A stretch of 64,000 bases of DNA from Bryum argenteum. Taxonomy: Eukaryota > Streptophyta > Bryopsida > Bryales > Bryaceae. Position 1 is the first letter of the stretch. Every line of letters begins with the position of its first letter. Below, one piece after another: positions 1-64,000 of this stretch. The translations under genes and the position numbers were made by a program. The stretch covers positions 20,922,758-20,986,757 of the forward strand of contig CM073323.1 in assembly GCA_037043015.1 (NCBI GenBank), given 5' to 3'. Under the pieces are notes generated by a model that was not told the DNA's origin, ran no database searches, and saw only the letters and a list, made by a program, of their open reading frames with translations.

Positions 1-519
1 CATGTTTTGTAATATGATCCAAAATTAACCCCTAAAGGAGAAGTTGACCAAGAGTGACATTCGGACGGCAATATCTAAAATTCACGAACAACGTTCTAAA
101 GACTTTTGGGTTTGATTTTGGAAAATCCAACCATTGGATCTTGCTTACAACTATCTAACTAGACCATCCACCAAGTATATTTTAGTTTTATCAAATTTCA
201 CTCTATCAATCTTGAGATAATATTGAGTAACACTTTGAATTTTTGTAAAAACAACATATCATTCTTAAGCAAATCGACCCCATTCGGGCTTCTCTCACTA
301 ATCTTGGAACGTCAGAGCCCGTCACCGTGGATGATGAGGAAGTTGGGAAGATGATTTTGGATGAAGAAATGTTGTCTATTGTCCAATATCATAAAATCTC
401 AAATTCATTCACGCTTTGTCTTTGCTTCCACGTTCTAGAGTTAAGGGTTAACACTTTACCAAAATCTATTTCTCCATATATATATATATAAGAAAAGCCT
501 CGTAAATTCCATTTACAAT

Positions 520-1100
520 TAGAACCTCTCAACTGCCAATTACGAAGAAAGCTTTATAATCTGATAATCCCCATCTTGACATTAGTTGCAATTTCTAATT
601 GATTGGCATATAAAGGACGAGAGTTGCAATTTCCAACTGTACAAAGAGGATGACAATTGCACTTACAATTCCATGACAAGATAGGGATCAACGGACAAGG
701 TTGAGAAATGTTGACTTAGGGTAAAAGACAATTGCAATTCATAAGAAGGTAGAATTTGACTGACTTATAGAGAATGGCCGTTGCAATTCCCAACAAAGAA
801 TTGGCCTACATAAAATGCTCATAGGATTACTTATTTGATGGATAAACTCCCTTTTGTGATTGAAAACCTTGTAATGCCCAGTTACCAAGAAAACCTTGTA
901 CTTTGCATTTACGAATGAAAGCTCTTAAGCTCCTGTTACAAAGTAAACCTCGTAATCCCAATTGCAATTCCTGAACGACAGTTGCAATTTCTGATTGATT
1001 TGCATATAAAAGAGGGAAGTTGCAATTTCCAACTAACCACAGTTGCACCTTCGAACTAAAAAAAGTTGTAACTTCTAACCGACGACAGTTGCAACTTCCA
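520..1100. repeat. Degenerate minisatellite, AATTACGAAGAAAACCTCGTAA-like units
   Basis: Units of about 20-33 bases built from 'aattacgaagaaa' and 'cctcgtaatccc' repeat imperfectly at 520-600 and 840-970, with a unique stretch between them. The same units recur at 14400-14960 in the second copy of the block. They carry no sustained reading frame. Confidence 0.6.
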
Positions 1101-1350
1101 TTCGACGACATTTGTACTTTCCAACTGACAACAGTTGCATTTTCCTAGTGATGACAATTGCAATTTCCAACTTACCACAACTGCACTTTTGAAGTGACGA
1201 CAGTTGGAATTTCCAACTAAGGATAGTTGCACTTTTGAACTGTCGACAGTTGCAATTTTGAACTAACGAGAGTTGCACTTTCCAACTGACGACAGTTGTT
1301 ATTTCGAATTGATGATAGTTGCACTTTTCAACTGACGAAAATTGCAAATT
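955..1350. repeat. Minisatellite of CAACTG/CAGTTG units
   Basis: About a dozen imperfect units of roughly 30-33 bases alternate 'gacagttgcaa' and 'tttccaactga', so each unit has a near-palindromic core. The array is degenerate, and two overlapping minus-strand open frames here (94 and 90 codons) are low-complexity products of the repeat. A shorter version lies at about 14990-15130. Confidence 0.75.
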
Positions 1351-1490
1351 TTAAATGTATAGAGAATGACCGTTGTAGTTGCAATTCCTCGACAAGACAG
1401 GGATCGACCAAGAAGGCTCGATTTTATTGACTTAGAGAAAAAGACAACTGCAAAAAGTCCTCGAAATAATAAAAAGTTATAGAATTTAAA

Positions 1491-2489
1491 AATTAATTAG
1501 TGCGGTTAACTCATTGTTAGAGTAGTGTGAGTTTAGGGTTTCTTATGTCACTCTGTGGACCACTTTTTCATCAAAAATGAGATTCATCATTGTTGTCTCA
1601 CTCCCGATTAATCCTTCCGGTTGACAAGAGTCCAATTTGGGTTGTTAAACAAAATTATGATTTTTTTTTCCAACAAAATGGAATTAGAAATAAGTGCATT
1701 TCGGAAATTTGATAGAATTGGTAGGTAAACAATTTGGCAGTTTTGATAGTAGGTTGAAACTTTCAAATTCAAACTCTAAAATAAATAATTATTTCACCTT
1801 GATTTCATTTGGAGGTCGTTTTGGGCTAGTTGACTTTATGGATGAAAAAAAAGCTTAATTTCACGTCATTGGAATTCCTAATTTCTTGTTACACAATCAA
1901 AGTAACAGAAGTCTCATAAGGGAGACATTATATGAAGCTAATATCATAAACAAAAAACTGGAATTCTATTTGTCTAACCTCTGGACCATGGTTACCGAAG
2001 TATGAAGAATATACCATATTTGTTCTAGGAATCTTTCATGTTCATATGAATTTAACGTATATTTAAAGTATATAGAATCTTGTGATGATGGGTATTTACA
2101 AGTACGAAAAATGGTCTCTAAATACATATAAATGTAGTCAGAAATACGTAGCCAAAGTTTGAAAATACAAGGAATATTCATGTACTCCGACAACCCTTGC
2201 TAAAATAGTGCAAGTAATAAATAAAATATACCTTAGTGCTACTTCAAAAATAGGAAACTTGGTAGAGAATTTAACATTTGAAAGTTGAATGTGAGTTGTG
2301 TCATACATATTTCATAAGCAATTATACACTCAAAGATATTCTCCACTGCAAGTTGACTTTGCATTAAAAGACTCAAATTCTCATACAAACATTGAACATC
2401 GTTCCTTTTTCTTGTAGTTGATATAACAAGAACATTCTAACAACATTGGACTTGCAACCTAGAAGTTGATCTCTACATTTCTTTATGTG
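1491..2489. other. AT-rich intergenic DNA
   Basis: I see no gene, RNA gene or element end here. Open frames are short, AT-rich and without a recognisable domain. Confidence 0.5.
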
Positions 2490-2830
2490 TTTTCGGAGCT
2501 TGGAACCTCAAAAGTGCAATTCTCTACCTCCATGCACTCTCGGGAGAGTGAACTGAAATTTCTTACTTTTTTAGACTTCCAACCATAAAATCTCATAATT
2601 AAGCCTATTTTTAATCGTGGTTTCGACAATTGACCATTGGATGTTTATCATATACAAAATTATAACATCCAAAGTTTGTGTAAAACTTTGTACTGAAATT
2701 TCTAATAACTTTGGAGCTTGCCTTTATTAAACCTGCCTTTGAAGGTTGCCCTTGTAGATTTGGTAACTTTTTTGATAAGGGACCCTTTGCAACTCAAATT
2801 GTGATTTGGTTATGACATAGTTCCAAAACA
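2490..2830 (-). mobile_element. Degenerate partial copy of the 585-bp TTAA element
   Basis: Phrases such as 'gagcttggaacctcaaaagtg', 'ttctctacctcc', 'accattggatgtttatcat', 'aacatccaaagtttgtg' and 'gggaccctttgcaactcaa' match, in the same order, the interior of the element at 19599-20183. Neither terminal TTAACCCC is preserved, so this looks like an old, decayed member of the family. Confidence 0.6.
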
Positions 2831-2890
2831 AAAATAAAATAAAATAAAATAAAATAAAATAATAAAAATAATAAATAATAATAAAAATCA
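2831..2890. repeat. AAAAT simple repeat
   Basis: A run of AAAAT/AAATA units of about 60 bases directly follows the decayed element. Confidence 0.85.
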
Positions 2891-3829
2891 AAATTCCTCA
2901 AAAAAAATTGTTTTTTGTACGCCTAGGGTGTGAAAACTAAAGTTTGTGTTAGAAACCCTCGAGAGGGGGAAGTAGTATTGTTCCAATTTCCCCTTGTCCG
3001 GTGGCCATCGGGATATTAGCAATACGAACGGACACTTCATTCACGCCAGCCCCTTAGAAAGGGACCGGAGTTTCTATCTATCTATCTATCTATCTGAATT
3101 TGACTTTGCAACTTGTTGCACACACACCTTGTAGTATACAAAACACTCAATAAAAAACTTAATCAATAATATTATCCCAAAAACATAGGCTACCCGAGAT
3201 GTTGAAAGACAGTCCCGGTCTTCAAGGAAAGTTAGAGGTTAAAAATGCTTGCATATTGATATTCATAGAATTACAAGTTTGAGTTACACATGAACAATTT
3301 TTGCAATTATTTGACTATTACTTTTGTTTTTATCTTGAACCACACAATGTAATATCTATTTAAGCAATACATCAAGAACCAAGGCAAAAACTAGGCATGG
3401 AGGGCTGGGGGGATTTTTTGTATTTTCCACAATTTAAGAAGCGGCCTCATCAAAACTCCCTTATGAAGCATACTTTGAGAACTAAGGGTCAACATTCCTT
3501 ATTATTTCAATTGGTTGCAATTTAATATCCACTTTAGTTTAGTATGCGTTATGAGTTTGGCTTACGTACAATCTCCTCTTGTCAAAATTCTCGAACCATC
3601 CTCATTGAAAATTTGATGTTGGTGTAGTGTAGCTTGGTTGACATCTAAAGGCTTGAGAAAGCCGGAATGGCTATTTGAGGTTCTTGTATGAAAAAAACAT
3701 TTAGCCAACACCAACCATTATGATATCTCAAATGAAGAAGAATCAAGGGTTCAAATTTAGCATGTGAGTAAAAAAACAAGTTGAATTAGAGATGCTACAG
3801 TTGGATCTTCTAAATACATTATAGATTGA
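2891..3829. other. Intergenic DNA with a CTAT microsatellite
   Basis: No gene is visible. A (CTAT)n microsatellite lies at about 3074-3095. The rest is AT-rich and without recognisable structure. Confidence 0.5.
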
Positions 3830-4390
3830 GATTTTTAAGACCTATAGTAGAAAAAAATCATATTATATTATTTAGGCAATTTTACATCATGGGGTTCATG
3901 TATGTGGTCACTACGGTTTTCATATTTGTGTCAAATCTAATGCAACATTGTAGAGAGTGTCTAGCTATCTACATCTGAGGATCCCTTTACACTCTCGACC
4001 ACGACCATGAAAAATCATTTTCGTGGTCGTGGCTCTTGGCTAAGAGCCAAAAGTGGCTTCATGAGTGTCTTGGTCATCTTTGTAGTGTAAAGTGAGATTT
4101 TTAAGGCCTATACTAAAATTTTAAAAAAATCAACTTTTATTATATAGGCAACTTTAGAGGATGGGATTCATGTACGTGCCTACTACGATTTTTATGTTGT
4201 GTCAAATTTAATGCAACTCTGTATAATGTCTCTAGCTATCACCATCTGAGGGTCCCTTTACATTTCAGGACCACGTCGGTCCATAAAAACTCATTTTCAT
4301 GGTCGTGGCTCTTGGCCAAGAGCCGTGACTGTGATAAATCAAAAGTGGCTTTTTGATTGATTTGGCCTCTCTTGTAGAGTAGAGAGGATT
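3830..4390. repeat. ~270-bp tandem duplication with palindromic core
   Basis: The stretch at about 3870-4100 is repeated, diverged, at about 4130-4390. Shared phrases in order are 'atgggattcatgta', 'gtgtcaaatttaatgcaac', 'tctagctatc', 'gggtccctttacat' and 'ggtcgtggctcttgg'. Each copy has a palindrome, perfect in the second copy at 4307-4324 (GGCTCTTGGCCAAGAGCC) and with one mismatch in the first at 4031-4048. The duplication is non-coding. Confidence 0.75.
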
Positions 4391-6129
4391 TGAACCAGAA
4401 GTTGTATAGTAGGTTCTTATATTCTACTATATAGAATAACCTATAGGGAGGGTTTGAACAATAGGAGGTAGCTTTGAGATCAATGGTGAATATTAAATGA
4501 TCCAAGATAGCCCAATTGCAATGATTTTAACTATAAATCATTTGAATATTCATATCAATAGGAAAAGGCATTAGGACCACTGGGTGATGGTCTGGTTGGG
4601 GTACCCAAAAAGGTTGTCCCATGAACAATTGCACTCTATGCTGGTGTGACAAACATATCCATTTTTAAACTGTAATACAATAAGACTTCATTAGATGTGG
4701 TTTTAGTTGTCTATACTTATAATGTATCAAGAAAAAAAATTAAAAATTAAGAAAAATATTTTGAAGTAATTTTATTTGATTTTTTAGTTGAAAAAGTAAG
4801 TCATGTCCCAATAACCTAAAATCCATAGAATCAAGCAAATGGAATATCAACCATTTTTATTTTAATATAATTTTTGAATATGACCTACATCTTCTTGTAT
4901 AGAATACAAAATAATTTATTTAATAATAAAAAAATTAATTCATTGTGCACTATAATGCCTGCAAATCCCCAAATTCAACACTTTTTCCCTCATCTATGAA
5001 TGGATCCAAAAAAAATAAAAAATCTAAAAGAAAATCTATAGGCATACATACTTTGATTTCAGTGAGGTGCATGATATTTTATTTTCTATTTTAGGGTCTT
5101 TTTACTTGATTAAAATGACTAAATTAGACAAACTTTGGAGGCTTTCAATAAAAATAACCTAATTAGTGTGTCCAAAAAGTGATACCCCAAGCTTACCATT
5201 GCCCCACTTAACAAAATTGCTTTGTTGGAATCGTTAGGCTTTTCCACATGAGGATTTACTTCAACTTCCGATTGTTATGCTTTCAAAGGATTCTCTATTG
5301 GTGAACCATTGCAAGCCGAATAAATCCTATTGGGTTGGTTGCAGTATCTACAGACTTTCACCGATTGGATCTTATCTTTATCTTTGATCTCGGATTTTAC
5401 TGTTTGCTCCATTTTGCACTTTTCTCCAATTGTGTTCTCCATTTGTTTCTTTTTCAATTGCATTTCTCATACTCCTCCAATTGATACACTTCTCTTACAT
5501 TTACTTCTCAGATTAGCGAATTAACCTAATTTCTTGATGGTTTAGACTACCAATTCATCTCACACTTTTCAATTCTTTATTCAGCAACACAAAAATTCCC
5601 AATTGAATACATTCAACACTTATTCTCAATCACTTCTGTTTTCCCAATTGACTTTCATGATTACAACACAACTCTGACTTCACTCACCATCACACCAATG
5701 GAAACACAAGAATTTACATACACAAACTCCAAATGCAAACATACAGATTACATTGATAGAAAATTGATTACGAAACACAAAAAACTCCTAATTGATTTAT
5801 TTCCAGCGATTGGACGGAGTTCCTCGCGCTCAGGCTAAGTACTCTCCCAATCGATTTTCATGCCTTATATTCTGCCTCCTATCGACAGTTACATATCCCT
5901 ATCTGTAAATACTTGTAATATCGGGTAATGTTCAGAAACTAACGCCAATCGGTAAACTAGTAGTAATAACAACATAGGTGTGAATCCAATTGGCTATCTA
6001 CTGCATTTATTCTAACAAAATCCAATTGAATGAATTTATGAAAATAAAAGGGACTACAAGTTGACTCCTCATCATTCTCTCTTATTCTCTCTCATTTTTC
6101 CTCCATTCCTACAAGCAAGTTTTGTATAA
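4391..6129. other. AT-rich intergenic DNA
   Basis: No gene is supported. Two overlapping 60-codon frames on opposite strands near 5.3 kb are low-complexity and match nothing I recognise. Confidence 0.45.
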
Positions 6130-6640
6130 TGAACATTTTAGAACATAATAGGGGATAGGTGTATAAAATAGATTGACAGCTATTGTCCCCCTTATATTGT
6201 TGTCATCTAAAACCAAGATTCAATGAGATTTTTGAAATACAAACAAATGAGTTTTTTTAGATTTGAGACATAGATAGATAAGTTCCAAAAAAGTGAGTGA
6301 CAATCATTCGCCCCCTTCTACAGTTGTTACCTCAAACCTAACTTTATAAATTCTTTTGAAACATTGACATATAAGTGTCCAAAAGTTATAGCCAACCATC
6401 CTTCAATGTGGTGTTGCTATATGTCAATAACATTGGTTCTTTTATTGCATTGTAGCCATCATGTACATTGACATGATCAATAAAATTGACTAAAGTAGCT
6501 CGTTGGCTATGACGGTGGTGAAGATTCAAGAAATATCTACTCACCCTAGTAACTGGCTTGAAGTTGGAATGTAGAACAAAACTTGTCTCTTGAGACCTCA
6601 TAGATTGCCAACTCCTAATGAATATGTGCACAAACAAGCT
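6130..6640. repeat. Dispersed repeat of the 'gataagttccaaaaagtgagtgacaatcattcgccccc' type
   Basis: Alternating phrases 'aacatgagtagataag', 'gtgactgccaaccattcg', 'ccccttctacagttgt' and 'acattgacatgatcaa' recur at 10180-10780 and in the three long segments at 18.4-19.5, 21.3-22.3 and 23.9-24.8 kb. This is a short, diverged member. No coding potential is evident. Confidence 0.55.
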
Positions 6641-7625
6641 ACAAATTCCATCATTTTCACTATGAAGTGAAATACTATCAACATAAAAATTGCAATAAAA
6701 GAATCAAAAACTAGAAAGTTGTTCATCTTCATCTCAAAAACTTTTTGTACCATAAAATTTCAACAAAAAGTATTGGCCCCTAAAGGTAGCCTTCCTGCGG
6801 TGAAAACTGCCCCAAATTTTATTGAAGAAAAAATAGTCCAATACTAGATCTTTGCACTCATCCATGCCCTATATTTAATACATCTTCAATTTGATTCAAT
6901 TTTCCACCACTAAAACTAGAGTATGATTGAAATCCATCCCAAATAATGAAGACAAAATCTAACGATGGATGAAGGAGATTTATCTCCTCAAAAATCATCC
7001 ATTTTTTCACTTATTCACTATAAAAACAGTATTTTAAATCCCTTAACAAAGTTGTTTGGATCAAAAAACTTGCAAGTAAAAAGTTTTGTAGGATGCATCC
7101 AAAGATTATAAATGTGTAATAAAAATCATGAAATAACTATCTTTGATTTCACATGATATTAAGCTTGGAATGGCAAAACTAGCCCCATATATGAAAACCC
7201 AAAAGCAAAAGTTGCCTTCACTGTATTTCATGCCATTAACTCATTATATGAATAGAAACTTTGATAACACAAACTAGACTTAATTTTGGATTCAGTCTAA
7301 GTGATTTTGTCAAAAACGGAGTTGGGATGAAAATGTTATGGCTCTTCAAAGTTTCTACCCTTCATCCAAAATGTCGTATTCCGACAATAATAATGTATAG
7401 GGGTTAAAACACCAAAAGAGAAGCTAAGTGGAGTGAAATGCATGCCAGAAATCCGTAACACTATGCATAGGTTTGCAAGTTTTACCACACAAACTAGACT
7501 TGATTTGGATTCCAACAATCCAACCCAAGTCATTTTGTGAAAAACAATGTTGAAATGAAGAATTAGTGACCTTTCAAATTTTCATACAAAATGTTGTTTT
7601 TCAACATTTTGGGTGTTTAAGGGAT
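6640..7625 (-). mobile_element. Degenerate copies of the ~1 kb TTAA element family
   Basis: The interior matches, in reverse, the element at 16377-17934 (for example 'aactagaaagttgttcatcttcatctc' and 'catccaaaatgtcg'). One terminus is still visible as GGGGTTAA ending at 7407. A second, more decayed terminus (TTTAAGGGATAA) lies near 7615-7625 after another copy of the 'caaaatgttgtttttcaacatttt' hairpin. Two decayed members therefore appear to lie head to tail. Confidence 0.55.
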
Positions 7626-10179
7626 AAGGAGTGATATCCCAAGCCACGTAAGTTACCAGCAAATTAGCTTTCAACTCACCTTAGCATGAAAATAAAGGAT
7701 AAGTTAATCATCATGTGCATGGTCCTAGTAATAAGGTTTCAATGAGGTCGGTATATAAAATTATTTTTTATGGAATCAAAACATGATTTAAAACCAGAAA
7801 AATTGAAGATTAAATGAATGTTCAAATGAAAATTCCAAAGGAGAAGTTTCTCTTTAATCACTACACAAATACAATTAGACCAACCAATCAATAGATCCTC
7901 AGTTGAAAATGAACTCAACAACATACTTAGTAAAGCCTCAGTGCATCTCCACAAGCACATAAGAACTCATAGTTTTAGAGCCATCATCATTATTGACTTA
8001 GTTGAAACTACACCCATCAAAGTTGTTAAAGACATTACAGGACACAACAACATCAAAGCTATTGTTCAATGTACTTGAAATGAAGTTATCGAGCGACAAT
8101 TCCAATACGTTTGAAATAATATTGATAAAACAAGGGCCACAAACCATGATTAGTCTCATTGTATCATTCTCAAAATTGTTCTCTTTTGATGTTGGGTGAT
8201 TTTCTAAACTCAATGACATTTTTTAAAGAATATAATGGCACTTTTAGTGATTGACTTGTACATTTACATGCACACTAGTTTTAGATATCGATTCCTCACT
8301 ATTTGTAAGATCGTATTGGCCAATGTCAGAGAATAAATAATAATGCAAGTGTACCAATGATTGGAGGTTTATGGTGAATGAGTAAAACGTCCAATGGAGT
8401 CAGTTTACTATGATTCATTCATTGCAATCACCCATTTAGACGGATGGGCCGCGCACATGAGGCCGAGAGAGGGGTCATCGAGGGCTCATCAGCCTCTCGT
8501 GAACCCTCTCCGCAAGCGACAGACAAGAATATTTCTAGCTCGGGGGCTAATCAGCCAAGTCGAGCGGCATGCTACCCTAATCTGCCCAAACACCAAAAAA
8601 AGAAAGTGACTCATCATTTGTCACTACCCCTTAACTACAACTTACCGTCTTACCACCCCATGACCCCTATACATGACTTCACCCCATGACTCAACCTTCT
8701 TTTACTTTTTCTTCTATTTATTCAACTTCATTCCTTTACTTTCCCTCTCTTTTTCCTCATTCACTATAGCCCTTACTCTCATTTTTACTACACTCACAAA
8801 TTAGTTTTTGAATATTCTTTTCGCTTTGATTTCAATTATGTGTCATTCAAGTATCAATTTTACCATACTTCCTAGTCATTGTCTTATTTCAAAATCCCAT
8901 CAAACATAATTCAATAATCCTTTCAGTTTTTAAATTAACATCATACTTATTACTCTTATCTTTTTAGGTACTTTGTAATAAATTCAAACATTCCAAAAAA
9001 AATAAAAAATAAATAAAATAAAATAAACTTTAAACATAAATTAGTCATATTGAACATTCTTAGTCATATTTCTACTATTTTCTTAGCATTGCCTTAGTGT
9101 AATAAAACTTACTATTTTGAAAATCAATAGTATTTTCCCTGAGTTACTGGTGGTCTTTTCTATTTTATTGTATAATATTCAATTTTAGCCAATCATATCC
9201 AATCGCAAGCACTAATAATAAGAATGTATTTTCCATTGATTTTCAAAGTTTAGACTTATTAGTTCATTTCAAAATAATTTCCTACTAGTTCAACCGTGTC
9301 AATCTAATGTAAGCCATAATGTCTTTTTATTATTTCTAGAAAATACCTCTATAAGAATAAGGGAACTCATATCTTATACCACATCAAGTTTTATACATAT
9401 AAGTTGTAAAAGATATAAATCTTAATTTTACGAATCTGAAAATTCTTACGTATATAATTTTTTTCTAAGCCTTTAATTTTTAGCTAATTAACTTCAATCC
9501 CACTTCTGCTAAATTTGTAATTGTAAAATCATGTTCGAAGAAACTTCAAGTCAATTTTAGAGTATCTTCAAGACTAATGTGAAGAAAAGTGATAATAAAA
9601 TGAAACTTGGAAAATTACAATTATTTTTATAATAATTGCATTGATTTCAAAGCAAACATTAGATATACTTAAATTCTTTTATACTTTAGGACGTTGTTAC
9701 AAAGTATCTCAATATCTACTCAAATTACAGAAAATTACTCAACTCTGAGTTGAATTAACTTTTATTGTACCTTATACTCTCATTATAGACAACAAGAAGG
9801 ATAAAAAAAACTTAAATTTTGATCTTGCAGTTCAAATCTCCAAGATGATTCTACATGGGTGTGATTACAATTTATTGGAGTTTACCTTTACTGGAGTTTA
9901 CCGGGTAATGGGGTGATTACGATTTCACGAAGTTTACTGAATAGCAGGCATGAAGTAATGAGGAGTAATATGCCTGAGGTAATAAAGAAGGGCTGGGAGT
10001 AGGCCGGTCGAAGGAGCAGCACTTGCGCCACAGAGAGTCGGCCGCACGCAGCTATTATTATAAGTTGGCCATGGGGGAGCAATGACTGACGCCAGCTAGC
10101 CATGTGCGAGGCCCATGAAGGCATGAACTATTTAGCAATATTATCATAACGATTTGGTTAAATAATTACCGACCACTTA
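7626..10179. other. AT-rich intergenic DNA
   Basis: No gene is supported. A somewhat GC-richer patch at 8440-8610 and another at 9890-10120 give 70-80 codon frames on one or both strands, but they have no recognisable domain and no intron context. Confidence 0.45.
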
Positions 10180-10780
10180 CTTTCTCTTCTACTATTGAGG
10201 GCGTAAAGCAATACCACTAGTAGTTGACAACAAAGGCATAAAACAAGTAGTTGCCAACCTTTTGCCCTCTTTTATTGATGTTGCTACAAACCATACTATC
10301 AAACACTTTAGGCAACATAAAGAGATAAGGTGGCATGAATATTTAATTCACAACCTTTTGCCTCTCGTGATTGTTATTGCATTGATTTATTACCAACCAT
10401 TTTCTTCATTGAACTTGCTACAACCACATTTGTATAGTGAACCTTTTAGGAAATACTACTAAATGAGTGTATAGAAGATATTGACAACCATGTGCCCCCC
10501 TTCTACTGTTTACATCTCAAACAAGAGCTATTGATTATTTTGAAACATAAGTAGATAAGTTTTAAAAAGTGACTGCCAACCATTCGCTCCCTTTCTACAG
10601 TTGTAAACCAAAACCAAATTCAATGCATTTTATAGAAAAATAATAGATAAGTTTTTAGATGTGACTTCCAACCATAATCCAACTTGTTGTTGCTACATTG
10701 GTTTTTTTTAAATTATTAGTTGTCCAATTGTACCATCATGCATGTTGACATGATCAAAAGATTGACTACTACCTAACTAT
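10180..10780. repeat. Dispersed repeat (gene-free), same family as 6130-6640
   Basis: It shares 'gttgccaaccttttgcc', 'gactgccaaccattcgctcc', 'tgttgacatgatcaaaagattgact' and related phrases with 6130-6640 and with the long segments at 18-25 kb. The function is unknown. Confidence 0.55.
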
Positions 10781-11849
10781 GACGCGGTGGTGAATATTGA
10801 CAAATTATTGACTCACGGTAGGAACGAGCGTGTGGTTGAAAAAGAAAGTGTAATTCTAACAATTTAGTGAGGTTATGGAAGGCCTTGGAAAGGATGACTC
10901 ACAATAGATGGTCAATGAACTTGTCTTCTCAAGGATACAAAAGGGAGAGAATTGGTCATCCTCAATATGTAAAAAACGCATAATAGAATTCTAAAAATCT
11001 TGTCGTAACTTGCTGTGAGTGAATTCGCCACAAAGACTCCCTCACTCTCGGTTTTGTTTCAAGTCCAAACACACATATTTTGGACTTGTTGTCGGAGGAA
11101 CATTTCTTTTTGGTGACCAATGTACTCTAGCATATACCTCAAAGAACATTTTAGTTACCAAGATTTCAATCTCTATAATAATTAAACAACAATGTTTATT
11201 CTAGCACAAATGAAGAGAATCACACTAGGATATTTTATTGTAAGTGCACATACTTAAATACTCATATGCTGAATAGTACCCAATATTTCTTGATAAGAGT
11301 TCAAGAGTTTAATATACTATGTCCAAAAAGCTCCATCATATGAATTTTGATATTCCTATAAGTCCAATTCCTATACACCCCATATTGTAAAGATATTTTG
11401 TATAGATATATTGTATATTGTAAAGACCAATTGTTACTATGAAAAAAACTTTTAAATTTAACCTATTCTTTAAAAGTTTCCAACTGTGATGAAGTGTATA
11501 TGAGTGCAATTGAAGGTATGAATGTTTATCTTTTTTCAAAGACCTAAGTCTCTGTAAGTCTTTGAATAGGTAAGAGCCAATGTTGTATAAATTTGACCCT
11601 ATTGAGCTTTAAATGTGGATTTTGGATGTTATATAAATTTGACCCAAGTTGAAATCTTTATAAATTTTACAAGGGCAACCTTTAATGTGTTTTGTGATTT
11701 TATATTTTTTCCTTCCAAAGTTTGTTAGAATTTGAGAATTTTGAAATTCTGAGAATTAACTAGCCAAAAATTCAAAGACTTACAGGGTTACCTACCCATC
11801 GTTCATGTTTTTTCTTTTCTAAACTAGATAGAATTAATGCGATGCATGT
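10781..11849. other. AT-rich intergenic DNA
   Basis: Nothing recognisable. Confidence 0.45.
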
Positions 11850-12290
11850 TTTACCAAATTGTCATTTAATACCTCTTTTTGGATAATAATTTTCATGAAG
11901 GTTTAAAGACTCAAATGAGTCTCCAAAATCTTACATGGGCATGCTCAACTTAATTTTCCATATGAAGAAAAATTTAGGAAAAAGTTCTAGGGTAAAAATT
12001 CTCAACTTCCCCTTTACACAAAGTAGACAAAGGGTGCCAAAGATTCCCAAAATAAGTTTGCATAAACTTTGATTGTTGTGATCTCACAAATGGTGAAGAT
12101 CTGATGGTCAAAATATTACATGGTAGTATTAATTGTAAAAAGTTTGAGATCCTATGGTTGAAACCATAAATTTATTTTGAAAAAAGTTTCAAAAATTTAA
12201 AAAGTGACCATACATCAATTCTAACAAGGTGGTAGAATATGGTGGATTTTGGTTTTGAAGGTCCAAAAATGCTTGGATCTTTGGGGTTAA
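11850..12290 (+). mobile_element. Degenerate copy of the 585-bp TTAA element, right end visible
   Basis: The right end reads GGATCTTTGGGGTTAA at 12275-12290, one base from the canonical end. Internal phrases match 16885-17471 in the same orientation ('tttgattgttgtgatctcacaaatgg', 'gatcctatggttg', 'ttttgaaggtcc'). The left end is not recognisable. Confidence 0.65.
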
Positions 12291-13421
12291 TACACATTTC
12301 TTTATCTCGTAGCATCATAGAGTCTCATACTCATTTCTATTAAAAGTCCTCAAGGCTCAAGATGTCAAATTGAGCCATTTTGGATAACAAACCAAAATTT
12401 CAAAAATTCATGTTTTCTTAATCGAATATTTGTTTCACACATAATTTGTTGAATTAGATTCCAAATCCACTCTAGTCTTATAGTTATCAGACTCTTATCA
12501 TATCCCAAGTCTAAGGTGTAAGTTTACAACATACTTTCTTTTGCTTGTTTCATATGTTTCCTTCATAAAATATGATGCATGTCTCAGTATTGCAAGCCTA
12601 TTTTTGAATAAGTATATATATGTATATATAGATTGAAAAGATGGTAAATCTTAGGATAGAGCTTGACAACATTCCAGTTTGAAGAATTTTGATTGGTACC
12701 CTTTTGATTTTAATTGAATCTTGAGGAGTTGTTTCTTCACTATGCTTGTATTTTGGGTTAATCCCAATTTAATTGTAATTTGTGGTAGAAAGATTAGTTT
12801 CAAATATTTCATTTTTTTTAAAAAGGCATGCATTTAGTGCAAGAGCCCTATTAATGAACATTGTTTTCTTTGCAAAAACATGGGCAATTTCCAATATTGC
12901 AAGATCATTTATTTAAGCAAAATAAATTATGATTTTTTTATACAAGGGTGTAACTGAGATGATGGTCAATGATCGCCTAGTGAGAAAAGCTAGAGAATTT
13001 TAGGGGATAAGTTTAGAAAAATTCAATGTGTCATGCTCTTAGTCTCAATGTGTGCATTTTGTCCCAACTAAATAATAGGAGCCAAACAAGGAACCAAAAT
13101 ATTTTTTTTAACAATAATAATTGTGAAAACGAGAAACATAATTAGAAACATAACAAGAAACAAACTTTGTATTCTACAAGGTGGATCCGAGTTGTACAAG
13201 CTTTTATATTCGTACGACACCAAACATCTAAAGTAGTATGGAGCTTATTTGATGGAGTCCTATGCATTTTCCAAGTATACAACCTTCCACATGGTCTTAG
13301 CAATCTCAATGGAAAAATGAGATAAAGAAGTCAATGGTATCACTTCATGACAAAAACATAGAGGCAGGTAAGATAGGGGGCGTAGGGAGCAGACCACAAC
13401 ATCAAAATAGAGTCAAAGGTG
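12291..13421. other. AT-rich intergenic DNA
   Basis: No gene or element end was seen. A short AT-alternating tract lies near 12610-12630. Confidence 0.45.
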
Positions 13422-13570
13422 GGGGGGGCGAAAGGGTCAGCCAAAAAAGAAGGCATAGGGGGGCAAAGGAGCCAACCAAAAAAGAGGCATAGGGTGGCGA
13501 AGTGCCCAGTCAAGAAAGAGCCACAGGGGGGCGAAGTGGCTAGCCAAAAAAGAGGCATAGGGGAGGGGCG
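13422..13570. repeat. 34-bp G-rich minisatellite, ~4 copies
   Basis: Units of about 34 bases of the form 'ggggcgaagtggctagcc' plus 'aaaaaagaggcatag' are repeated roughly four times. The array is GC-rich within AT-rich DNA. The open frames on both strands here exist only because of the repeat. Confidence 0.85.
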
Positions 13571-13894
13571 AAGGAGGGCAAACGCTCACCTTTACTTATC
13601 TCTTAAATAATGTATCAAGCAATATGTACATATGGGTCCGGCTGGATGAATTGCCTAGGAAGCCAACTATTCCAATGTTTTTGGCAACTGTGATGGTAAC
13701 CTGGCCTAGGTGAAAACAACGTGAGGGGGGTGAGGGGGGCAAGGTGGGGAACTACTCACCTACACTTGTATTGTATTGTCTCTTAAATAAACGAAGAAAA
13801 ACAGAGAAAAACACCACCTAAATCTCAATATATATTTCAATAGAGGAAGATGAAATACCAAACTAGGTGTACAACAATAAAGCTATTGTCAAGC

Positions 13895-15300
13895 AAACAT
13901 GTTTTTGTAATATGATCCAAAATTGACCCCTGAAAGAGAAGCTGAACTACAATGACACCAAATGACCATGTATAAACTTCACGAACAAAGTTTTTTTTTT
14001 TTTTTAATTTTAATGTTGGAAAAGCCAAGTGTAGGATCTTGCTAGCAACTATCTAATTAGTCTATCCACCAATTTATTTATTTATTTTATCAATTTTTTC
14101 TATATGGATCTTGAGGTATATTGAGTCCCAATTTAAAATTTTGTGGGAACAATATAACTTTCTTAAGAAAATTGACCCCTTTGAGTTTATCGCCTCTAAC
14201 TCTGGAACGTCGGAGCCCATCACTGTGGATGATAAGGAAGTTGAGAAAATGATTTTGGATGAAAAATGTTGTCTATTGTCCAATATCATCAGATCTCAAA
14301 TTCACTCATTGGACACTTTGTCTCCACTTCTACTTTCTAGAGTTAAGGGTTAACACTTTACCAAAATCTATTACTCCAAAAATATATATATATATATATA
14401 ATAAAAGAAGAGCCTCTTAATTTCCAATTATAAAGGAAATCTTGTAATTTCTAGCTACGAAGAAAGCCTTGTAATTTTCAGTTACAAAGACAACCTCGTA
14501 ATCCTCACGTACAAAAAAACATTGTTCTTCGAGAAATTACGTAGAATACCTCACAAGACAAGGATCGACGAATAAGGATGAGATTTATTGACTTAGAGAA
14601 AAAGACAATTGCAGTTCATAAGAAGGTAGGATTTAACTGGCTTATGGAGAATGGCCGTCGCAATTCCCGACAAAGATTTGGCCCACGTAAAATGCTGGTA
14701 GGACTACATATTTGATGGATAAACTTCCTTTAATGAATAAAAACCTTGTAATCCCCAATTTTGAAGGAAAAACTCGTAATCTTCAATTACGAAAACAAAA
14801 CCTCGTAAACCCAATTACATAGTAAACCCAGTTACAGAGAAAACCTCGTAATTTTCAATTACAAAGAAAACCTTGTACTTTCCATTTACAAATAAAACCT
14901 CCTAATTCCTAATTACGAAGCAAACCTCTTAATCCCAATTGCAATTTGTCATTGCAATTGCAATTTCTGGTTGCAGTTGCAATTTCTGACTGATTCGCGT
15001 ATAAAAGACGTCAATTGCAATTTCCAATTGAAGGCAGTTGTAATTTTCAACTGATGACATCTGTAATTTCCAACTGACGATAGTTGCACTTCCAACTGAT
15101 TATAGTTGCAATTTCCAAGTGTACAGAGAACAATTTGTAGTTGTAATTTCTCCACAAGATAGGGATCGACCAACAAGGTTCAAATTTATTGACTTAAAGA
15201 AAAAGACAATTGTAATCAATAAGAAGGTAAGATTTGAGTGGCTTATAGGGAATGGTCGTCAACATAGTCAGCCATTCGTTTTAAACGGCTTGCAACTTTA
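13895..15300. repeat. ~1.4 kb dispersed repeat block, copy B
   Basis: This is the second copy of the block at 1-1490, in direct orientation, with the same order: head, conserved stretch at 14200-14355 (GGAACGTCGGAGCCCATCAC and following), AATTACGAAG minisatellite (14400-14960), short CAACTG minisatellite (14990-15130), and terminal 'gacttaaagaaaaagacaat' motif. An 80-codon plus-strand frame at 14111-14353 is partly preserved in copy A, around the residues GTSEPITVDD. It is not a family I recognise. Confidence 0.75.
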
Positions 15301-15538
15301 GATAAGAGATCTTTAGAAAATTCCCGAAGTCAATTACATATATAAAGTACGGTATTGTTCTAAGAAAGTATATACTTTAAACTTGTGTAAAGAATTTTAC
15401 ACATACATTTGTTCTCCCTTTGTAAACTTAACATAATAGTATTCTAAATATAGATCTTTATAAACTTATGAAGTAGTTTTCAAGCATGTCTAAGTATGCA
15501 TTCAAAATTTAGGAATCTAAGAAATATTCTTGTACTTC

Positions 15539-15792
15539 CTTAAACCCTAGAGATTTGTGATGCAAAATTGCTGAAATTACATACATCGACTTCCTTCTAC
15601 ATCACGCCTATTGGAACTCACTCTAAGCATTATTTGGAGGATCCAATAGTAGGATCTTCACATTTTCTTGACATTCCAAATTTGAACCGTTGATTCTTCT
15701 GTATTTGTGAGATCGTAACCGTCAAACTTGGCTCGAATTTTTTTGGAACTCTGATAAGCCATTTAAACTTTTTGTGAATTTTTAGGTATTAA
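15539..15792 (+). mobile_element. Degenerate TTAA element, partner of the element at 15789
   Basis: It begins TTAAACCCTAGAG and shares the interior of the next element in order ('accttcttctac', 'aactcaatctaagcatt', 'ggaagatccaatagtaggatctt', 'aaatttgaaccgtt', 'tgagatcgtaacggtcaaa'-like). It appears to abut the younger copy, sharing or overlapping the TTAA at 15789-15792. Confidence 0.6.
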
Positions 15793-16056
15793 CCCCTAAA
15801 GGTCCTTGATACAAAATTGTTTAGATTATCAAAAAGAACCTTCTTCTACTTCAGGTGCAAAAAAACTCAATCTAAGCATTGATTAGAAGATCCACCCGTA
15901 GGATCTTGAAGTTAACTTGACCCTTTTCTTGTATGTCAAATTTGAACCGTTAAACTTTCTCCAATTTTGAGATTATAATGGTCAAAGTTGGCTGTATTTT
16001 CTCCCTGCGGAAATTCCAAAAAGCGATTTCCGCTTTCTTGGACCTTTAGGGGTTAA
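15789..16056 (+). mobile_element. 268-bp piggyBac-type MITE (TTAA, CCCCTAAAGGTCC ends)
   Basis: The left end reads TTAACCCCTAAAGGTCC (15789 on) and the right end GGACCTTTAGGGGTTAA (ending 16056), a perfect 13-base inverted repeat inside TTAA on both sides. There is no coding capacity. TTAA target sites and CCC-starting termini are typical of the piggyBac superfamily; the superfamily assignment is an inference from the ends alone. Confidence 0.85.
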
Positions 16057-16376
16057 CCATGGATGTATCCTCCAATACAAGTAATATCCAAATACTTGTA
16101 ATTACTGGCATTGATAGATTTTGGTAAGTCATCACTCATATGGTAGAGTGCCCTAAAAGTGCGCACCTTGGACTTTAAAAAAAGTTGGATTACTCAAAAT
16201 GTCCTCGTTTTATTGAGCAAAAAGGTAAAAATAAAAAAATAAAAATAAAAAAAAAATTTATAAAAAAATTTAAAAAACAATAAAAAAATAGTGGTGAATG
16301 TTTTTTTAGCAAACACTTTCAACCGGTATTTTAAAATGCTATTTAGCTTAATTGTGAGAACTTCAAGTTTGATTAC
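16057..16376. other. AT-rich spacer
   Basis: It contains an A-rich tract at 16220-16295 and no recognisable gene. Confidence 0.5.
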
Positions 16377-17934
16377 TTAACCCCTAAACGCGCCGAATGT
16401 CGAAAAACGACATTTTGGATGGAAGGCAACAACTTTGAAGAGCCATAACTTTGAAGAGGTCCGTTTTGGATGAAATCACTTGGGCTAGGTTCCAAATCAA
16501 GTCTAGTTTGTGTTGTAGAATTTTCAAGCCCATACAATAAATTATGAATTAATGGAATGCACTTTAGTGAAGACAGCTCTTGTTTTTGGGATTCCAAGCA
16601 TGGGGCATGTATTACCATTGCAAGCCAATTATGTGAAATTAAAAATAGTTTTTTATGATTTTTTTTCATGGTCATGATCTTAAGGTGATTCTTAACAACT
16701 TTGTAGTGAGAAGTTTTTTTAACCAAATGATTTTGCTATTGGATCTGCAATGATGTTTTGTCAATATAAAAAGTGAGAAAATGGATGATGTTTGAGGAGC
16801 TATATCTCCTTCATCCACCGTTGGATTTCAATTTAATCTTTTGGGATGGCCTCCAATTAGAGTCTAGTCTAAGTGGTAGAAACCTTAACCCCTAAAGATC
16901 CAAGAGGACCAAATCGGGCTTTTGCTATTTTGGGCAGCCTAGATGAATAGGTTAAAAGTAATATTTTTGCCTAAAAAATTTAATGAGTGCTCCCTATACT
17001 GCAAAGTGTATGTGGTAAAATTTGCAAAGCCAAATTCCAATTTTTGAGTCTTCTACAACAATTCTTGGTTTGCGAGCCGAACTGGGGCAGTTTAAATTTA
17101 GTATTTTTTTGAGATTTTTTTTTGGAAATATGTTCATGACCAAATCACTACCTAAGTTCCAAAGGGCCCCAAGTCACTAAGAGTACCAATTCTACAAGGG
17201 CAGCCTCCAAAAGTGTCAAAAATAATTTCAACAATGTCCTAAAAAACTTCGTAGACAAACTTTGAATGTTATGATCTCTCAAATGGTAAACATCCAACGG
17301 TCAATTTTTTAATCAGATATTGAAAATTGGCTTAGATACAAGATCTTACGGTTGGAAGTTAAAAAAAAGAATAAAAAAATTGTTTCGCACCCCTTGAAGT
17401 GCATAGAGGTAGAGAATTGGAGTTTTGAGGTTTCAAGCTCCGAAAAACACCCAAGGATCTTTAGGGGTTAACAAGATCGAAGATGTTTTGAAGATAAGGC
17501 ATGAAATTGAATGCAAAGGGTCTAGTTTTGGACTATTTTTCCTTTGTAAAATTTTCAGCAGTTTTTACCATTGCATGGCTTTTATTTGAGCCAAGAATTT
17601 TTTTTGATGAATTTTTGTTGGGTAAAGGACTTATTAAGATGAAGGTGAACATCTTTCTAGTTGGTGATTTTTTCATTGCAGTAGGTATATTGGTAGCATC
17701 TCCACCTCAAAGTGAAAATGATGAAATTTTGCAGTTTGTTTTTTGTATCAATATGTTATGATCTCCCGATCTATAAGGCCTCACGACTCAAATTTTGGTC
17801 CACATAATCTTCGATAAGTCTATTACAAGTTTGTACGGTTGAGATCTTAATAGCTTCTCTTCATTTTCATATATGACGATTTCTATGGAAATGTGCTTTT
17901 ATGCTAAAAATAGGCTGGGACGTTTAGGGGTTAA
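16377..17934 (+). mobile_element. ~1 kb piggyBac-type element interrupted by a nested 587-bp element
   Basis: The ends are TTAACCCCTAAACG (16377 on) and CGTTTAGGGGTTAA (ending 17934). Just inside the left end is a hairpin around 'aatgtcgaaaaacgacatt'. Another TTAA element (16885-17471) is inserted in it, so the original length was about 975 bases. Related copies, all more decayed, are at 6640-7625 and 44230-45345, and parts occur in the 20.4-25.07 kb segments. No transposase is encoded. Frames of about 117 (-) and 86 (+) codons inside it are AT-rich and without a domain. Confidence 0.8.
16885..17471 (+). mobile_element. 587-bp piggyBac-type MITE, nested
   Basis: It is bounded by TTAA at 16885-16888 and 17468-17471, with terminal inverted repeats CCCCTAAAGATCC and GGATCTTTAGGGG. 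It is nearly identical, in inverted orientation, to 19599-20183. It sits inside the older element 16377-17934, which dates it as the younger insertion. Confidence 0.9.
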
Positions 17935-19598
17935 ATAGTCTAAAAGGATTCACATGTATATACCTTGTTGAAATTTTTGAAGTGTTCAAGGTGCTTGACT
18001 ATGAGTTTCCATGAGGATATACATCATACATCATGAACATTTGTAGCATGATTTATACTTTTGTGAGGATGAAGATCTATTTACATAACAATCATAACAC
18101 TCAAATAGTTCTATACAAGAATGCGAGATTTTGTTGAAAAATATTAATATATTGAAAAAAAAAATGTCTTTCTTGACAATTTTTGCTTTAAGACAGGATC
18201 TATATGGAGAGAAGATGAGGATAATTGGATAGCTATTAGTGCAAAAATTAGAAAAATAAGTTGTAAGCCTGCAGAGGATTGTAGTTTTTGACATTGTCGA
18301 ATCTATACGTTTTGTGTATGCTATCACTTATTTCGTGTTGGTTAGAATAATATTATTTAGGTGATTTGATAATCTTTTTTACTTATGAGGATATAAAACC
18401 CTTTTGTTTCCTTTTTGTTTCAGTAAGTCTAAGGAGTAAACTCTTTCACCTCTATGAATTTATCCCCTTTCTGAATTCACTCTTTCTAATGTTACCACAA
18501 AACAAGTCAGTTTTGCACCACATGCCCCCTCTTTTGTTCTTGTTATGATGCACTAGTACCATTGAATACTTTAGGAAATGGATTGAAATAAGTTGTAACA
18601 AGTGCTTGCCAACCCCTCGCCCTCTATTAGAAGTTGTTGTCAATCTTCACCCCCCTATGGTCTTATTGCCACAATCAAATGTTGAAATAAGTGAGTAATG
18701 ACCAACCACTTGCCTCCTTTATTGCCATGCAAAGTATCGTTGAACACTTTAAGAAACATGAGTAGATAAGCATTGACAAGAAATCGCCAATCCCTTTCCC
18801 CTCCCTCTTTTACAAGTAATTGTCAAATTTCGCCCTTCTTTATCGCTAGAAATCATCACCAAAATGGTTTCTATATTAAATTGTTACAACCACATTTAAA
18901 AACTGAACTCTAGAGGAAACATCAATAGATAAGCCTATGAAAGTGAGTGCCAACTATTACCCACCCATTGTTCAGACCACATACCACCAACAATGAACCA
19001 TTCATAAACCCCAAGAGGTAAGCTCAAAAAGTGATTGCACACCCTACCTTCAATCTATTGCCACAAATCAACACCAACTGGTTGTTTTTATTGCATAGTC
19101 ACAGTTATGTTTGTTAAAATAATTTAGGAAACTAAGTATTCTATAATACCTAGCAATAAGGCCAGTGAAGGGATACCAAGTCACCTTTATAACTAGTTGA
19201 ACAAAAAAAACTAATTTATAATATTCTTCAAATTAAGTGAAGTTATAAAAACCACCCAAAAGGATAACTTACACTACAAGACCAATGACATAGTCTCTTC
19301 ATATGTAGGAGTGAAAGCCAAGAGTACAAGAAGATATCAAAGGTCCTTAGTGTATTGTAGTGGTGAGCCAATTTGCCACAAAATGCATTAAGAGCTATTA
19401 CTCCCTCAATAAAGTAAGTAATGGGATATTTGTACACCAACATTCTCAAGACTTAAGTTACATACATCATTTCCTTTCAACCGAATATATTCAAGTTCTC
19501 CAAGATCATATTAGTAATTAACGTATCAATTCCTTAACATAAACATACAATTATTGCTTGTAGGATTCAAGTTAAAACACTTTCTTACAATCACATTG
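17935..19598. repeat. Diverged first copy of the ~2.1-2.5 kb segment
   Basis: The order of phrases matches the two segments that follow at 20430-22540 and 22541-25070: 'attgaaaaatattaatatattgaaaa', 'tttgtttcagt', 'agtaaactctttcacctc', 'gtcagttttgcaccac', 'tagtaccattgaatactttaggaaatgg', 'gttgccatgcaaagtat' and 'aggtaagctcaaaaagtg'. It is more diverged than those two are from each other. No gene is visible. Confidence 0.65.
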
Positions 19599-20183
19599 TT
19601 AACCCCTAAAGATCCTTGGGTGTTTTTGGGAGCTTAAAACCTCAAAACTCCAATTCTCTACCTCTATGCACTTCAAGGGGTGCGAAACAATTTTTTTATT
19701 CTTTTCTTAACTTCCAACCGTAAGATCTTGTACCTAAGCCAATTTTCAGTATCTGATATAAAAATTGACCGTTGGATGTTTACCATTTGAGAGATTATAA
19801 CATCCAAAGTTTGTCTACGAAGTTTTTTTGGGCATTGTTGAGATTAATTTTGACACTTTTGGAGGCTGCCCTTGTAAAATTGGTACACTTTTTGACTTGG
19901 GGCCCTTTGGAACTTAAGTAGTGATTTGGTCATGAACATATTTCCAAAAAAAAATCTCAAAAAATACTAAATTTAAACTGCCCCAGTTCGGCTCGCAAAC
20001 CAAGAATTGTTGTAGAAGACTCAAAAATTGGAATTTGGCTTTGTAAATTTTACCACATACACTTTGCAGTATAGGGAGCACCCATTAAAAAATTTAGGCA
20101 AAAATATTACTTTTAACCTATTCATCTAAGCTGCCCAAAATAGCAAAAGCCCGATTTGGTCCTCTTGGATCTTTAGGGGTTAA
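19599..20183 (-). mobile_element. 585-bp piggyBac-type MITE, intact ends
   Basis: The left end is TTAACCCCTAAAGATCC (19599 on) and the right end GGATCTTTAGGGGTTAA (ending 20183). It is in inverted orientation relative to 16885-17471 and differs from it at only a few positions over the stretches compared, which suggests recent movement. There is no coding capacity. Confidence 0.9.
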
Positions 20184-20429
20184 AAAAAAATTTCAACAAT
20201 GATCGCCACTACATCAACAAAGAGAAACTTTGAAGTTTCAAAGGTTATTACACTATTTACAATAAGATCAACCTCGTTAGGATCAACGTCTAATTAAAAA
20301 CGCTATCCCTGTCCCTTTATTATGCAAAGAGGCATTGTTTTGTTATGGTCAACGCTTGGATAAGATCTACGTTTTTGTCTGTCCGAAAACGTTTATCTAA
20401 TCCAAACACCACTGTATATCAATGAAAAA

Positions 20430-22540
20430 ATAACTTACCCAACTAACCAAAAATGAACAGTCTAATTGCCATTAATCTTTTGGAGTTACCAGCTCCATTT
20501 GTGATTGTAAAAGTAGAATTCCAGCTCTCTCAGGCAATCAGGAATGTGAGGCAATTTTCACCATTAAAAGGCTATTATTTGGGTCAAAATAATAATAATA
20601 ATAATAATTTTTATTTTTTTATTTTTTTATTTTTTAAAATTTTTATTTTTATTTTTGTTGGTAAAATTTTGATTACAATTGGTTTCTTGGTAGTATGTCG
20701 ACTTCAAAGTGAAAATGTTGAGATTTCATAATTGTTTCTGAGTACAAATATACTACAATCTTGCAATCTATAAAGCCTCATGACTCCAAATTTGACCCAC
20801 ATGACCTACACTAAGTGTACTACAAGATTGTATGATTAGGATCTGAATAACTCATTTTCATCTATGCTTATGCAGCTTTGAGAATGAAGATCAATTAACA
20901 TAATAGTCATAACTCTCACATAATTGAATACAAGAATGATTGGACTTTCATGAATGTCAGGTTTTATTGAAAAATATTAATATATTAAAAAAAATCTTTC
21001 TTGACAATTTACGCCTTGAGAATAGTCAAACAAAGAAAAGGAGATGAGGATAATCAAACAACTTTTAGTGCAAAAATTAGACAAGCAAGTTATATAATTA
21101 TAAGCAGGCCTCTACAAAGTTGTGGATTTTGATATTGTAGAAATCTATAAGTTTTTTTGTGTGTCACTCGTTATACTTCTTGGTTAGGATAATATTATGC
21201 ATGTCATTTTGGTATTCTACATTATTTATGAAAATATGGATTTCTTTTTTTCATTTCTGTTTGTTTCAATTGCTATGAGGAGTAAACTCTTTGAAAAAAT
21301 TTATCTCTATTCCCGTTATGAATTGACTCTTTCAAATAGTACCATAAAACAAGTCAGTTTGCCAACCACCTACCTCCACTTTTGTTCTTGATATCATGCA
21401 CTCGTACAATTCAACACTTTAAGAAATGGATGGAAATAAGTTTGACAAGTGCTTGTCAACCCCTTGTCCCTTATTAGAAGTTGTTGTCAATCGTCGCCCC
21501 CCAATGGTCTTGTTGCTAGAAACAATGTTGAAATAGCAAAGTGATTACCAACCACCTGCTTCCCTTGTTGCCATGCAGAGTATCAAAACACTTTAGGAAA
21601 CACGAGGAGATAAGTATTGACAAATACATCTCAATCCTCGCCCCCCCTCTATTACAAGTGATTGTCAATCCCTTGTAGCCCCCTACTACAAGTAATTGTT
21701 CAAATTCTTATCTCCTTTGTAATTGTCTCCACAGACCATCACCAATTGGCTTTCTTCTTGAGTTGTTGCCAACAGGTTTGAAAAGTAGATTCCTCGAGAA
21801 ATAGCAAGAAGTGCATTATTGAAGTAATTCCCAATAATTCACCTCCCTTCCATTGTTGTGACTACACACCAACAAGTATAAATCATTCAAAAATACCAAG
21901 AGGTAAATTTAGAAAGTGGTTCTTTTTATTGCACCGTCACAACTACGTTAGTTGACATAAGTGAGAAAATTGAGTACTACATAGTACCTACCAGTGATGA
22001 TGGTGAAAAAATAAGTTAGTAACGAGGTGAAGTTGAAAAACTCCTTTTCCATTCTACATATTATGAAAGGAAGCCACTTAAAAGAATCACTTACAATAAG
22101 GAAACAACAATCTTCTCTGTAATGGTACAAAGAAGAAAAAAACAATACTCAACTCACTTTGTAAAATCCAAGAGTTCAAAATGGTTAACAAATGTATTGA
22201 AGGTCATTGTAAATAGTTGTGAGCTAATTCTAAGTAGTTTTAATGGCAATGAGACACTCAATATCTAGTGATCTCCCTATAGAATAAGCGATGCAATCAT
22301 TCTACCTTCAATTGGTTTCAGACCGATGTTTTCAATAAACATTGCACACTTCATTTGATGTTTACTTACCATATTCAACTTCTCCAAACTTATTCTTGTA
22401 GTAATCATATTTATTTTTGAACCTATAAATAATACTAAATAATACTTATACTATTTCACTTACATTTAAACCGCCCCCTACTTTGAAGCAAAACTAATCA
22501 CAATCCTTTCTTACCAAGTATGAAATGATATCAATCATAA
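20430..22540. repeat. ~2.1 kb tandem segment, copy 1
   Basis: It starts with 'acttacccaactaaccaaa' and ends before the same phrase at about 22550. It includes a stretch related to the right half of the element at 16377-17934 and the 'gccaaccacctgcc ... agataagtattgaca' repeats. An AAT microsatellite and T-rich tract lie at 20590-20660. No gene was recognised. Confidence 0.7.
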
Positions 22541-24681
22541 GGTAACTTTGCCCAACTAACCAAATAAAAAATTAAAATCAATAAAAATTAAAATTAAAAC
22601 TAAATAAAGAAATAAAAATTGTTTAGTTGTCATTGATCTTTTGAAGTTAACAGCTCAATATGTGATTGTAAAAAGTAGAATTTTAACCAAAGTTCCTCGT
22701 TTGACATATATAATACTATTTTTTTTTTATTCTAGTGTATGAACTCTTTAGATACCTAAGCTGTTTCGAATAACAAAAATTGATTCTTTTAACAAGATTT
22801 TTTTTTTTTTTTTTTTCAAATTAGTGTAAAAACAAAGAAGAATAAAATTGGTGAAGATTTTCTCGCATATTTTAGGATACCATTTAGCTCTATTATGAGA
22901 GCTTGAAGTTGATCACCTAAAGTAGTTTCAAAAAGCATTCACATTTATATACCTTGTTAAAAAATTTAAGAAATCAAGGTCCTTGATTTTGAGTTGCCCA
23001 TGAGGATATACATTATGATAATTTTATGAACATTTGTGACATGATTCATGTTCTACATTAACCACTAAGTGTTCTTTGGTCTAAAAGTTGGACCTTGGAA
23101 ATGCATGGTCTTTAAGGAGTTATATCCGTCGTTGGATTTCAATTTTATTTTTTGGGTTGGAATCGAATTTGAAAGTGAACAACTTTCTTGTTGGTGAAAC
23201 TTTGATTTCAATTGGTTTCTTGGTAGTATTTCCACTTCAAAGTGAAAATGTTGAGATTTCGGAATTGTTTTTGAGTACATATCACAATCTTGCAATCTAT
23301 ACGGTTTCAAGACTTCAAATTTGACCTGCACTAAGTGTACCACAAGATTTTTTGATTGGGATCTGAATGACTTCCTTTCCGTTATGTTTATGCAGCTTTG
23401 AGAATGAAGATCAATCAACATAATAGTCATAACTCTCACATAATTGAATACAAGAATGATGTTGGACTTTCAAGAATGTGAGGCTTCATTGAAAAATATT
23501 AATATATTAAAAAAATGTCTTTCTTGACAACTTACGCCTTGAGAATAGACCTCTGTGGGGAAAGAGAATGAGATGAGGATAATCAAACAACTTTTAGTGC
23601 AAAAATTAGAAAAAGCAAGTTAAATAATTATAAGCCTCTACAAGGTTGCCGATTTTGATATTATGGAAACCTATACGTTTTTTTTTGTGTGTCACTCATT
23701 TTACTTATTGGTTAGGATAATATTATATATGTCATTTTGATATTCTTTATTATTTATGAAAATATGGATTTGTTTTTGTAATTTCTGTTTGTTTGTTTCA
23801 GTTGCTATTAGGAGTAACCTCTTTGAAATTTTTTTATCTCTATTCCATTTATGAATTGACCCTTTCAAATAGTACCATAAGACAAGTCAGTTTGCCAACC
23901 ACCTGCCCCCACTTTTGTTCTTGTTATCATACACTAGTACCATTCAACACTTTAGGAAATGGATGGAAATAAGTTTGACAAGTGCTTGCCAACCCCTTGT
24001 CCCTCATTACAAATTGTTGTCAATCCTCGCCCCCCTATGGTCTTATTGCCACAAACAATGTTGAAATAACTAAGTGGTTACCAACCACCTGATTCTTTTG
24101 TTGCCATGCAAAGTATCAAAACACTTTAAGAAACATGAGGAGATAAGTATTGACAAATACATCCCAATCCCTCGCCCCCCTCCCTCCTCCTCTATTACAA
24201 GTAATTGTCAATCTCGTGTGCCCCCCTACTACAAGTAATTGTCAAAAATTTGTCTCCTCTGTACTTGTCTCCACATATCATCACCAACTTGCTTTCTTCT
24301 TGAGTTGTTGCAAGCATGTTCAAAAAGTGGATTCCTCGAGAAATACCAAGAGGTACGTTAATTAAAGTGATTCCCAATAATTCACCTCCTTTACATTGTT
24401 GTGACTACATACCAACAAGTATCAATCATTTAAAGATACCAAGAGGTAAGTTCAAAAAGTGGTTCTTTTTATTGCACCGTCACAACTAGATTAGTTGACA
24501 TAAGGGAGAAAATTGAGTACTACATAGTACCTACCAGCGATAATGGTGAAGAAATAAGGAGCCACCCTAGGAACCAGGTGAAGTTGAAAAATTTCTATTC
24601 CACTCTACAACTTTATAAAAGAAAGTCACTTAAAATAATGACTCACAAAAAAGAAACAACGGTCTTCTCTTTAGTGGTATC

Positions 24682-24723
<42 letters not shown>

Positions 24724-25070
24724 ACTTTGTAAAAGCCAAGAGTTCAAAATATATCAAAGGTCCTTGCAAATAGTTGTAAGCTAATTCTAAGTAGTTGTAA
24801 TGGCACTGAGACACTCAAAGATCTAGCGATCTCCCAATAGAATAAGCGATGCAATCATTCTACCTTGAGCTCTTATCACACCAATGTTTTCAATAAACAC
24901 CTTCATTTGATGTTTACTAACCATATTCAACTTTTCCAAACTTATTCTTGTAATAATCATAATTATTTAAATGCATAAATACCACTAAATAATACTTCTA
25001 CAATAATTTAGCAACTTGCATTAAACCGCCACTACTTAGAACCAACTCATCACAACTCCAAAAAAGGGGA
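22541..25070. repeat. ~2.5 kb tandem segment, copy 2
   Basis: It is a direct repeat of 20430-22540, with a roughly 400-base length excess in its first third (22700-23110). By eye it is close to 90 percent identical over the later part (23220-25060 against 20700-22540). It contains T-tracts (22799-22817) and a poly-A run of about 40 bases (24680-24720). A 124-codon minus-strand frame at 23065-23439 is AT-rich and not preserved in copy 1, so I do not call it a gene. Confidence 0.75.
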
Positions 25071-25078
25071 CATGAGCC

Positions 25079-25448
25079 TTAACCCTTAAACGCCCTTGGG
25101 GTCTAAAACGGGCAGCCCGAAATTGGATCACAACATCCTTTGGACTTGGGCATCATGAATAGTGCACTTTTTGAACTTGGGCATCATGAATGGACCAATC
25201 AATGATGAGCTTGCAACCTCCTACAAGGTTATGTACCACCCCAACCTACCTACCACAATCCTTTCAAACCACAAAATCATTCATACAAATTGTGATTTGA
25301 ATTGTGAAAATTCACTTTTTGAATGCATCACAAGAAGGTGACCAGTTTGACATCAAAATATAAGTGAAACGTTGAGTACAATGAGAGCTACAGGGAAGAT
25401 TCTGTTGGAATCAAGCCCCTCGGGCTTGCTCGGGCGTTTAAGGGTTAA
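25079..25448 (+). mobile_element. 370-bp piggyBac-type MITE, copy 1
   Basis: The ends are TTAACCCTTAAACGCCC (25079 on) and GGGCGTTTAAGGGTTAA (ending 25448). The subterminal sequence is GC-rich (CTTGGGG / CCCCTCGGGCTTGC) and the interior AT-rich. Two other copies in the window (40869-41238 in inverse, 45842-46211 in direct orientation) have exactly the same length. Confidence 0.9.
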
Positions 25449-25767
25449 AGACACATTATCAGCTTTGAGACTAAGGTAAAGGGACCCATTCCCAACCGGG
25501 GACCCATAACCGATCAAGCCCAGTTCCTAGATTTTGAAAGAACAGATGTACCTCATTTGTATATTTGAGCATGTGATCGACTTTAGGTTCCAAGCAACTT
25601 TTCACTTTAAAAGAATTATAACTATTTGAATAATACAAATAAAATCATGAAACTTTTTGCATTCAACAAGAACCTTATGTTTGCACACATGAAAAATTCT
25701 AAAAAATATACATAACTTAATATCATATGCTAAAGTCCTTAAGTGGTCGGTTATAGGTACCTCTACC
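25449..25767. other. Spacer between two TTAA elements
   Basis: It starts AAGACACATTATCAGC; no gene is visible. The sequences 'ggtaaagggacccattcccaaccggggacc' and 'gggcggttataggtacctctacctta' hint at further element-like ends but are not clear enough to call. Confidence 0.4.
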
Positions 25768-26010
25768 TTAACCCTTAAACGTCATATGCTGTCCTGATAC
25801 CCCACCCAAAATCTCTTTCAAAACTCCACTTTTAGCATTATTCTATTTTTAATTTGCGTGAGCTCTATTCTAAGAAAGTATAGATCTCTTTAAGGTGCTC
25901 AGTTTGGAATTTTAAAAATTCCATTTGGTATAATGGAGTGTAAGTTATGAGCAAGATTCTCTCAAAAAAAAACCCAACCCCTGGGGCTGGGTCTGACGTT
26001 TAAGGGTTAA
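25768..26010 (+). mobile_element. 243-bp piggyBac-type MITE
   Basis: The ends are TTAACCCTTAAACGTCA (25768 on) and TGACGTTTAAGGGTTAA (ending 26010), a perfect 13-base inverted repeat plus TTAA. The interior is unlike the 370-bp family, although the termini share the core CCCTTAAACG. Confidence 0.9.
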
Positions 26011-26121
26011 CGTGCTTCGCTTTTGAACATCGGGAAGTTACAAACAGTTGTCACATGTGAATTCGAATGGTTTTTCGAAGTTAACATTGAGGGACCTCCG
26101 TGTTGGGCCAAGTTGCATCTA

Positions 26122-26235
26122 TTTTTGAACGAGTGCATACTCGACACCACATGGCGCACTTTTTGAACGAGTGCATACTCGACACCACATGGCGCACTTT
26201 TTGAACGAGTGCATACTCGACACCACATGGCGCAC
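26122..26235. repeat. 38-bp direct repeat, three perfect copies
   Basis: The unit starts TTTTTGAACGAGTGCATACT and is present at 26122-26159, 26160-26197 and 26198-26235 without visible differences. It lies about 500 bases upstream of the acetoacetate-decarboxylase-like gene. The minus-strand frames through it are products of the repeat. Confidence 0.95.
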
Positions 26236-26750
26236 TCTTCTGATAAGCCCCCTGGTAACGAAGCCTCCTTTCCTTGTTATCCTGGATAGAACCAAACACG
26301 TGGCTGATCAGCCATGCAATCGAAACTAAAAGCTTCAAACAGAATCCTGCTTAAAACCCGCCGAACCATTTTTCCTGCACGAACACACGTCAGGATCTCA
26401 ACCTATGCACGTCGGCGAGCCGGCGGTTGAAATGAAAAGTAGTTCGATTTCCACGTGGTTCTCACTTCATACAAAAACTCAACAGCTCACACCCCGTGGT
26501 TGCCACGCCCAAATTCCCTCACCGCAACTTCGGTCCAAAAACATATGATGATGTGCACAATCACTTGATTTGTACGAAACCGGAACCACAAGATTGCACA
26601 TGCAGCTCGGGATCTGCACCTGGAATGGCAACCAGTGGTGTCTTTTGACAAAAAGTACACAACCATGTCTGATAGGATAAATGCTCGCAGTTACATGATT
26701 GGTTTCGGATTACATTGACAAGGAGTGTAGAAGACTGTACCTGAAAGATT

Positions 26751-27881
26751 ATGACTTCGTGCATCAGAGTAGCAGCAACTCGCATATTGTCGTCTCCGAA
26801 ATTCATTCCTGCTTCTCGACTTCCCCGAAGCGCGACTTCTGTAGTATGCTTTAGTAGTATTCGAGCTCGTAGTACGAGTGTTGAGCCGGACATGGGTGTG
26901 GCTTCCAGTAAGAGCAGCAATGGTGCGAGCCATGGTGTGAGCAATGGTGCGAGCCATGGTGTGAGTAATGGTGCGGCAAGCAGCAGACCACCGAGTGATA
27001 GCAAAAGAGACGTTTCGGAAGGGAGAGCGACAGCGCCATGGATATTGCACGGTCGCGGTCTCGTATTCCCCTGCATGCTGCCCAAAGAGACTGCCATGCA
27101 GTACTCCGCTTACGCTGAGGATCCGAACGAGCTCGTGAAGTTCGTGGGCGGAATCGGAGCTGCTTTCATTCTTGTGAATTACACTGACAGTCCTGTGGGG
27201 CCGTACAAGGAATTAGTGTTCGTCCCGGGCATGTACCAGTACTTTGATACTGTAGCTGGAAAGGTAAAGACGGCGCACGGCATTTCCCGAATCTGGGTCG
27301 ATAACCAGGTACGCCAGCACCGACACTAAACCCTCAACCCCATGCACGGCCATAAGGTCCCTGACCCCATGCTACAGGCTCAAATGGAAAAAGCATGGAG
27401 TCTGACCCTGCTATTTTGTGTGCAGAAAAGTGTTACCGATGCGCGTGCGAACTGGGGCATACCGAAGGAGCTGGCGGAGTTCGAATGGAAGGAACCGTCA
27501 TCGGGCGAACCAGGGAGAGTTACGGTGCGTCACTGCAGCAATGGTAGCAGGGGAGGTGTAATCTTCGACGTTACTTTCCACGACAACTACTCGCCCGTTT
27601 CGTTTCCTGTCTTTACCAAAGTGCCGTTGCTTCCCAACTTCGATGTCTTGAATTGGCTCCCGCTGGTGCAGCTTGGCGATGGCAGCCACGACCAGCTGTT
27701 GTTGACAACACTGTCCGCGCGGGGGTGGATGAAGCCTGCCGCCATGGCCGATAAGCCGCGCGTGGACTCTGCCCTCTTACCCTCCGTGGAGGCCTTGTAT
27801 GGCCTTTGCATTTCTTCGTTTGAGCTTCAGTTCAAAGAACCTGTCGAGCTCCGAAGCGAGATTCCTGCTTCTGTTCGTTAA
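26751..27881 (+). CDS. Acetoacetate-decarboxylase-like protein, putative plastid form
   Basis: Two exons, 26751-27308 and 27426-27881 (donor GTACGC, acceptor TGCAG, phase 0), give 337 residues. Residues 1 to about 48 are Ser/Arg-rich with few acids, like a plastid or mitochondrial transit peptide. A Ser/Gly/Asn linker (about 50-85) includes tandem copies of NGASHGVS, encoded by a 24-base repeat at 26916-26963. The rest resembles the acetoacetate decarboxylase fold family: FILVNYTDSPVGPYKELVFV, then WGIPKELAEFEW, whose lysine (about residue 200) lies where that family has its Schiff-base lysine. The true substrate of the plant proteins is not known to me, so the enzymatic name is only a family label. 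The start is the first ATG in the frame; a second at 26892 would omit the leader. The TAA stop lies inside the TTAA of a transposon (27878-28623). Confidence 0.8.
26916..26985 (+). repeat. 24-bp coding tandem repeat in the N-terminal linker
   Basis: Unit AGCAATGGTGCGAGCCATGG plus TGTG occurs at 26916-26939 and 26940-26963, then a partial third copy. It encodes the SNGASHGV repeats between the transit peptide and the catalytic-type domain, and because it is a multiple of three, copy-number change would keep frame. Confidence 0.9.
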
Positions 27882-28623
27882 CCCTAGAACGTCGGAGCCC
27901 ATAACCGTGGCCTGAACTTTGATATGTCTTACTCTGAATCCTCCATTTCGCCACTTTACCTGAAAGTAAAATATTTTATTTTATTTTTCGTAGATGTGAT
28001 CACATGCTTTTCATATGCTGTAAAAATTTCAGATTTTTTTGGGAAGATTTGAAATTCAAGTGAATTTTCAAAGAAAAACCAAAAATAATTCATATCAAAT
28101 ACAAATCACTTTCAAAAAATCTGAAATTTTTGGAATAAGGGGACATTGTAGTGAAGAATAGCATGGTGTAATCCATGGTTTCGTGTCATGCTATATTTGA
28201 AAATTGAGAAAGAGACCCTATAGGCATGTAAACTTAAGGTGTCAGTAAATCACTAGATATTAGGAATTTCTTGAAATTCTAACTTGGAGTAGAAACAAGA
28301 CTTGGTAAGATTCATTTTATGAATTGAGCTTGAACTCAAAAGAGATCATTTAGTTGCCTAAATTTGAGACTTAATAAAAGTAGGAAAAAGTTGCAGAAAT
28401 GCACTGTGTGGTGACTTGTTTTTAACCATTCTTTCAACTTTCATACCACATGTGATCTTAGGAAATACCTTAAATGACCTCAAATGAATTCCATGATATG
28501 CTATTATCATTCATAAATCCAATTACAAAAATCATGAATGAAATTCATCCCGCAATAATAGGTTACAGTGAAAATGTTCTGTTCATCGGACATAAAATGG
28601 CCGCTCCGACGTTCCAGGGTTAA
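27878..28623 (+). mobile_element. 746-bp piggyBac-type element inserted at a host stop codon
   Basis: The left end is TTAACCCTAGAACGTCGGAG (27878 on) and the right end CTCCGACGTTCCAGGGTTAA (ending 28623); inverted repeats of about 16 bases differ at one position. TTAA flanks both sides. Its last three bases on the left, TAA, are the stop codon of the upstream gene, so the 3' UTR of that gene must start inside the element. An internal near-palindrome around 28080-28130 ('ccaaaaataattcatatc', 'atctgaaatttttgg') is also present. A related 28-base stretch occurs at 306 and 14206 in the 1.4 kb blocks. Confidence 0.9.
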
Positions 28624-29609
28624 AACAATCTCATTCTTTCATGTATAAACAGCGAACCTTAGACCAGTCACATGTTGGCGATATAAACTAGTTCACGAAG
28701 GCAGCTTTGCGTTTTTCGTCTTGTAATCTAAAATCCGAAAAACACTCGGATATTGTACAGTTCAAAGCATTTTTGCAAAATGTAACATAATCTGCCTCAA
28801 AGCTTACTCTCAAAGCGCATGACAACATCGAATTGAAAGACCTCCTGCACACTTGAATGGCACTCGTCATCGTGATACGTTCATATAGTTTATCACGATG
28901 CGATAAAAATGCAATGTCAGGTCACCAGTTTTATTCCTCCATCGCGTATGTGATGGCTCCTCCGTTATAATGCTAAGATCCAATGTACCGAGTCCAGCTT
29001 CAGTATTCAAGACTACAATCGACATAAATATTATTCAGTTGATAACATAGTTCAATTCATAAGATAGTGCTGATAGATAGTAACGTGATAGACAAAGAAC
29101 AACTCAAGAACCATACAAACGACTTGGCAAACCCCCTCCACTTTCATACTTCCACCACCTCCACTTTCACTCATTGTTTTGTATACTTCATAAGCAAGGT
29201 GAATAGCGGTATCATCAGAACGTTCAGTCTAGTCATAAGATCATAATAATGTCATTGTTCGCAAAGGGGGATGCGCATCCGCCTCTAGCAGCAGTCAAAA
29301 ATTTCTTTCATGTTTCTACCCGAATTTAAATGCATGCAACCACATGCATCAGTAAATAGCCACCTGAAACCTACCATCCTACTGGAACCGTTCTCAAAAC
29401 GTAGGAATAGTACACTACACTACTAAACCATCTCGACAACAAAAAGCGGGGCATTCTTCCCACAAGTCGAGAATGAGACTATCTCTGCTACAGGCGTACA
29501 CGCCTTGACACTGCACTCTTGCAGTACCTCTACTCATTTCATCAATTTCACCCCTTGAAACTTCACGCTATCATCCGGTAAAAGATCCCTACAATATTTA
29601 TATATATAC
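28624..29609. other. Intergenic region between convergent genes
   Basis: This holds the 3' flanks of the acetoacetate-decarboxylase-like gene (+) and the LUH-type gene (-). The 3' UTR of the latter probably occupies part of 29100-29609. No other gene was seen. Confidence 0.5.
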
Positions 29610-32600
29610 CTACTTCCACAACCTCACCGACTTATCGTGACTCGCGGATGCTACCATTCCAGTCGCCGCCGATGAAGCCAAAGCAGCAATCAGTCCTTCG
29701 TGAGCTGGCACCGTCATGCTTTGCTTCTCTACCATGTTCCAAAGCTCCAGTGACTGCATCACCACATTCGATACCCACTTCTTAACACGACTCAACACCC
29801 CATCAAATATCCAACATCACTCAGTAACCCCCTCAAACATGAAAGCTCTCAACTAATCCGTGAATGCAGTAAGCCATTCTCCCCACATTCCTCAACCTCA
29901 ACTACTAACTTTACACCTAAACAGCACCAAAACACTACAACCCACAATGTCTCCTCCTCCCACCAACATTGGATCCCTCCACAGCAACCAAACCCACCTG
30001 ATAACAACCGATCACCAGCAGCGACGGATAATTCGGATGGAACACGCACGAATGGAACTTGTTCCCATTGCAACTCAGCTCATGAACACACTCGCCTTCC
30101 GCACCACCGGACCCCAGGTTCCAAACCCGAACAGAGTCCTCACTCACTGACGCTACGAAGTCCCCAGTCGCGTCCCAGCATACTGAATGCACAGGCTTCG
30201 TGTGTCTCTGCACGGACGTCCACCAACCATAAAACTCAATAAGATATCACTCCAGACCCAACAATCAACAACACCCACAACACTCACGACAGGAACAATG
30301 CACACATCAACACAACCACCACCAACTCCCTCATACACTCGACGCAGCATCACACGATCCTCCACCCTCAAACACCGCACCACCACCACATACCTGTAGC
30401 GTGTGCACACAAGTTTCCGAGTCCACGTCAAATATCGATACCACGTTCTCTGCTGCAGCTGCAAGCAACCGCCCCTGTCGAGGTTGGAATCTCATCTGCG
30501 TCATGCCACCCTGCACACCCACACAAACATCTCAACATCACCCACGCAAACATCAACCGCCGCACTCGCCTCCACTTGCCACTACATCCTCCCAACTACC
30601 TCCCTAACACAAACACCTATGCCACACACCTTGAACACCCGTGTGCACACTCCTTGGTTCACACTCCAGTACCGAATTTCGCTATCACCGTCACAAGAGC
30701 ACAGAAGATCCTCCGTGTTCGGGTGGAAGTCCAACGACATCACCGACGTCTGATGCCCAGTAAACGTACGCAACGAATAATTCGGCTGCATCACAAAATC
30801 CCTCCACTCCCCATCAGAAATTGCATACGACGTACACCAGGCAAGCACCATAAGTCCAACACGCCTTCCAATCTGTACATTCCGCAACAAAGATAAGCCC
30901 TCATACACCACATCCCTCGCAACTTACATTGTCGGCGTCCCACACCCGCACTGTTTTGTCAAATGATGATGTTGCAAGCCGCGTTGAGTTTGGACTGAAC
31001 CGAACGTCCGTAATCAGCAACGAGTGCTCCTCAAGTGAACTCTTCAGCTTCAGCGTGTCCATGTTCCACAATACGGCCTGCTCCAATCACCACGCACACT
31101 CTAATCAGACCAACTCATCATTTCCAGAGAGCCCCACAACCGCCATTATTGCCAATGAATAAGGTCCTCAATACATGCTCCTCTCCAGCCTTTCGAGCCT
31201 CCCACATGCCGCCTCAAAAGACTTGGATGTCTGGATATCTGCCACAGCGATATACAGAACATACCACCAGTTCCTACCACTCGGGAGCACCACACTGCTC
31301 CTCTAAACACTAGATCCCCACTACCTACAAACACGACCCCGCATACTTACCTTCTTATCGTGACCGGCACTTGCCAACAACTTCCCATCCGATGAGAAGT
31401 GGCAGCACACAACTTTGCTCGTACTCGCTCGGAGGCATGTCACCTCCTTGAACGAGAATCCTGTTTCATAAGCTCCGTCTGTCAAAACCTGTAAATGTCT
31501 GAGCGCCAATTTCCACTTTCTTGCCAAACCAATTCACCACCAACACAAAACAACGAGAGAAAAACACCGAAATTCAAAGCGGCAAATTCTAGCACAGCCG
31601 ACTCACCTTTGGAAACGTCCATGCTGTGGCCGGCAGGACTCCTGTTGCTGCTCCCGAACAGGGACTCGCGCGGGTCTGCTTCTTCGTGAGACAGGAAGGA
31701 TTCCACGTTGTCGTCCAACGACCCATCCTCGCCAAAACGATCCATGTCAGCCTGCAATTCAACACCACGCTGATCTTCAGATCTACAATCACGGTGCACC
31801 AACCAGTCACTAGCATCAACACTGGCTATCTCCTTAAAACAACAATCCCGCTACCACTCCAAGATGCTGCTAAACGGCCAGAGGTATCCTACGTCGCCCA
31901 AAATCCCATCTCAACCAGAATCATATGGGTAATGTAACCACTCTCCATTCCGAAAGAAGAATCCCTCGACACATACACCTAAGGACGGTGCTTCCACGAG
32001 CTGATGCAACGATGAAGTCCTGAAGTCCTAAAGTCCTAAAGCACGATTGCATGATGCAAGGTCATGACCAGGGCATGTGAGAACGCACGACCAGTCACGC
32101 CGAGCACCCGATCAAAGTCCATTCATGCTTGAAGAAATCAAAGCTTTACATCCCCACACAACACGCCCCAATTCACCGCACTCTCGAAGTCCACTACACC
32201 GCACATCCACCAGGCAATCACATCCACCGTATTCACATCAAACAAGTGTCACCGAAACTAGAAATAGGAAGCCAGATTTAGTCTCCAGTCCCACTCAAAA
32301 CCCCCATCGACCAATACCACCAAAAACTAACGGGCTTCCAGCTGGTTACCAGCTGGTTCGATGGAGATGCCAACGTCCCACCCCCATCGGCACCATACAT
32401 CAGTAACGGCTTTGAGATGCTGCTACTATGTTGTAAACCTCCAGCCCCCATGGACATTATGTCCCCAGGTGTGTGAGTAGAGGGGGTGGAAGGAGCCGAA
32501 TTTGGTGAAGGCCCGGCCGTGTTCGCCGTCCCTGTACTATTCGCGGGCCCTGACGATGACGCCGGCTGCTTTCTCTTCCTCGCACTCGGCCCACCCTTTG

Positions 32601-35600
32601 CAGCAGCCTTTTCCCCAACCCACACACATTTTTAGGTGAGGTGGTCTTATCTTGCCTCTCTGTACGACGCTCAGACCTGCCCTTACAACCAAACAGTGCA
32701 AAGCTACTTCAACCACGAGTACTCTATCCCCGTTCATCTTCACATGATTACGGCCTCAACGTCATCTCTACTCTTTCAGCTTCACGCACTCTTCCGAACC
32801 CAGTACAATCAGCACCCACGCCCAAGCATCCACCGGATACAACCCCGCCTCAAACTCCCGAAATCAGCTAACACCAAACCAGCAGGCCATCACGACGAGA
32901 AAACACAACAACAAACTCATGCGGCAAATCCTTGTAAGGTCAAACAAGAGAAACGAAGCAAGACACTTCGCCCAACCAAGGCAGCATGCACAGCCAGGAA
33001 TCCACCCACAAAGCATGCATAAATAGCGTCTCACATCAAGCAGCGTCTCCACACTGCACACCACCCCCTGCATGTATCCAGATTCTATCACACAGCAATG
33101 CGATCACCTAGTAGCACTACGTCCGAAGACAGGCGGACACCCAAGTCGGCTCCGCAACCCTACCACCCAGCTCCCTTAATAAACACCAACACGCTTCAAG
33201 GTGGCTAACCTCCACAGGTTGCCATTCACTTACCGCCAGAATGCCGTAGTCCATAAATACAATTAAGTGCAGCTTGACCAGCAATTCAACACCATACCTT
33301 GCCAGTGCCGGTGCTGTTCGTGCTCGGACTCGGCTCCAGTCCACCGTACACAGGGTCATTAGGACGGAATGAGTTCGAAACGTCCACATTCACTTGTCCC
33401 GCCCGATCCTGCTGCAGCTGCTGTTGCTGCGGAGTCGTCGGATTCTGCTGCTGCAAGTTCCCACCCTGCTGCTGTTGCTGTTGCTGTTGTTGCTGCTGTT
33501 GTTGCTGTTGTTGCTGCTGCTGAATTTGTGCGAGCTGCTTCATGTGCTTAACACAACCAACCAAAACACCACCAGCTTCAGTACTAATGCACATCATCTA
33601 TCCCAAAGCCCTGAAGAAATCTCCAAAGACTATCCAAAAACACACTTCCCGGCCAGTGCTCTACCCAGTTGCTCTCATGCATCTAACGTCATCCACAATT
33701 GCCTTCCCCCGTTCATCCGACTCGTCGCAGGTCTCCTACCGTCACTCTCGCTTCGTTACCATGTCAGCACCGCATTTACCACTAACATTCAACAACAGTC
33801 TTATGCACCAAACAAACACTTAAAAGGCTCCAGCCTCAACCTTCATCATGTGCTCTGTCTGTGCCTGCTCTTGGGGTCCACCCCGCGGTACAGGAGAAGC
33901 CGCTTGCATGGGAGATCCTACACCTCCTCCTGATAAATCACTGCCTGTGTTATGTTGCCCATCTTTCGTCAGTCCACTTCTGCCTAAAAGCACTCGGAAC
34001 CGCCGAGGATCCATCTCGTTGAGAAGCGGAGACCCCGAACTCGATATGTTTCCCTGTTGAGCTTGGGCTTGGAGTAGAAGCTGCTGTTGCTGTTGTGGAG
34101 ACAGCATTTGGAACTGGTGATACTGGTTCGGCCCTTGAATGAAGGGCTTCTGTGCCGTACCAGACAACCCTGGTCGGAGCTGATCCATACCCTGTCACCA
34201 ATACACCCACATCCCGTTGCTTATCAACAGATAGTGGATGCAAAACGATACATGTTGCCCGAGACACAGTAGATCGGTCCAGTTTCCGGTCCAATTTCCT
34301 TCGAGGTTCGACCCCAAAGACGATGAGCTTCTTAATCGTCAACAGAACTTACGACGATACAAAAAAGAGAGCATTAAAAAACCATAAATTGCCAAAATTC
34401 TAATACATCAGAAGACTACAGTACGTCTACCAACTCTCAGAACACCTCCAGCATGCAACCCCGACGCGGTTCGACACCAGGAATCAGAAACTTACAGTCA
34501 ACGGCCAGCCTTTCAAAGATCCTGGATTTACACCTTGATTTACACCTTGGTTCACCCCTGGATTCACACCTGGACCACGTTCATTCACAATCACGATCAG
34601 TAAGCACAAAACCAGATATTGCGCCCCATCTAGTCAGCTGCTACAAAGAGAAGTCTTTATACCTACCAAACAAGCACCGGGGACAAGAAACCAACCTGGA
34701 CTTAACAGGGCGGGCTTCGAATGTCCAACCCCCGGTACACCAAACATAGCTGAATCTGGAGCTGGAGAACGCTGGTTCAACGCATCATTCTTGTTATCCT
34801 GCATTACAAACAACCACCCATCAGCAACTTGCAAGTGGACGACTACATCAGCATCGCAAAAGATAATGGGCCACTGCACCCAAACCGTTGGCCTAGTTCA
34901 GGAACATCATGACGCTGCCAAAACATGAAAGCACCTACAGTACTATGTACGAACAGACAAGGTGTGCACCTGCGAGGATCCTGACATCTGCGAACGAGCT
35001 TGGACCTGCTGCAGGGCTGTGGTGGCGTTGCCGGCAAGTAATGGCCTGTAAGATACAACAATCATTGTCAGTACCATGGCGGAACTCTGCGATGGATAAG
35101 CAAAAATTAACGCATGAACCCGATTTGTCATGACAACATTCCGTTTGAAAAGCTTCCGAACTTCCGGCTTCGTCCAAGTGACTTGAAAGATGTGCACGAC
35201 CACGTGTTCTGAAGATACCCAGAGTAATTTACCTCTGCAACCACACACATCGACCATCACCTCATCGTCAGAAAATATACATCTACACCATCCTTCAAAG
35301 CACCTCGATCCAACGAAACTCAGGAAGTAAATGCAAGACGTATCACATCAGCAAGTATCCTCGTCGCCATTAGGTATGAACAGCTAAGTTACCAACTATC
35401 AGTACTGAAAATTGTCTTTAGTAGCATCAGAAACACAGTTTTATCCCCTACTTTATCACTACCTTCATAGCCGTCTCGTCCAGGGCATCCCTCTGATGTG
35501 GGTGCTTCAGCCGTTCTTCGTAAATTTTGGTAGCCATAGCATTAGCAGTGGGTTGTCGTATCAATGCTTCTGCGCCTAGTCCATTGGCGGAGCCGTTCAA

Positions 35601-38137
35601 TAGATGGGTGCTCACATCCCTGCGCTGCTGCTGTGCAGCCCGCATCTGTTGTATCTGCAGGATATGCTGCTGCTGCTGATGCTGAACTTGTTGTTGCTGC
35701 TGCTGATGATGAGCAGCCTGCTGCTGCAGTGCTTGTTGTTGCTGCACCTGATGCTGAGCTTGCTGCTGCTGCTGTTGGGCCTGTTGCTGCGCCTGTTGCT
35801 GTTGTTGAGCATGTTGCTGTTGTTGCTGTTGCTGGGCCTGTTGTTGTTGCTGCTGCTGTTGCTGCTGCTGCTGAGCCTGCTGCAGCTCCCGAGCCTTCAA
35901 CTGCTGTGTCTGAGCACCTCAAACAAGACAACTAGACGTCACCTCTCATAAGATTTAATTAGACTGAAAGAGGATATATATATGATCTATAACTCGTGCT
36001 ATACCACCTGCTCGAGAGAAGGCCTCCACCTCACGTGATTCACGAAATATAGGATAAGCATACTTCGAATGCCTATCAGCTGTCTAAACGGTAAACCGCC
36101 ACCGTCTGTAAATTCAGCAGTATCCATACTGAAGACATTGCTGGATGTTATTTGCAACTTTCATTTCCGGTACTGTAAAAGCGTAGGATTACTTTTTATC
36201 GCTCATCCCGAACATTTCCAAACAGCCGCACAGCTCTTGACGAATCACTAATAGCATCCACAGAATTACTCAAATAACCACCACAAGGAGCTCACCTCGA
36301 TATAAGAGGCTGCCACCTCGGAATGTTTTTCGTTCGTGCGCGCGATAAATATATCCCAAAATACCGACCACCATTCAAATAAAAATCCTCCAGGTGCATC
36401 AATGGCTGAACGGAAAACGAATAAAAGCTTTATCACCAGAGCACTAATATGTAGAAAGAGCTACTGTAATGCTAGGATTAACCAGAGCGGTAAATACTGG
36501 TGAACGATCGAGACAAAACATCAAATGCTATAAAAATAACACCACTTTAATAAAAAGGTTCAAATTCGCAATGATCTCTTATATACCCAAGTGAACCTTA
36601 CTTTCGGCTGACCCTTACAACCAGGTTAACGCCGTCACTGAAGGCGCAATCCTAATAAAGCGGAAAAGAAGACTCAATTCTAACAGAGGACGACGTACCA
36701 ACGGGATCAGACGAAACCTTGCCCTCATTCAAGAAGGCCTTTGCTGAAGCTTGAAGATTCCTCTTTATAAGATAGTCGTATATATACACATCAAGCCTGC
36801 ATGTCAGAGCCACTTCTCCTTCGTTAACGCTTGTATATTACTATTGGGAAAAGTTCAGAAGTAAACGGTCAAGTTAGTGTGCCCAAGGAACAACCCTCCA
36901 CGACAATTATTGATCTAAAATGTTAGAAATGTTAGGTGACGCGCGCGCGCGCAACGCATATCCGTCTACACTATGTCCGTCACAACAAGCGTGAGTAAAT
37001 GTGTGATTGGTTCTACTTTGAGCGTGAGTAAATGTGTGATTGGTTCTACTTTGCTACTTGCACTTACTCTTACTTGCAGTATGGAATTCATCGTTCGTCA
37101 TTCAGGAATATCGTACTCTGAGAACCTTAACTAAAGCCGTCGGTAATAACTGCCTCGCCCAAGATAACCATTTCCGAACTATGACAAGTGAGAAGTATAG
37201 AGACAACCGAGTCCAAACTCCTTGCAAGAACAAGTTGTAGGAGTATAACCACTCGCACGTCGACTTTATTTTCCTAGGTCAACCATTCTTACAACAAACA
37301 GCAAAATGCACAACCTTGAAGCTCAACATTTTTAATAGAAACTCGCAGAAAAATAACAAACGGACTACAAAACCTCCAACCATTCCGGCCCATGCGATAT
37401 TCACTATTGTATGCTGAAAACACCTACACTTGAATAAATACACCAGGTCCAAGACAGATATGAAATAAATCATCACCATGAAGCAAAAGATTCAGAAAAA
37501 GACGGATATGTGCTCAGACTGTTGCTAGTAGTCTGTGCTTACTAAAATGACTACTTTGAGACGGTAGAGTAAACATAATTCAAGCCTTCACTATATCAGC
37601 TACTTTGCAACTAGTCTAAGCCACATATAACTCGTAAAACCTAAAAACTCCTTGTAAAAGAAGAAGATGAAAGAATTACCAACACATTTCAATGATGGAA
37701 CGCCTAGAAAGCAACTTTAAAAAAATATGAATCGAAAGGTTGATCACGTTAGAATTTACAAGCTCTTCACTAAACAGGACAATAAACTAGCTCAACACTG
37801 TGTCGATTCTCACAAAAACAGGCAAAAGGAGAACTTGTCGGAAAAACAGCTCAAGAAATCAGACAACTCGCCTAGCCTCAAAGGCGTAGCTGCAAAATCG
37901 TAACACTTCCTCAGGATCACCACATTGCATAAATCCACCGACAGAACTCACTCGAATCTAAATTTGAAACGAGCATCTAAGAAAGCGCAGCGCGCAACCC
38001 GGAGCTCTAAGTAATGCGGCGGAAACACAACCGCAATTTCCCAGCCGTAAAATGGCACCTAAAAAAATGGGACAAGGCGCTCGGGAGATCTCGAAGGGGG
38101 CTTACATCTTATCGGCCTCCCAGTTGCTCTGCGCCAT
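29610..38137 (-). CDS. LUH: LEUNIG_HOMOLOG-type transcriptional co-repressor
   Basis: Seventeen exons (high to low): 38137-38106, 36796-36699, 36405-36296, 35909-35463, 35086-34970, 34798-34696, 34569-34496, 34191-33841, 33546-33298, 32595-32350, 31751-31607, 31460-31351, 31077-30928, 30785-30630, 30510-30394, 30207-29998, 29753-29610. They keep frame and give 952 residues. The N-terminus [20 protein letters not shown], then [19 protein letters not shown], is the LUFS/LisH domain that binds SEUSS-type adaptors. Two Gln-rich tracts follow (about 86-180 and 449-490), then a basic [16 protein letters not shown] stretch. A beta-propeller of about seven WD40 repeats fills 655-952, ending [12 protein letters not shown]. 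The middle ([24 protein letters not shown]) is closer to LUH than to LUG. The protein acts in the nucleus as a Groucho/Tup1-like co-repressor. Exon 5 is the least certain: its start was chosen on phase and the AG, not on conservation. Confidence 0.95.
33474..33525 (-). repeat. CAG/CAA tract encoding polyglutamine
   Basis: An interrupted run of CAG and CAA codons within exon 9 of the LUH-type gene encodes about 18 consecutive glutamines. A longer, more mixed Gln/Ala/His tract lies in exon 4 at 35620-35895. The antisense Leu-rich and Cys-rich frames here are shadows. Confidence 0.9.
36797..38105 (-). other. Long first intron of the LUH-type gene
   Basis: 1309 bases separate the tiny first coding exon ([11 protein letters not shown]) from the rest of the LUFS domain, with donor GTAAGC and acceptor TGCAG. 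It contains a (GC)n tract at about 36941-36953 and a perfect 32-base duplication. Long first introns often hold regulatory sequence in plant genes, but none can be named from this sequence. Confidence 0.8.
36989..37053. repeat. 33-bp direct repeat, two copies, in LUH intron 1
   Basis: GCGTGAGTAAATGTGTGATT and the following 12 bases occur at 36989-37020 and again at 37022-37053, separated by one base, with no differences. Confidence 0.95.
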
Positions 38138-39391
38138 AGCTACCACCACAACGAGCTCAACACCGGTACTCTGCTGTGCTGTGCTCTGCTCTGCTCGGGC
38201 TTGCCCTGTTCGTCCTTTGACCTTGGGCCACGCTCGCGCGCTATGGCGTGCAGCTCCCTACTAAGCTTCAGGGTTTGCTCAGCAGTCACGTCTGCTCTAC
38301 TCTAGAGTGTTCTAAAATGGAATGGACGGAGAAGCGCCGTTCCTCGTCACCGCTCCGTCGTCGTCGTCGTCGGCCGGCTAATAGTGTTTCCGCGATTGCT
38401 GGAACTGTTTGTACGTCCAAATGGGGCCTATTGCGGCCGATCGAAGTCTCCGTGAATTGAGGCAAGGGTCGGGTTAGTAGGTACTTTGCCGGGTCGGTGT
38501 CGTTGCCTCGTCAGACAGGGTCCTCTTGCCGCATCGACAGTTTCAACACCTCACTTTCAGACTTCGAATACAGTCTTTCAGATCTTGAAGAAATTTGGGA
38601 CTTCGATATTTCATATCTCTGTGGAGTGTGGGGCTTCGACATCCAGGAAATTGGGGGCTTCCATATATTTTGGACTCCGAAGTCTGGGGACTTAGAGGGA
38701 TCGGGACTTCGAGGCAATGGGTCTTCAAGGCACCTGGACTTCGAGGATTGAGGACTTGGAGGCGTCGAGGACTTCGAGAACGGGACGCTTCTCAAGAGAC
38801 TCGGAGGCATCATCAAAATATGTGAGAATTAGAAGAGAAACTCCAACTTATTTAAAGGTCGGCGTGAAGTAAGTGTCCGTTTGACCTAACCTTGAATGAA
38901 TGCCCAGAGGTCATCACACCAATAGCGGAATAAGTGTGTGAGACTTTTTGTATTCAAAACTAAGAGGAGTTAGAATTGATATATTTGAGACTTTCAGAGT
39001 GTTACTAAAGATTTTGTTAAGTGTAGGTACGTTGTATGATTAAGATTTTCTATAACGTTTTACTTGTGATAGAACTTTGTATTGATCAAATAATAAATAA
39101 GAACACCAGACCCTCGTGGGGATGGCGTGAATAAAATGTTCGTTCAACCTACCCTTGACATAACAACAATTACATAGGACTACTCACCCCTCTCAGAGTG
39201 GATATTACAACCACAAGTAGTAACTAGTAACCATTAAATCAGTAACAAAATATTTTGTTATATAAATTATAGTCTGTTTGTTGATTTAACTCACATTGGT
39301 AGAGATGGAGGTTGTTGATCCAGTTGGTCGTCACATTGTTCACATTGTCTGCTTGTTTGCTAAAGATATAGCTGCATTGTAACAGTGGTAC
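38138..39391. other. 5' flank of the LUH-type gene and GACTTCGAG-rich tract
   Basis: The GC-richer part up to about 38460 is probably 5' UTR and promoter of the LUH-type gene; no core motif stands out. At 38560-38800 the phrase 'gacttcgag' or 'ggcttcgac' recurs at irregular spacing of 20-40 bases, a degenerate repeat that opens frames on both strands without recognisable protein. Confidence 0.5.
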
Positions 39392-39550
39392 GTGTTCAAA
39401 TCGCTACGGGCTCATTTGAGCATCGTTTTGTTTCACACATGGCAGTGTTCAAATCGCTACGGGCTCATTTGAGCATCGTTTTGTTTCACACATGGCAGTG
39501 TTCAAATCGCTACGGGCTCATTTGAGCATAGTTTTGTTTCACACATGGCA
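39392..39550. repeat. 53-bp direct repeat, three copies
   Basis: Units at 39392-39444, 39445-39497 and 39498-39550 start GTGTTCAAATCGCTACGGGC and are almost identical (one C/A difference in the third). Each starts with GTTCAAATC, similar to a tRNA B box, and an A-box-like ACTCACATTGGTAGAG lies at about 39289-39304. The spacing is too long for a tRNA gene. Confidence 0.95.
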
Positions 39551-40868
39551 GTGCTACATGTTAAGCTAGACTTAATTTATGTCAACCTAGGCCCACGTAC
39601 CCCAAGTGTGACAAGGTTACTTTCTCTATAAACAAAGGTGGTTCGATGATCACTATTTTATACATTTTTGTCTTTATTGGGGTTGTGCATCTAGTGGTAC
39701 AAAGACTTTGTTTTCTTATTTCTAGATGGAATGTATGTGGATGCTTTAGCTCATGTTGTAATAACTATTAATGGCTCTACCATCCAAGCTTTATTTTTAA
39801 TATCATCAATGAGAGGTTGATATTTTTCTACTTTTCTATTTATACTTTCTAGTGAAATATGTTGTTACAATACTATATGTGTAATCTATAAATTTTAAAA
39901 TTAGGTTATTATTATGAGTTATGGGAGAATTTGATTGATATGAATGTCCCTTAATACATAATAAGTTTGGTTTAAGGTTTGCATTGCAATGGCATTTACC
40001 TCTGTATTGATCAAACAACTACTTATAGTACTTGAAAGGAGGCAAACACAATTAGTATATTCTTTAATCAAAGGTAAAAAGTTATAGCAATTATATGTCA
40101 AATAATGCAGACAACACTAAATATAAATATGAGTGTAAGTGTAGTCTTTCTAATTCAAAGGTTGATTTTTTTCTATAAGAACTTCGTAGAGGTTGATACA
40201 AGGGAACACTTGATTGCAAGTCAGATGTCATCAATTGAATAATTAACAAGGCATATACAGTAAATAATGTATCGTTCAAAGCTCAAATATCTGAGCAACA
40301 GTGTCCTATATTTCATTAACAAATTCTTAATTTCTGAAATTTTTAGATTCAACGATGGTTGTTTCTCTTCAGAATTTGCTTTTAAATATCCAAGATAATT
40401 TTCTTGATTATAAAATTAGTGCAAACTGATGCTTACACCTTTGAATTGTTCCAATTTAGTGAGGGAGAGTGTTCAAAACTCAAGCGATACCAATAATGAA
40501 GCACTAGGTTTCTTGAGTCATAGGTACATAATACCTTTCTCACTCAAGAGTAGCATGTACCCATAGAAAACATTATTAAGTGCAAAATTAGGACACCATT
40601 TTAAAAATACCTATGAGACTGCCTTTAAAAGTTCATCGCAAATTGTAGAAGAGTCTAAAAAACATGAATCCACTATGACTGTCATTCCACTTACTTTCCC
40701 ATGCATGAAATTACTTCCCTTATTATCTTCACGACAGACTCGAAAATCTAAAATTTGAGCCATATTTGAAGACTCTCCCTTAAGTCCGTGCATTTGAGAA
40801 AAAATGCATGTTGTCAGAAAACTTGTATGCAATTTGAAAAACTTTCAAGCATGTACGTCACCTTTCAT
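39551..40868. other. AT-rich intergenic DNA
   Basis: No gene or element end recognised. Confidence 0.45.
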
Positions 40869-41238
40869 TTAACCCTTTAAAGGCGTCTGTCAGCCCCTTG
40901 GGCTGTTTTCCAACACTATCTTGCATGTAGCGCTTTTGATTCTCAAATTTTCACTTATTTTTTTATATCATTCGGGTCACCTTTTTGTGATGCATCTACA
41001 AAGTGAAATCCTACAATTCAAATCGCAATTTGTATGAGTGATTTGTGCTTTGAAAGGATTGTGGTAGGTAGGTTGGGATTGCACAAAACCTTGTAGGAGG
41101 TTGCAAACTCATCATTGATTGGTTCATTCATGCTGCCCAAGTTCAAAAAGTGCACTATTCATGTTGCCCAAGTCCAAAAGATGTTGAGATCTAATTTCGG
41201 GCTGCCTATTAAGGAGTGGAAGGACCTTTAAGGGTTAA
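40869..41238 (-). mobile_element. 370-bp piggyBac-type MITE, copy 2 (inverse)
   Basis: It is bounded by TTAA (40869-40872, 41235-41238) with left end CCCTTTAAAGGCG and right end CCTTTAAGGG; the termini are more diverged than those of the other copies. The interior is the reverse of 25079-25448, for example 'ttgtaggaggttgcaaactc' and 'gatctaatttcgggctgcc'. It has the same 370-base length. Confidence 0.85.
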
Positions 41239-42215
41239 GCCTCTCCAATCTAAGGTAGAAGCCACACAATAGGAAAGGCATTGAGTTGGATGAATTGTAT
41301 TGGTTCAAATGAGCAAGTAGTTGCTACATGAGAGGAAGTATGGGGAGTAGCAACAATGACATAGAACAACTTCTTACTTTGGCTTTTGCTTCGGATCTAC
41401 ATGATAATAAAGCAATGTGCACAATAAATGTATTCCAAAACTACCTAGCACTAGTGGGGCGCCCGTAAACTAGTGCTACTAGCATTTCTCGGACCCCAGT
41501 AGCCAATGGGATTTTTTCTTTAGAATCCCTCAAATGTTTGGCTTGGACCCCCTGATGAGTGTTTTTAATAATTTTGAATTCAAAAATGGAGCTTGTTGCC
41601 CCAAATTACTCTTCAAGCCTACTCCTTGGCATTTTAATCTTATACATAAAAAATTTAGGGCTCTTTACCCCTCCCCTCCCTTGCCCCGAGAAATGCTCGT
41701 AGCACTGATTTACAGTGATCCGCACTACAATGTAAGGAGGAAAACAAGGAACATGAAGGCAATGTGCCATGTTGGAGGAAGTTGTGAAACTTCCTCCCCT
41801 CTCGTTTGGGCCTAAAATTCACTGCATCGATCTCTAAAGCGATGACATGCCATGTCTACCATGTGTGCTGTCGCTCTTTTAGTGTTTCCAGCACACAATG
41901 GTGGGATATTTTCAACTACGAAAAGACTGGCAGTAGTACCACCAATGTCCTCCTTCACTACGGCATCGAAACTGGATTCGTCATCAACGGATCTAATCGA
42001 AGAAAGAGTAATATCATTTAAAAATATAGCACATACTGCCAATTTCATTATCTTATAGTTCGAATCATCATTCACCGGCACAATCAAAAAGGCCGATCAG
42101 CTCACTTGTATACCTCCACAGCTCACTTGTATACCTCAAATTTGATCTTTTCAGAACTGAATGTGCATTTGGTTTTGAGAAATTTCTACTGTAAAATTTC
42201 ACTTTGAAAGTGACT
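41239..42215. other. Intergenic DNA
   Basis: Frames of 70-93 codons on both strands at 41530-42090 overlap each other and have no recognisable domain. I do not call a gene. Confidence 0.45.
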
Positions 42216-42297
42216 TTAACCCTTTATCGCCGGAAAAACCCTGATACAGTCGAACATTCACACGCCTATCATAGACCCTGTCGGTGGTAAAGGGTAA
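42216..42297. mobile_element. 82-bp minimal TTAA-type element
   Basis: The left end reads TTAACCCTTTATCGCCGG and the right CGGTGGTAAAGGGTAA, an imperfect inverted repeat with the same CCC-type core as the longer elements. The right TTAA has lost one T. Only about 45 bases lie between the repeats. It could be a minimal derivative or chance. Confidence 0.5.
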
Positions 42298-44229
42298 TTT
42301 AGTCTACTTTCCAAGCTTGAGAAATATTCACTCAAAGCTCCAACTTCTGTAATAACAACGTTTGTGTTGTGAGTCAAAATGACCTGAATTGAAATTTCAA
42401 TTTTAGGGTTTGAGAGCAAGTAGTTGAATCGCAATCATTTCAAGAATGAGAAGAATCGTTGCATTCAAAAGTTTCAAAGGGAAGAACTCATTTCAGTATC
42501 ATCGCTATTTTCAGTAGTAAATGGCAGATCCCGTGGGCTTGATGAATGGGGAGCGGGGGCAGACAGGGACTGATGAAGCCTAGCGTTTCATTCGGTGACA
42601 GTTGGTACGTTCCTGGTAAAGTTGCCTGAACCAGAATCGACGCCTTGTTTCTGGTTTTCTCGGTTCACGACCCAACCACATGTGGACAAGGTCGCATGTT
42701 GATTTTGGGTAAAGTTATTCTCATCTGAATTGCCACAAGATAGATTTGTGAAAGACGTTATCTTCGTAGAAACCCTTCAACTTCCAGGTAACCTCGAATG
42801 GAAGTGCTTTCAAAGTAAACCTCTAAGTAGGGTCCTACCATAGGGTGACTTGCTCATCAAGATTATTTTAGATTTTAACTCATCAAAGTTTTTGGTTTGT
42901 AATTTGAAATGATTTGTAAAAATATCATATGGAGTGTACAAGGGTTGATGATTCTTGGGACTTGTGTGTATATATATATCGAATTTTTACTTCTTACCAG
43001 TTGTGAGATTGTAGTGTTAAAAGTTGGAGAAAAAGTTTTTTTTTTAAATTTTTAGATGTTGTAAAAAGGGTAACTAGTTCTTAAGGGCAAAGATACCATT
43101 TTTTTAGTAGTAGAAAATTTTTATATGAGGCTCTTCACATTCTTGTTCCTAGGGAGTTAGAAACATGACTATGCAATTTTTACCCTCATGCGACCTTTAA
43201 AACCTAAAGAAATGCTTGATTGTTTACATGGAGGTATGGTGGGTTCAAGTACAAAGGTCAATCTTTGACAATAAAAATGGCACATGAAGAGAAATTGGAT
43301 TGGTCATCCAAACGGTGACACCATGCCTTAGTACCTCTTCTACATGCTCAAACAAAGTAACTTGAAAAAACAAAAAATAATCTAAATTTTTGGTGATTCT
43401 CTAAAGTTTTTATGATTTAAGTAATGTTGGGCATATTTATAAAATAAATGAGCATGTACCTGAGTTATGCAGGTTTGGGTAGATTTCAAAATAGTGTTTT
43501 CAAACTTTGACCGTGAATATCTTCTTATAAAACTATGAGGAATTGTGAAGCTGGAAAGGACTTTTGGAAAGGTTTGGCAAAACTTTCAACACGCAAAAGG
43601 TCTCAATTGTATGGAGCTAAATATAGAAACTAGAAGTTGGCCAAACCCTAGTTGACCATGATATGGCCTCAGTCAACTTTCGAGGTCAAACAAGGATAAT
43701 TTCCTTATGAGAGAACATTCTTGTAAATATTTTCATATCAAGGACGAATTCCAAAAATTTGCAAAGAGAAAAACAAAAATAAATAAACATTTCATTTTCC
43801 CATCATTGGTGAACATATCGCAGCTAATATAAAGAAGATTGGCATCTTAGCGTATTCAAGCTACTATGCATATTATTCTTCTTGCTTCTGAAACATTAGA
43901 GGAACGTTTTTCCTTCATCTCATTGCACGTATTTTTCCTACATGAGAATATTTTCAAAAATGTTCCCTCATATGAAAATTTTCCTTCAAACAAAGCGTCT
44001 ATGCACATTTGAAGATCAAGAAAAGCCCATGTTTTCAATTGTGATTTATCAATCCTTTCAAAATTGATAAAAATGCGTATAAAGAGAATATGAAGATATT
44101 ATAATATAGAGGACATATAGATATTCAAATCTCCCCATGAGAGTTTTTAATTAACCTAGTAACCATTTTCTAGAACCAAACAATCGAAATCTATTTCCGT
44201 CAATATTTTTTGAATGACTTTAGATGTAG
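42298..44229. other. Intergenic DNA
   Basis: No gene recognised. A GC-richer patch at 42500-42800 has no sustained frame. Confidence 0.45.
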
Positions 44230-45345
44230 TTAACCTCTAAATGTCCATGGGGTATTTTTAGCCAAAAACTCATTCTTAAAAAAATTGCCATAGATGGAAA
44301 TGAAGACAAGCTACATAGATTTCAACCGTATAAACTTGTAATAGACTTGTTGTAAATCATGTGAAGTGAAAATTGACTCATGAGACCTCATATATTGGGA
44401 GATTGTACCGTATTAGTGCGCAAGATATATTACAAAATGCCATCATTTTTACTATGAAAATACTACAAACTTGAAAATTGCAAAAAAAAAAATCACCAAC
44501 TAAAAAGATGTTCCTCTTCATCTCAAAGACTCTATCATACCAAAAAAGTAATTCAAAGAAATATCTTGGCTCAAATAGTAGCCTTACAATGGTGAAAATT
44601 GCTATACATTTTACGAAGAAGAAATAGTTGAAAACTACACCCCTTGCACTCAAATCCATGCATTGTCTTAAGATGGTTATCAACAACTTTCTAACTAGAT
44701 GCTTTTTGATCCGAATAAGTTTAGTATTGGATTTGCCATGATGTTTCTTCAATGAAATCAATGAAAAAATGAATGAAGTTTGAGGATCTATATTTCCTCC
44801 ATCCACTGTTAGATTTTAACTTTTTAATTTGGAATGGATTCCAATTAGAGTCTAGTTTTAGTGGTAGAAATCTTGACCAAATCGAAGATTCGAAAATCTT
44901 GACCAAATAAAAGAGGCTTGGGTTTAAGTGGAATAGTTGTAGTTTTGGACCACTTTTCTTTTGTAATTTTTTGACAGTTTTCACCATTGCAAGGCTCCTA
45001 TAGGAGTCAATGAATATCTTTGGTACAAGTTTGTTGTTTGGATGGAGGCAAACAACTTCCTCGTTGGTGACTTTTTAATTGCAATTCGTTGATTAGTAGA
45101 TTTTCCACTCAAATGTGAAAATGATGACATTTTATTGTTTTTTTTAAATTTTAAATACTAATATGTTACAATCTCCCGATCTATGAGGGTTTCATGGCTT
45201 AACATTTGGACCACGCGATCTACTATTAGTCTACTATAAGTTTGTACAGTTAAGATTTAAATACATAACCTTCATTTTCATTTACGACACTTTTTTTGAA
45301 AATGTATATTTTGGCTAAAAAATAGGCATGAACGTTCAGGGCTAG
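44230..45345. mobile_element. ~1.1 kb foldback element of the TTAA family
   Basis: The left end is TTAACCTCTAAATGTCCATG; the right end (AACGTTCAGGGCTAGG) has decayed from CGTTTAGGGGTTAA. The two outer ~300-base arms are diverged reverse complements of each other (left 'agccaaaaactcatt', right 'ggctaaaaaataggc'; both continue to 'gggagattgta', 'atgtcatcattttcac' and 'caccaac'). Both arms match the right half of the element at 16377-17934. Frames on the minus strand (142 and 88 codons) lie across the arms and show no domain. Confidence 0.7.
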
Positions 45346-45496
45346 GCACATATGGAGTATATACACTAATATTTGAGAGACAAACTTTGTCATAAATCTA
45401 AAAAGTAGTGTAGCTTAAAAGTCCTTCTTTTGATTTTGTAAAAGATAATATTTTCAACCTAATAGCATTCTCAAAGCCCATGAAAAGAATGTGTCA

Positions 45497-46218
45497 TTCA
45501 ACCCTACGGATTTGGGCAGCCCAATATTGGATCACAACATCTTTTGGACGTGGGCATCATGAACAGTGCACTTTTTGAACTTGGGCATATCGAATGATCC
45601 AATCAATGATGAGCTTGCAACCTCCTACGAGGTTATGTACAACCCCAACCTACCTACCACAATCCTTTCAAAGCACAAAATCACTCATACAAATTGTGAT
45701 TTGAATTCTAAAATTTCACTTTTTGAATGCATTAGAAGAAGGTGACCAGTTTGACATCAAATTATAAGTGAAAAGTTGAGTACATTGAGAGCTACTGAGG
45801 AGATTCTGTTGGAATATGACCCCTCGGGTCACCTCAGGCGTTTAACCCTTAAACGCCCTTGGGGTCTGAAATGGGCAGCCCAAAATTGGATCACAGCATC
45901 TTCTGGACTTGGGCATCATGAATAGTGCACTTTTTGAACTTGGGCATTGTGAATGAACCAATCAATGATGAGCTTGCAACCTCCTACAAGGTTATGTACC
46001 ACCCCAACCTACCTACCATAATCCTTTCAAAGCACAAAATCACTCATACAAATTGTGATTTGAATTGTCAAATCTCACTTTTTCAATACATCAGAAGAAG
46101 GTGACCAGTTTGACATCAAAATATAAGTGAAAAGTTGAGTACAGTGAAAGCTACAGGGAAGATTCTGTTGGAATCAAGCCCCTCGGGCTTGCTTGGGCGT
46201 TTAAGGGTTAAGGGTTAA
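45497..46218 (+). mobile_element. 370-bp-family MITE interrupted by another copy of itself
   Basis: It starts TTCAACCCTACGG (decayed TTAA). Its interior matches 25079-25448 up to CAGGCGTTTAA at 45845, where another element begins. Its last bases, GGGTTAA, are found after that insert, ending at 46218. Without the insert it would be about 356 bases. Confidence 0.85.
45842..46211 (+). mobile_element. 370-bp piggyBac-type MITE, copy 3, nested in its own family
   Basis: The ends are TTAACCCTTAAACGCCC and GGGCGTTTAAGGGTTAA, very close to 25079-25448 and of identical length. It has landed in the TTAA that lies inside the terminal repeat (CGTTTAAGGG) of the older copy 45497-46218, duplicating TTAA. 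Confidence 0.9.
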
Positions 46219-47217
46219 GTTGCCCTGTGCTCAAATATTTCATTTAAGAATTTTTGGCCTTCTCCAATCTCCACAAGTCCCACATTCAAACCGCCCCACT
46301 GTTTGCACCCACAACGGAACAGAAATGATTGATTACCAAGGGACAAGACCCAAAAAAGAAGGAATGCAGAAAGATCTTCTATGCAATAAAATATATTTTA
46401 GAAAGCCACAAGATTTGACATATACTTCCAGAGAAAGAAACATGAAAGAATTTATCAGTCTCTTCATTGTCCTGCATTCTGACAGGGGTTGCTGCCGGTA
46501 CACACTCAAGTGAGAAGCATGCAACATAAACCCATAAAAATAATTAATTTAACTTTAAAGTAAAAGTAATCACTCCACGATCTCGCAACGAACCCATCAT
46601 ATGCTAAAGGCCTGTGGCCTACAATGGCCACGAGGAAAAAGTGAAACTTTAAAGGTAAAGGCGAAAGAGACGCATACTGGAACCGCCAACTGGAGTCGCT
46701 TTCTCGAGCTAACTAATTTGGATCACTCTAGTGACTTGAATCGGCCCCCGCCCAAATTCAACTGCTCGACGTCGACCCTCCTGCGGCAATTTCTGCGGCA
46801 ATGTGCGGCAATGGGCTGCTCATGAGTGGCAAAATGCTCGTGAGCAATCGGCGTTCTTGCTTTGAATCTGTTTCAGGTTCCTGGTTGGGGGATTTGAGTA
46901 TTGGAGTGTTTCTCGGAATGTCGCAATTGCTAATTTGGGACTGAGAATGCGGCAATGGTGGATACAAGTTGGCATGCAACGAGGGTGTGGGAGATCTAGG
47001 GTTTGGAGGAAGCTCAATTTGCGGGAGCTCTGTGTGGTGAGGAAAATTACTAGAACAGAATGTACGTGAGAAAACCGGGAGGGATGTAGTAATTGAGGAG
47101 GGAATCGTGCTTCGTGCCACGCGGCATTAAATGCGTGATTTCGGGGTTGAGTATAGTTGAGAGAATTATGCAATTATGGTATCGGTAGAGACGATGATAG
47201 TTTAGGGAGCAATTGCA
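46219..47217. other. 5' flank of the coiled-coil gene
   Basis: AT-rich until about 46600, then GC-richer. It probably contains the promoter and 5' UTR of the gene starting at 47218. Minus-strand frames of about 120 codons at 46758-47173 overlap one another and have no domain. Confidence 0.45.
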
Positions 47218-50200
47218 ATGGCTACTACTGCGGTGTCGCGATGGACATCACTGATGAGACCGCCGCAATGCGGGCGCATGGTTCTGTGCAAATGCCACTC
47301 ATTTCTCACGGGGAGAAAATGCTGTTCGGTGAATCGAAGACGGTCCGGGCAACGCGGGAGCAGGACGATGGGAGCATTTGACGATACGAGGTTAGAGTTG
47401 AATGGGACTGCGCACTCGAATGAGTTTGGTACTTTGGCCTTGCTATTTTCAAACAATCAGGGAGATGAGGATCCGTTCGCTTCCCGTCAGGAGTTGTCGC
47501 TCAACCTGCGGAGCGAAAATGACGAGTCCAATGAGTACGGGTGCATTTTTTCCCCTTCTTTCGTGGTGATTTTTTATTTTATGTTCTTGATTTTTGTTGT
47601 TAGACTGTTGTTGTCGGGTGCCAGAAACTGCATTGATAGATGAACCGTGTTCGTTGACGAAGCGGAACTTCGGTCTTGAAAATCTCTTACAACTGAGTTT
47701 TTAGCGCTTCCAAGGGTTTTAAGATTGTGCTTGAGGTTTCTTGCATCAACGGTTGAGTTTTAGCAAGACTACCTAATTCTAGATGAGCCAGATAATCAGC
47801 AATGATAGCCAGGTCTGATACGCTTCTTTTTCTAGAGAAGGCATCAAGCACAATTTTCTTGATACTGAATTCCGTACTGGAAAGTGTTCCATTTTTTCAT
47901 ACTTCCTTGAATTTCTACCGCATTGAACCCTTGAGAGAGATGCTCGTTCCCTGTCAGAGTTAGAGCAACAGGGGACGGGTGAGCAGCAGAAATTCTAGTG
48001 GTCTCAGTTTCTTCGCAGTCGAAGCGATTTTTTTGATATTTGGCTGTGAGCTGGTGGAAGGTTTTATTGATTTTCACGAAAATACGAGCGCGGAAATTAC
48101 TCATCAATCGGATATACCTTAATAAATGCAGGCTGTATGACAAGCTTAGAGAAAACGCTGGTGACTCGGGAATCGAAGGAGCGGAAGACGAAAATGGTAG
48201 AGAGGAAGATTCCGACTCTGAGCAGGCACACGTTGAGGCCTGGAAAGCGCAGGTAGAAACCAGGATTGGAACTTCGTATCAGCACGCCAGCCAATTACTC
48301 GAAGCAGTGAACAGAACTTTGGATGGATTGGAGAATGGCCTTGTAAAGCACGCAGAGGTAACTTTTTGACTGTTAGACGTGACAAGAGTGTTCAACTCTC
48401 AACGGCGCATGAAATCAACGAATCAACTCTATATTTTCCCTGGCTTTTTGGTCAGTACGACCAACAATTTTAGAATATGTAACATTCCTTCTTTTTTCAT
48501 GTGCAGAATTTGGAAGCTTCTTCTTTGTCCGAGGACTTCAGCTTTTCTGGAGTGGGTGATTCTCCTGTCACGTGTGCACTTCGCTTTTCACTATGTTCCT
48601 TATTTTCAAAATATTCAACTCTATTGGCACTTCATGTGCTTAGTTGGAGGTCGTGAAGTTTTTGTAGGCTGCAGTTGCCAGTTTATGCTCTGGAGGAATC
48701 TTATTGTTGATTGGTTCAGTCTTCTTCAAGAGCTGAATGAGCTGAACTTATCTGGTCAATGATACGCAGGGCGCAGAGTTGGACAATATAGCAGGCGAAA
48801 CAAGTTCACACGTAAGAGCTCAATTCCTTTCGAGAGTCAATCTTAAGAGCTTGTGCCTGCAACGTCAGTCATGATGTTCACTCGAACAACCTGTGGGGTT
48901 GTTAGGTATTAAGAGTTGTCTTGAGGTCCCAAATAACCTGAGCAGATGCTCTTTAGCTGAAATGCGTTATGATGCACTTTTCTTGAAGACAATCATTCTC
49001 TTAGTTCTCTTATTCTGAATGTATCTCAGATTAGAATATATGGAAGTAATATTCTAGTTTGTTAATAATAATTGATTGTCGCTCTCATCCCTATGTATGC
49101 AGTCTCTCGAGTTGGAGCAGATGCGAGAGGAGATTGAAGTTCGGGACAATCTTCTCGAAATGCTGCGACTGGAGGCAATTGAAGCTGCCCAGACATTGAA
49201 GACTGCCACTCAAGTAATGCTCAAAGCCCTGAAGTAATATTTTTTGCGGTGTCTTTGTAACTTCTCCGTAGCTAGGATTTTTAAATTTCATTATTATTGC
49301 TCTTTGTATTCTTCATGAATTACATGTTAATTACGCTGAGAAATTGTTCTCGAGGGTGAAAAGACGATATCTAACTGCAATGAGATTGATGTTTCTTGCA
49401 ATACAGGCTATGATAGTAGCAAAGGAGAAGATAAACTTCTTGCAGGAGCAACTAGACACAGCATCTGGCTTTCTGCAGCATGAAAGAAAAGCAACTGAAA
49501 GAGCTCTTGATCTCTTCTCCAGTTCATTGTTGGTGCGTTTTTCTGTGAAGTTATAATTATTACTTCACATTATTGATTTGAGAGTACTTTTTGGCTTGGA
49601 ACTTCGCTGACGCAGCTTATATTCCAAGCAATGGTATCAATGTGTTGCTGGCATTCCTCAGAAGTTTTCCTTTATCAGTACTATCTTTTATTTTTGCCCC
49701 TTACCGACGGTTTCCGTGTCTTTCATAACAGGCACTATCAGATGCGGAATTACGTGTGAAAGAACTTGAAAAACAAGTCGAAATAGGAATGCGAGGATCA
49801 CAAGTGGAGGACTTCTCCGCAGAGGTAGACTCTTTGAAGGTATGCAGTGTGTACCTCAACTTCAAGCTGTAACATAGCTGTAACGTTGAGAACTATGTTC
49901 CAGTTCCTAACAGCATCTTAGGTATGAATTAAGGTGAACTTATCTCATGTGCAGGACCTATTGGACACAAAGGAGAAGATGATTCAGTCCACGCGTGATG
50001 AGAATCGTCGTAACGCTAATATGCTGGTTGCTGCTGCCGAGACTCGAAAAGTACAGCAATCCCGTCTTTTTACTTCCTTCGTTGAGCCTTGAGCAGCAAC
50101 TTTAAATTTCATTGCTTCAGAATCCAGGGTACCTGCTCATATGGAGTAGAACTCTTGATGTTCTGATGGTATTGATCTTGATTGGAAGGAACATCATGCA

Positions 50201-52028
50201 ATGCAATCTGAGATTCTACATCTGGTGCATATGCCTGGAGTTCAGATTTCTCTTAAATGTGGTTCCTGTCTTTTAGAGCTCAATCAAGCATTGTGCGTAT
50301 GGAGTATTTCATTGTAGGCTGACCTTTATATTTTCTGGTACAGGGTTTAGCAAATGCTGAGAAGAAAGTAGAACTATTCACAGCTCAAGTAGCAGTATTG
50401 GAGGAGGAAGTGCGTTCGAGAGATATGCTCTTGAAAGAGGTCCGGGTTGAGATGATCCGGAGTACAGACGCTTTGAAGCTTGCTTCCCAAATCAAGCAGG
50501 TATACTTCTATGTTTCTAGAGCTCAGAACCCCTGAATGCGTTTGACAGGCATGAAGCTCGCGAATTTTGTGCTAGTACTTGCACAAGATATAGACAGAAG
50601 TCAGTTACTCATGTTGTCAATGCCTTAACTCGTACCGTTGTGTTAGCATGTTTCTTGCCAAGTTGTCTTTACATTGTCCTGTGGCATTTAGGACTTGAAT
50701 GCGAGCAGACAGAGAGAACTGGAGTTATCTCAGGATCTAGAGATGGAGAGAAGCCTTGTCAAGGATCTCCAGCAGGAGTTGGCTGAGAATCATAGAGCCA
50801 TGCGCGCTGAACAGGTGGGTGAAGGAATCATCTTTTTAGCTCAATATACCGTAATGTTTCTCTGTCGATAAACGCTGATTGTATGACTAATTTACTTGTC
50901 ATATTTCAACAGGGTTATGAATCACGTTCTTGCATATCCCAAATTAGGTGACTTTGAGCTTTCGTGAAGTTTCATGTGATGGTCATATAGTTTGCTACAT
51001 CTTGTCCTCTTCTACCAGACTTTACGGCATATGGAAAAGAAGTTGAAGGATCTAGAACTTGAGGTTGAGATGCTTTGTGGGGGAGTTGAAGCACGAGACC
51101 AAGCTTTGATCCTTATGAGGGAGGAGGTGGATCGAAACGTCGAGATTTTAGCAGATGCTGCTGAAAACCGCGAGGTTCTTTCTTGACCCTGGTGGCCCTA
51201 TAGTTTTCGGTATCGTGATGTTGTAAATCTGTATATAGATCCTCAAACAGATTACGGTTTAAATTTATATATAGAAGGTGGAAAGTGTAGTTGTTTCCAT
51301 CGGCATTCGTTGTTTCCGTTTGCTTGGGAGGAAAATTTAGCTTACATTTGTTGATGTTAGGTTCTCTCCTGTGTCTAGAGGTCTTCTGTGTGTGTGCCAA
51401 GAATGCGGGGGTGTGCCTTGAGATCAATCTTTGACGTGAACATCTTGCAACGAGCAGGCAGTCCGGCAGTTGGCGTCATATGTGGAGGAATTGAGGGCGG
51501 AGCTAGCTCTGAAGGATGAGACGGTTACGTCATTGCAAGAGGAGCTTTCTGGTTTAGAAGCTTCGTTACAACAAAGAAATGTTGCGTCCAACTCTGCCCT
51601 TAAGTCGGCCTCTGTTGCGGCCAAGGCATCCCCTGCTCCTTCGCAACTAAAACCGAAGCCAAATGTGGAGGTACAGTGCATATTACTGGTTATACTGGCT
51701 TATACTGGTTTTCCCCTTATACTGGTTGTCGTGACCGATTTTAAGTATATGCATCTACTGGAGGAAAAACTCCCTGCTTGTATTGACCTTTCTCCAGTGC
51801 GCAAGATTTAGGGAGTTTATTGAGGTAGTTTAAGCTGCTTGTGTCGTGGGTTTCTGAGCATATCGCTGTAATATCTTGGCATCTCTGACTGTAAGACGAT
51901 TTCCACTTCGTCATGTTTTGGTTACTTATAAAGTTGCGAACCGTATATTCGTGCAGCCGAAGGTGAAAAGAAAACCAAGTATGCGAAAGTCAAACGATTC
52001 TCTTCGACGATCTTCTCCACAACCTTGA
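47218..52028 (+). CDS. Plastid-type long coiled-coil protein, unknown family
   Basis: Thirteen exons: 47218-47534, 48132-48357, 48507-48551, 48770-48811, 49103-49213, 49407-49532, 49732-49839, 49955-50050, 50344-50499, 50692-50814, 51019-51174, 51458-51670, 51957-52028. They keep frame and give 596 residues. Residues 1 to about 50 are Arg/Ser/Cys-rich and nearly free of acids, like a transit peptide. An acidic Ser/Glu stretch follows (GAEDENGREEDSDSEQ, about 117-132). From about 135 to 550 the sequence is almost entirely alpha-helical heptads rich in Glu, Leu, Lys and Arg (for example LEKQVEIGMRG, LEEEVRSRDMLLKEVRVEM). The C-terminus is Ser/Lys/Arg/Pro-rich (VKRKPSMRKSNDSLRRSS). No catalytic motif is seen. 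Exons 3-12 each start and end in phase 0. I do not recognise the family; a structural or scaffold role is an inference. The first ATG of the frame was taken as start. Confidence 0.8.
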
Positions 52029-53457
52029 ACGCCTGACTATGCACGCTGGTAAGAACCAGAAGTGTACAGTGCTAAGAAAGGGTGAGACCACACACGTATT
52101 GCTGACAAATGTCAAGCGTGAGGTGGAGTCTTATATAGCACGACTTCCAACCGACGCTCATTTTGATCGGGGTCGTACTTTACTGAAGAGGGAAATTGTT
52201 TGATACGGGATCCCTGATTGTAAGTGGAACCCAGCCCCAAACACCAGGATATGCAGTAACATTTACTTTCCAAAATTCGGAAACTTCTTGAAAGAAATCT
52301 GCTCAGGTTACCTACATTGGATAAGCCTTGATTACTGTTGGCAGTCCATTGTACTGTAGCGATGTACGTTGCCAAAATATATTTTGGGGGCAGGTTGCAG
52401 ACAATAAGCGAATCAAACGGAAAGTCCCATCACTTCAAGTTCTGATACTTCGATTCTACCCGACCACTTCAGCTCTTTATCAAAACTCATCATTTTTGCA
52501 CGGTCGGAAGCCACCATCCGCTTTTACTACTCATGTGAAGGAAGATTGCGAGTGTTAAGTGTATCCCGTATTAGGAACATCTCTGAATGTTACCTTAGCA
52601 TCACAATACTGCGGTATGTTAAAACATTTGGTATCCAATCAAGGTTGCTACTTGTGATGTAGCGTCTTCTGCTAAGGCATGCATTGATATCTTATAAGTT
52701 TAGTATTGATATCGCATATCCTCAATCAGGCATATTGTAAGGTATGGCTGAGTATCGCTTGGAGTACCTGGTCTTAGATGAAATTTTTAGAATGTGCACA
52801 CGAATAGCTGCAACAGGTGAGAAACTTAAAATGTCTTCTTATGCAACTTCGAACTTGTTGTTAATTTCTGTACAGTTTCCAAGTTACGCATGCTTTGATT
52901 ATTTCACATACTTTAATATACTGAAATTCTCTTGTACTTTCGTACAAGAATATGTAAAAATACGACAATTCTACCAGTAGGTGCATTGACAGAAGTCACT
53001 CTTTTAGATGCCTCCACAATGTGGCCAATCCCCAATCAGATGCCCTAGCCAAAACTCATATCAAAAGATCAAAATGATCAAGTTTACATTCGGTGTCTCA
53101 AATGTCCTGCCAAATACGGTTGTGATTACCTGATCTCTTTCCTCAACCTCACCAACATGTTCACTTTCGTCGTTGTCAGCTCTGGCTTCCTAGTCTAACC
53201 TACTCAACATACTACATAATTGGCATGCATAAATTTCAACAGGAGTAAATTTAATAAAGAGCTCTCTGCAGACTGCCGTTGATCCTCCAAGACTCAATAC
53301 ATACCCTGAAAATATCAGTACATATCAGAGCCCTAGGGGGACGAAAGACGAACAAAAGCGAGAGGGAATGGAGGTGGATTGAGCACTAACCTGATGTAGC
53401 ATCAATGATTCACAAACCGATGCAATGGTGCACAGATTCAACTAGAAATGGGATGGA
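52029..53457. other. Intergenic region between convergent genes
   Basis: It contains the 3' flanks of the coiled-coil gene (+) and the DHQS-like gene (-). A few 60-90 codon frames have no recognisable domain. Confidence 0.5.
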
Positions 53458-55570
53458 TTATTTCTCAACCACGAACTCTTGAATCTGAATGCCAGTGTGA
53501 CGAGCTTTCTCTTGCAAACTCAACAGAAGTTTGTCTCCAACTTTCAAGCTTGTGACGGGAAGAGGTTTTGCCTCATCTGAACAGAAAGACACCACCAGTT
53601 CAGCCTCCTCATCACTGGTTAGAGCTGGCTTAGGAGGGGGAGGCTATGGTGTTGGCAGGCACTGACCTCCAGGGGCAACAAGGCAGACTGTTTCTGCATT
53701 TTGTAACATCAGGCTGTGCTTTTGGCCGTCTACTTCGACTTCCACAAGCAGCAACGGCCGGGACTCGATTTTCACACGCCCCACCACGACTGTCCGAGAG
53801 CGCCCCGTTGCATCCACCACTAGCACTTGGCTGCCTGTGTGAAGCTCAGACAAGTATGCTGTTCGACCACCCGCCATAGCTACGTATGCGTGCACTGGCC
53901 CCTGTTGCAAGACAAGCTTTTGTAAACATAGAACACCTGTTGCAAGACAAGCTTTTGTGGGCATAGAACAGTACCAAGAGCAAGAGTACTCCGGTACCTT
54001 TTTAGATGAAAGTGACTTACAGCATTCACTCGAAAAGGTCGGGAAGCTACGTAGTTGCTTTCTAAGCATTCGGAGTGTACCAAGAAGAGCGCTCTTGCGA
54101 ATGATCCCACCTGTGCATTCATGTGTTAGGAGCTGAGTTCCATTCCGACCCCAGATGACCTCAAACTAACTATACTCCACCCAAGAACTATAGTGAGGGT
54201 CATGGCTCGTATGGGTATACAGCCAAGGACAGATGAAACAGATACTCTTTTCAGTTACAAAAAGTGGTCTAAAGTTCTCCTTCTTCTTCTGAGTTCCAAT
54301 TTAATCGAGGTTAACGAGACCAATTGAAGGTTCTATAAGTGGATTTGAGCTTACCAGGAGCCCTTCTCCAGGCTGTAGTAAATTGCATAGGTCAACGCAG
54401 ACACGATCTCCCATTCCAACGGACTCTACTTGAGTGACTGTCGCTTCCACTAGCGGAACTCCCTGTGTTGAATCTTGCTTCTCTTTCAAGTATGCCTGCC
54501 ATTGTAGCAATGATGAGCGAAGTCGAGGCATAAAAGCAGCAAACAGTCGATAGGACCGCCATAGCCATGAAAATGGGAAAATGTCGGCAAGTTTGAAACC
54601 CTAAACATATGCCGGTCTTCGTTTCTAGAGCTTTGTGCACCTGTCAAGATTTTGGTACCTTTAGAGCGAATACTTGGGAGGGATCATCAGTGTGGAGGAC
54701 AACTCCGTCGGTGCCCTTTTCAAGAGCTTCAAAGTAAGCCTGAGCATCTGTTGCAGTGTTTGCTGTTGCATACAGCGCTGTGCTACTATCCTGAAAAGCT
54801 GCTACCATATTCTCAGCTGGAATGATCTGCAAAATCACAGAGAAAACCATCAGCCATCGTTCTCACACTAGTAATGACCAATCTCACAGGATAGGGATAT
54901 AGTACCTGCCAGTCGATAGCGTTCATGACCACGACTCCAGCCTTGTTCATCAACTCAGGAAGCGATCTGAGCTGCTCGCCAGAAGCAACTTGACCTAGCA
55001 CAGCCACTTGCTTGTTCTCCGAGTCCAAGAATTTGTCGCTCTCCAAATAGAGAGGATCAATTCTCGCCATAGCTGAAAAATGCACAACCAGAATAAGAGA
55101 ATGGGAATCAAGCGCATTTGGGAATGGCAGCGGAGTACTTACATGTCCATTCGTTGGCAAGCTGCTTGGTCTCTGGTGTGAAGATGAAGGTGGACCAGCC
55201 TCCTTCCACTGAGGCCGTCATCACGTCCTTGCTCTTGGTCCATACCCACACCGTCTTCGGAGCTCCTGCATTCTTTGACGCTCTTGCAGAAACTGAGTTG
55301 CTGCGGCTTTGGTTCACCGCCACTGTTACATTAGCACCAGACGGAATCGAGCATTAGGTCAATGCAATTCCACAAAGTCCCAAAACCCTACTCGCAAAAG
55401 TTTTGTATGCGAATTGATTCGAAACATATCAAACCGCAAATTCAGGTTACGATTCACAAAACCCACAAGCAAATTATAGTGCGAAACGGTGAGCAAATGA
55501 GCTGGGGAATGTGCGAAGGGCGTGGGTTGTGCTTACCAAATGAAGAGGCGCACCATGTCGCCGAAAGCAT
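53458..55570 (-). CDS. 3-dehydroquinate synthase II-like plant protein
   Basis: Eight exons (high to low): 55570-55537, 55322-55143, 55072-54906, 54826-54659, 54495-54355, 54110-54021, 53901-53667, 53576-53458. They keep frame and give 377 residues. The sequence follows, block by block, the plant proteins annotated as 3-dehydroquinate synthase (archaeal-type family): [83 protein letters not shown], and the C-terminal [16 protein letters not shown]. The archaeal enzymes make dehydroquinate from an aspartate-semialdehyde-derived sugar. Plants have a separate shikimate-pathway AroB, so the plant role is unsettled. The first 40 residues are Ser/Arg/Lys/Ala-rich, consistent with plastid import. 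The start ATG at 55570 was chosen because exon 1 ([11 protein letters not shown]) then splices in phase into exon 2. Confidence 0.93.
53901..53970 (-). repeat. 35-bp tandem duplication spanning a splice acceptor
   Basis: CCTGTTGCAAGACAAGCTTT and the bases after it occur at 53901-53935 and 53936-53970, with three differences. On the minus strand each copy ends in TTGCAACAG, so the 3' splice site before exon 7 of the DHQS-like gene is duplicated 35 bases upstream. Confidence 0.9.
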
Positions 55571-56439
55571 TGCGCTCAGTCTTGTCGCTCTGCTTCTAGT
55601 GACGATGCGACAAGTGAGGAAGGGCCAGTGAGAGACTCGACTCCAGCAGGAGCGGAAGTGTGGAGGATATGCACTGAGTAGAGGTCATCGGAGCTTGCCA
55701 CTTTAGCTTGATGAAAAAGTTTCGTCTTCGAGAGATGAGTTTTGGGTTCAAGCGCTCCAAAATTGTGTGTAAACCATCGCGATATGGCATGGAGGTACTC
55801 AAATTGTGCATCGATACTTCTTGCTTTTATATCAATCTAGTCACACTTGGAATTATTCGAGATTTTGATAGATATTGACGCAGATAGACACTGTCCTGCT
55901 GAAAGATCTGGCATTCTTTTTTTCGATGAGATTCTCCGCACTTTCTTGATATTATTGACTGATTTGTTAATCAGGTACTTTCCCTGCTCTTCTAGTCGGA
56001 CCGTGTATTACAATTGACAATGTTTCAAAGTAATTTTAGAATACCACTTCACAGAACACATAACTTTATGCTACACACATTGGAAACGGTCAAATTGAAA
56101 GGTCTACACAGAGCATAGGATTGAAGAGGTAACTATTTCTACTTTCACTGTTGCTCACGCCGACGGCGTTCTGCTGAATCGATAGACACATTTGTTAGGC
56201 AGGCCTATCGATATTCGCGATGATGCAACTAAGATTCCAAGTGCTTGTCTTGCAGCACACCGTAGGAGCAAGTCGACAAAGAAAGAAATGATATAAAATT
56301 AAATGAAATGATATTGAAGACGATGCTGTACACAGTCGAGTGAACTGATCACACACTGGCTGGAACGCACAGTTCCTAAACTAAAAAAGTCTCTTCCTTT
56401 TTACATCCTCAACTGTCTACCTCCCGACACAAGACTATC
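55571..56439. other. Spacer between the DHQS-like and LEA genes
   Basis: It holds the 5' UTR and promoter of the DHQS-like gene (first few hundred bases) and the 3' UTR of the LEA gene (nearest 56440). Both are on the minus strand. No other gene was seen. Confidence 0.5.
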
Positions 56440-59400
56440 CTATCTGGCAGCGTAGTCGGCGACTTGGCCAGCAGTAGCACGCCTCGTCTCGGAAGTAAAT
56501 TCTGGCTCAGGTGCCGCCGAGATTCCACCCATTGAAGCCCTGTCACTGGCAACTCCAGCAGTATCAGCCATCTTCCTCATAGCAGCCTCGCGGGCATCAT
56601 TCGCATCATTCGCTGCCTTTCCTGCTTGCTCACGAGCAGCTTCAGTGGAGTGCTGGATACTGCCCAAAACCCCGGCCGCCTTCTCTCTCAATGCATCAAG
56701 AAGACCACCACCATGAGCATGCGTATCGGCATCCACAGTCCTGGCGGCGTTCGCACGAGCCTCGTCCATAGCGTCCTGCACCTTGTCATTGACAGGAGTC
56801 TTGGAAGCCGTGTGATCGAACGGAGTAGCAGCAGCTTCTGGTTTGTGTGGGGCTACACCAGCCAGAGATTCGGTGATAGTTTCCCTGTCTTGCACGGTGT
56901 CGAATGTATCGGCTGTCTCGTTAGCGAAGCTTTCCAGAATCTGGGAGGCCTTCGTCTTCCAGTCTGCAATTGGCGCGTGATACTCTGGAGCCTCAGTCTT
57001 GGAGTGAGTAGCATCGAAAGGATCTGCAGTGCTGTGAGCATCCGGCTTTGTAGCTCCAACAGTACTCTCAGAAAGGGTAGTCCGATCAGATGAGTCGTTG
57101 AATGTGTCAGCAGTTTCATTTGCCACGCTCCCCAGCATCTGCGAGGCTCTCTGTTTCACCTCGTTCCAGTTCAACTCTGGGCCGCTGTGAGAGACCGCAT
57201 GGCTCTTGTCCTTCGTGACATCCCAATTTGATCCAGCGTGGTCAGCACTGGAAGGCGTCACACCTGCTGTGCTCTGAGAGAGCTCCATTCTGTCCTCAGT
57301 GTCGCCGAATGTGTCGGCAGTCTCATTCTGTGCACTGCTCAAGAACTGTGAGGCCTTTTGCTTCACTCCTCCATCAGCCTCTACGTGAGGGGCGTCGTGA
57401 TGTCCACCACCCAGAATCTGAGACGCTTTCTGCTTTAGCCCATCGAGGCTGAAAAGGGGGCCCCTTCTCGGCTCGTCAACGTGGTCACGAGCTTCGTCTG
57501 CCTTGTTCTTCGCCTCATCCACGGCTTCAGAGGCTTGGTTCTTGCCGGATTGCCAAGTGGAGCTCAGCTTGTCTTCGACGTTCTGTACATTGTCAGACAC
57601 GTTCTTCTTCGTCACATCCCATGTCGATGTTGAGTGGTCGCCAGCCTCGTCTGCTTTCCTCTGGGCTGCGTCGGCTGTCTCATTCGCCTTGTGCTCTGCG
57701 GTGCCCAAGAAATTTGACGCTTTCTGCTTCATCTGCTCCCACGCCGAGGCTGTGTGCTCCTGAGTGGCACCGGCAGCATCGTACGAACGGTCTCTGGTAG
57801 CGTCAGCTCTGGCAGCGACTTCATCCTTCGTCTCGCCAGCCTTCTGCTTCGTGGCATCCACGGTCTGGCCAGCACTTTCCTTCGTTTGTTCCCATTTCTT
57901 GCCAGCGGCATCCACGGTTTCATCCTTCTTCTGCTCCGCAGCGCCCGTGAGCTCGCCAGCTTTCTGCTTCGTAGCATCCCATGTCTCACCAATGCTCTCC
58001 TTTGTGGCCTCCCATGTGGAGCCCGTCCTATGCTTCGCCTCCTCTTTCGTATCTTGGGCAGAATCCGCGACCTCACCAGCCTTCTGCTTCGTAGCGTCCC
58101 ATGTAGAACCAGCTCTGTTCTTCGCATCCTCCTTCGTGTCATATGCGGAGTCGGACAGCTCTCCAGCCTTCTGCTTAGTCGCATCCCACGTCTGTCCAGC
58201 GGAGTCCTTGGCTTCTTCTTTCTTCTGTTGCCCGACTCCTGTAATCTCACCAGCTTTCTGCTTGGTGGCATCCCACGTCTCTCCAATGCTCTGCTTCGTG
58301 GCGTCCCATGTAGAACCAGCCCTATGCTTGACATCCTCTTTAGTGTCCTGCGCCGCACCAGTGAGCTCACCAGCCTTCTGCTGTGTAGCGTCCATCGTCT
58401 GGGAAGCACTGTCCTTCGTTTGCTCCTTCTTGTCCTGCGCTGCTCCCGTCAGCTCACCTGCCTTCTGTTTCGTCGCATCCCAAGCCCCAGCAGCACGATC
58501 CTTTGCCGCGCCTGCGTACTCTCCAACAGTTTCCTTAGCACCCTCGACGGTGTCCCCAGCCGTGTTGGCTGCACCAGCACCCGTTCGGCTCATCGATTGA
58601 GAGGCTTGCTCAAGGTTCCTCTTCGCCTCTTCGATGTAATCGTAGGTCTTGTCCCTCGAAGCCCCATACCTAAATCCATACGATTGAAAAAAAAGCTTAA
58701 TAACCTTGATCCAACTGAGATTTTCTCTATTTGATTTTTCTGGTTGATAAGTGATTACACAACCCTGACCCACGGAGCGAATTGTTGGGATTTGATATTA
58801 GAAGAGTTGGTATACCTGTCTTGGGTGCCGGTCTGCATATCTCGTGTAGTTCTTCCTGCAGCATCAGATGCTTGGTTGTACGAGTCAGATGCAGTATCCT
58901 TCGTGCGCTGTGCGGCATCCTTGGTGGAATCGGCTGCACGATTGTAGGTATCTGCAGCGGTTTCCTTTGTACGCTGGGTGGCATCTCCTACGGTTCCAGC
59001 AGCCTGGTTATACTTATCCGCAGTAGTGTCCTTCACATTTTCAGCAGTCTCACTCACCGACTGCTTGGCGTTCTCATACTGATTCACCGCACCATCCTTC
59101 AGCCCAGTAAGTTTATCCTTCGCTGCATCCGTGTACTCAGAGACAGTGTCCTGCACCACGAAAGAACAAAAATATAAGCATCACAAACAACTCCCCGCTA
59201 TTGTCAATTCCTACGAGTCGGACGTAATTCTATACAATCAGTCTAAATCGTATGGACCTACACTACCAACAAAATAAATACACCGATCGCAGACACAGAA
59301 AGAGAAAAAAGACAACGACTGTTTACAGACGACACGAATTGAAACTCCTGATCGATCACGTATTTCGAACATCAAGGCGACAACGCCATCGTTTGAATCT

Positions 59401-59750
59401 ATGATGACCTAGAATTGTACTAGCACATAACGATCGTCAAGGAATTCAATCTTCTGGACAAAGAATGTAAGCAGTTGAGATCTTACAGCAACGGAGTTCT
59501 TGGCCTGCACCGAGTTGTCGACAACCTGATCTTTGGCTGCCGCAGCGGTATCCGCAGCCTGTCCGCTCTTCTGCTTTACATAGTCCTTCGCAGAATCAAC
59601 CCGATCCTCAGCACCTCTCAACACAGACAAACCCTCCTGCTTCGCTGCGGTTTTGTACTCCTGAGCAGTCTCCTTGGCAGCCTCTGTGCCCTTCTGACCA
59701 TGCTCGCGGGCTTCATCTCTCAATGCGTCAGCCTCCCTCCGAGTCGCCAT
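56440..59750 (-). CDS. Very long LEA group 3 (LEA_4) protein
   Basis: Three exons, 59750-59487, 59150-58816 and 58669-56440, keep frame and give 942 residues, several times longer than common LEA_4 proteins. It is Ala, Lys, Asp, Glu, Thr and Gln-rich, has little hydrophobic content and is predicted to fold into amphipathic helices on drying. Residues 1-200 have classic 11-mer-type motifs (AAKDKLTGLKDG, YNRAADSTKDAAQRTKDTA). Residues about 260-530 are an array of 29-residue and 11-residue modules starting DATKQKAGE. The last 400 residues carry a second repeat (KQKASQ-x-L...NETADTF), seen four times. LEA_4 proteins protect membranes and proteins during desiccation. There is no signal peptide. 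Long frames on the opposite strand (up to 326 codons) are shadows of the repeat. Confidence 0.93.
57830..58500 (-). repeat. 87-bp and 33-bp coding repeats of the LEA gene
   Basis: Each unit encodes 29 residues beginning DATKQKAGE and ending GSTW or GQTW, or a short 11-residue unit (DATKQSIGETW, EATKESIGETW, EQTKESAGQTV). The order of unit lengths is 29, 29, 11, 29, 29, 29, 11, 29, 11. All lengths are multiples of three bases, so the number of units can change without loss of frame. Confidence 0.85.
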
Positions 59751-60900
59751 ATCCAATTCAGCAAAAACCTAACTTTCTCGCTCTCGCAAACTGTAAATGC
59801 CAATAACACAAATCCCCACAAACTCTCTCAAACTATACAATCTCTGTAACAGAACTTCTGATATTCCGATTATAATGAAACGATTCAAGGTACACTCTTC
59901 TTGTAGTAAGGTACACAATCTTCTGTTGCAGCCCAGATCCTTCGACTGGTTTTAAAGCATGAGATGGTAAGCGGTGAAGGAAGCCGAAGAGGTTGGGATG
60001 TGCCACCCTCACAGTTGCCGAAACTGTGCCACCTGGTGACTGCATGCCATTGTTCAGTGACATGTGTTGCACTGCCACTTGGTTGTCAATGAGGTGGACC
60101 TGCTATTTCGAGCACCCAGCTGACACGTCCCTCTGTTCGGAGCTTAATCCATGATACTACGTGGTGGACTGTGAAGCCCAGTTACATGACATTTCAGATC
60201 AGCTCGACATGGATCACCGCGGGTCCCAGCAAATGAGGAGCATGCACTTTTTTTTATTTACTAAAGCGATGCATTTTCACCACGTCCCATAAAAATTTAA
60301 AAAATAGGTCAGCATCCGTCAAAGCGCTTCTAGATACATTATCGCGATTCCGTCTCCAAATTCGTTGAATCCATCGATCTACGGCCATTGTCCTTCAGAT
60401 TTATAAACTAACTCTGTAACCGTCATCCTCACTGGGTAATTTGGCCCTGTAAAAACCGTTCGTATTGCACATCGCTTGAGTGCGCCGCGAAAGTGGTGAT
60501 AGGAATGCCAGCTCGAAAGTCGTGATTTGGGTTGATACCGAACCAAAGAGACGGTCGATGTTGGAAATCGCTATCTCCAACTCCCCATTGTCGATTCAAT
60601 CGATCAGCTTCTGAGTCATCAATCAAGCCCTAAATTCACTTTCTCGTTGGAAATCTAGTGTTACAGGTGTTTTGATGCTTTTACAGCGAATTCGAAATCG
60701 GTTGTCGTTCCAATCGATTGCCTACCGACGTGAGCCTGCACCTGCGTTGAATCGAGCGAGCTTCTCCGTTCTCTTCCACGGAGAAGCTTTTTGTAGTATC
60801 GCTTTTCTTCTCCTCAATCATCATTGTATTCTGTAATATCACATTCACCGATTGTGTTATCACCTTTCCCTTTCAGGAGGTTTTCATGAAATATTGTGAC
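59751..60900. other. 5' flank of the LEA gene
   Basis: Probable 5' UTR and promoter of the LEA gene within the first several hundred bases. ACGT-core sequences occur (CACGTGG-like 'ctacgtggtgg' at about 60158, 'accacgtccc' at 60278), the type bound by ABA-response bZIP factors, but their use is not shown. No other gene was seen. Confidence 0.4.
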
Positions 60901-61232
60901 ATAAGGGAGAGTGCTCAATAATGGCTCAAATTTCAGATTTCCTGATTTGTAGGGAAGAAATCATTGGAAGCAATTATGTGTGTGGGGAAAGTAAATGGAA
61001 GGATAGTCAAAATGGATTCATGATATTTGGACTCTGCTACGATTTGCTATGAATTTTGGAAGGTAGTCTTATAGGTGTTTCTAAGTTGGTGGCCTAATTT
61101 TGCACCCTATAATGTTTGCTGAGAGTACATGCTACTGTTGAGTGAGAGTGAAGAAGCTATTGTGCATCTGTGGGTGAAGAAGCCTAGTGCTCCATTATTG
61201 GTACGGCTCTAGTTTTGAGCACTCTCTCTTAT
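60901..61232. repeat. 332-bp segment with inverted-repeat ends
   Basis: The left end ATAAGGGAGAGTGCTCAA (60901-60918) is matched in inverse at 61215-61232 (TTGAGCACTCTCTCTTAT) with one difference. No clear target duplication was seen. A diverged direct repeat of about 45 bases ('aatatcaca..cacc....ttatcacctt') lies outside on both sides, near 60834-60880 and 61358-61405. It could be a small DNA element of another family. Confidence 0.55.
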
Positions 61233-61421
61233 ATCATTTTTGGCCCAAAATGGTCTATCACATGTGTTAGGACATTTTTATGGTAATATTATATGGATAC
61301 CAATTTTTTTTTATAATATTGTAACCATCCTCTGTATAATCACCTACATTTCTCAGAATATCACATCCACCCTTAAAATTATCACCTTCCTTTTAACAGG
61401 GTTGTAGCCTACGAGGAAAAT

Positions 61422-61484
61422 CATTTTTGGTCCAAAGTAGCCCATTTTTGGTCCAAAGTAGCCCATTTTTGGTTATAAGTAGCC
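61422..61484. repeat. 21-bp direct repeat, three copies
   Basis: CATTTTTGGTCCAAAGTAGC plus C is repeated at 61422, 61443 and 61464, the last with changes. Confidence 0.9.
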
Positions 61485-62980
61485 CAATATCACATGTTTT
61501 TGGTCCAATTTGACCCAATACCACCTGTTTCTAGTCCTTTATTTTTGATGTGTTAGATCTAGAAATAGTAATATTGATGGTGATCAAAGTTAGATGATCA
61601 AAGTTAGATCAACCTGATTTGGGCCTCACTCACCCTTACGGATTAAAAAATATTGTCTTTTCATCTTGGCAATCTTGAGTGGGGTAGCATTGCAAAGGGC
61701 ATCCTAACACTTAATAAAATCATACAATCTATATTTAGATTTATTTTTATTTTTATTTTTATTTTTTTTGTCTGAAATAAATGAATATCACGATTTTTAG
61801 TGTGGCAAGCTTTTATTATATATAAGGCATTTAGGTAGATAGCGATGCTTATTAATATATTTATATGACTTAATACATAACCGAGTGTGAGGTTATTGCT
61901 TCATTTTAGAAATGTTTGACACAATAGGTATTGCAAACCCTCCTATATCCTACTGGTAAGTGTAACAAGGTGATCGAAGAAATGCCTAATTTACAAAATG
62001 ACAATCAGAAACTAAAGTGTCCACTCAAATTCATTTGGAATTTTGTATATTACAAGTTTCTTTAATCGTTTTGGAGATATATAAATGTGGTAGAATTATT
62101 TTGAGGCTTTATAATATACTATGTGCTAGATGCCTCAAGTTAATTGACATTAACCTCTATGATGAAATTATTCTTGCATTTTCAAAAGAAATTGATACAA
62201 TCAATTTTTAAATATAGCTTCATAATTATCCTCCACCTATTCTAAGTAAGTTCTTTAGGACTACAAGAAAATATCAATGTGATGTCATTAGTGTATATAT
62301 TTTTAATCTTTTTAAATTAGAAATTTATACAAATAGTAGTTGAAAGATGGCGTAGTCAAGAAGTAGTGAAAAGGTGAAGGAGTATCATATTAAATTAATA
62401 ATATGTAAATTCTAGCAAAATTGAATAGATAAATTCCTAACTTGAATCATTATAGATAAGTGATCAATCTATACACACCCTATGCAAAGTGGTTTAATGT
62501 GCTTCAAATTTTAAGTATCCTACATCTAACTACTATCAATAAAAAAAATAACATCTCATATAACTTTAAAAGTTGTACTATAGTAGTTAAAATTCCTTAA
62601 AGTAATTAAGATTTAGTTGAACATGACATGAGCCGAAAATTTTCTACTTTACATGGACTCTTCCTTTATCTATCTATGTATGATAAAAAAAATACTTAAG
62701 ATTTAAAGAATCACGCTTGTATAATTTCATAAATATGTGTGATATAAGAGTGATTAATTATTTTGTGCAACTTTTCACAATGATTCAATTCAAGGAACTC
62801 TTCAATTCAAGGAACTTTACAAATTGTAATTTGATCAAGAAACATAAAAACAAAGTGATTTGTATAAATGAATTTTCAAAGTAGAAACAAGAATTGCCTT
62901 CATTATGTTTTGTCTCTTCTATGAACGAATATACAATCATTAAAGCCATGTGTATATGATTTCTTCAATGCGTTTGTAGT
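61485..62980. other. AT-rich intergenic DNA
   Basis: No gene recognised; very AT-rich with T-tracts near 61740-61770. Confidence 0.45.
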
Positions 62981-63751
62981 TCAATCCTCTGTCTCAACTG
63001 ACAAGCTTTTACATTTTCCACAAATTTGTTTTGTCATGCCATCGTACGACACTCTTTGTGGAAAATAACCTTCTCCAACTACATTTGGAATTTTAATAGA
63101 ACCAGGAAGAATTCTAACATCAGAAACTAGGATGCGAATTTTAGGTGGACATCCACGTTGGATGTTTGAAGCTTTTTCACTTTGCCACACTACTCTACCA
63201 ATTGCACCTGCAATATATTCTAAATAAGGGTGATAGATTTTTGGAAGTCCTGGAAAATGAACCCATAAGACGGATGCCTCTCCCGGAGGTGGACTAAAGT
63301 TGGGAGTCCAAGAGTGCAAGAACATGACATGCTCAACGGCTTGTTCTTGTTCACCCTCTTTTACGATCTTTTTTACAATACATCTTATAGGACTCAAATA
63401 GAGGGCTTTGTCGGCACCTTCTTGAGTCAAAAAAGTAATGGTGAAGTAGCCTTTATCAAGCAAGCAAACTTGATTTACTTGAATATCAGGGTTGACCTCA
63501 GGATTTACGAGGAAGGAGTTTATCCAAGCTTGAATTTCTTCAAGTGTTGGATTTTCCCCTCCAACGTGGCCAATTAGGGTTATTTTACCTAGTCGTTCCG
63601 CATCTTGTCGAAGTTGTTCAAGAATTTCAGGAGGAAAAACAACAGGAATTAGATTAGCTAAAGGATCTTCGACTTCCTTAGATGCCTGTGACGGTCGTTT
63701 TGATGAAGGTGGATTGTTTCCATCTACATCACACCCTGAAAATGTTGCCAT
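62981..63751 (-). CDS. DUF4283-type retroelement ORF (gag/ORF1-like)
   Basis: A 256-codon frame on the minus strand. Residues about 40-190 resemble the DUF4283 domain found in plant LINE-type ORF1 and related retroelement proteins: KGYFTITFLTQEGADKALYL, SWTPNFSPPPGE, LWVHFPGLPKIYHPYLEYIA, then the GYFPQRVSYDG region leading to a cysteine pair (CGKC) where that family has its zinc knuckle. No reverse transcriptase, RNase H or long terminal repeat is visible in the 250 bases left or in the flank. I take it as a fragment of an old mobile element rather than a host gene, although domestication cannot be ruled out. Confidence 0.7.
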   Translation of the reverse strand: MATFSGCDVDGNNPPSSKRPSQASKEVEDPLANLIPVVFPPEILEQLRQDAERLGKITLIGHVGGENPTLEEIQAWINSFLVNPEVNPDIQVNQVCLLDKGYFTITFLTQEGADKALYLSPIRCIVKKIVKEGEQEQAVEHVMFLHSWTPNFSPPPGEASVLWVHFPGLPKIYHPYLEYIAGAIGRVVWQSEKASNIQRGCPPKIRILVSDVRILPGSIKIPNVVGEGYFPQRVSYDGMTKQICGKCKSLSVETED

Positions 63752-64000
63752 TGATAACTCATCATTACATTGTTAATCTCTACAGTCGAGTGGCCCAAAA
63801 CTACCTCCAAATGATCCTTTGTGAAATTAGTGTGCAAAGTTTGTTCAACGCCTTATTTTGAGAATTTCAACAGTAGGATCTTGGCTAAAATTGACTAATT
63901 GATTTAGTTACCATACCCTATTTAATGCAAATCTTTAGGTTTATATAGTCAAAGTTCAAGATTTTGGAAAATCATGATTCCTATTTTGAGTCCTAATGAC
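63752..64000. other. Window end, AT-rich
   Basis: No feature recognised; possibly the 5' part of the element carrying the DUF4283 ORF. Confidence 0.4.

Follow-up and report, generated by a model that had tools for sequence, protein, structure and literature searches.

Non-autonomous piggyBac-type transposons in a moss genome and the larger transposase elements that share their ends

A 64,000-nt stretch of plant DNA (hereafter the window) carries a series of short elements flanked by TTAA and opening with CCC, which raises the question of what these elements are and which transposase could have moved them. The exact end sequence TTAACCCYTARA occurs 16 times in the window, against an average of 0.07, and never more than one, in 100 dinucleotide shuffles; 30 first-order Markov sequences gave the same mean of 0.07. 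A search for paired ends recovered nine elements with TTAA and CCC on both sides, and three further elements retain one good end, the other having decayed (Table 1). The resulting total of twelve therefore bears out the preliminary description, which had proposed at least ten such elements, a few of them decayed on one side. Terminal inverted repeats that open with CCC beside TTAA are characteristic of the piggyBac superfamily, and we consider the identification of the window elements as MITEs, non-autonomous members of that superfamily in a plant nuclear genome, almost certain; larger transposase elements elsewhere in the genome presumably serve them.

Table 1. Elements with piggyBac-type ends in the window. 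Limits marked ~ (three one-ended elements) are approximate and were read by eye; L numbers denote loci elsewhere in the genome.
Element	Length (bp)	Position	Strand	Ends and relationships
MITE	268	15789..16056	-	Paired ends; right end agrees with L014/L019/L022/L028 5′ ends at 25–27 of 30 bases
Older MITE	1558	16377..17934	.	Paired ends; ~975 bp without the nested 16885–17471
MITE	587	16885..17471	+	Paired ends; nested inside 16377–17934
MITE	585	19599..20183	-	587-bp family, opposite orientation; 561/587 aligned columns identical
MITE	370	25079..25448	-	Ends match L009/L010 3′ and 5′ ends, 22 bases each
MITE	243	25768..26010	.	Paired ends
MITE	746	27878..28623	-	Partner is the 8392-bp element C3:13764234-13772625
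MITE	370	40869..41238	.	Related to 25079 family (307/372 columns), reversed
Probable small decayed element		42216..~42303	.	Left end TTAACCCTTTATC retained
Old copy of 16377–17934 family		44230..~45343	.	Left TTAA retained, right end decayed
Older 370-bp-family copy		~45500..46218	-	Split by 45842–46211
MITE	370	45842..46211	-	Ends match L009/L010 over 22 and 17 bases

The element at 16377–17934 has a further copy in locus L018, 91–96% identical and without the nested insert, and the same locus holds a paralogous empty site for 16885–17471, with a single TTAA and 122/124 identical positions. The insertion point of 45842–46211 is an internal TTAA in the terminal repeat of the older copy at ~45500–46218. 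Removal of the insert with retention of one TTAA restores that repeat, and the flanks, once joined again, can be aligned with the 25079 copy through its final base (90.6% over 341 bp). Position 46218, given in the preliminary description, is the end of this older, split copy of the 370-bp family. A single TTAA was present at every empty site checked, namely two paralogous empty sites and the one nested case; that is, the TTAA target is duplicated on insertion and single when empty. Exact restoration of TTAA had been proposed as a check on the piggyBac assignment, and it was seen each time, at paralogous sites within the genome rather than in a related strain.

The same ends are abundant across the genome. 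The motif TTAACCCYTAAA occurs 23,184 times, against 401 for its reversed control, and 3298 of 3694 CCCTTAAACGCCC cores are immediately preceded by TTAA. Elements of 359–384 bp with the exact 17-bp ends of the 25079–25448 type number 757 genome-wide, against 0 in the control. For individual MITEs the best candidates alone were scored, which biases the sample towards full-length copies. Within this sample all 40 copies of the 746-bp MITE (best 40 of 266 candidates) are full-length, and 21 of them, the window's own included, are also identical, with different flanks among the four that were read. Whole-length copies make up 37/42 of those scored for the 587-bp MITE (4816 first-look candidates, about 40 scored), and the whole element is spanned in 37/40 and 39/40 scored copies of the 243-bp and 268-bp MITEs, respectively. 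Three of the 40 scored rows for the 243-bp MITE (best 40 of 504 candidates) are identical over positions 1–243, its own place counted, and the rest are 98–100% identical; other genome copies of the 268-bp MITE are 96–97% identical (best 40 of 2043 candidates scored). The 40869–41238 element has a full-length copy in L018 at 93.5%. The two-ended members of 243–746 bp are short and non-coding, have terminal inverted repeats and belong to sets of many homogeneous copies, as expected of MITEs.

Larger same-ended elements that encode a DDE_Tnp_1_7 (piggyBac) transposase, for which the preliminary description had suggested a search, are present in the same genome. At least 116 piggyBac transposase matches were scored (of 775 candidates), all above the Pfam cut-off; 93 of the 116 are free of internal stops and 23 contain them. 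Matching ends stand on both sides of the transposase in 15 of 20 fetched loci, spanning 4.5–8.4 kb (14 directly, the fifteenth once more flank was included), and in the other five (L013, L015, L023, L026 and L027) at least one end has decayed or was not found. Both ends have 14–20 of their first 20 bases in common, TTAA included, in 14 transposase elements. An alignment check placed the catalytic DDD in 19 of the 20 loci, L015 having DED, with Glu in the second catalytic column. The transposase core aligns with that of T. ni piggyBac (6x67; phmmer E=9e-32), and the L016, L017 and L019 proteins end, as judged by eye, in a C-terminal Cys/His cluster, a candidate for the cysteine-rich zinc-binding domain of piggyBac transposases. 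A DDE_Tnp_1_7 (PF13843) transposase with DDD is thus found inside elements with the same ends, as membership of the piggyBac superfamily entails. Clustered at 60% amino-acid identity, the 20 fetched domains fall into 6 groups, and a threshold of 80% separates 10; the window itself has no match to them or to 12 upstream-domain sequences at E≤0.01, in line with the earlier suggestion of several families mobilised by related transposases outside the window. Seven transposase copies on five contigs show 0–2 differences per 1149 bases.

Particular MITEs can be paired with particular transposase elements. The 8392-bp transposase element has 42/42 and 31/34 terminal bases in common with the 746-bp MITE, and identical terminal runs of 17–22 bases connect MITEs with L009/L010 and L014/L022; the left end of 16885–17471, for instance, equals the L014/L022 5′ end over 21 bases and its right end their 3′ end over 17. 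In comparisons with 28 partner ends, the longest identical terminal stretches displayed for the MITEs at 15789, 16377, 25768 and 40869 reach 9–14 bases, so that no specific partner could be assigned to them. For a second transposase of the L011 family (C6:8670397), matching ends were absent from two small stretches where they were expected. No piggyBac transposase match was obtained from 14 control genomes, a weak control in which the one named genome is a cyanobacterium, and when IMG/VR was scanned for viral carriers using transposase alignment A1, tblastn confirmed none of the 58 pattern matches.

A second conserved domain, without a Pfam family, lies upstream of the transposase; its one Pfam match (E=0.1) came from one of 12 members. 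A relationship to TRP channels was considered and rejected, the best solved-structure profile match reaching only E=0.011, which we took as chance. Among 150 rows for this domain, 58 are equal in score, span and frame length and free of stops. ORF1 runs into AG/GT in all eight loci compared (GTRA in seven, L025 excepted), and the ORF2 start is preceded by AG in seven of the eight (GG in L026). The ORF1–ORF2 junction looks like an intron, although the phases of the two frames do not connect across AG/GT...AG in these eight loci.

TTAA by itself is not exclusive to piggyBac, as Sola3 is also a TTAA-targeting superfamily, and the elements might on that ground be assigned to another superfamily of this kind. 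We regard this as very improbable, given that DDE_Tnp_1_7 is what the matching ends enclose in those 15 of 20 loci, albeit loci chosen by that transposase, and that no other transposase, Sola included, rose above the Pfam cut-off in eight ORFs from six loci. Even less credence is due to the idea that the shared ends derive from telomere-like CCCTAAA repeats or from chance A+T-rich palindromes. The core TTAACCCCTAAA does include CCCTAAA, the plant telomere unit, but many ends read CCCTTAAACG, which is non-telomeric. Neither origin fits whole elements that recur with both ends, the presence of empty sites, or full-length 746-bp copies sitting in unrelated flanks, and the shuffles and reversed-pattern controls, which fall far below the observed counts, argue further against chance.

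A more serious alternative is that the elements are relics of a piggyBac population that was formerly active and is now dead. Many scored copies of the 587-bp and 268-bp MITEs are 95–97% identical rather than identical, several ends in the window have decayed, and about a fifth of the scored transposase matches carry stops, all of which would suit such relics. The identical 746-bp copies in different flanks, the seven barely diverged transposase copies and the 58 uniform, stop-free upstream-domain rows point the other way, and on balance we think extinction unlikely. The near-identical copies suggest that jumping has apparently been very recent.

If the window elements are MITEs served by larger elements, the piggyBac transposase encoded there, with its DDE_Tnp_1_7 core, DDD triad and C-terminal Cys/His cluster, would act in trans on MITEs that retain the terminal bases of the transposase's own element, as we infer from the shared ends. 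The chemistry of excision and insertion would be that of animal piggyBac: by this analogy, a MITE would be excised at its flanking TTAA and inserted at another TTAA, a single TTAA staying behind. Several related transposase families would probably each serve their own MITEs. It is possible, though in our estimation somewhat short of probable, that this moss has a currently jumping piggyBac, in which MITE bursts are powered by several transposase families of large two-part build, the upstream part serving as a dedicated accessory that might bind DNA or direct targeting. Such a system, if real, would be the first native active land-plant piggyBac with both partners known, as far as the literature searched extends.

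For inserting and excising genes seamlessly in animals, piggyBac is one of the main tools. A native plant lineage of it that seems to have been active very recently, and for which at least 116 transposase matches, ~23,000 end motifs and specific MITE–partner pairs are at hand, would open to test the life of piggyBac in plants, its origin and the feasibility of building plant-adapted seamless transposons. The land-plant host proposed at the outset fits, and the light-harvesting proteins suggest a moss: Lhcb9 is known only from mosses, and the best-matching structures are presumably those of Physcomitrium. The statement that piggyBac, familiar chiefly in animals, is poorly documented in land plants was fair but not absolute, as PiggyBac figures among the angiosperm MITE superfamilies (PMC10004981) and plants have been named as hosts of piggyBac-like elements (PMC8086355). 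By word count, piggyBac is absent from a review of land-plant transposable elements (PMC9033089). Bryophyte surveys of transposable elements may overlook the superfamily; no report of native piggyBac in bryophytes was found in the literature searched, which covered few subscription journals.

Among known systems, T. ni piggyBac (IFP2; 6x67) has the TTAA target and CCC-starting ends of the moss elements, and shares with them a DDE_Tnp_1_7-type core; it also has a cysteine-rich C-terminal domain, to which the moss Cys/His cluster may correspond. Unlike that element, given as 2472 bp in PMC10803768, the moss transposase elements measure 4.5–8.4 kb and have a long N-terminal part and the upstream conserved domain. 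The moss Cys/His spacing also looks, by eye, unlike the CxxC-CxxC-CxxH-CxxC pattern given in PMC8086355. A further relative of the transposase (E=1e-31) is piggyBat of Myotis lucifugus (9c0f), whose host is an animal rather than a plant. PiggyBat has been recently active and is accompanied by MITEs; we know of no upstream conserved domain in it. Its terminal repeats are short and simple, as here (PMC8086355). PiggyBac is also listed as one of seven angiosperm MITE superfamilies, which, like the moss elements, are small, non-coding and grouped by their interior and their ends (TIR/TSD) (PMC10004981). For the moss, in distinction from these angiosperm MITEs, same-ended transposase-coding partners and empty sites have been demonstrated. 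The rice Ping/mPing system combines few transposase copies with many identical MITEs and has a two-ORF autonomous element; the moss system resembles it in copy pattern and two-ORF layout, but Ping/mPing belongs to a different superfamily, PIF/Harbinger, and uses a different target site.

The small non-autonomous elements of the window had been read, in the preliminary description, as piggyBac-type MITEs, and as a whole that finding is real and its reading correct. The end motif TTAACCCYTARA occurs exactly 16 times in the window, against 0.07 expected. Pairing of ends gave nine elements with TTAA and CCC on both sides, all within 15789-46218, and decayed ends read individually gave three further elements there with one end decayed, which bears out the earlier count of at least ten, a few of them decayed on one side. 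The elements at 16885-17471 and 19599-20183 are oppositely oriented members of one family, sharing 561 of 587 aligned columns, and those at 25079-25448 and 45842-46211 are identical at 348 of 370 positions.

The comparison of empty sites that the preliminary description had proposed was run on paralogous sites. The insert at 16885-17471 lies inside another element, 16377-17934; at the genomic locus L018 a copy of this outer element is uninterrupted, with a single TTAA at the insertion point, the window flanks (60 bases each) plus one TTAA matching the L018 site at 122 of 124 positions. For a 370-bp copy at locus L029, a paralogous empty site lies at locus L015 (107 of 123 matching), and here, as in L018, exactly one TTAA is present. 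In the window, the terminal repeat TTAACCCTTAAACG of an older copy of the 370-bp family contains two TTAA, and 45842-46211 is inserted at the second; removing it while keeping one TTAA re-forms the end of the older copy, which then aligns with the 25079 copy at 90.6% over 341 bp, reaching the last base of the latter. These single-TTAA sites, at L018, L015 and the older copy, are those expected of piggyBac. This repeat (for example at window 45842 and 46218) includes a second TTAA that was used for nested insertion, and a double end resembling it lies at positions 516/523 of locus L009. The 746-bp MITE occupies the TTAA forming the stop codon (CGT TAA) of a 179-codon open reading frame (window 27342-28623), and joining its flanks gives an identical stop, so that the end of the protein is unaltered.

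Across the 258.8-Mb assembly (25 contigs, the window being part of contig C3), TTAACCCYTAAA occurs 23,184 times against 401 for its reversed control, 3298 of 3694 CCCTTAAACGCCC cores directly follow TTAA, and 757 elements of 359-384 bp carry the exact 17-base ends of the 370-bp-family type. First-look candidates numbered 4816, 504, 2043 and 266 for the 587-, 243-, 268- and 746-bp elements, and the whole element was spanned in 37 of 42, 37 of 40, 39 of 40 and 40 of 40, respectively, of the best rows scored; these fractions are no census, because the best candidates alone were scored.

The suggestion that the mobilising transposase lies outside the window stands, as neither 20 transposase domains nor 12 upstream-domain sequences (see below) found a match there at E<=0.01. 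Searching the genome with the piggyBac transposase profile PF13843 (DDE_Tnp_1_7) gave 775 candidates, the best 116 of which were scored, every one above the cut-off and 93 (by row count) without an internal stop. Twenty loci were fetched, 18 top-scoring and two lower-scoring; three of these domains contain a stop, in a sample biased to intact copies because top-scoring loci were chosen. Both ends were located by eye, from the motif list, in 14 loci (elements of 4469-6570 bp) and, with a longer flank, in L011 (8392 bp). Larger members with both ends, as anticipated earlier, were thus recovered at 15 of the 20 loci; in L013, L015, L023, L026 and L027 one or both ends are decayed or were not found. 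The two ends of 25079-25448 equal the 3′ and 5′ ends of L009/L010 over 22 bases each, those of 16885-17471 match L014/L022 over 21 and 17 bases, and 27878-28623 (746 bp) shares 42 of 42 terminal bases with the L011 element on one side and 31 of 34 on the opposite side. For the elements at 15789, 16377, 25768 and 40869 no particular partner is named, because their longest terminal runs against partner ends are 9-14 bases. Apart from its own locus, the L011 transposase domain is matched over its full length at DNA level by one further copy in the genome, 97% identical; the stretches inspected around this second copy hold no such ends. Insertions in two piggyBac copies (L021 2788-3872, against L027, and L014 6546-6763, against L022; transposase orientation) have inverted, CACTA-like ends with a 3-base overlap, and by these features look like CACTA elements.

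Over its core, L016 can be aligned both with piggyBat (9c0f, E=1e-31) and with the transposase of T. ni (6x67, E=9e-32). Its catalytic positions D860, D938 and D1050, invariant across the nine proteins of the transposase alignment A1, coincide with matching T. ni motifs in the 6x67 alignment, which we take to be the T. ni catalytic residues. Asp occupies all three columns in 19 of the 20 fetched loci, L015 having Glu at the second, and the L016, L017 and L019 proteins carry a Cys/His cluster at the C-terminus. At 40% identity the 20 core domains fall into a single group, at 60% into six and at 80% into ten; the least similar pair shares 35%. A tblastn search with the L019 query located a related domain, some 70-110 residues long, 5′ of the transposase in 17 of the 20 loci (L019 itself counted); L013 and L023 gave no match to that single query, and the domain in L011 was detected with queries other than the L019 stretch. 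Genome-wide, the best 150 of 322 candidates for it were scored. The domain lies 5′ on the same strand, within 6 kb (median 1365 bp), of at least 44 of the 116 scored transposases, a lower bound since both sets comprise the best candidates; among the matches listed it lies downstream of one of the 116 and on the opposite strand of none. It is taken as part of the piggyBac element. No credible relative was found in Pfam or among solved structures. In L016 and L017 coordinate arithmetic puts it and the transposase in different reading frames. Splice-like sites are present but join out of frame; the domain may be an upstream exon or a separate accessory protein.

Full self score was reached by 21 of the 40 best-scored 746-bp copies, the window copy counted, and the flanks of four copies compared share no more than a few bases. 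Within the L028 family, seven transposase copies spread over five contigs show 0-2 differences in 1149 bases. From such likeness between copies we infer that piggyBac elements may be active at the present day. In the 587-, 243- and 268-bp families most scored copies share 95-99% identity with the copy in the window, and because these coexist with identical 746-bp copies the MITE population is layered in age. Identical score, span and frame length recur in 58 of the best 150 upstream-domain matches (322 candidates), those of the L028 family, possibly reflecting a burst of near-identical copies.

Other features of the window
Feature	Position	Strand	Remark
Open frame, 777 aa	56440-58773	-	Apolipoprotein-like match, 49 bits (below cut-off); weak LEA_4 match
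Piece of DHQS (3-dehydroquinate synthase II) gene	53647-54069	-	116 bits
DUF4283-like frame	62984-63751	-	Match slightly below cut-off
38-bp unit TTTTTGAACGAGTGCATACTCGACACCACATGGCGCAC, three tandem copies	26122-26235

The 777-aa frame, with no match among solved structures, is perhaps an LEA-type gene. An LHCII sequence matched 9vfj, a multi-domain LHC chain, best (431 bits), then 7xqp (359) and 8htu (358), with other plant chains at 355 bits and less; with other plants scoring nearly equal, these matches alone would say little on relationship. An Lhca2-like sequence matched 7ksq, 8htu, 6l35 and 7xqp, presumably Physcomitrium patens entries, at 336-339 bits, the next plants reaching 310 or less. 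One light-harvesting sequence scored 313-314 bits with chain 9 of 7xqp and 8htu, which we take to be the moss-specific Lhcb9, against 202-279 for 9vfj chains and at most 182 for the remaining chains in the same search. These light-harvesting matches suggest that the host is a moss. Light-harvesting-family matches form large clusters at C5:8.16-8.41, 14.73-14.76 and 16.2-16.36 Mb, C2:25.06-25.09 Mb and C6:9.32-9.37 Mb, many weak members of which may be ELIPs.

A search of mainly open-access literature outside Repbase, with some long lists covered from the top, found no paper on native piggyBac in bryophytes. The repeat table of C-Fern lists 1230 PiggyBac entries (122 kb; PMC6890710) and a feather-grass table one entry of 75 bp (PMC8319324), PiggyBac is included among angiosperm MITE superfamilies (PMC10004981), piggyBac-like elements are reported from plants (PMC8086355), and a trial of animal piggyBac in P. 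patens is described as still outstanding (PMC5505980). For the Pohlia nutans genome, DNA transposons are put at 23.68% of the assembly, and the word piggyBac is absent from the available part of that text (PMC9247546). The piggyBac superfamily itself is already known. Within the literature searched, what is apparently new is the scale and apparent freshness of piggyBac in a bryophyte, together with MITEs assigned to named partners, the large size of the elements and an upstream domain without known relative. Few L011-type transposase copies beside many identical 746-bp MITEs recall Ping/mPing, in which the ratio of transposase copies to MITEs is similar.
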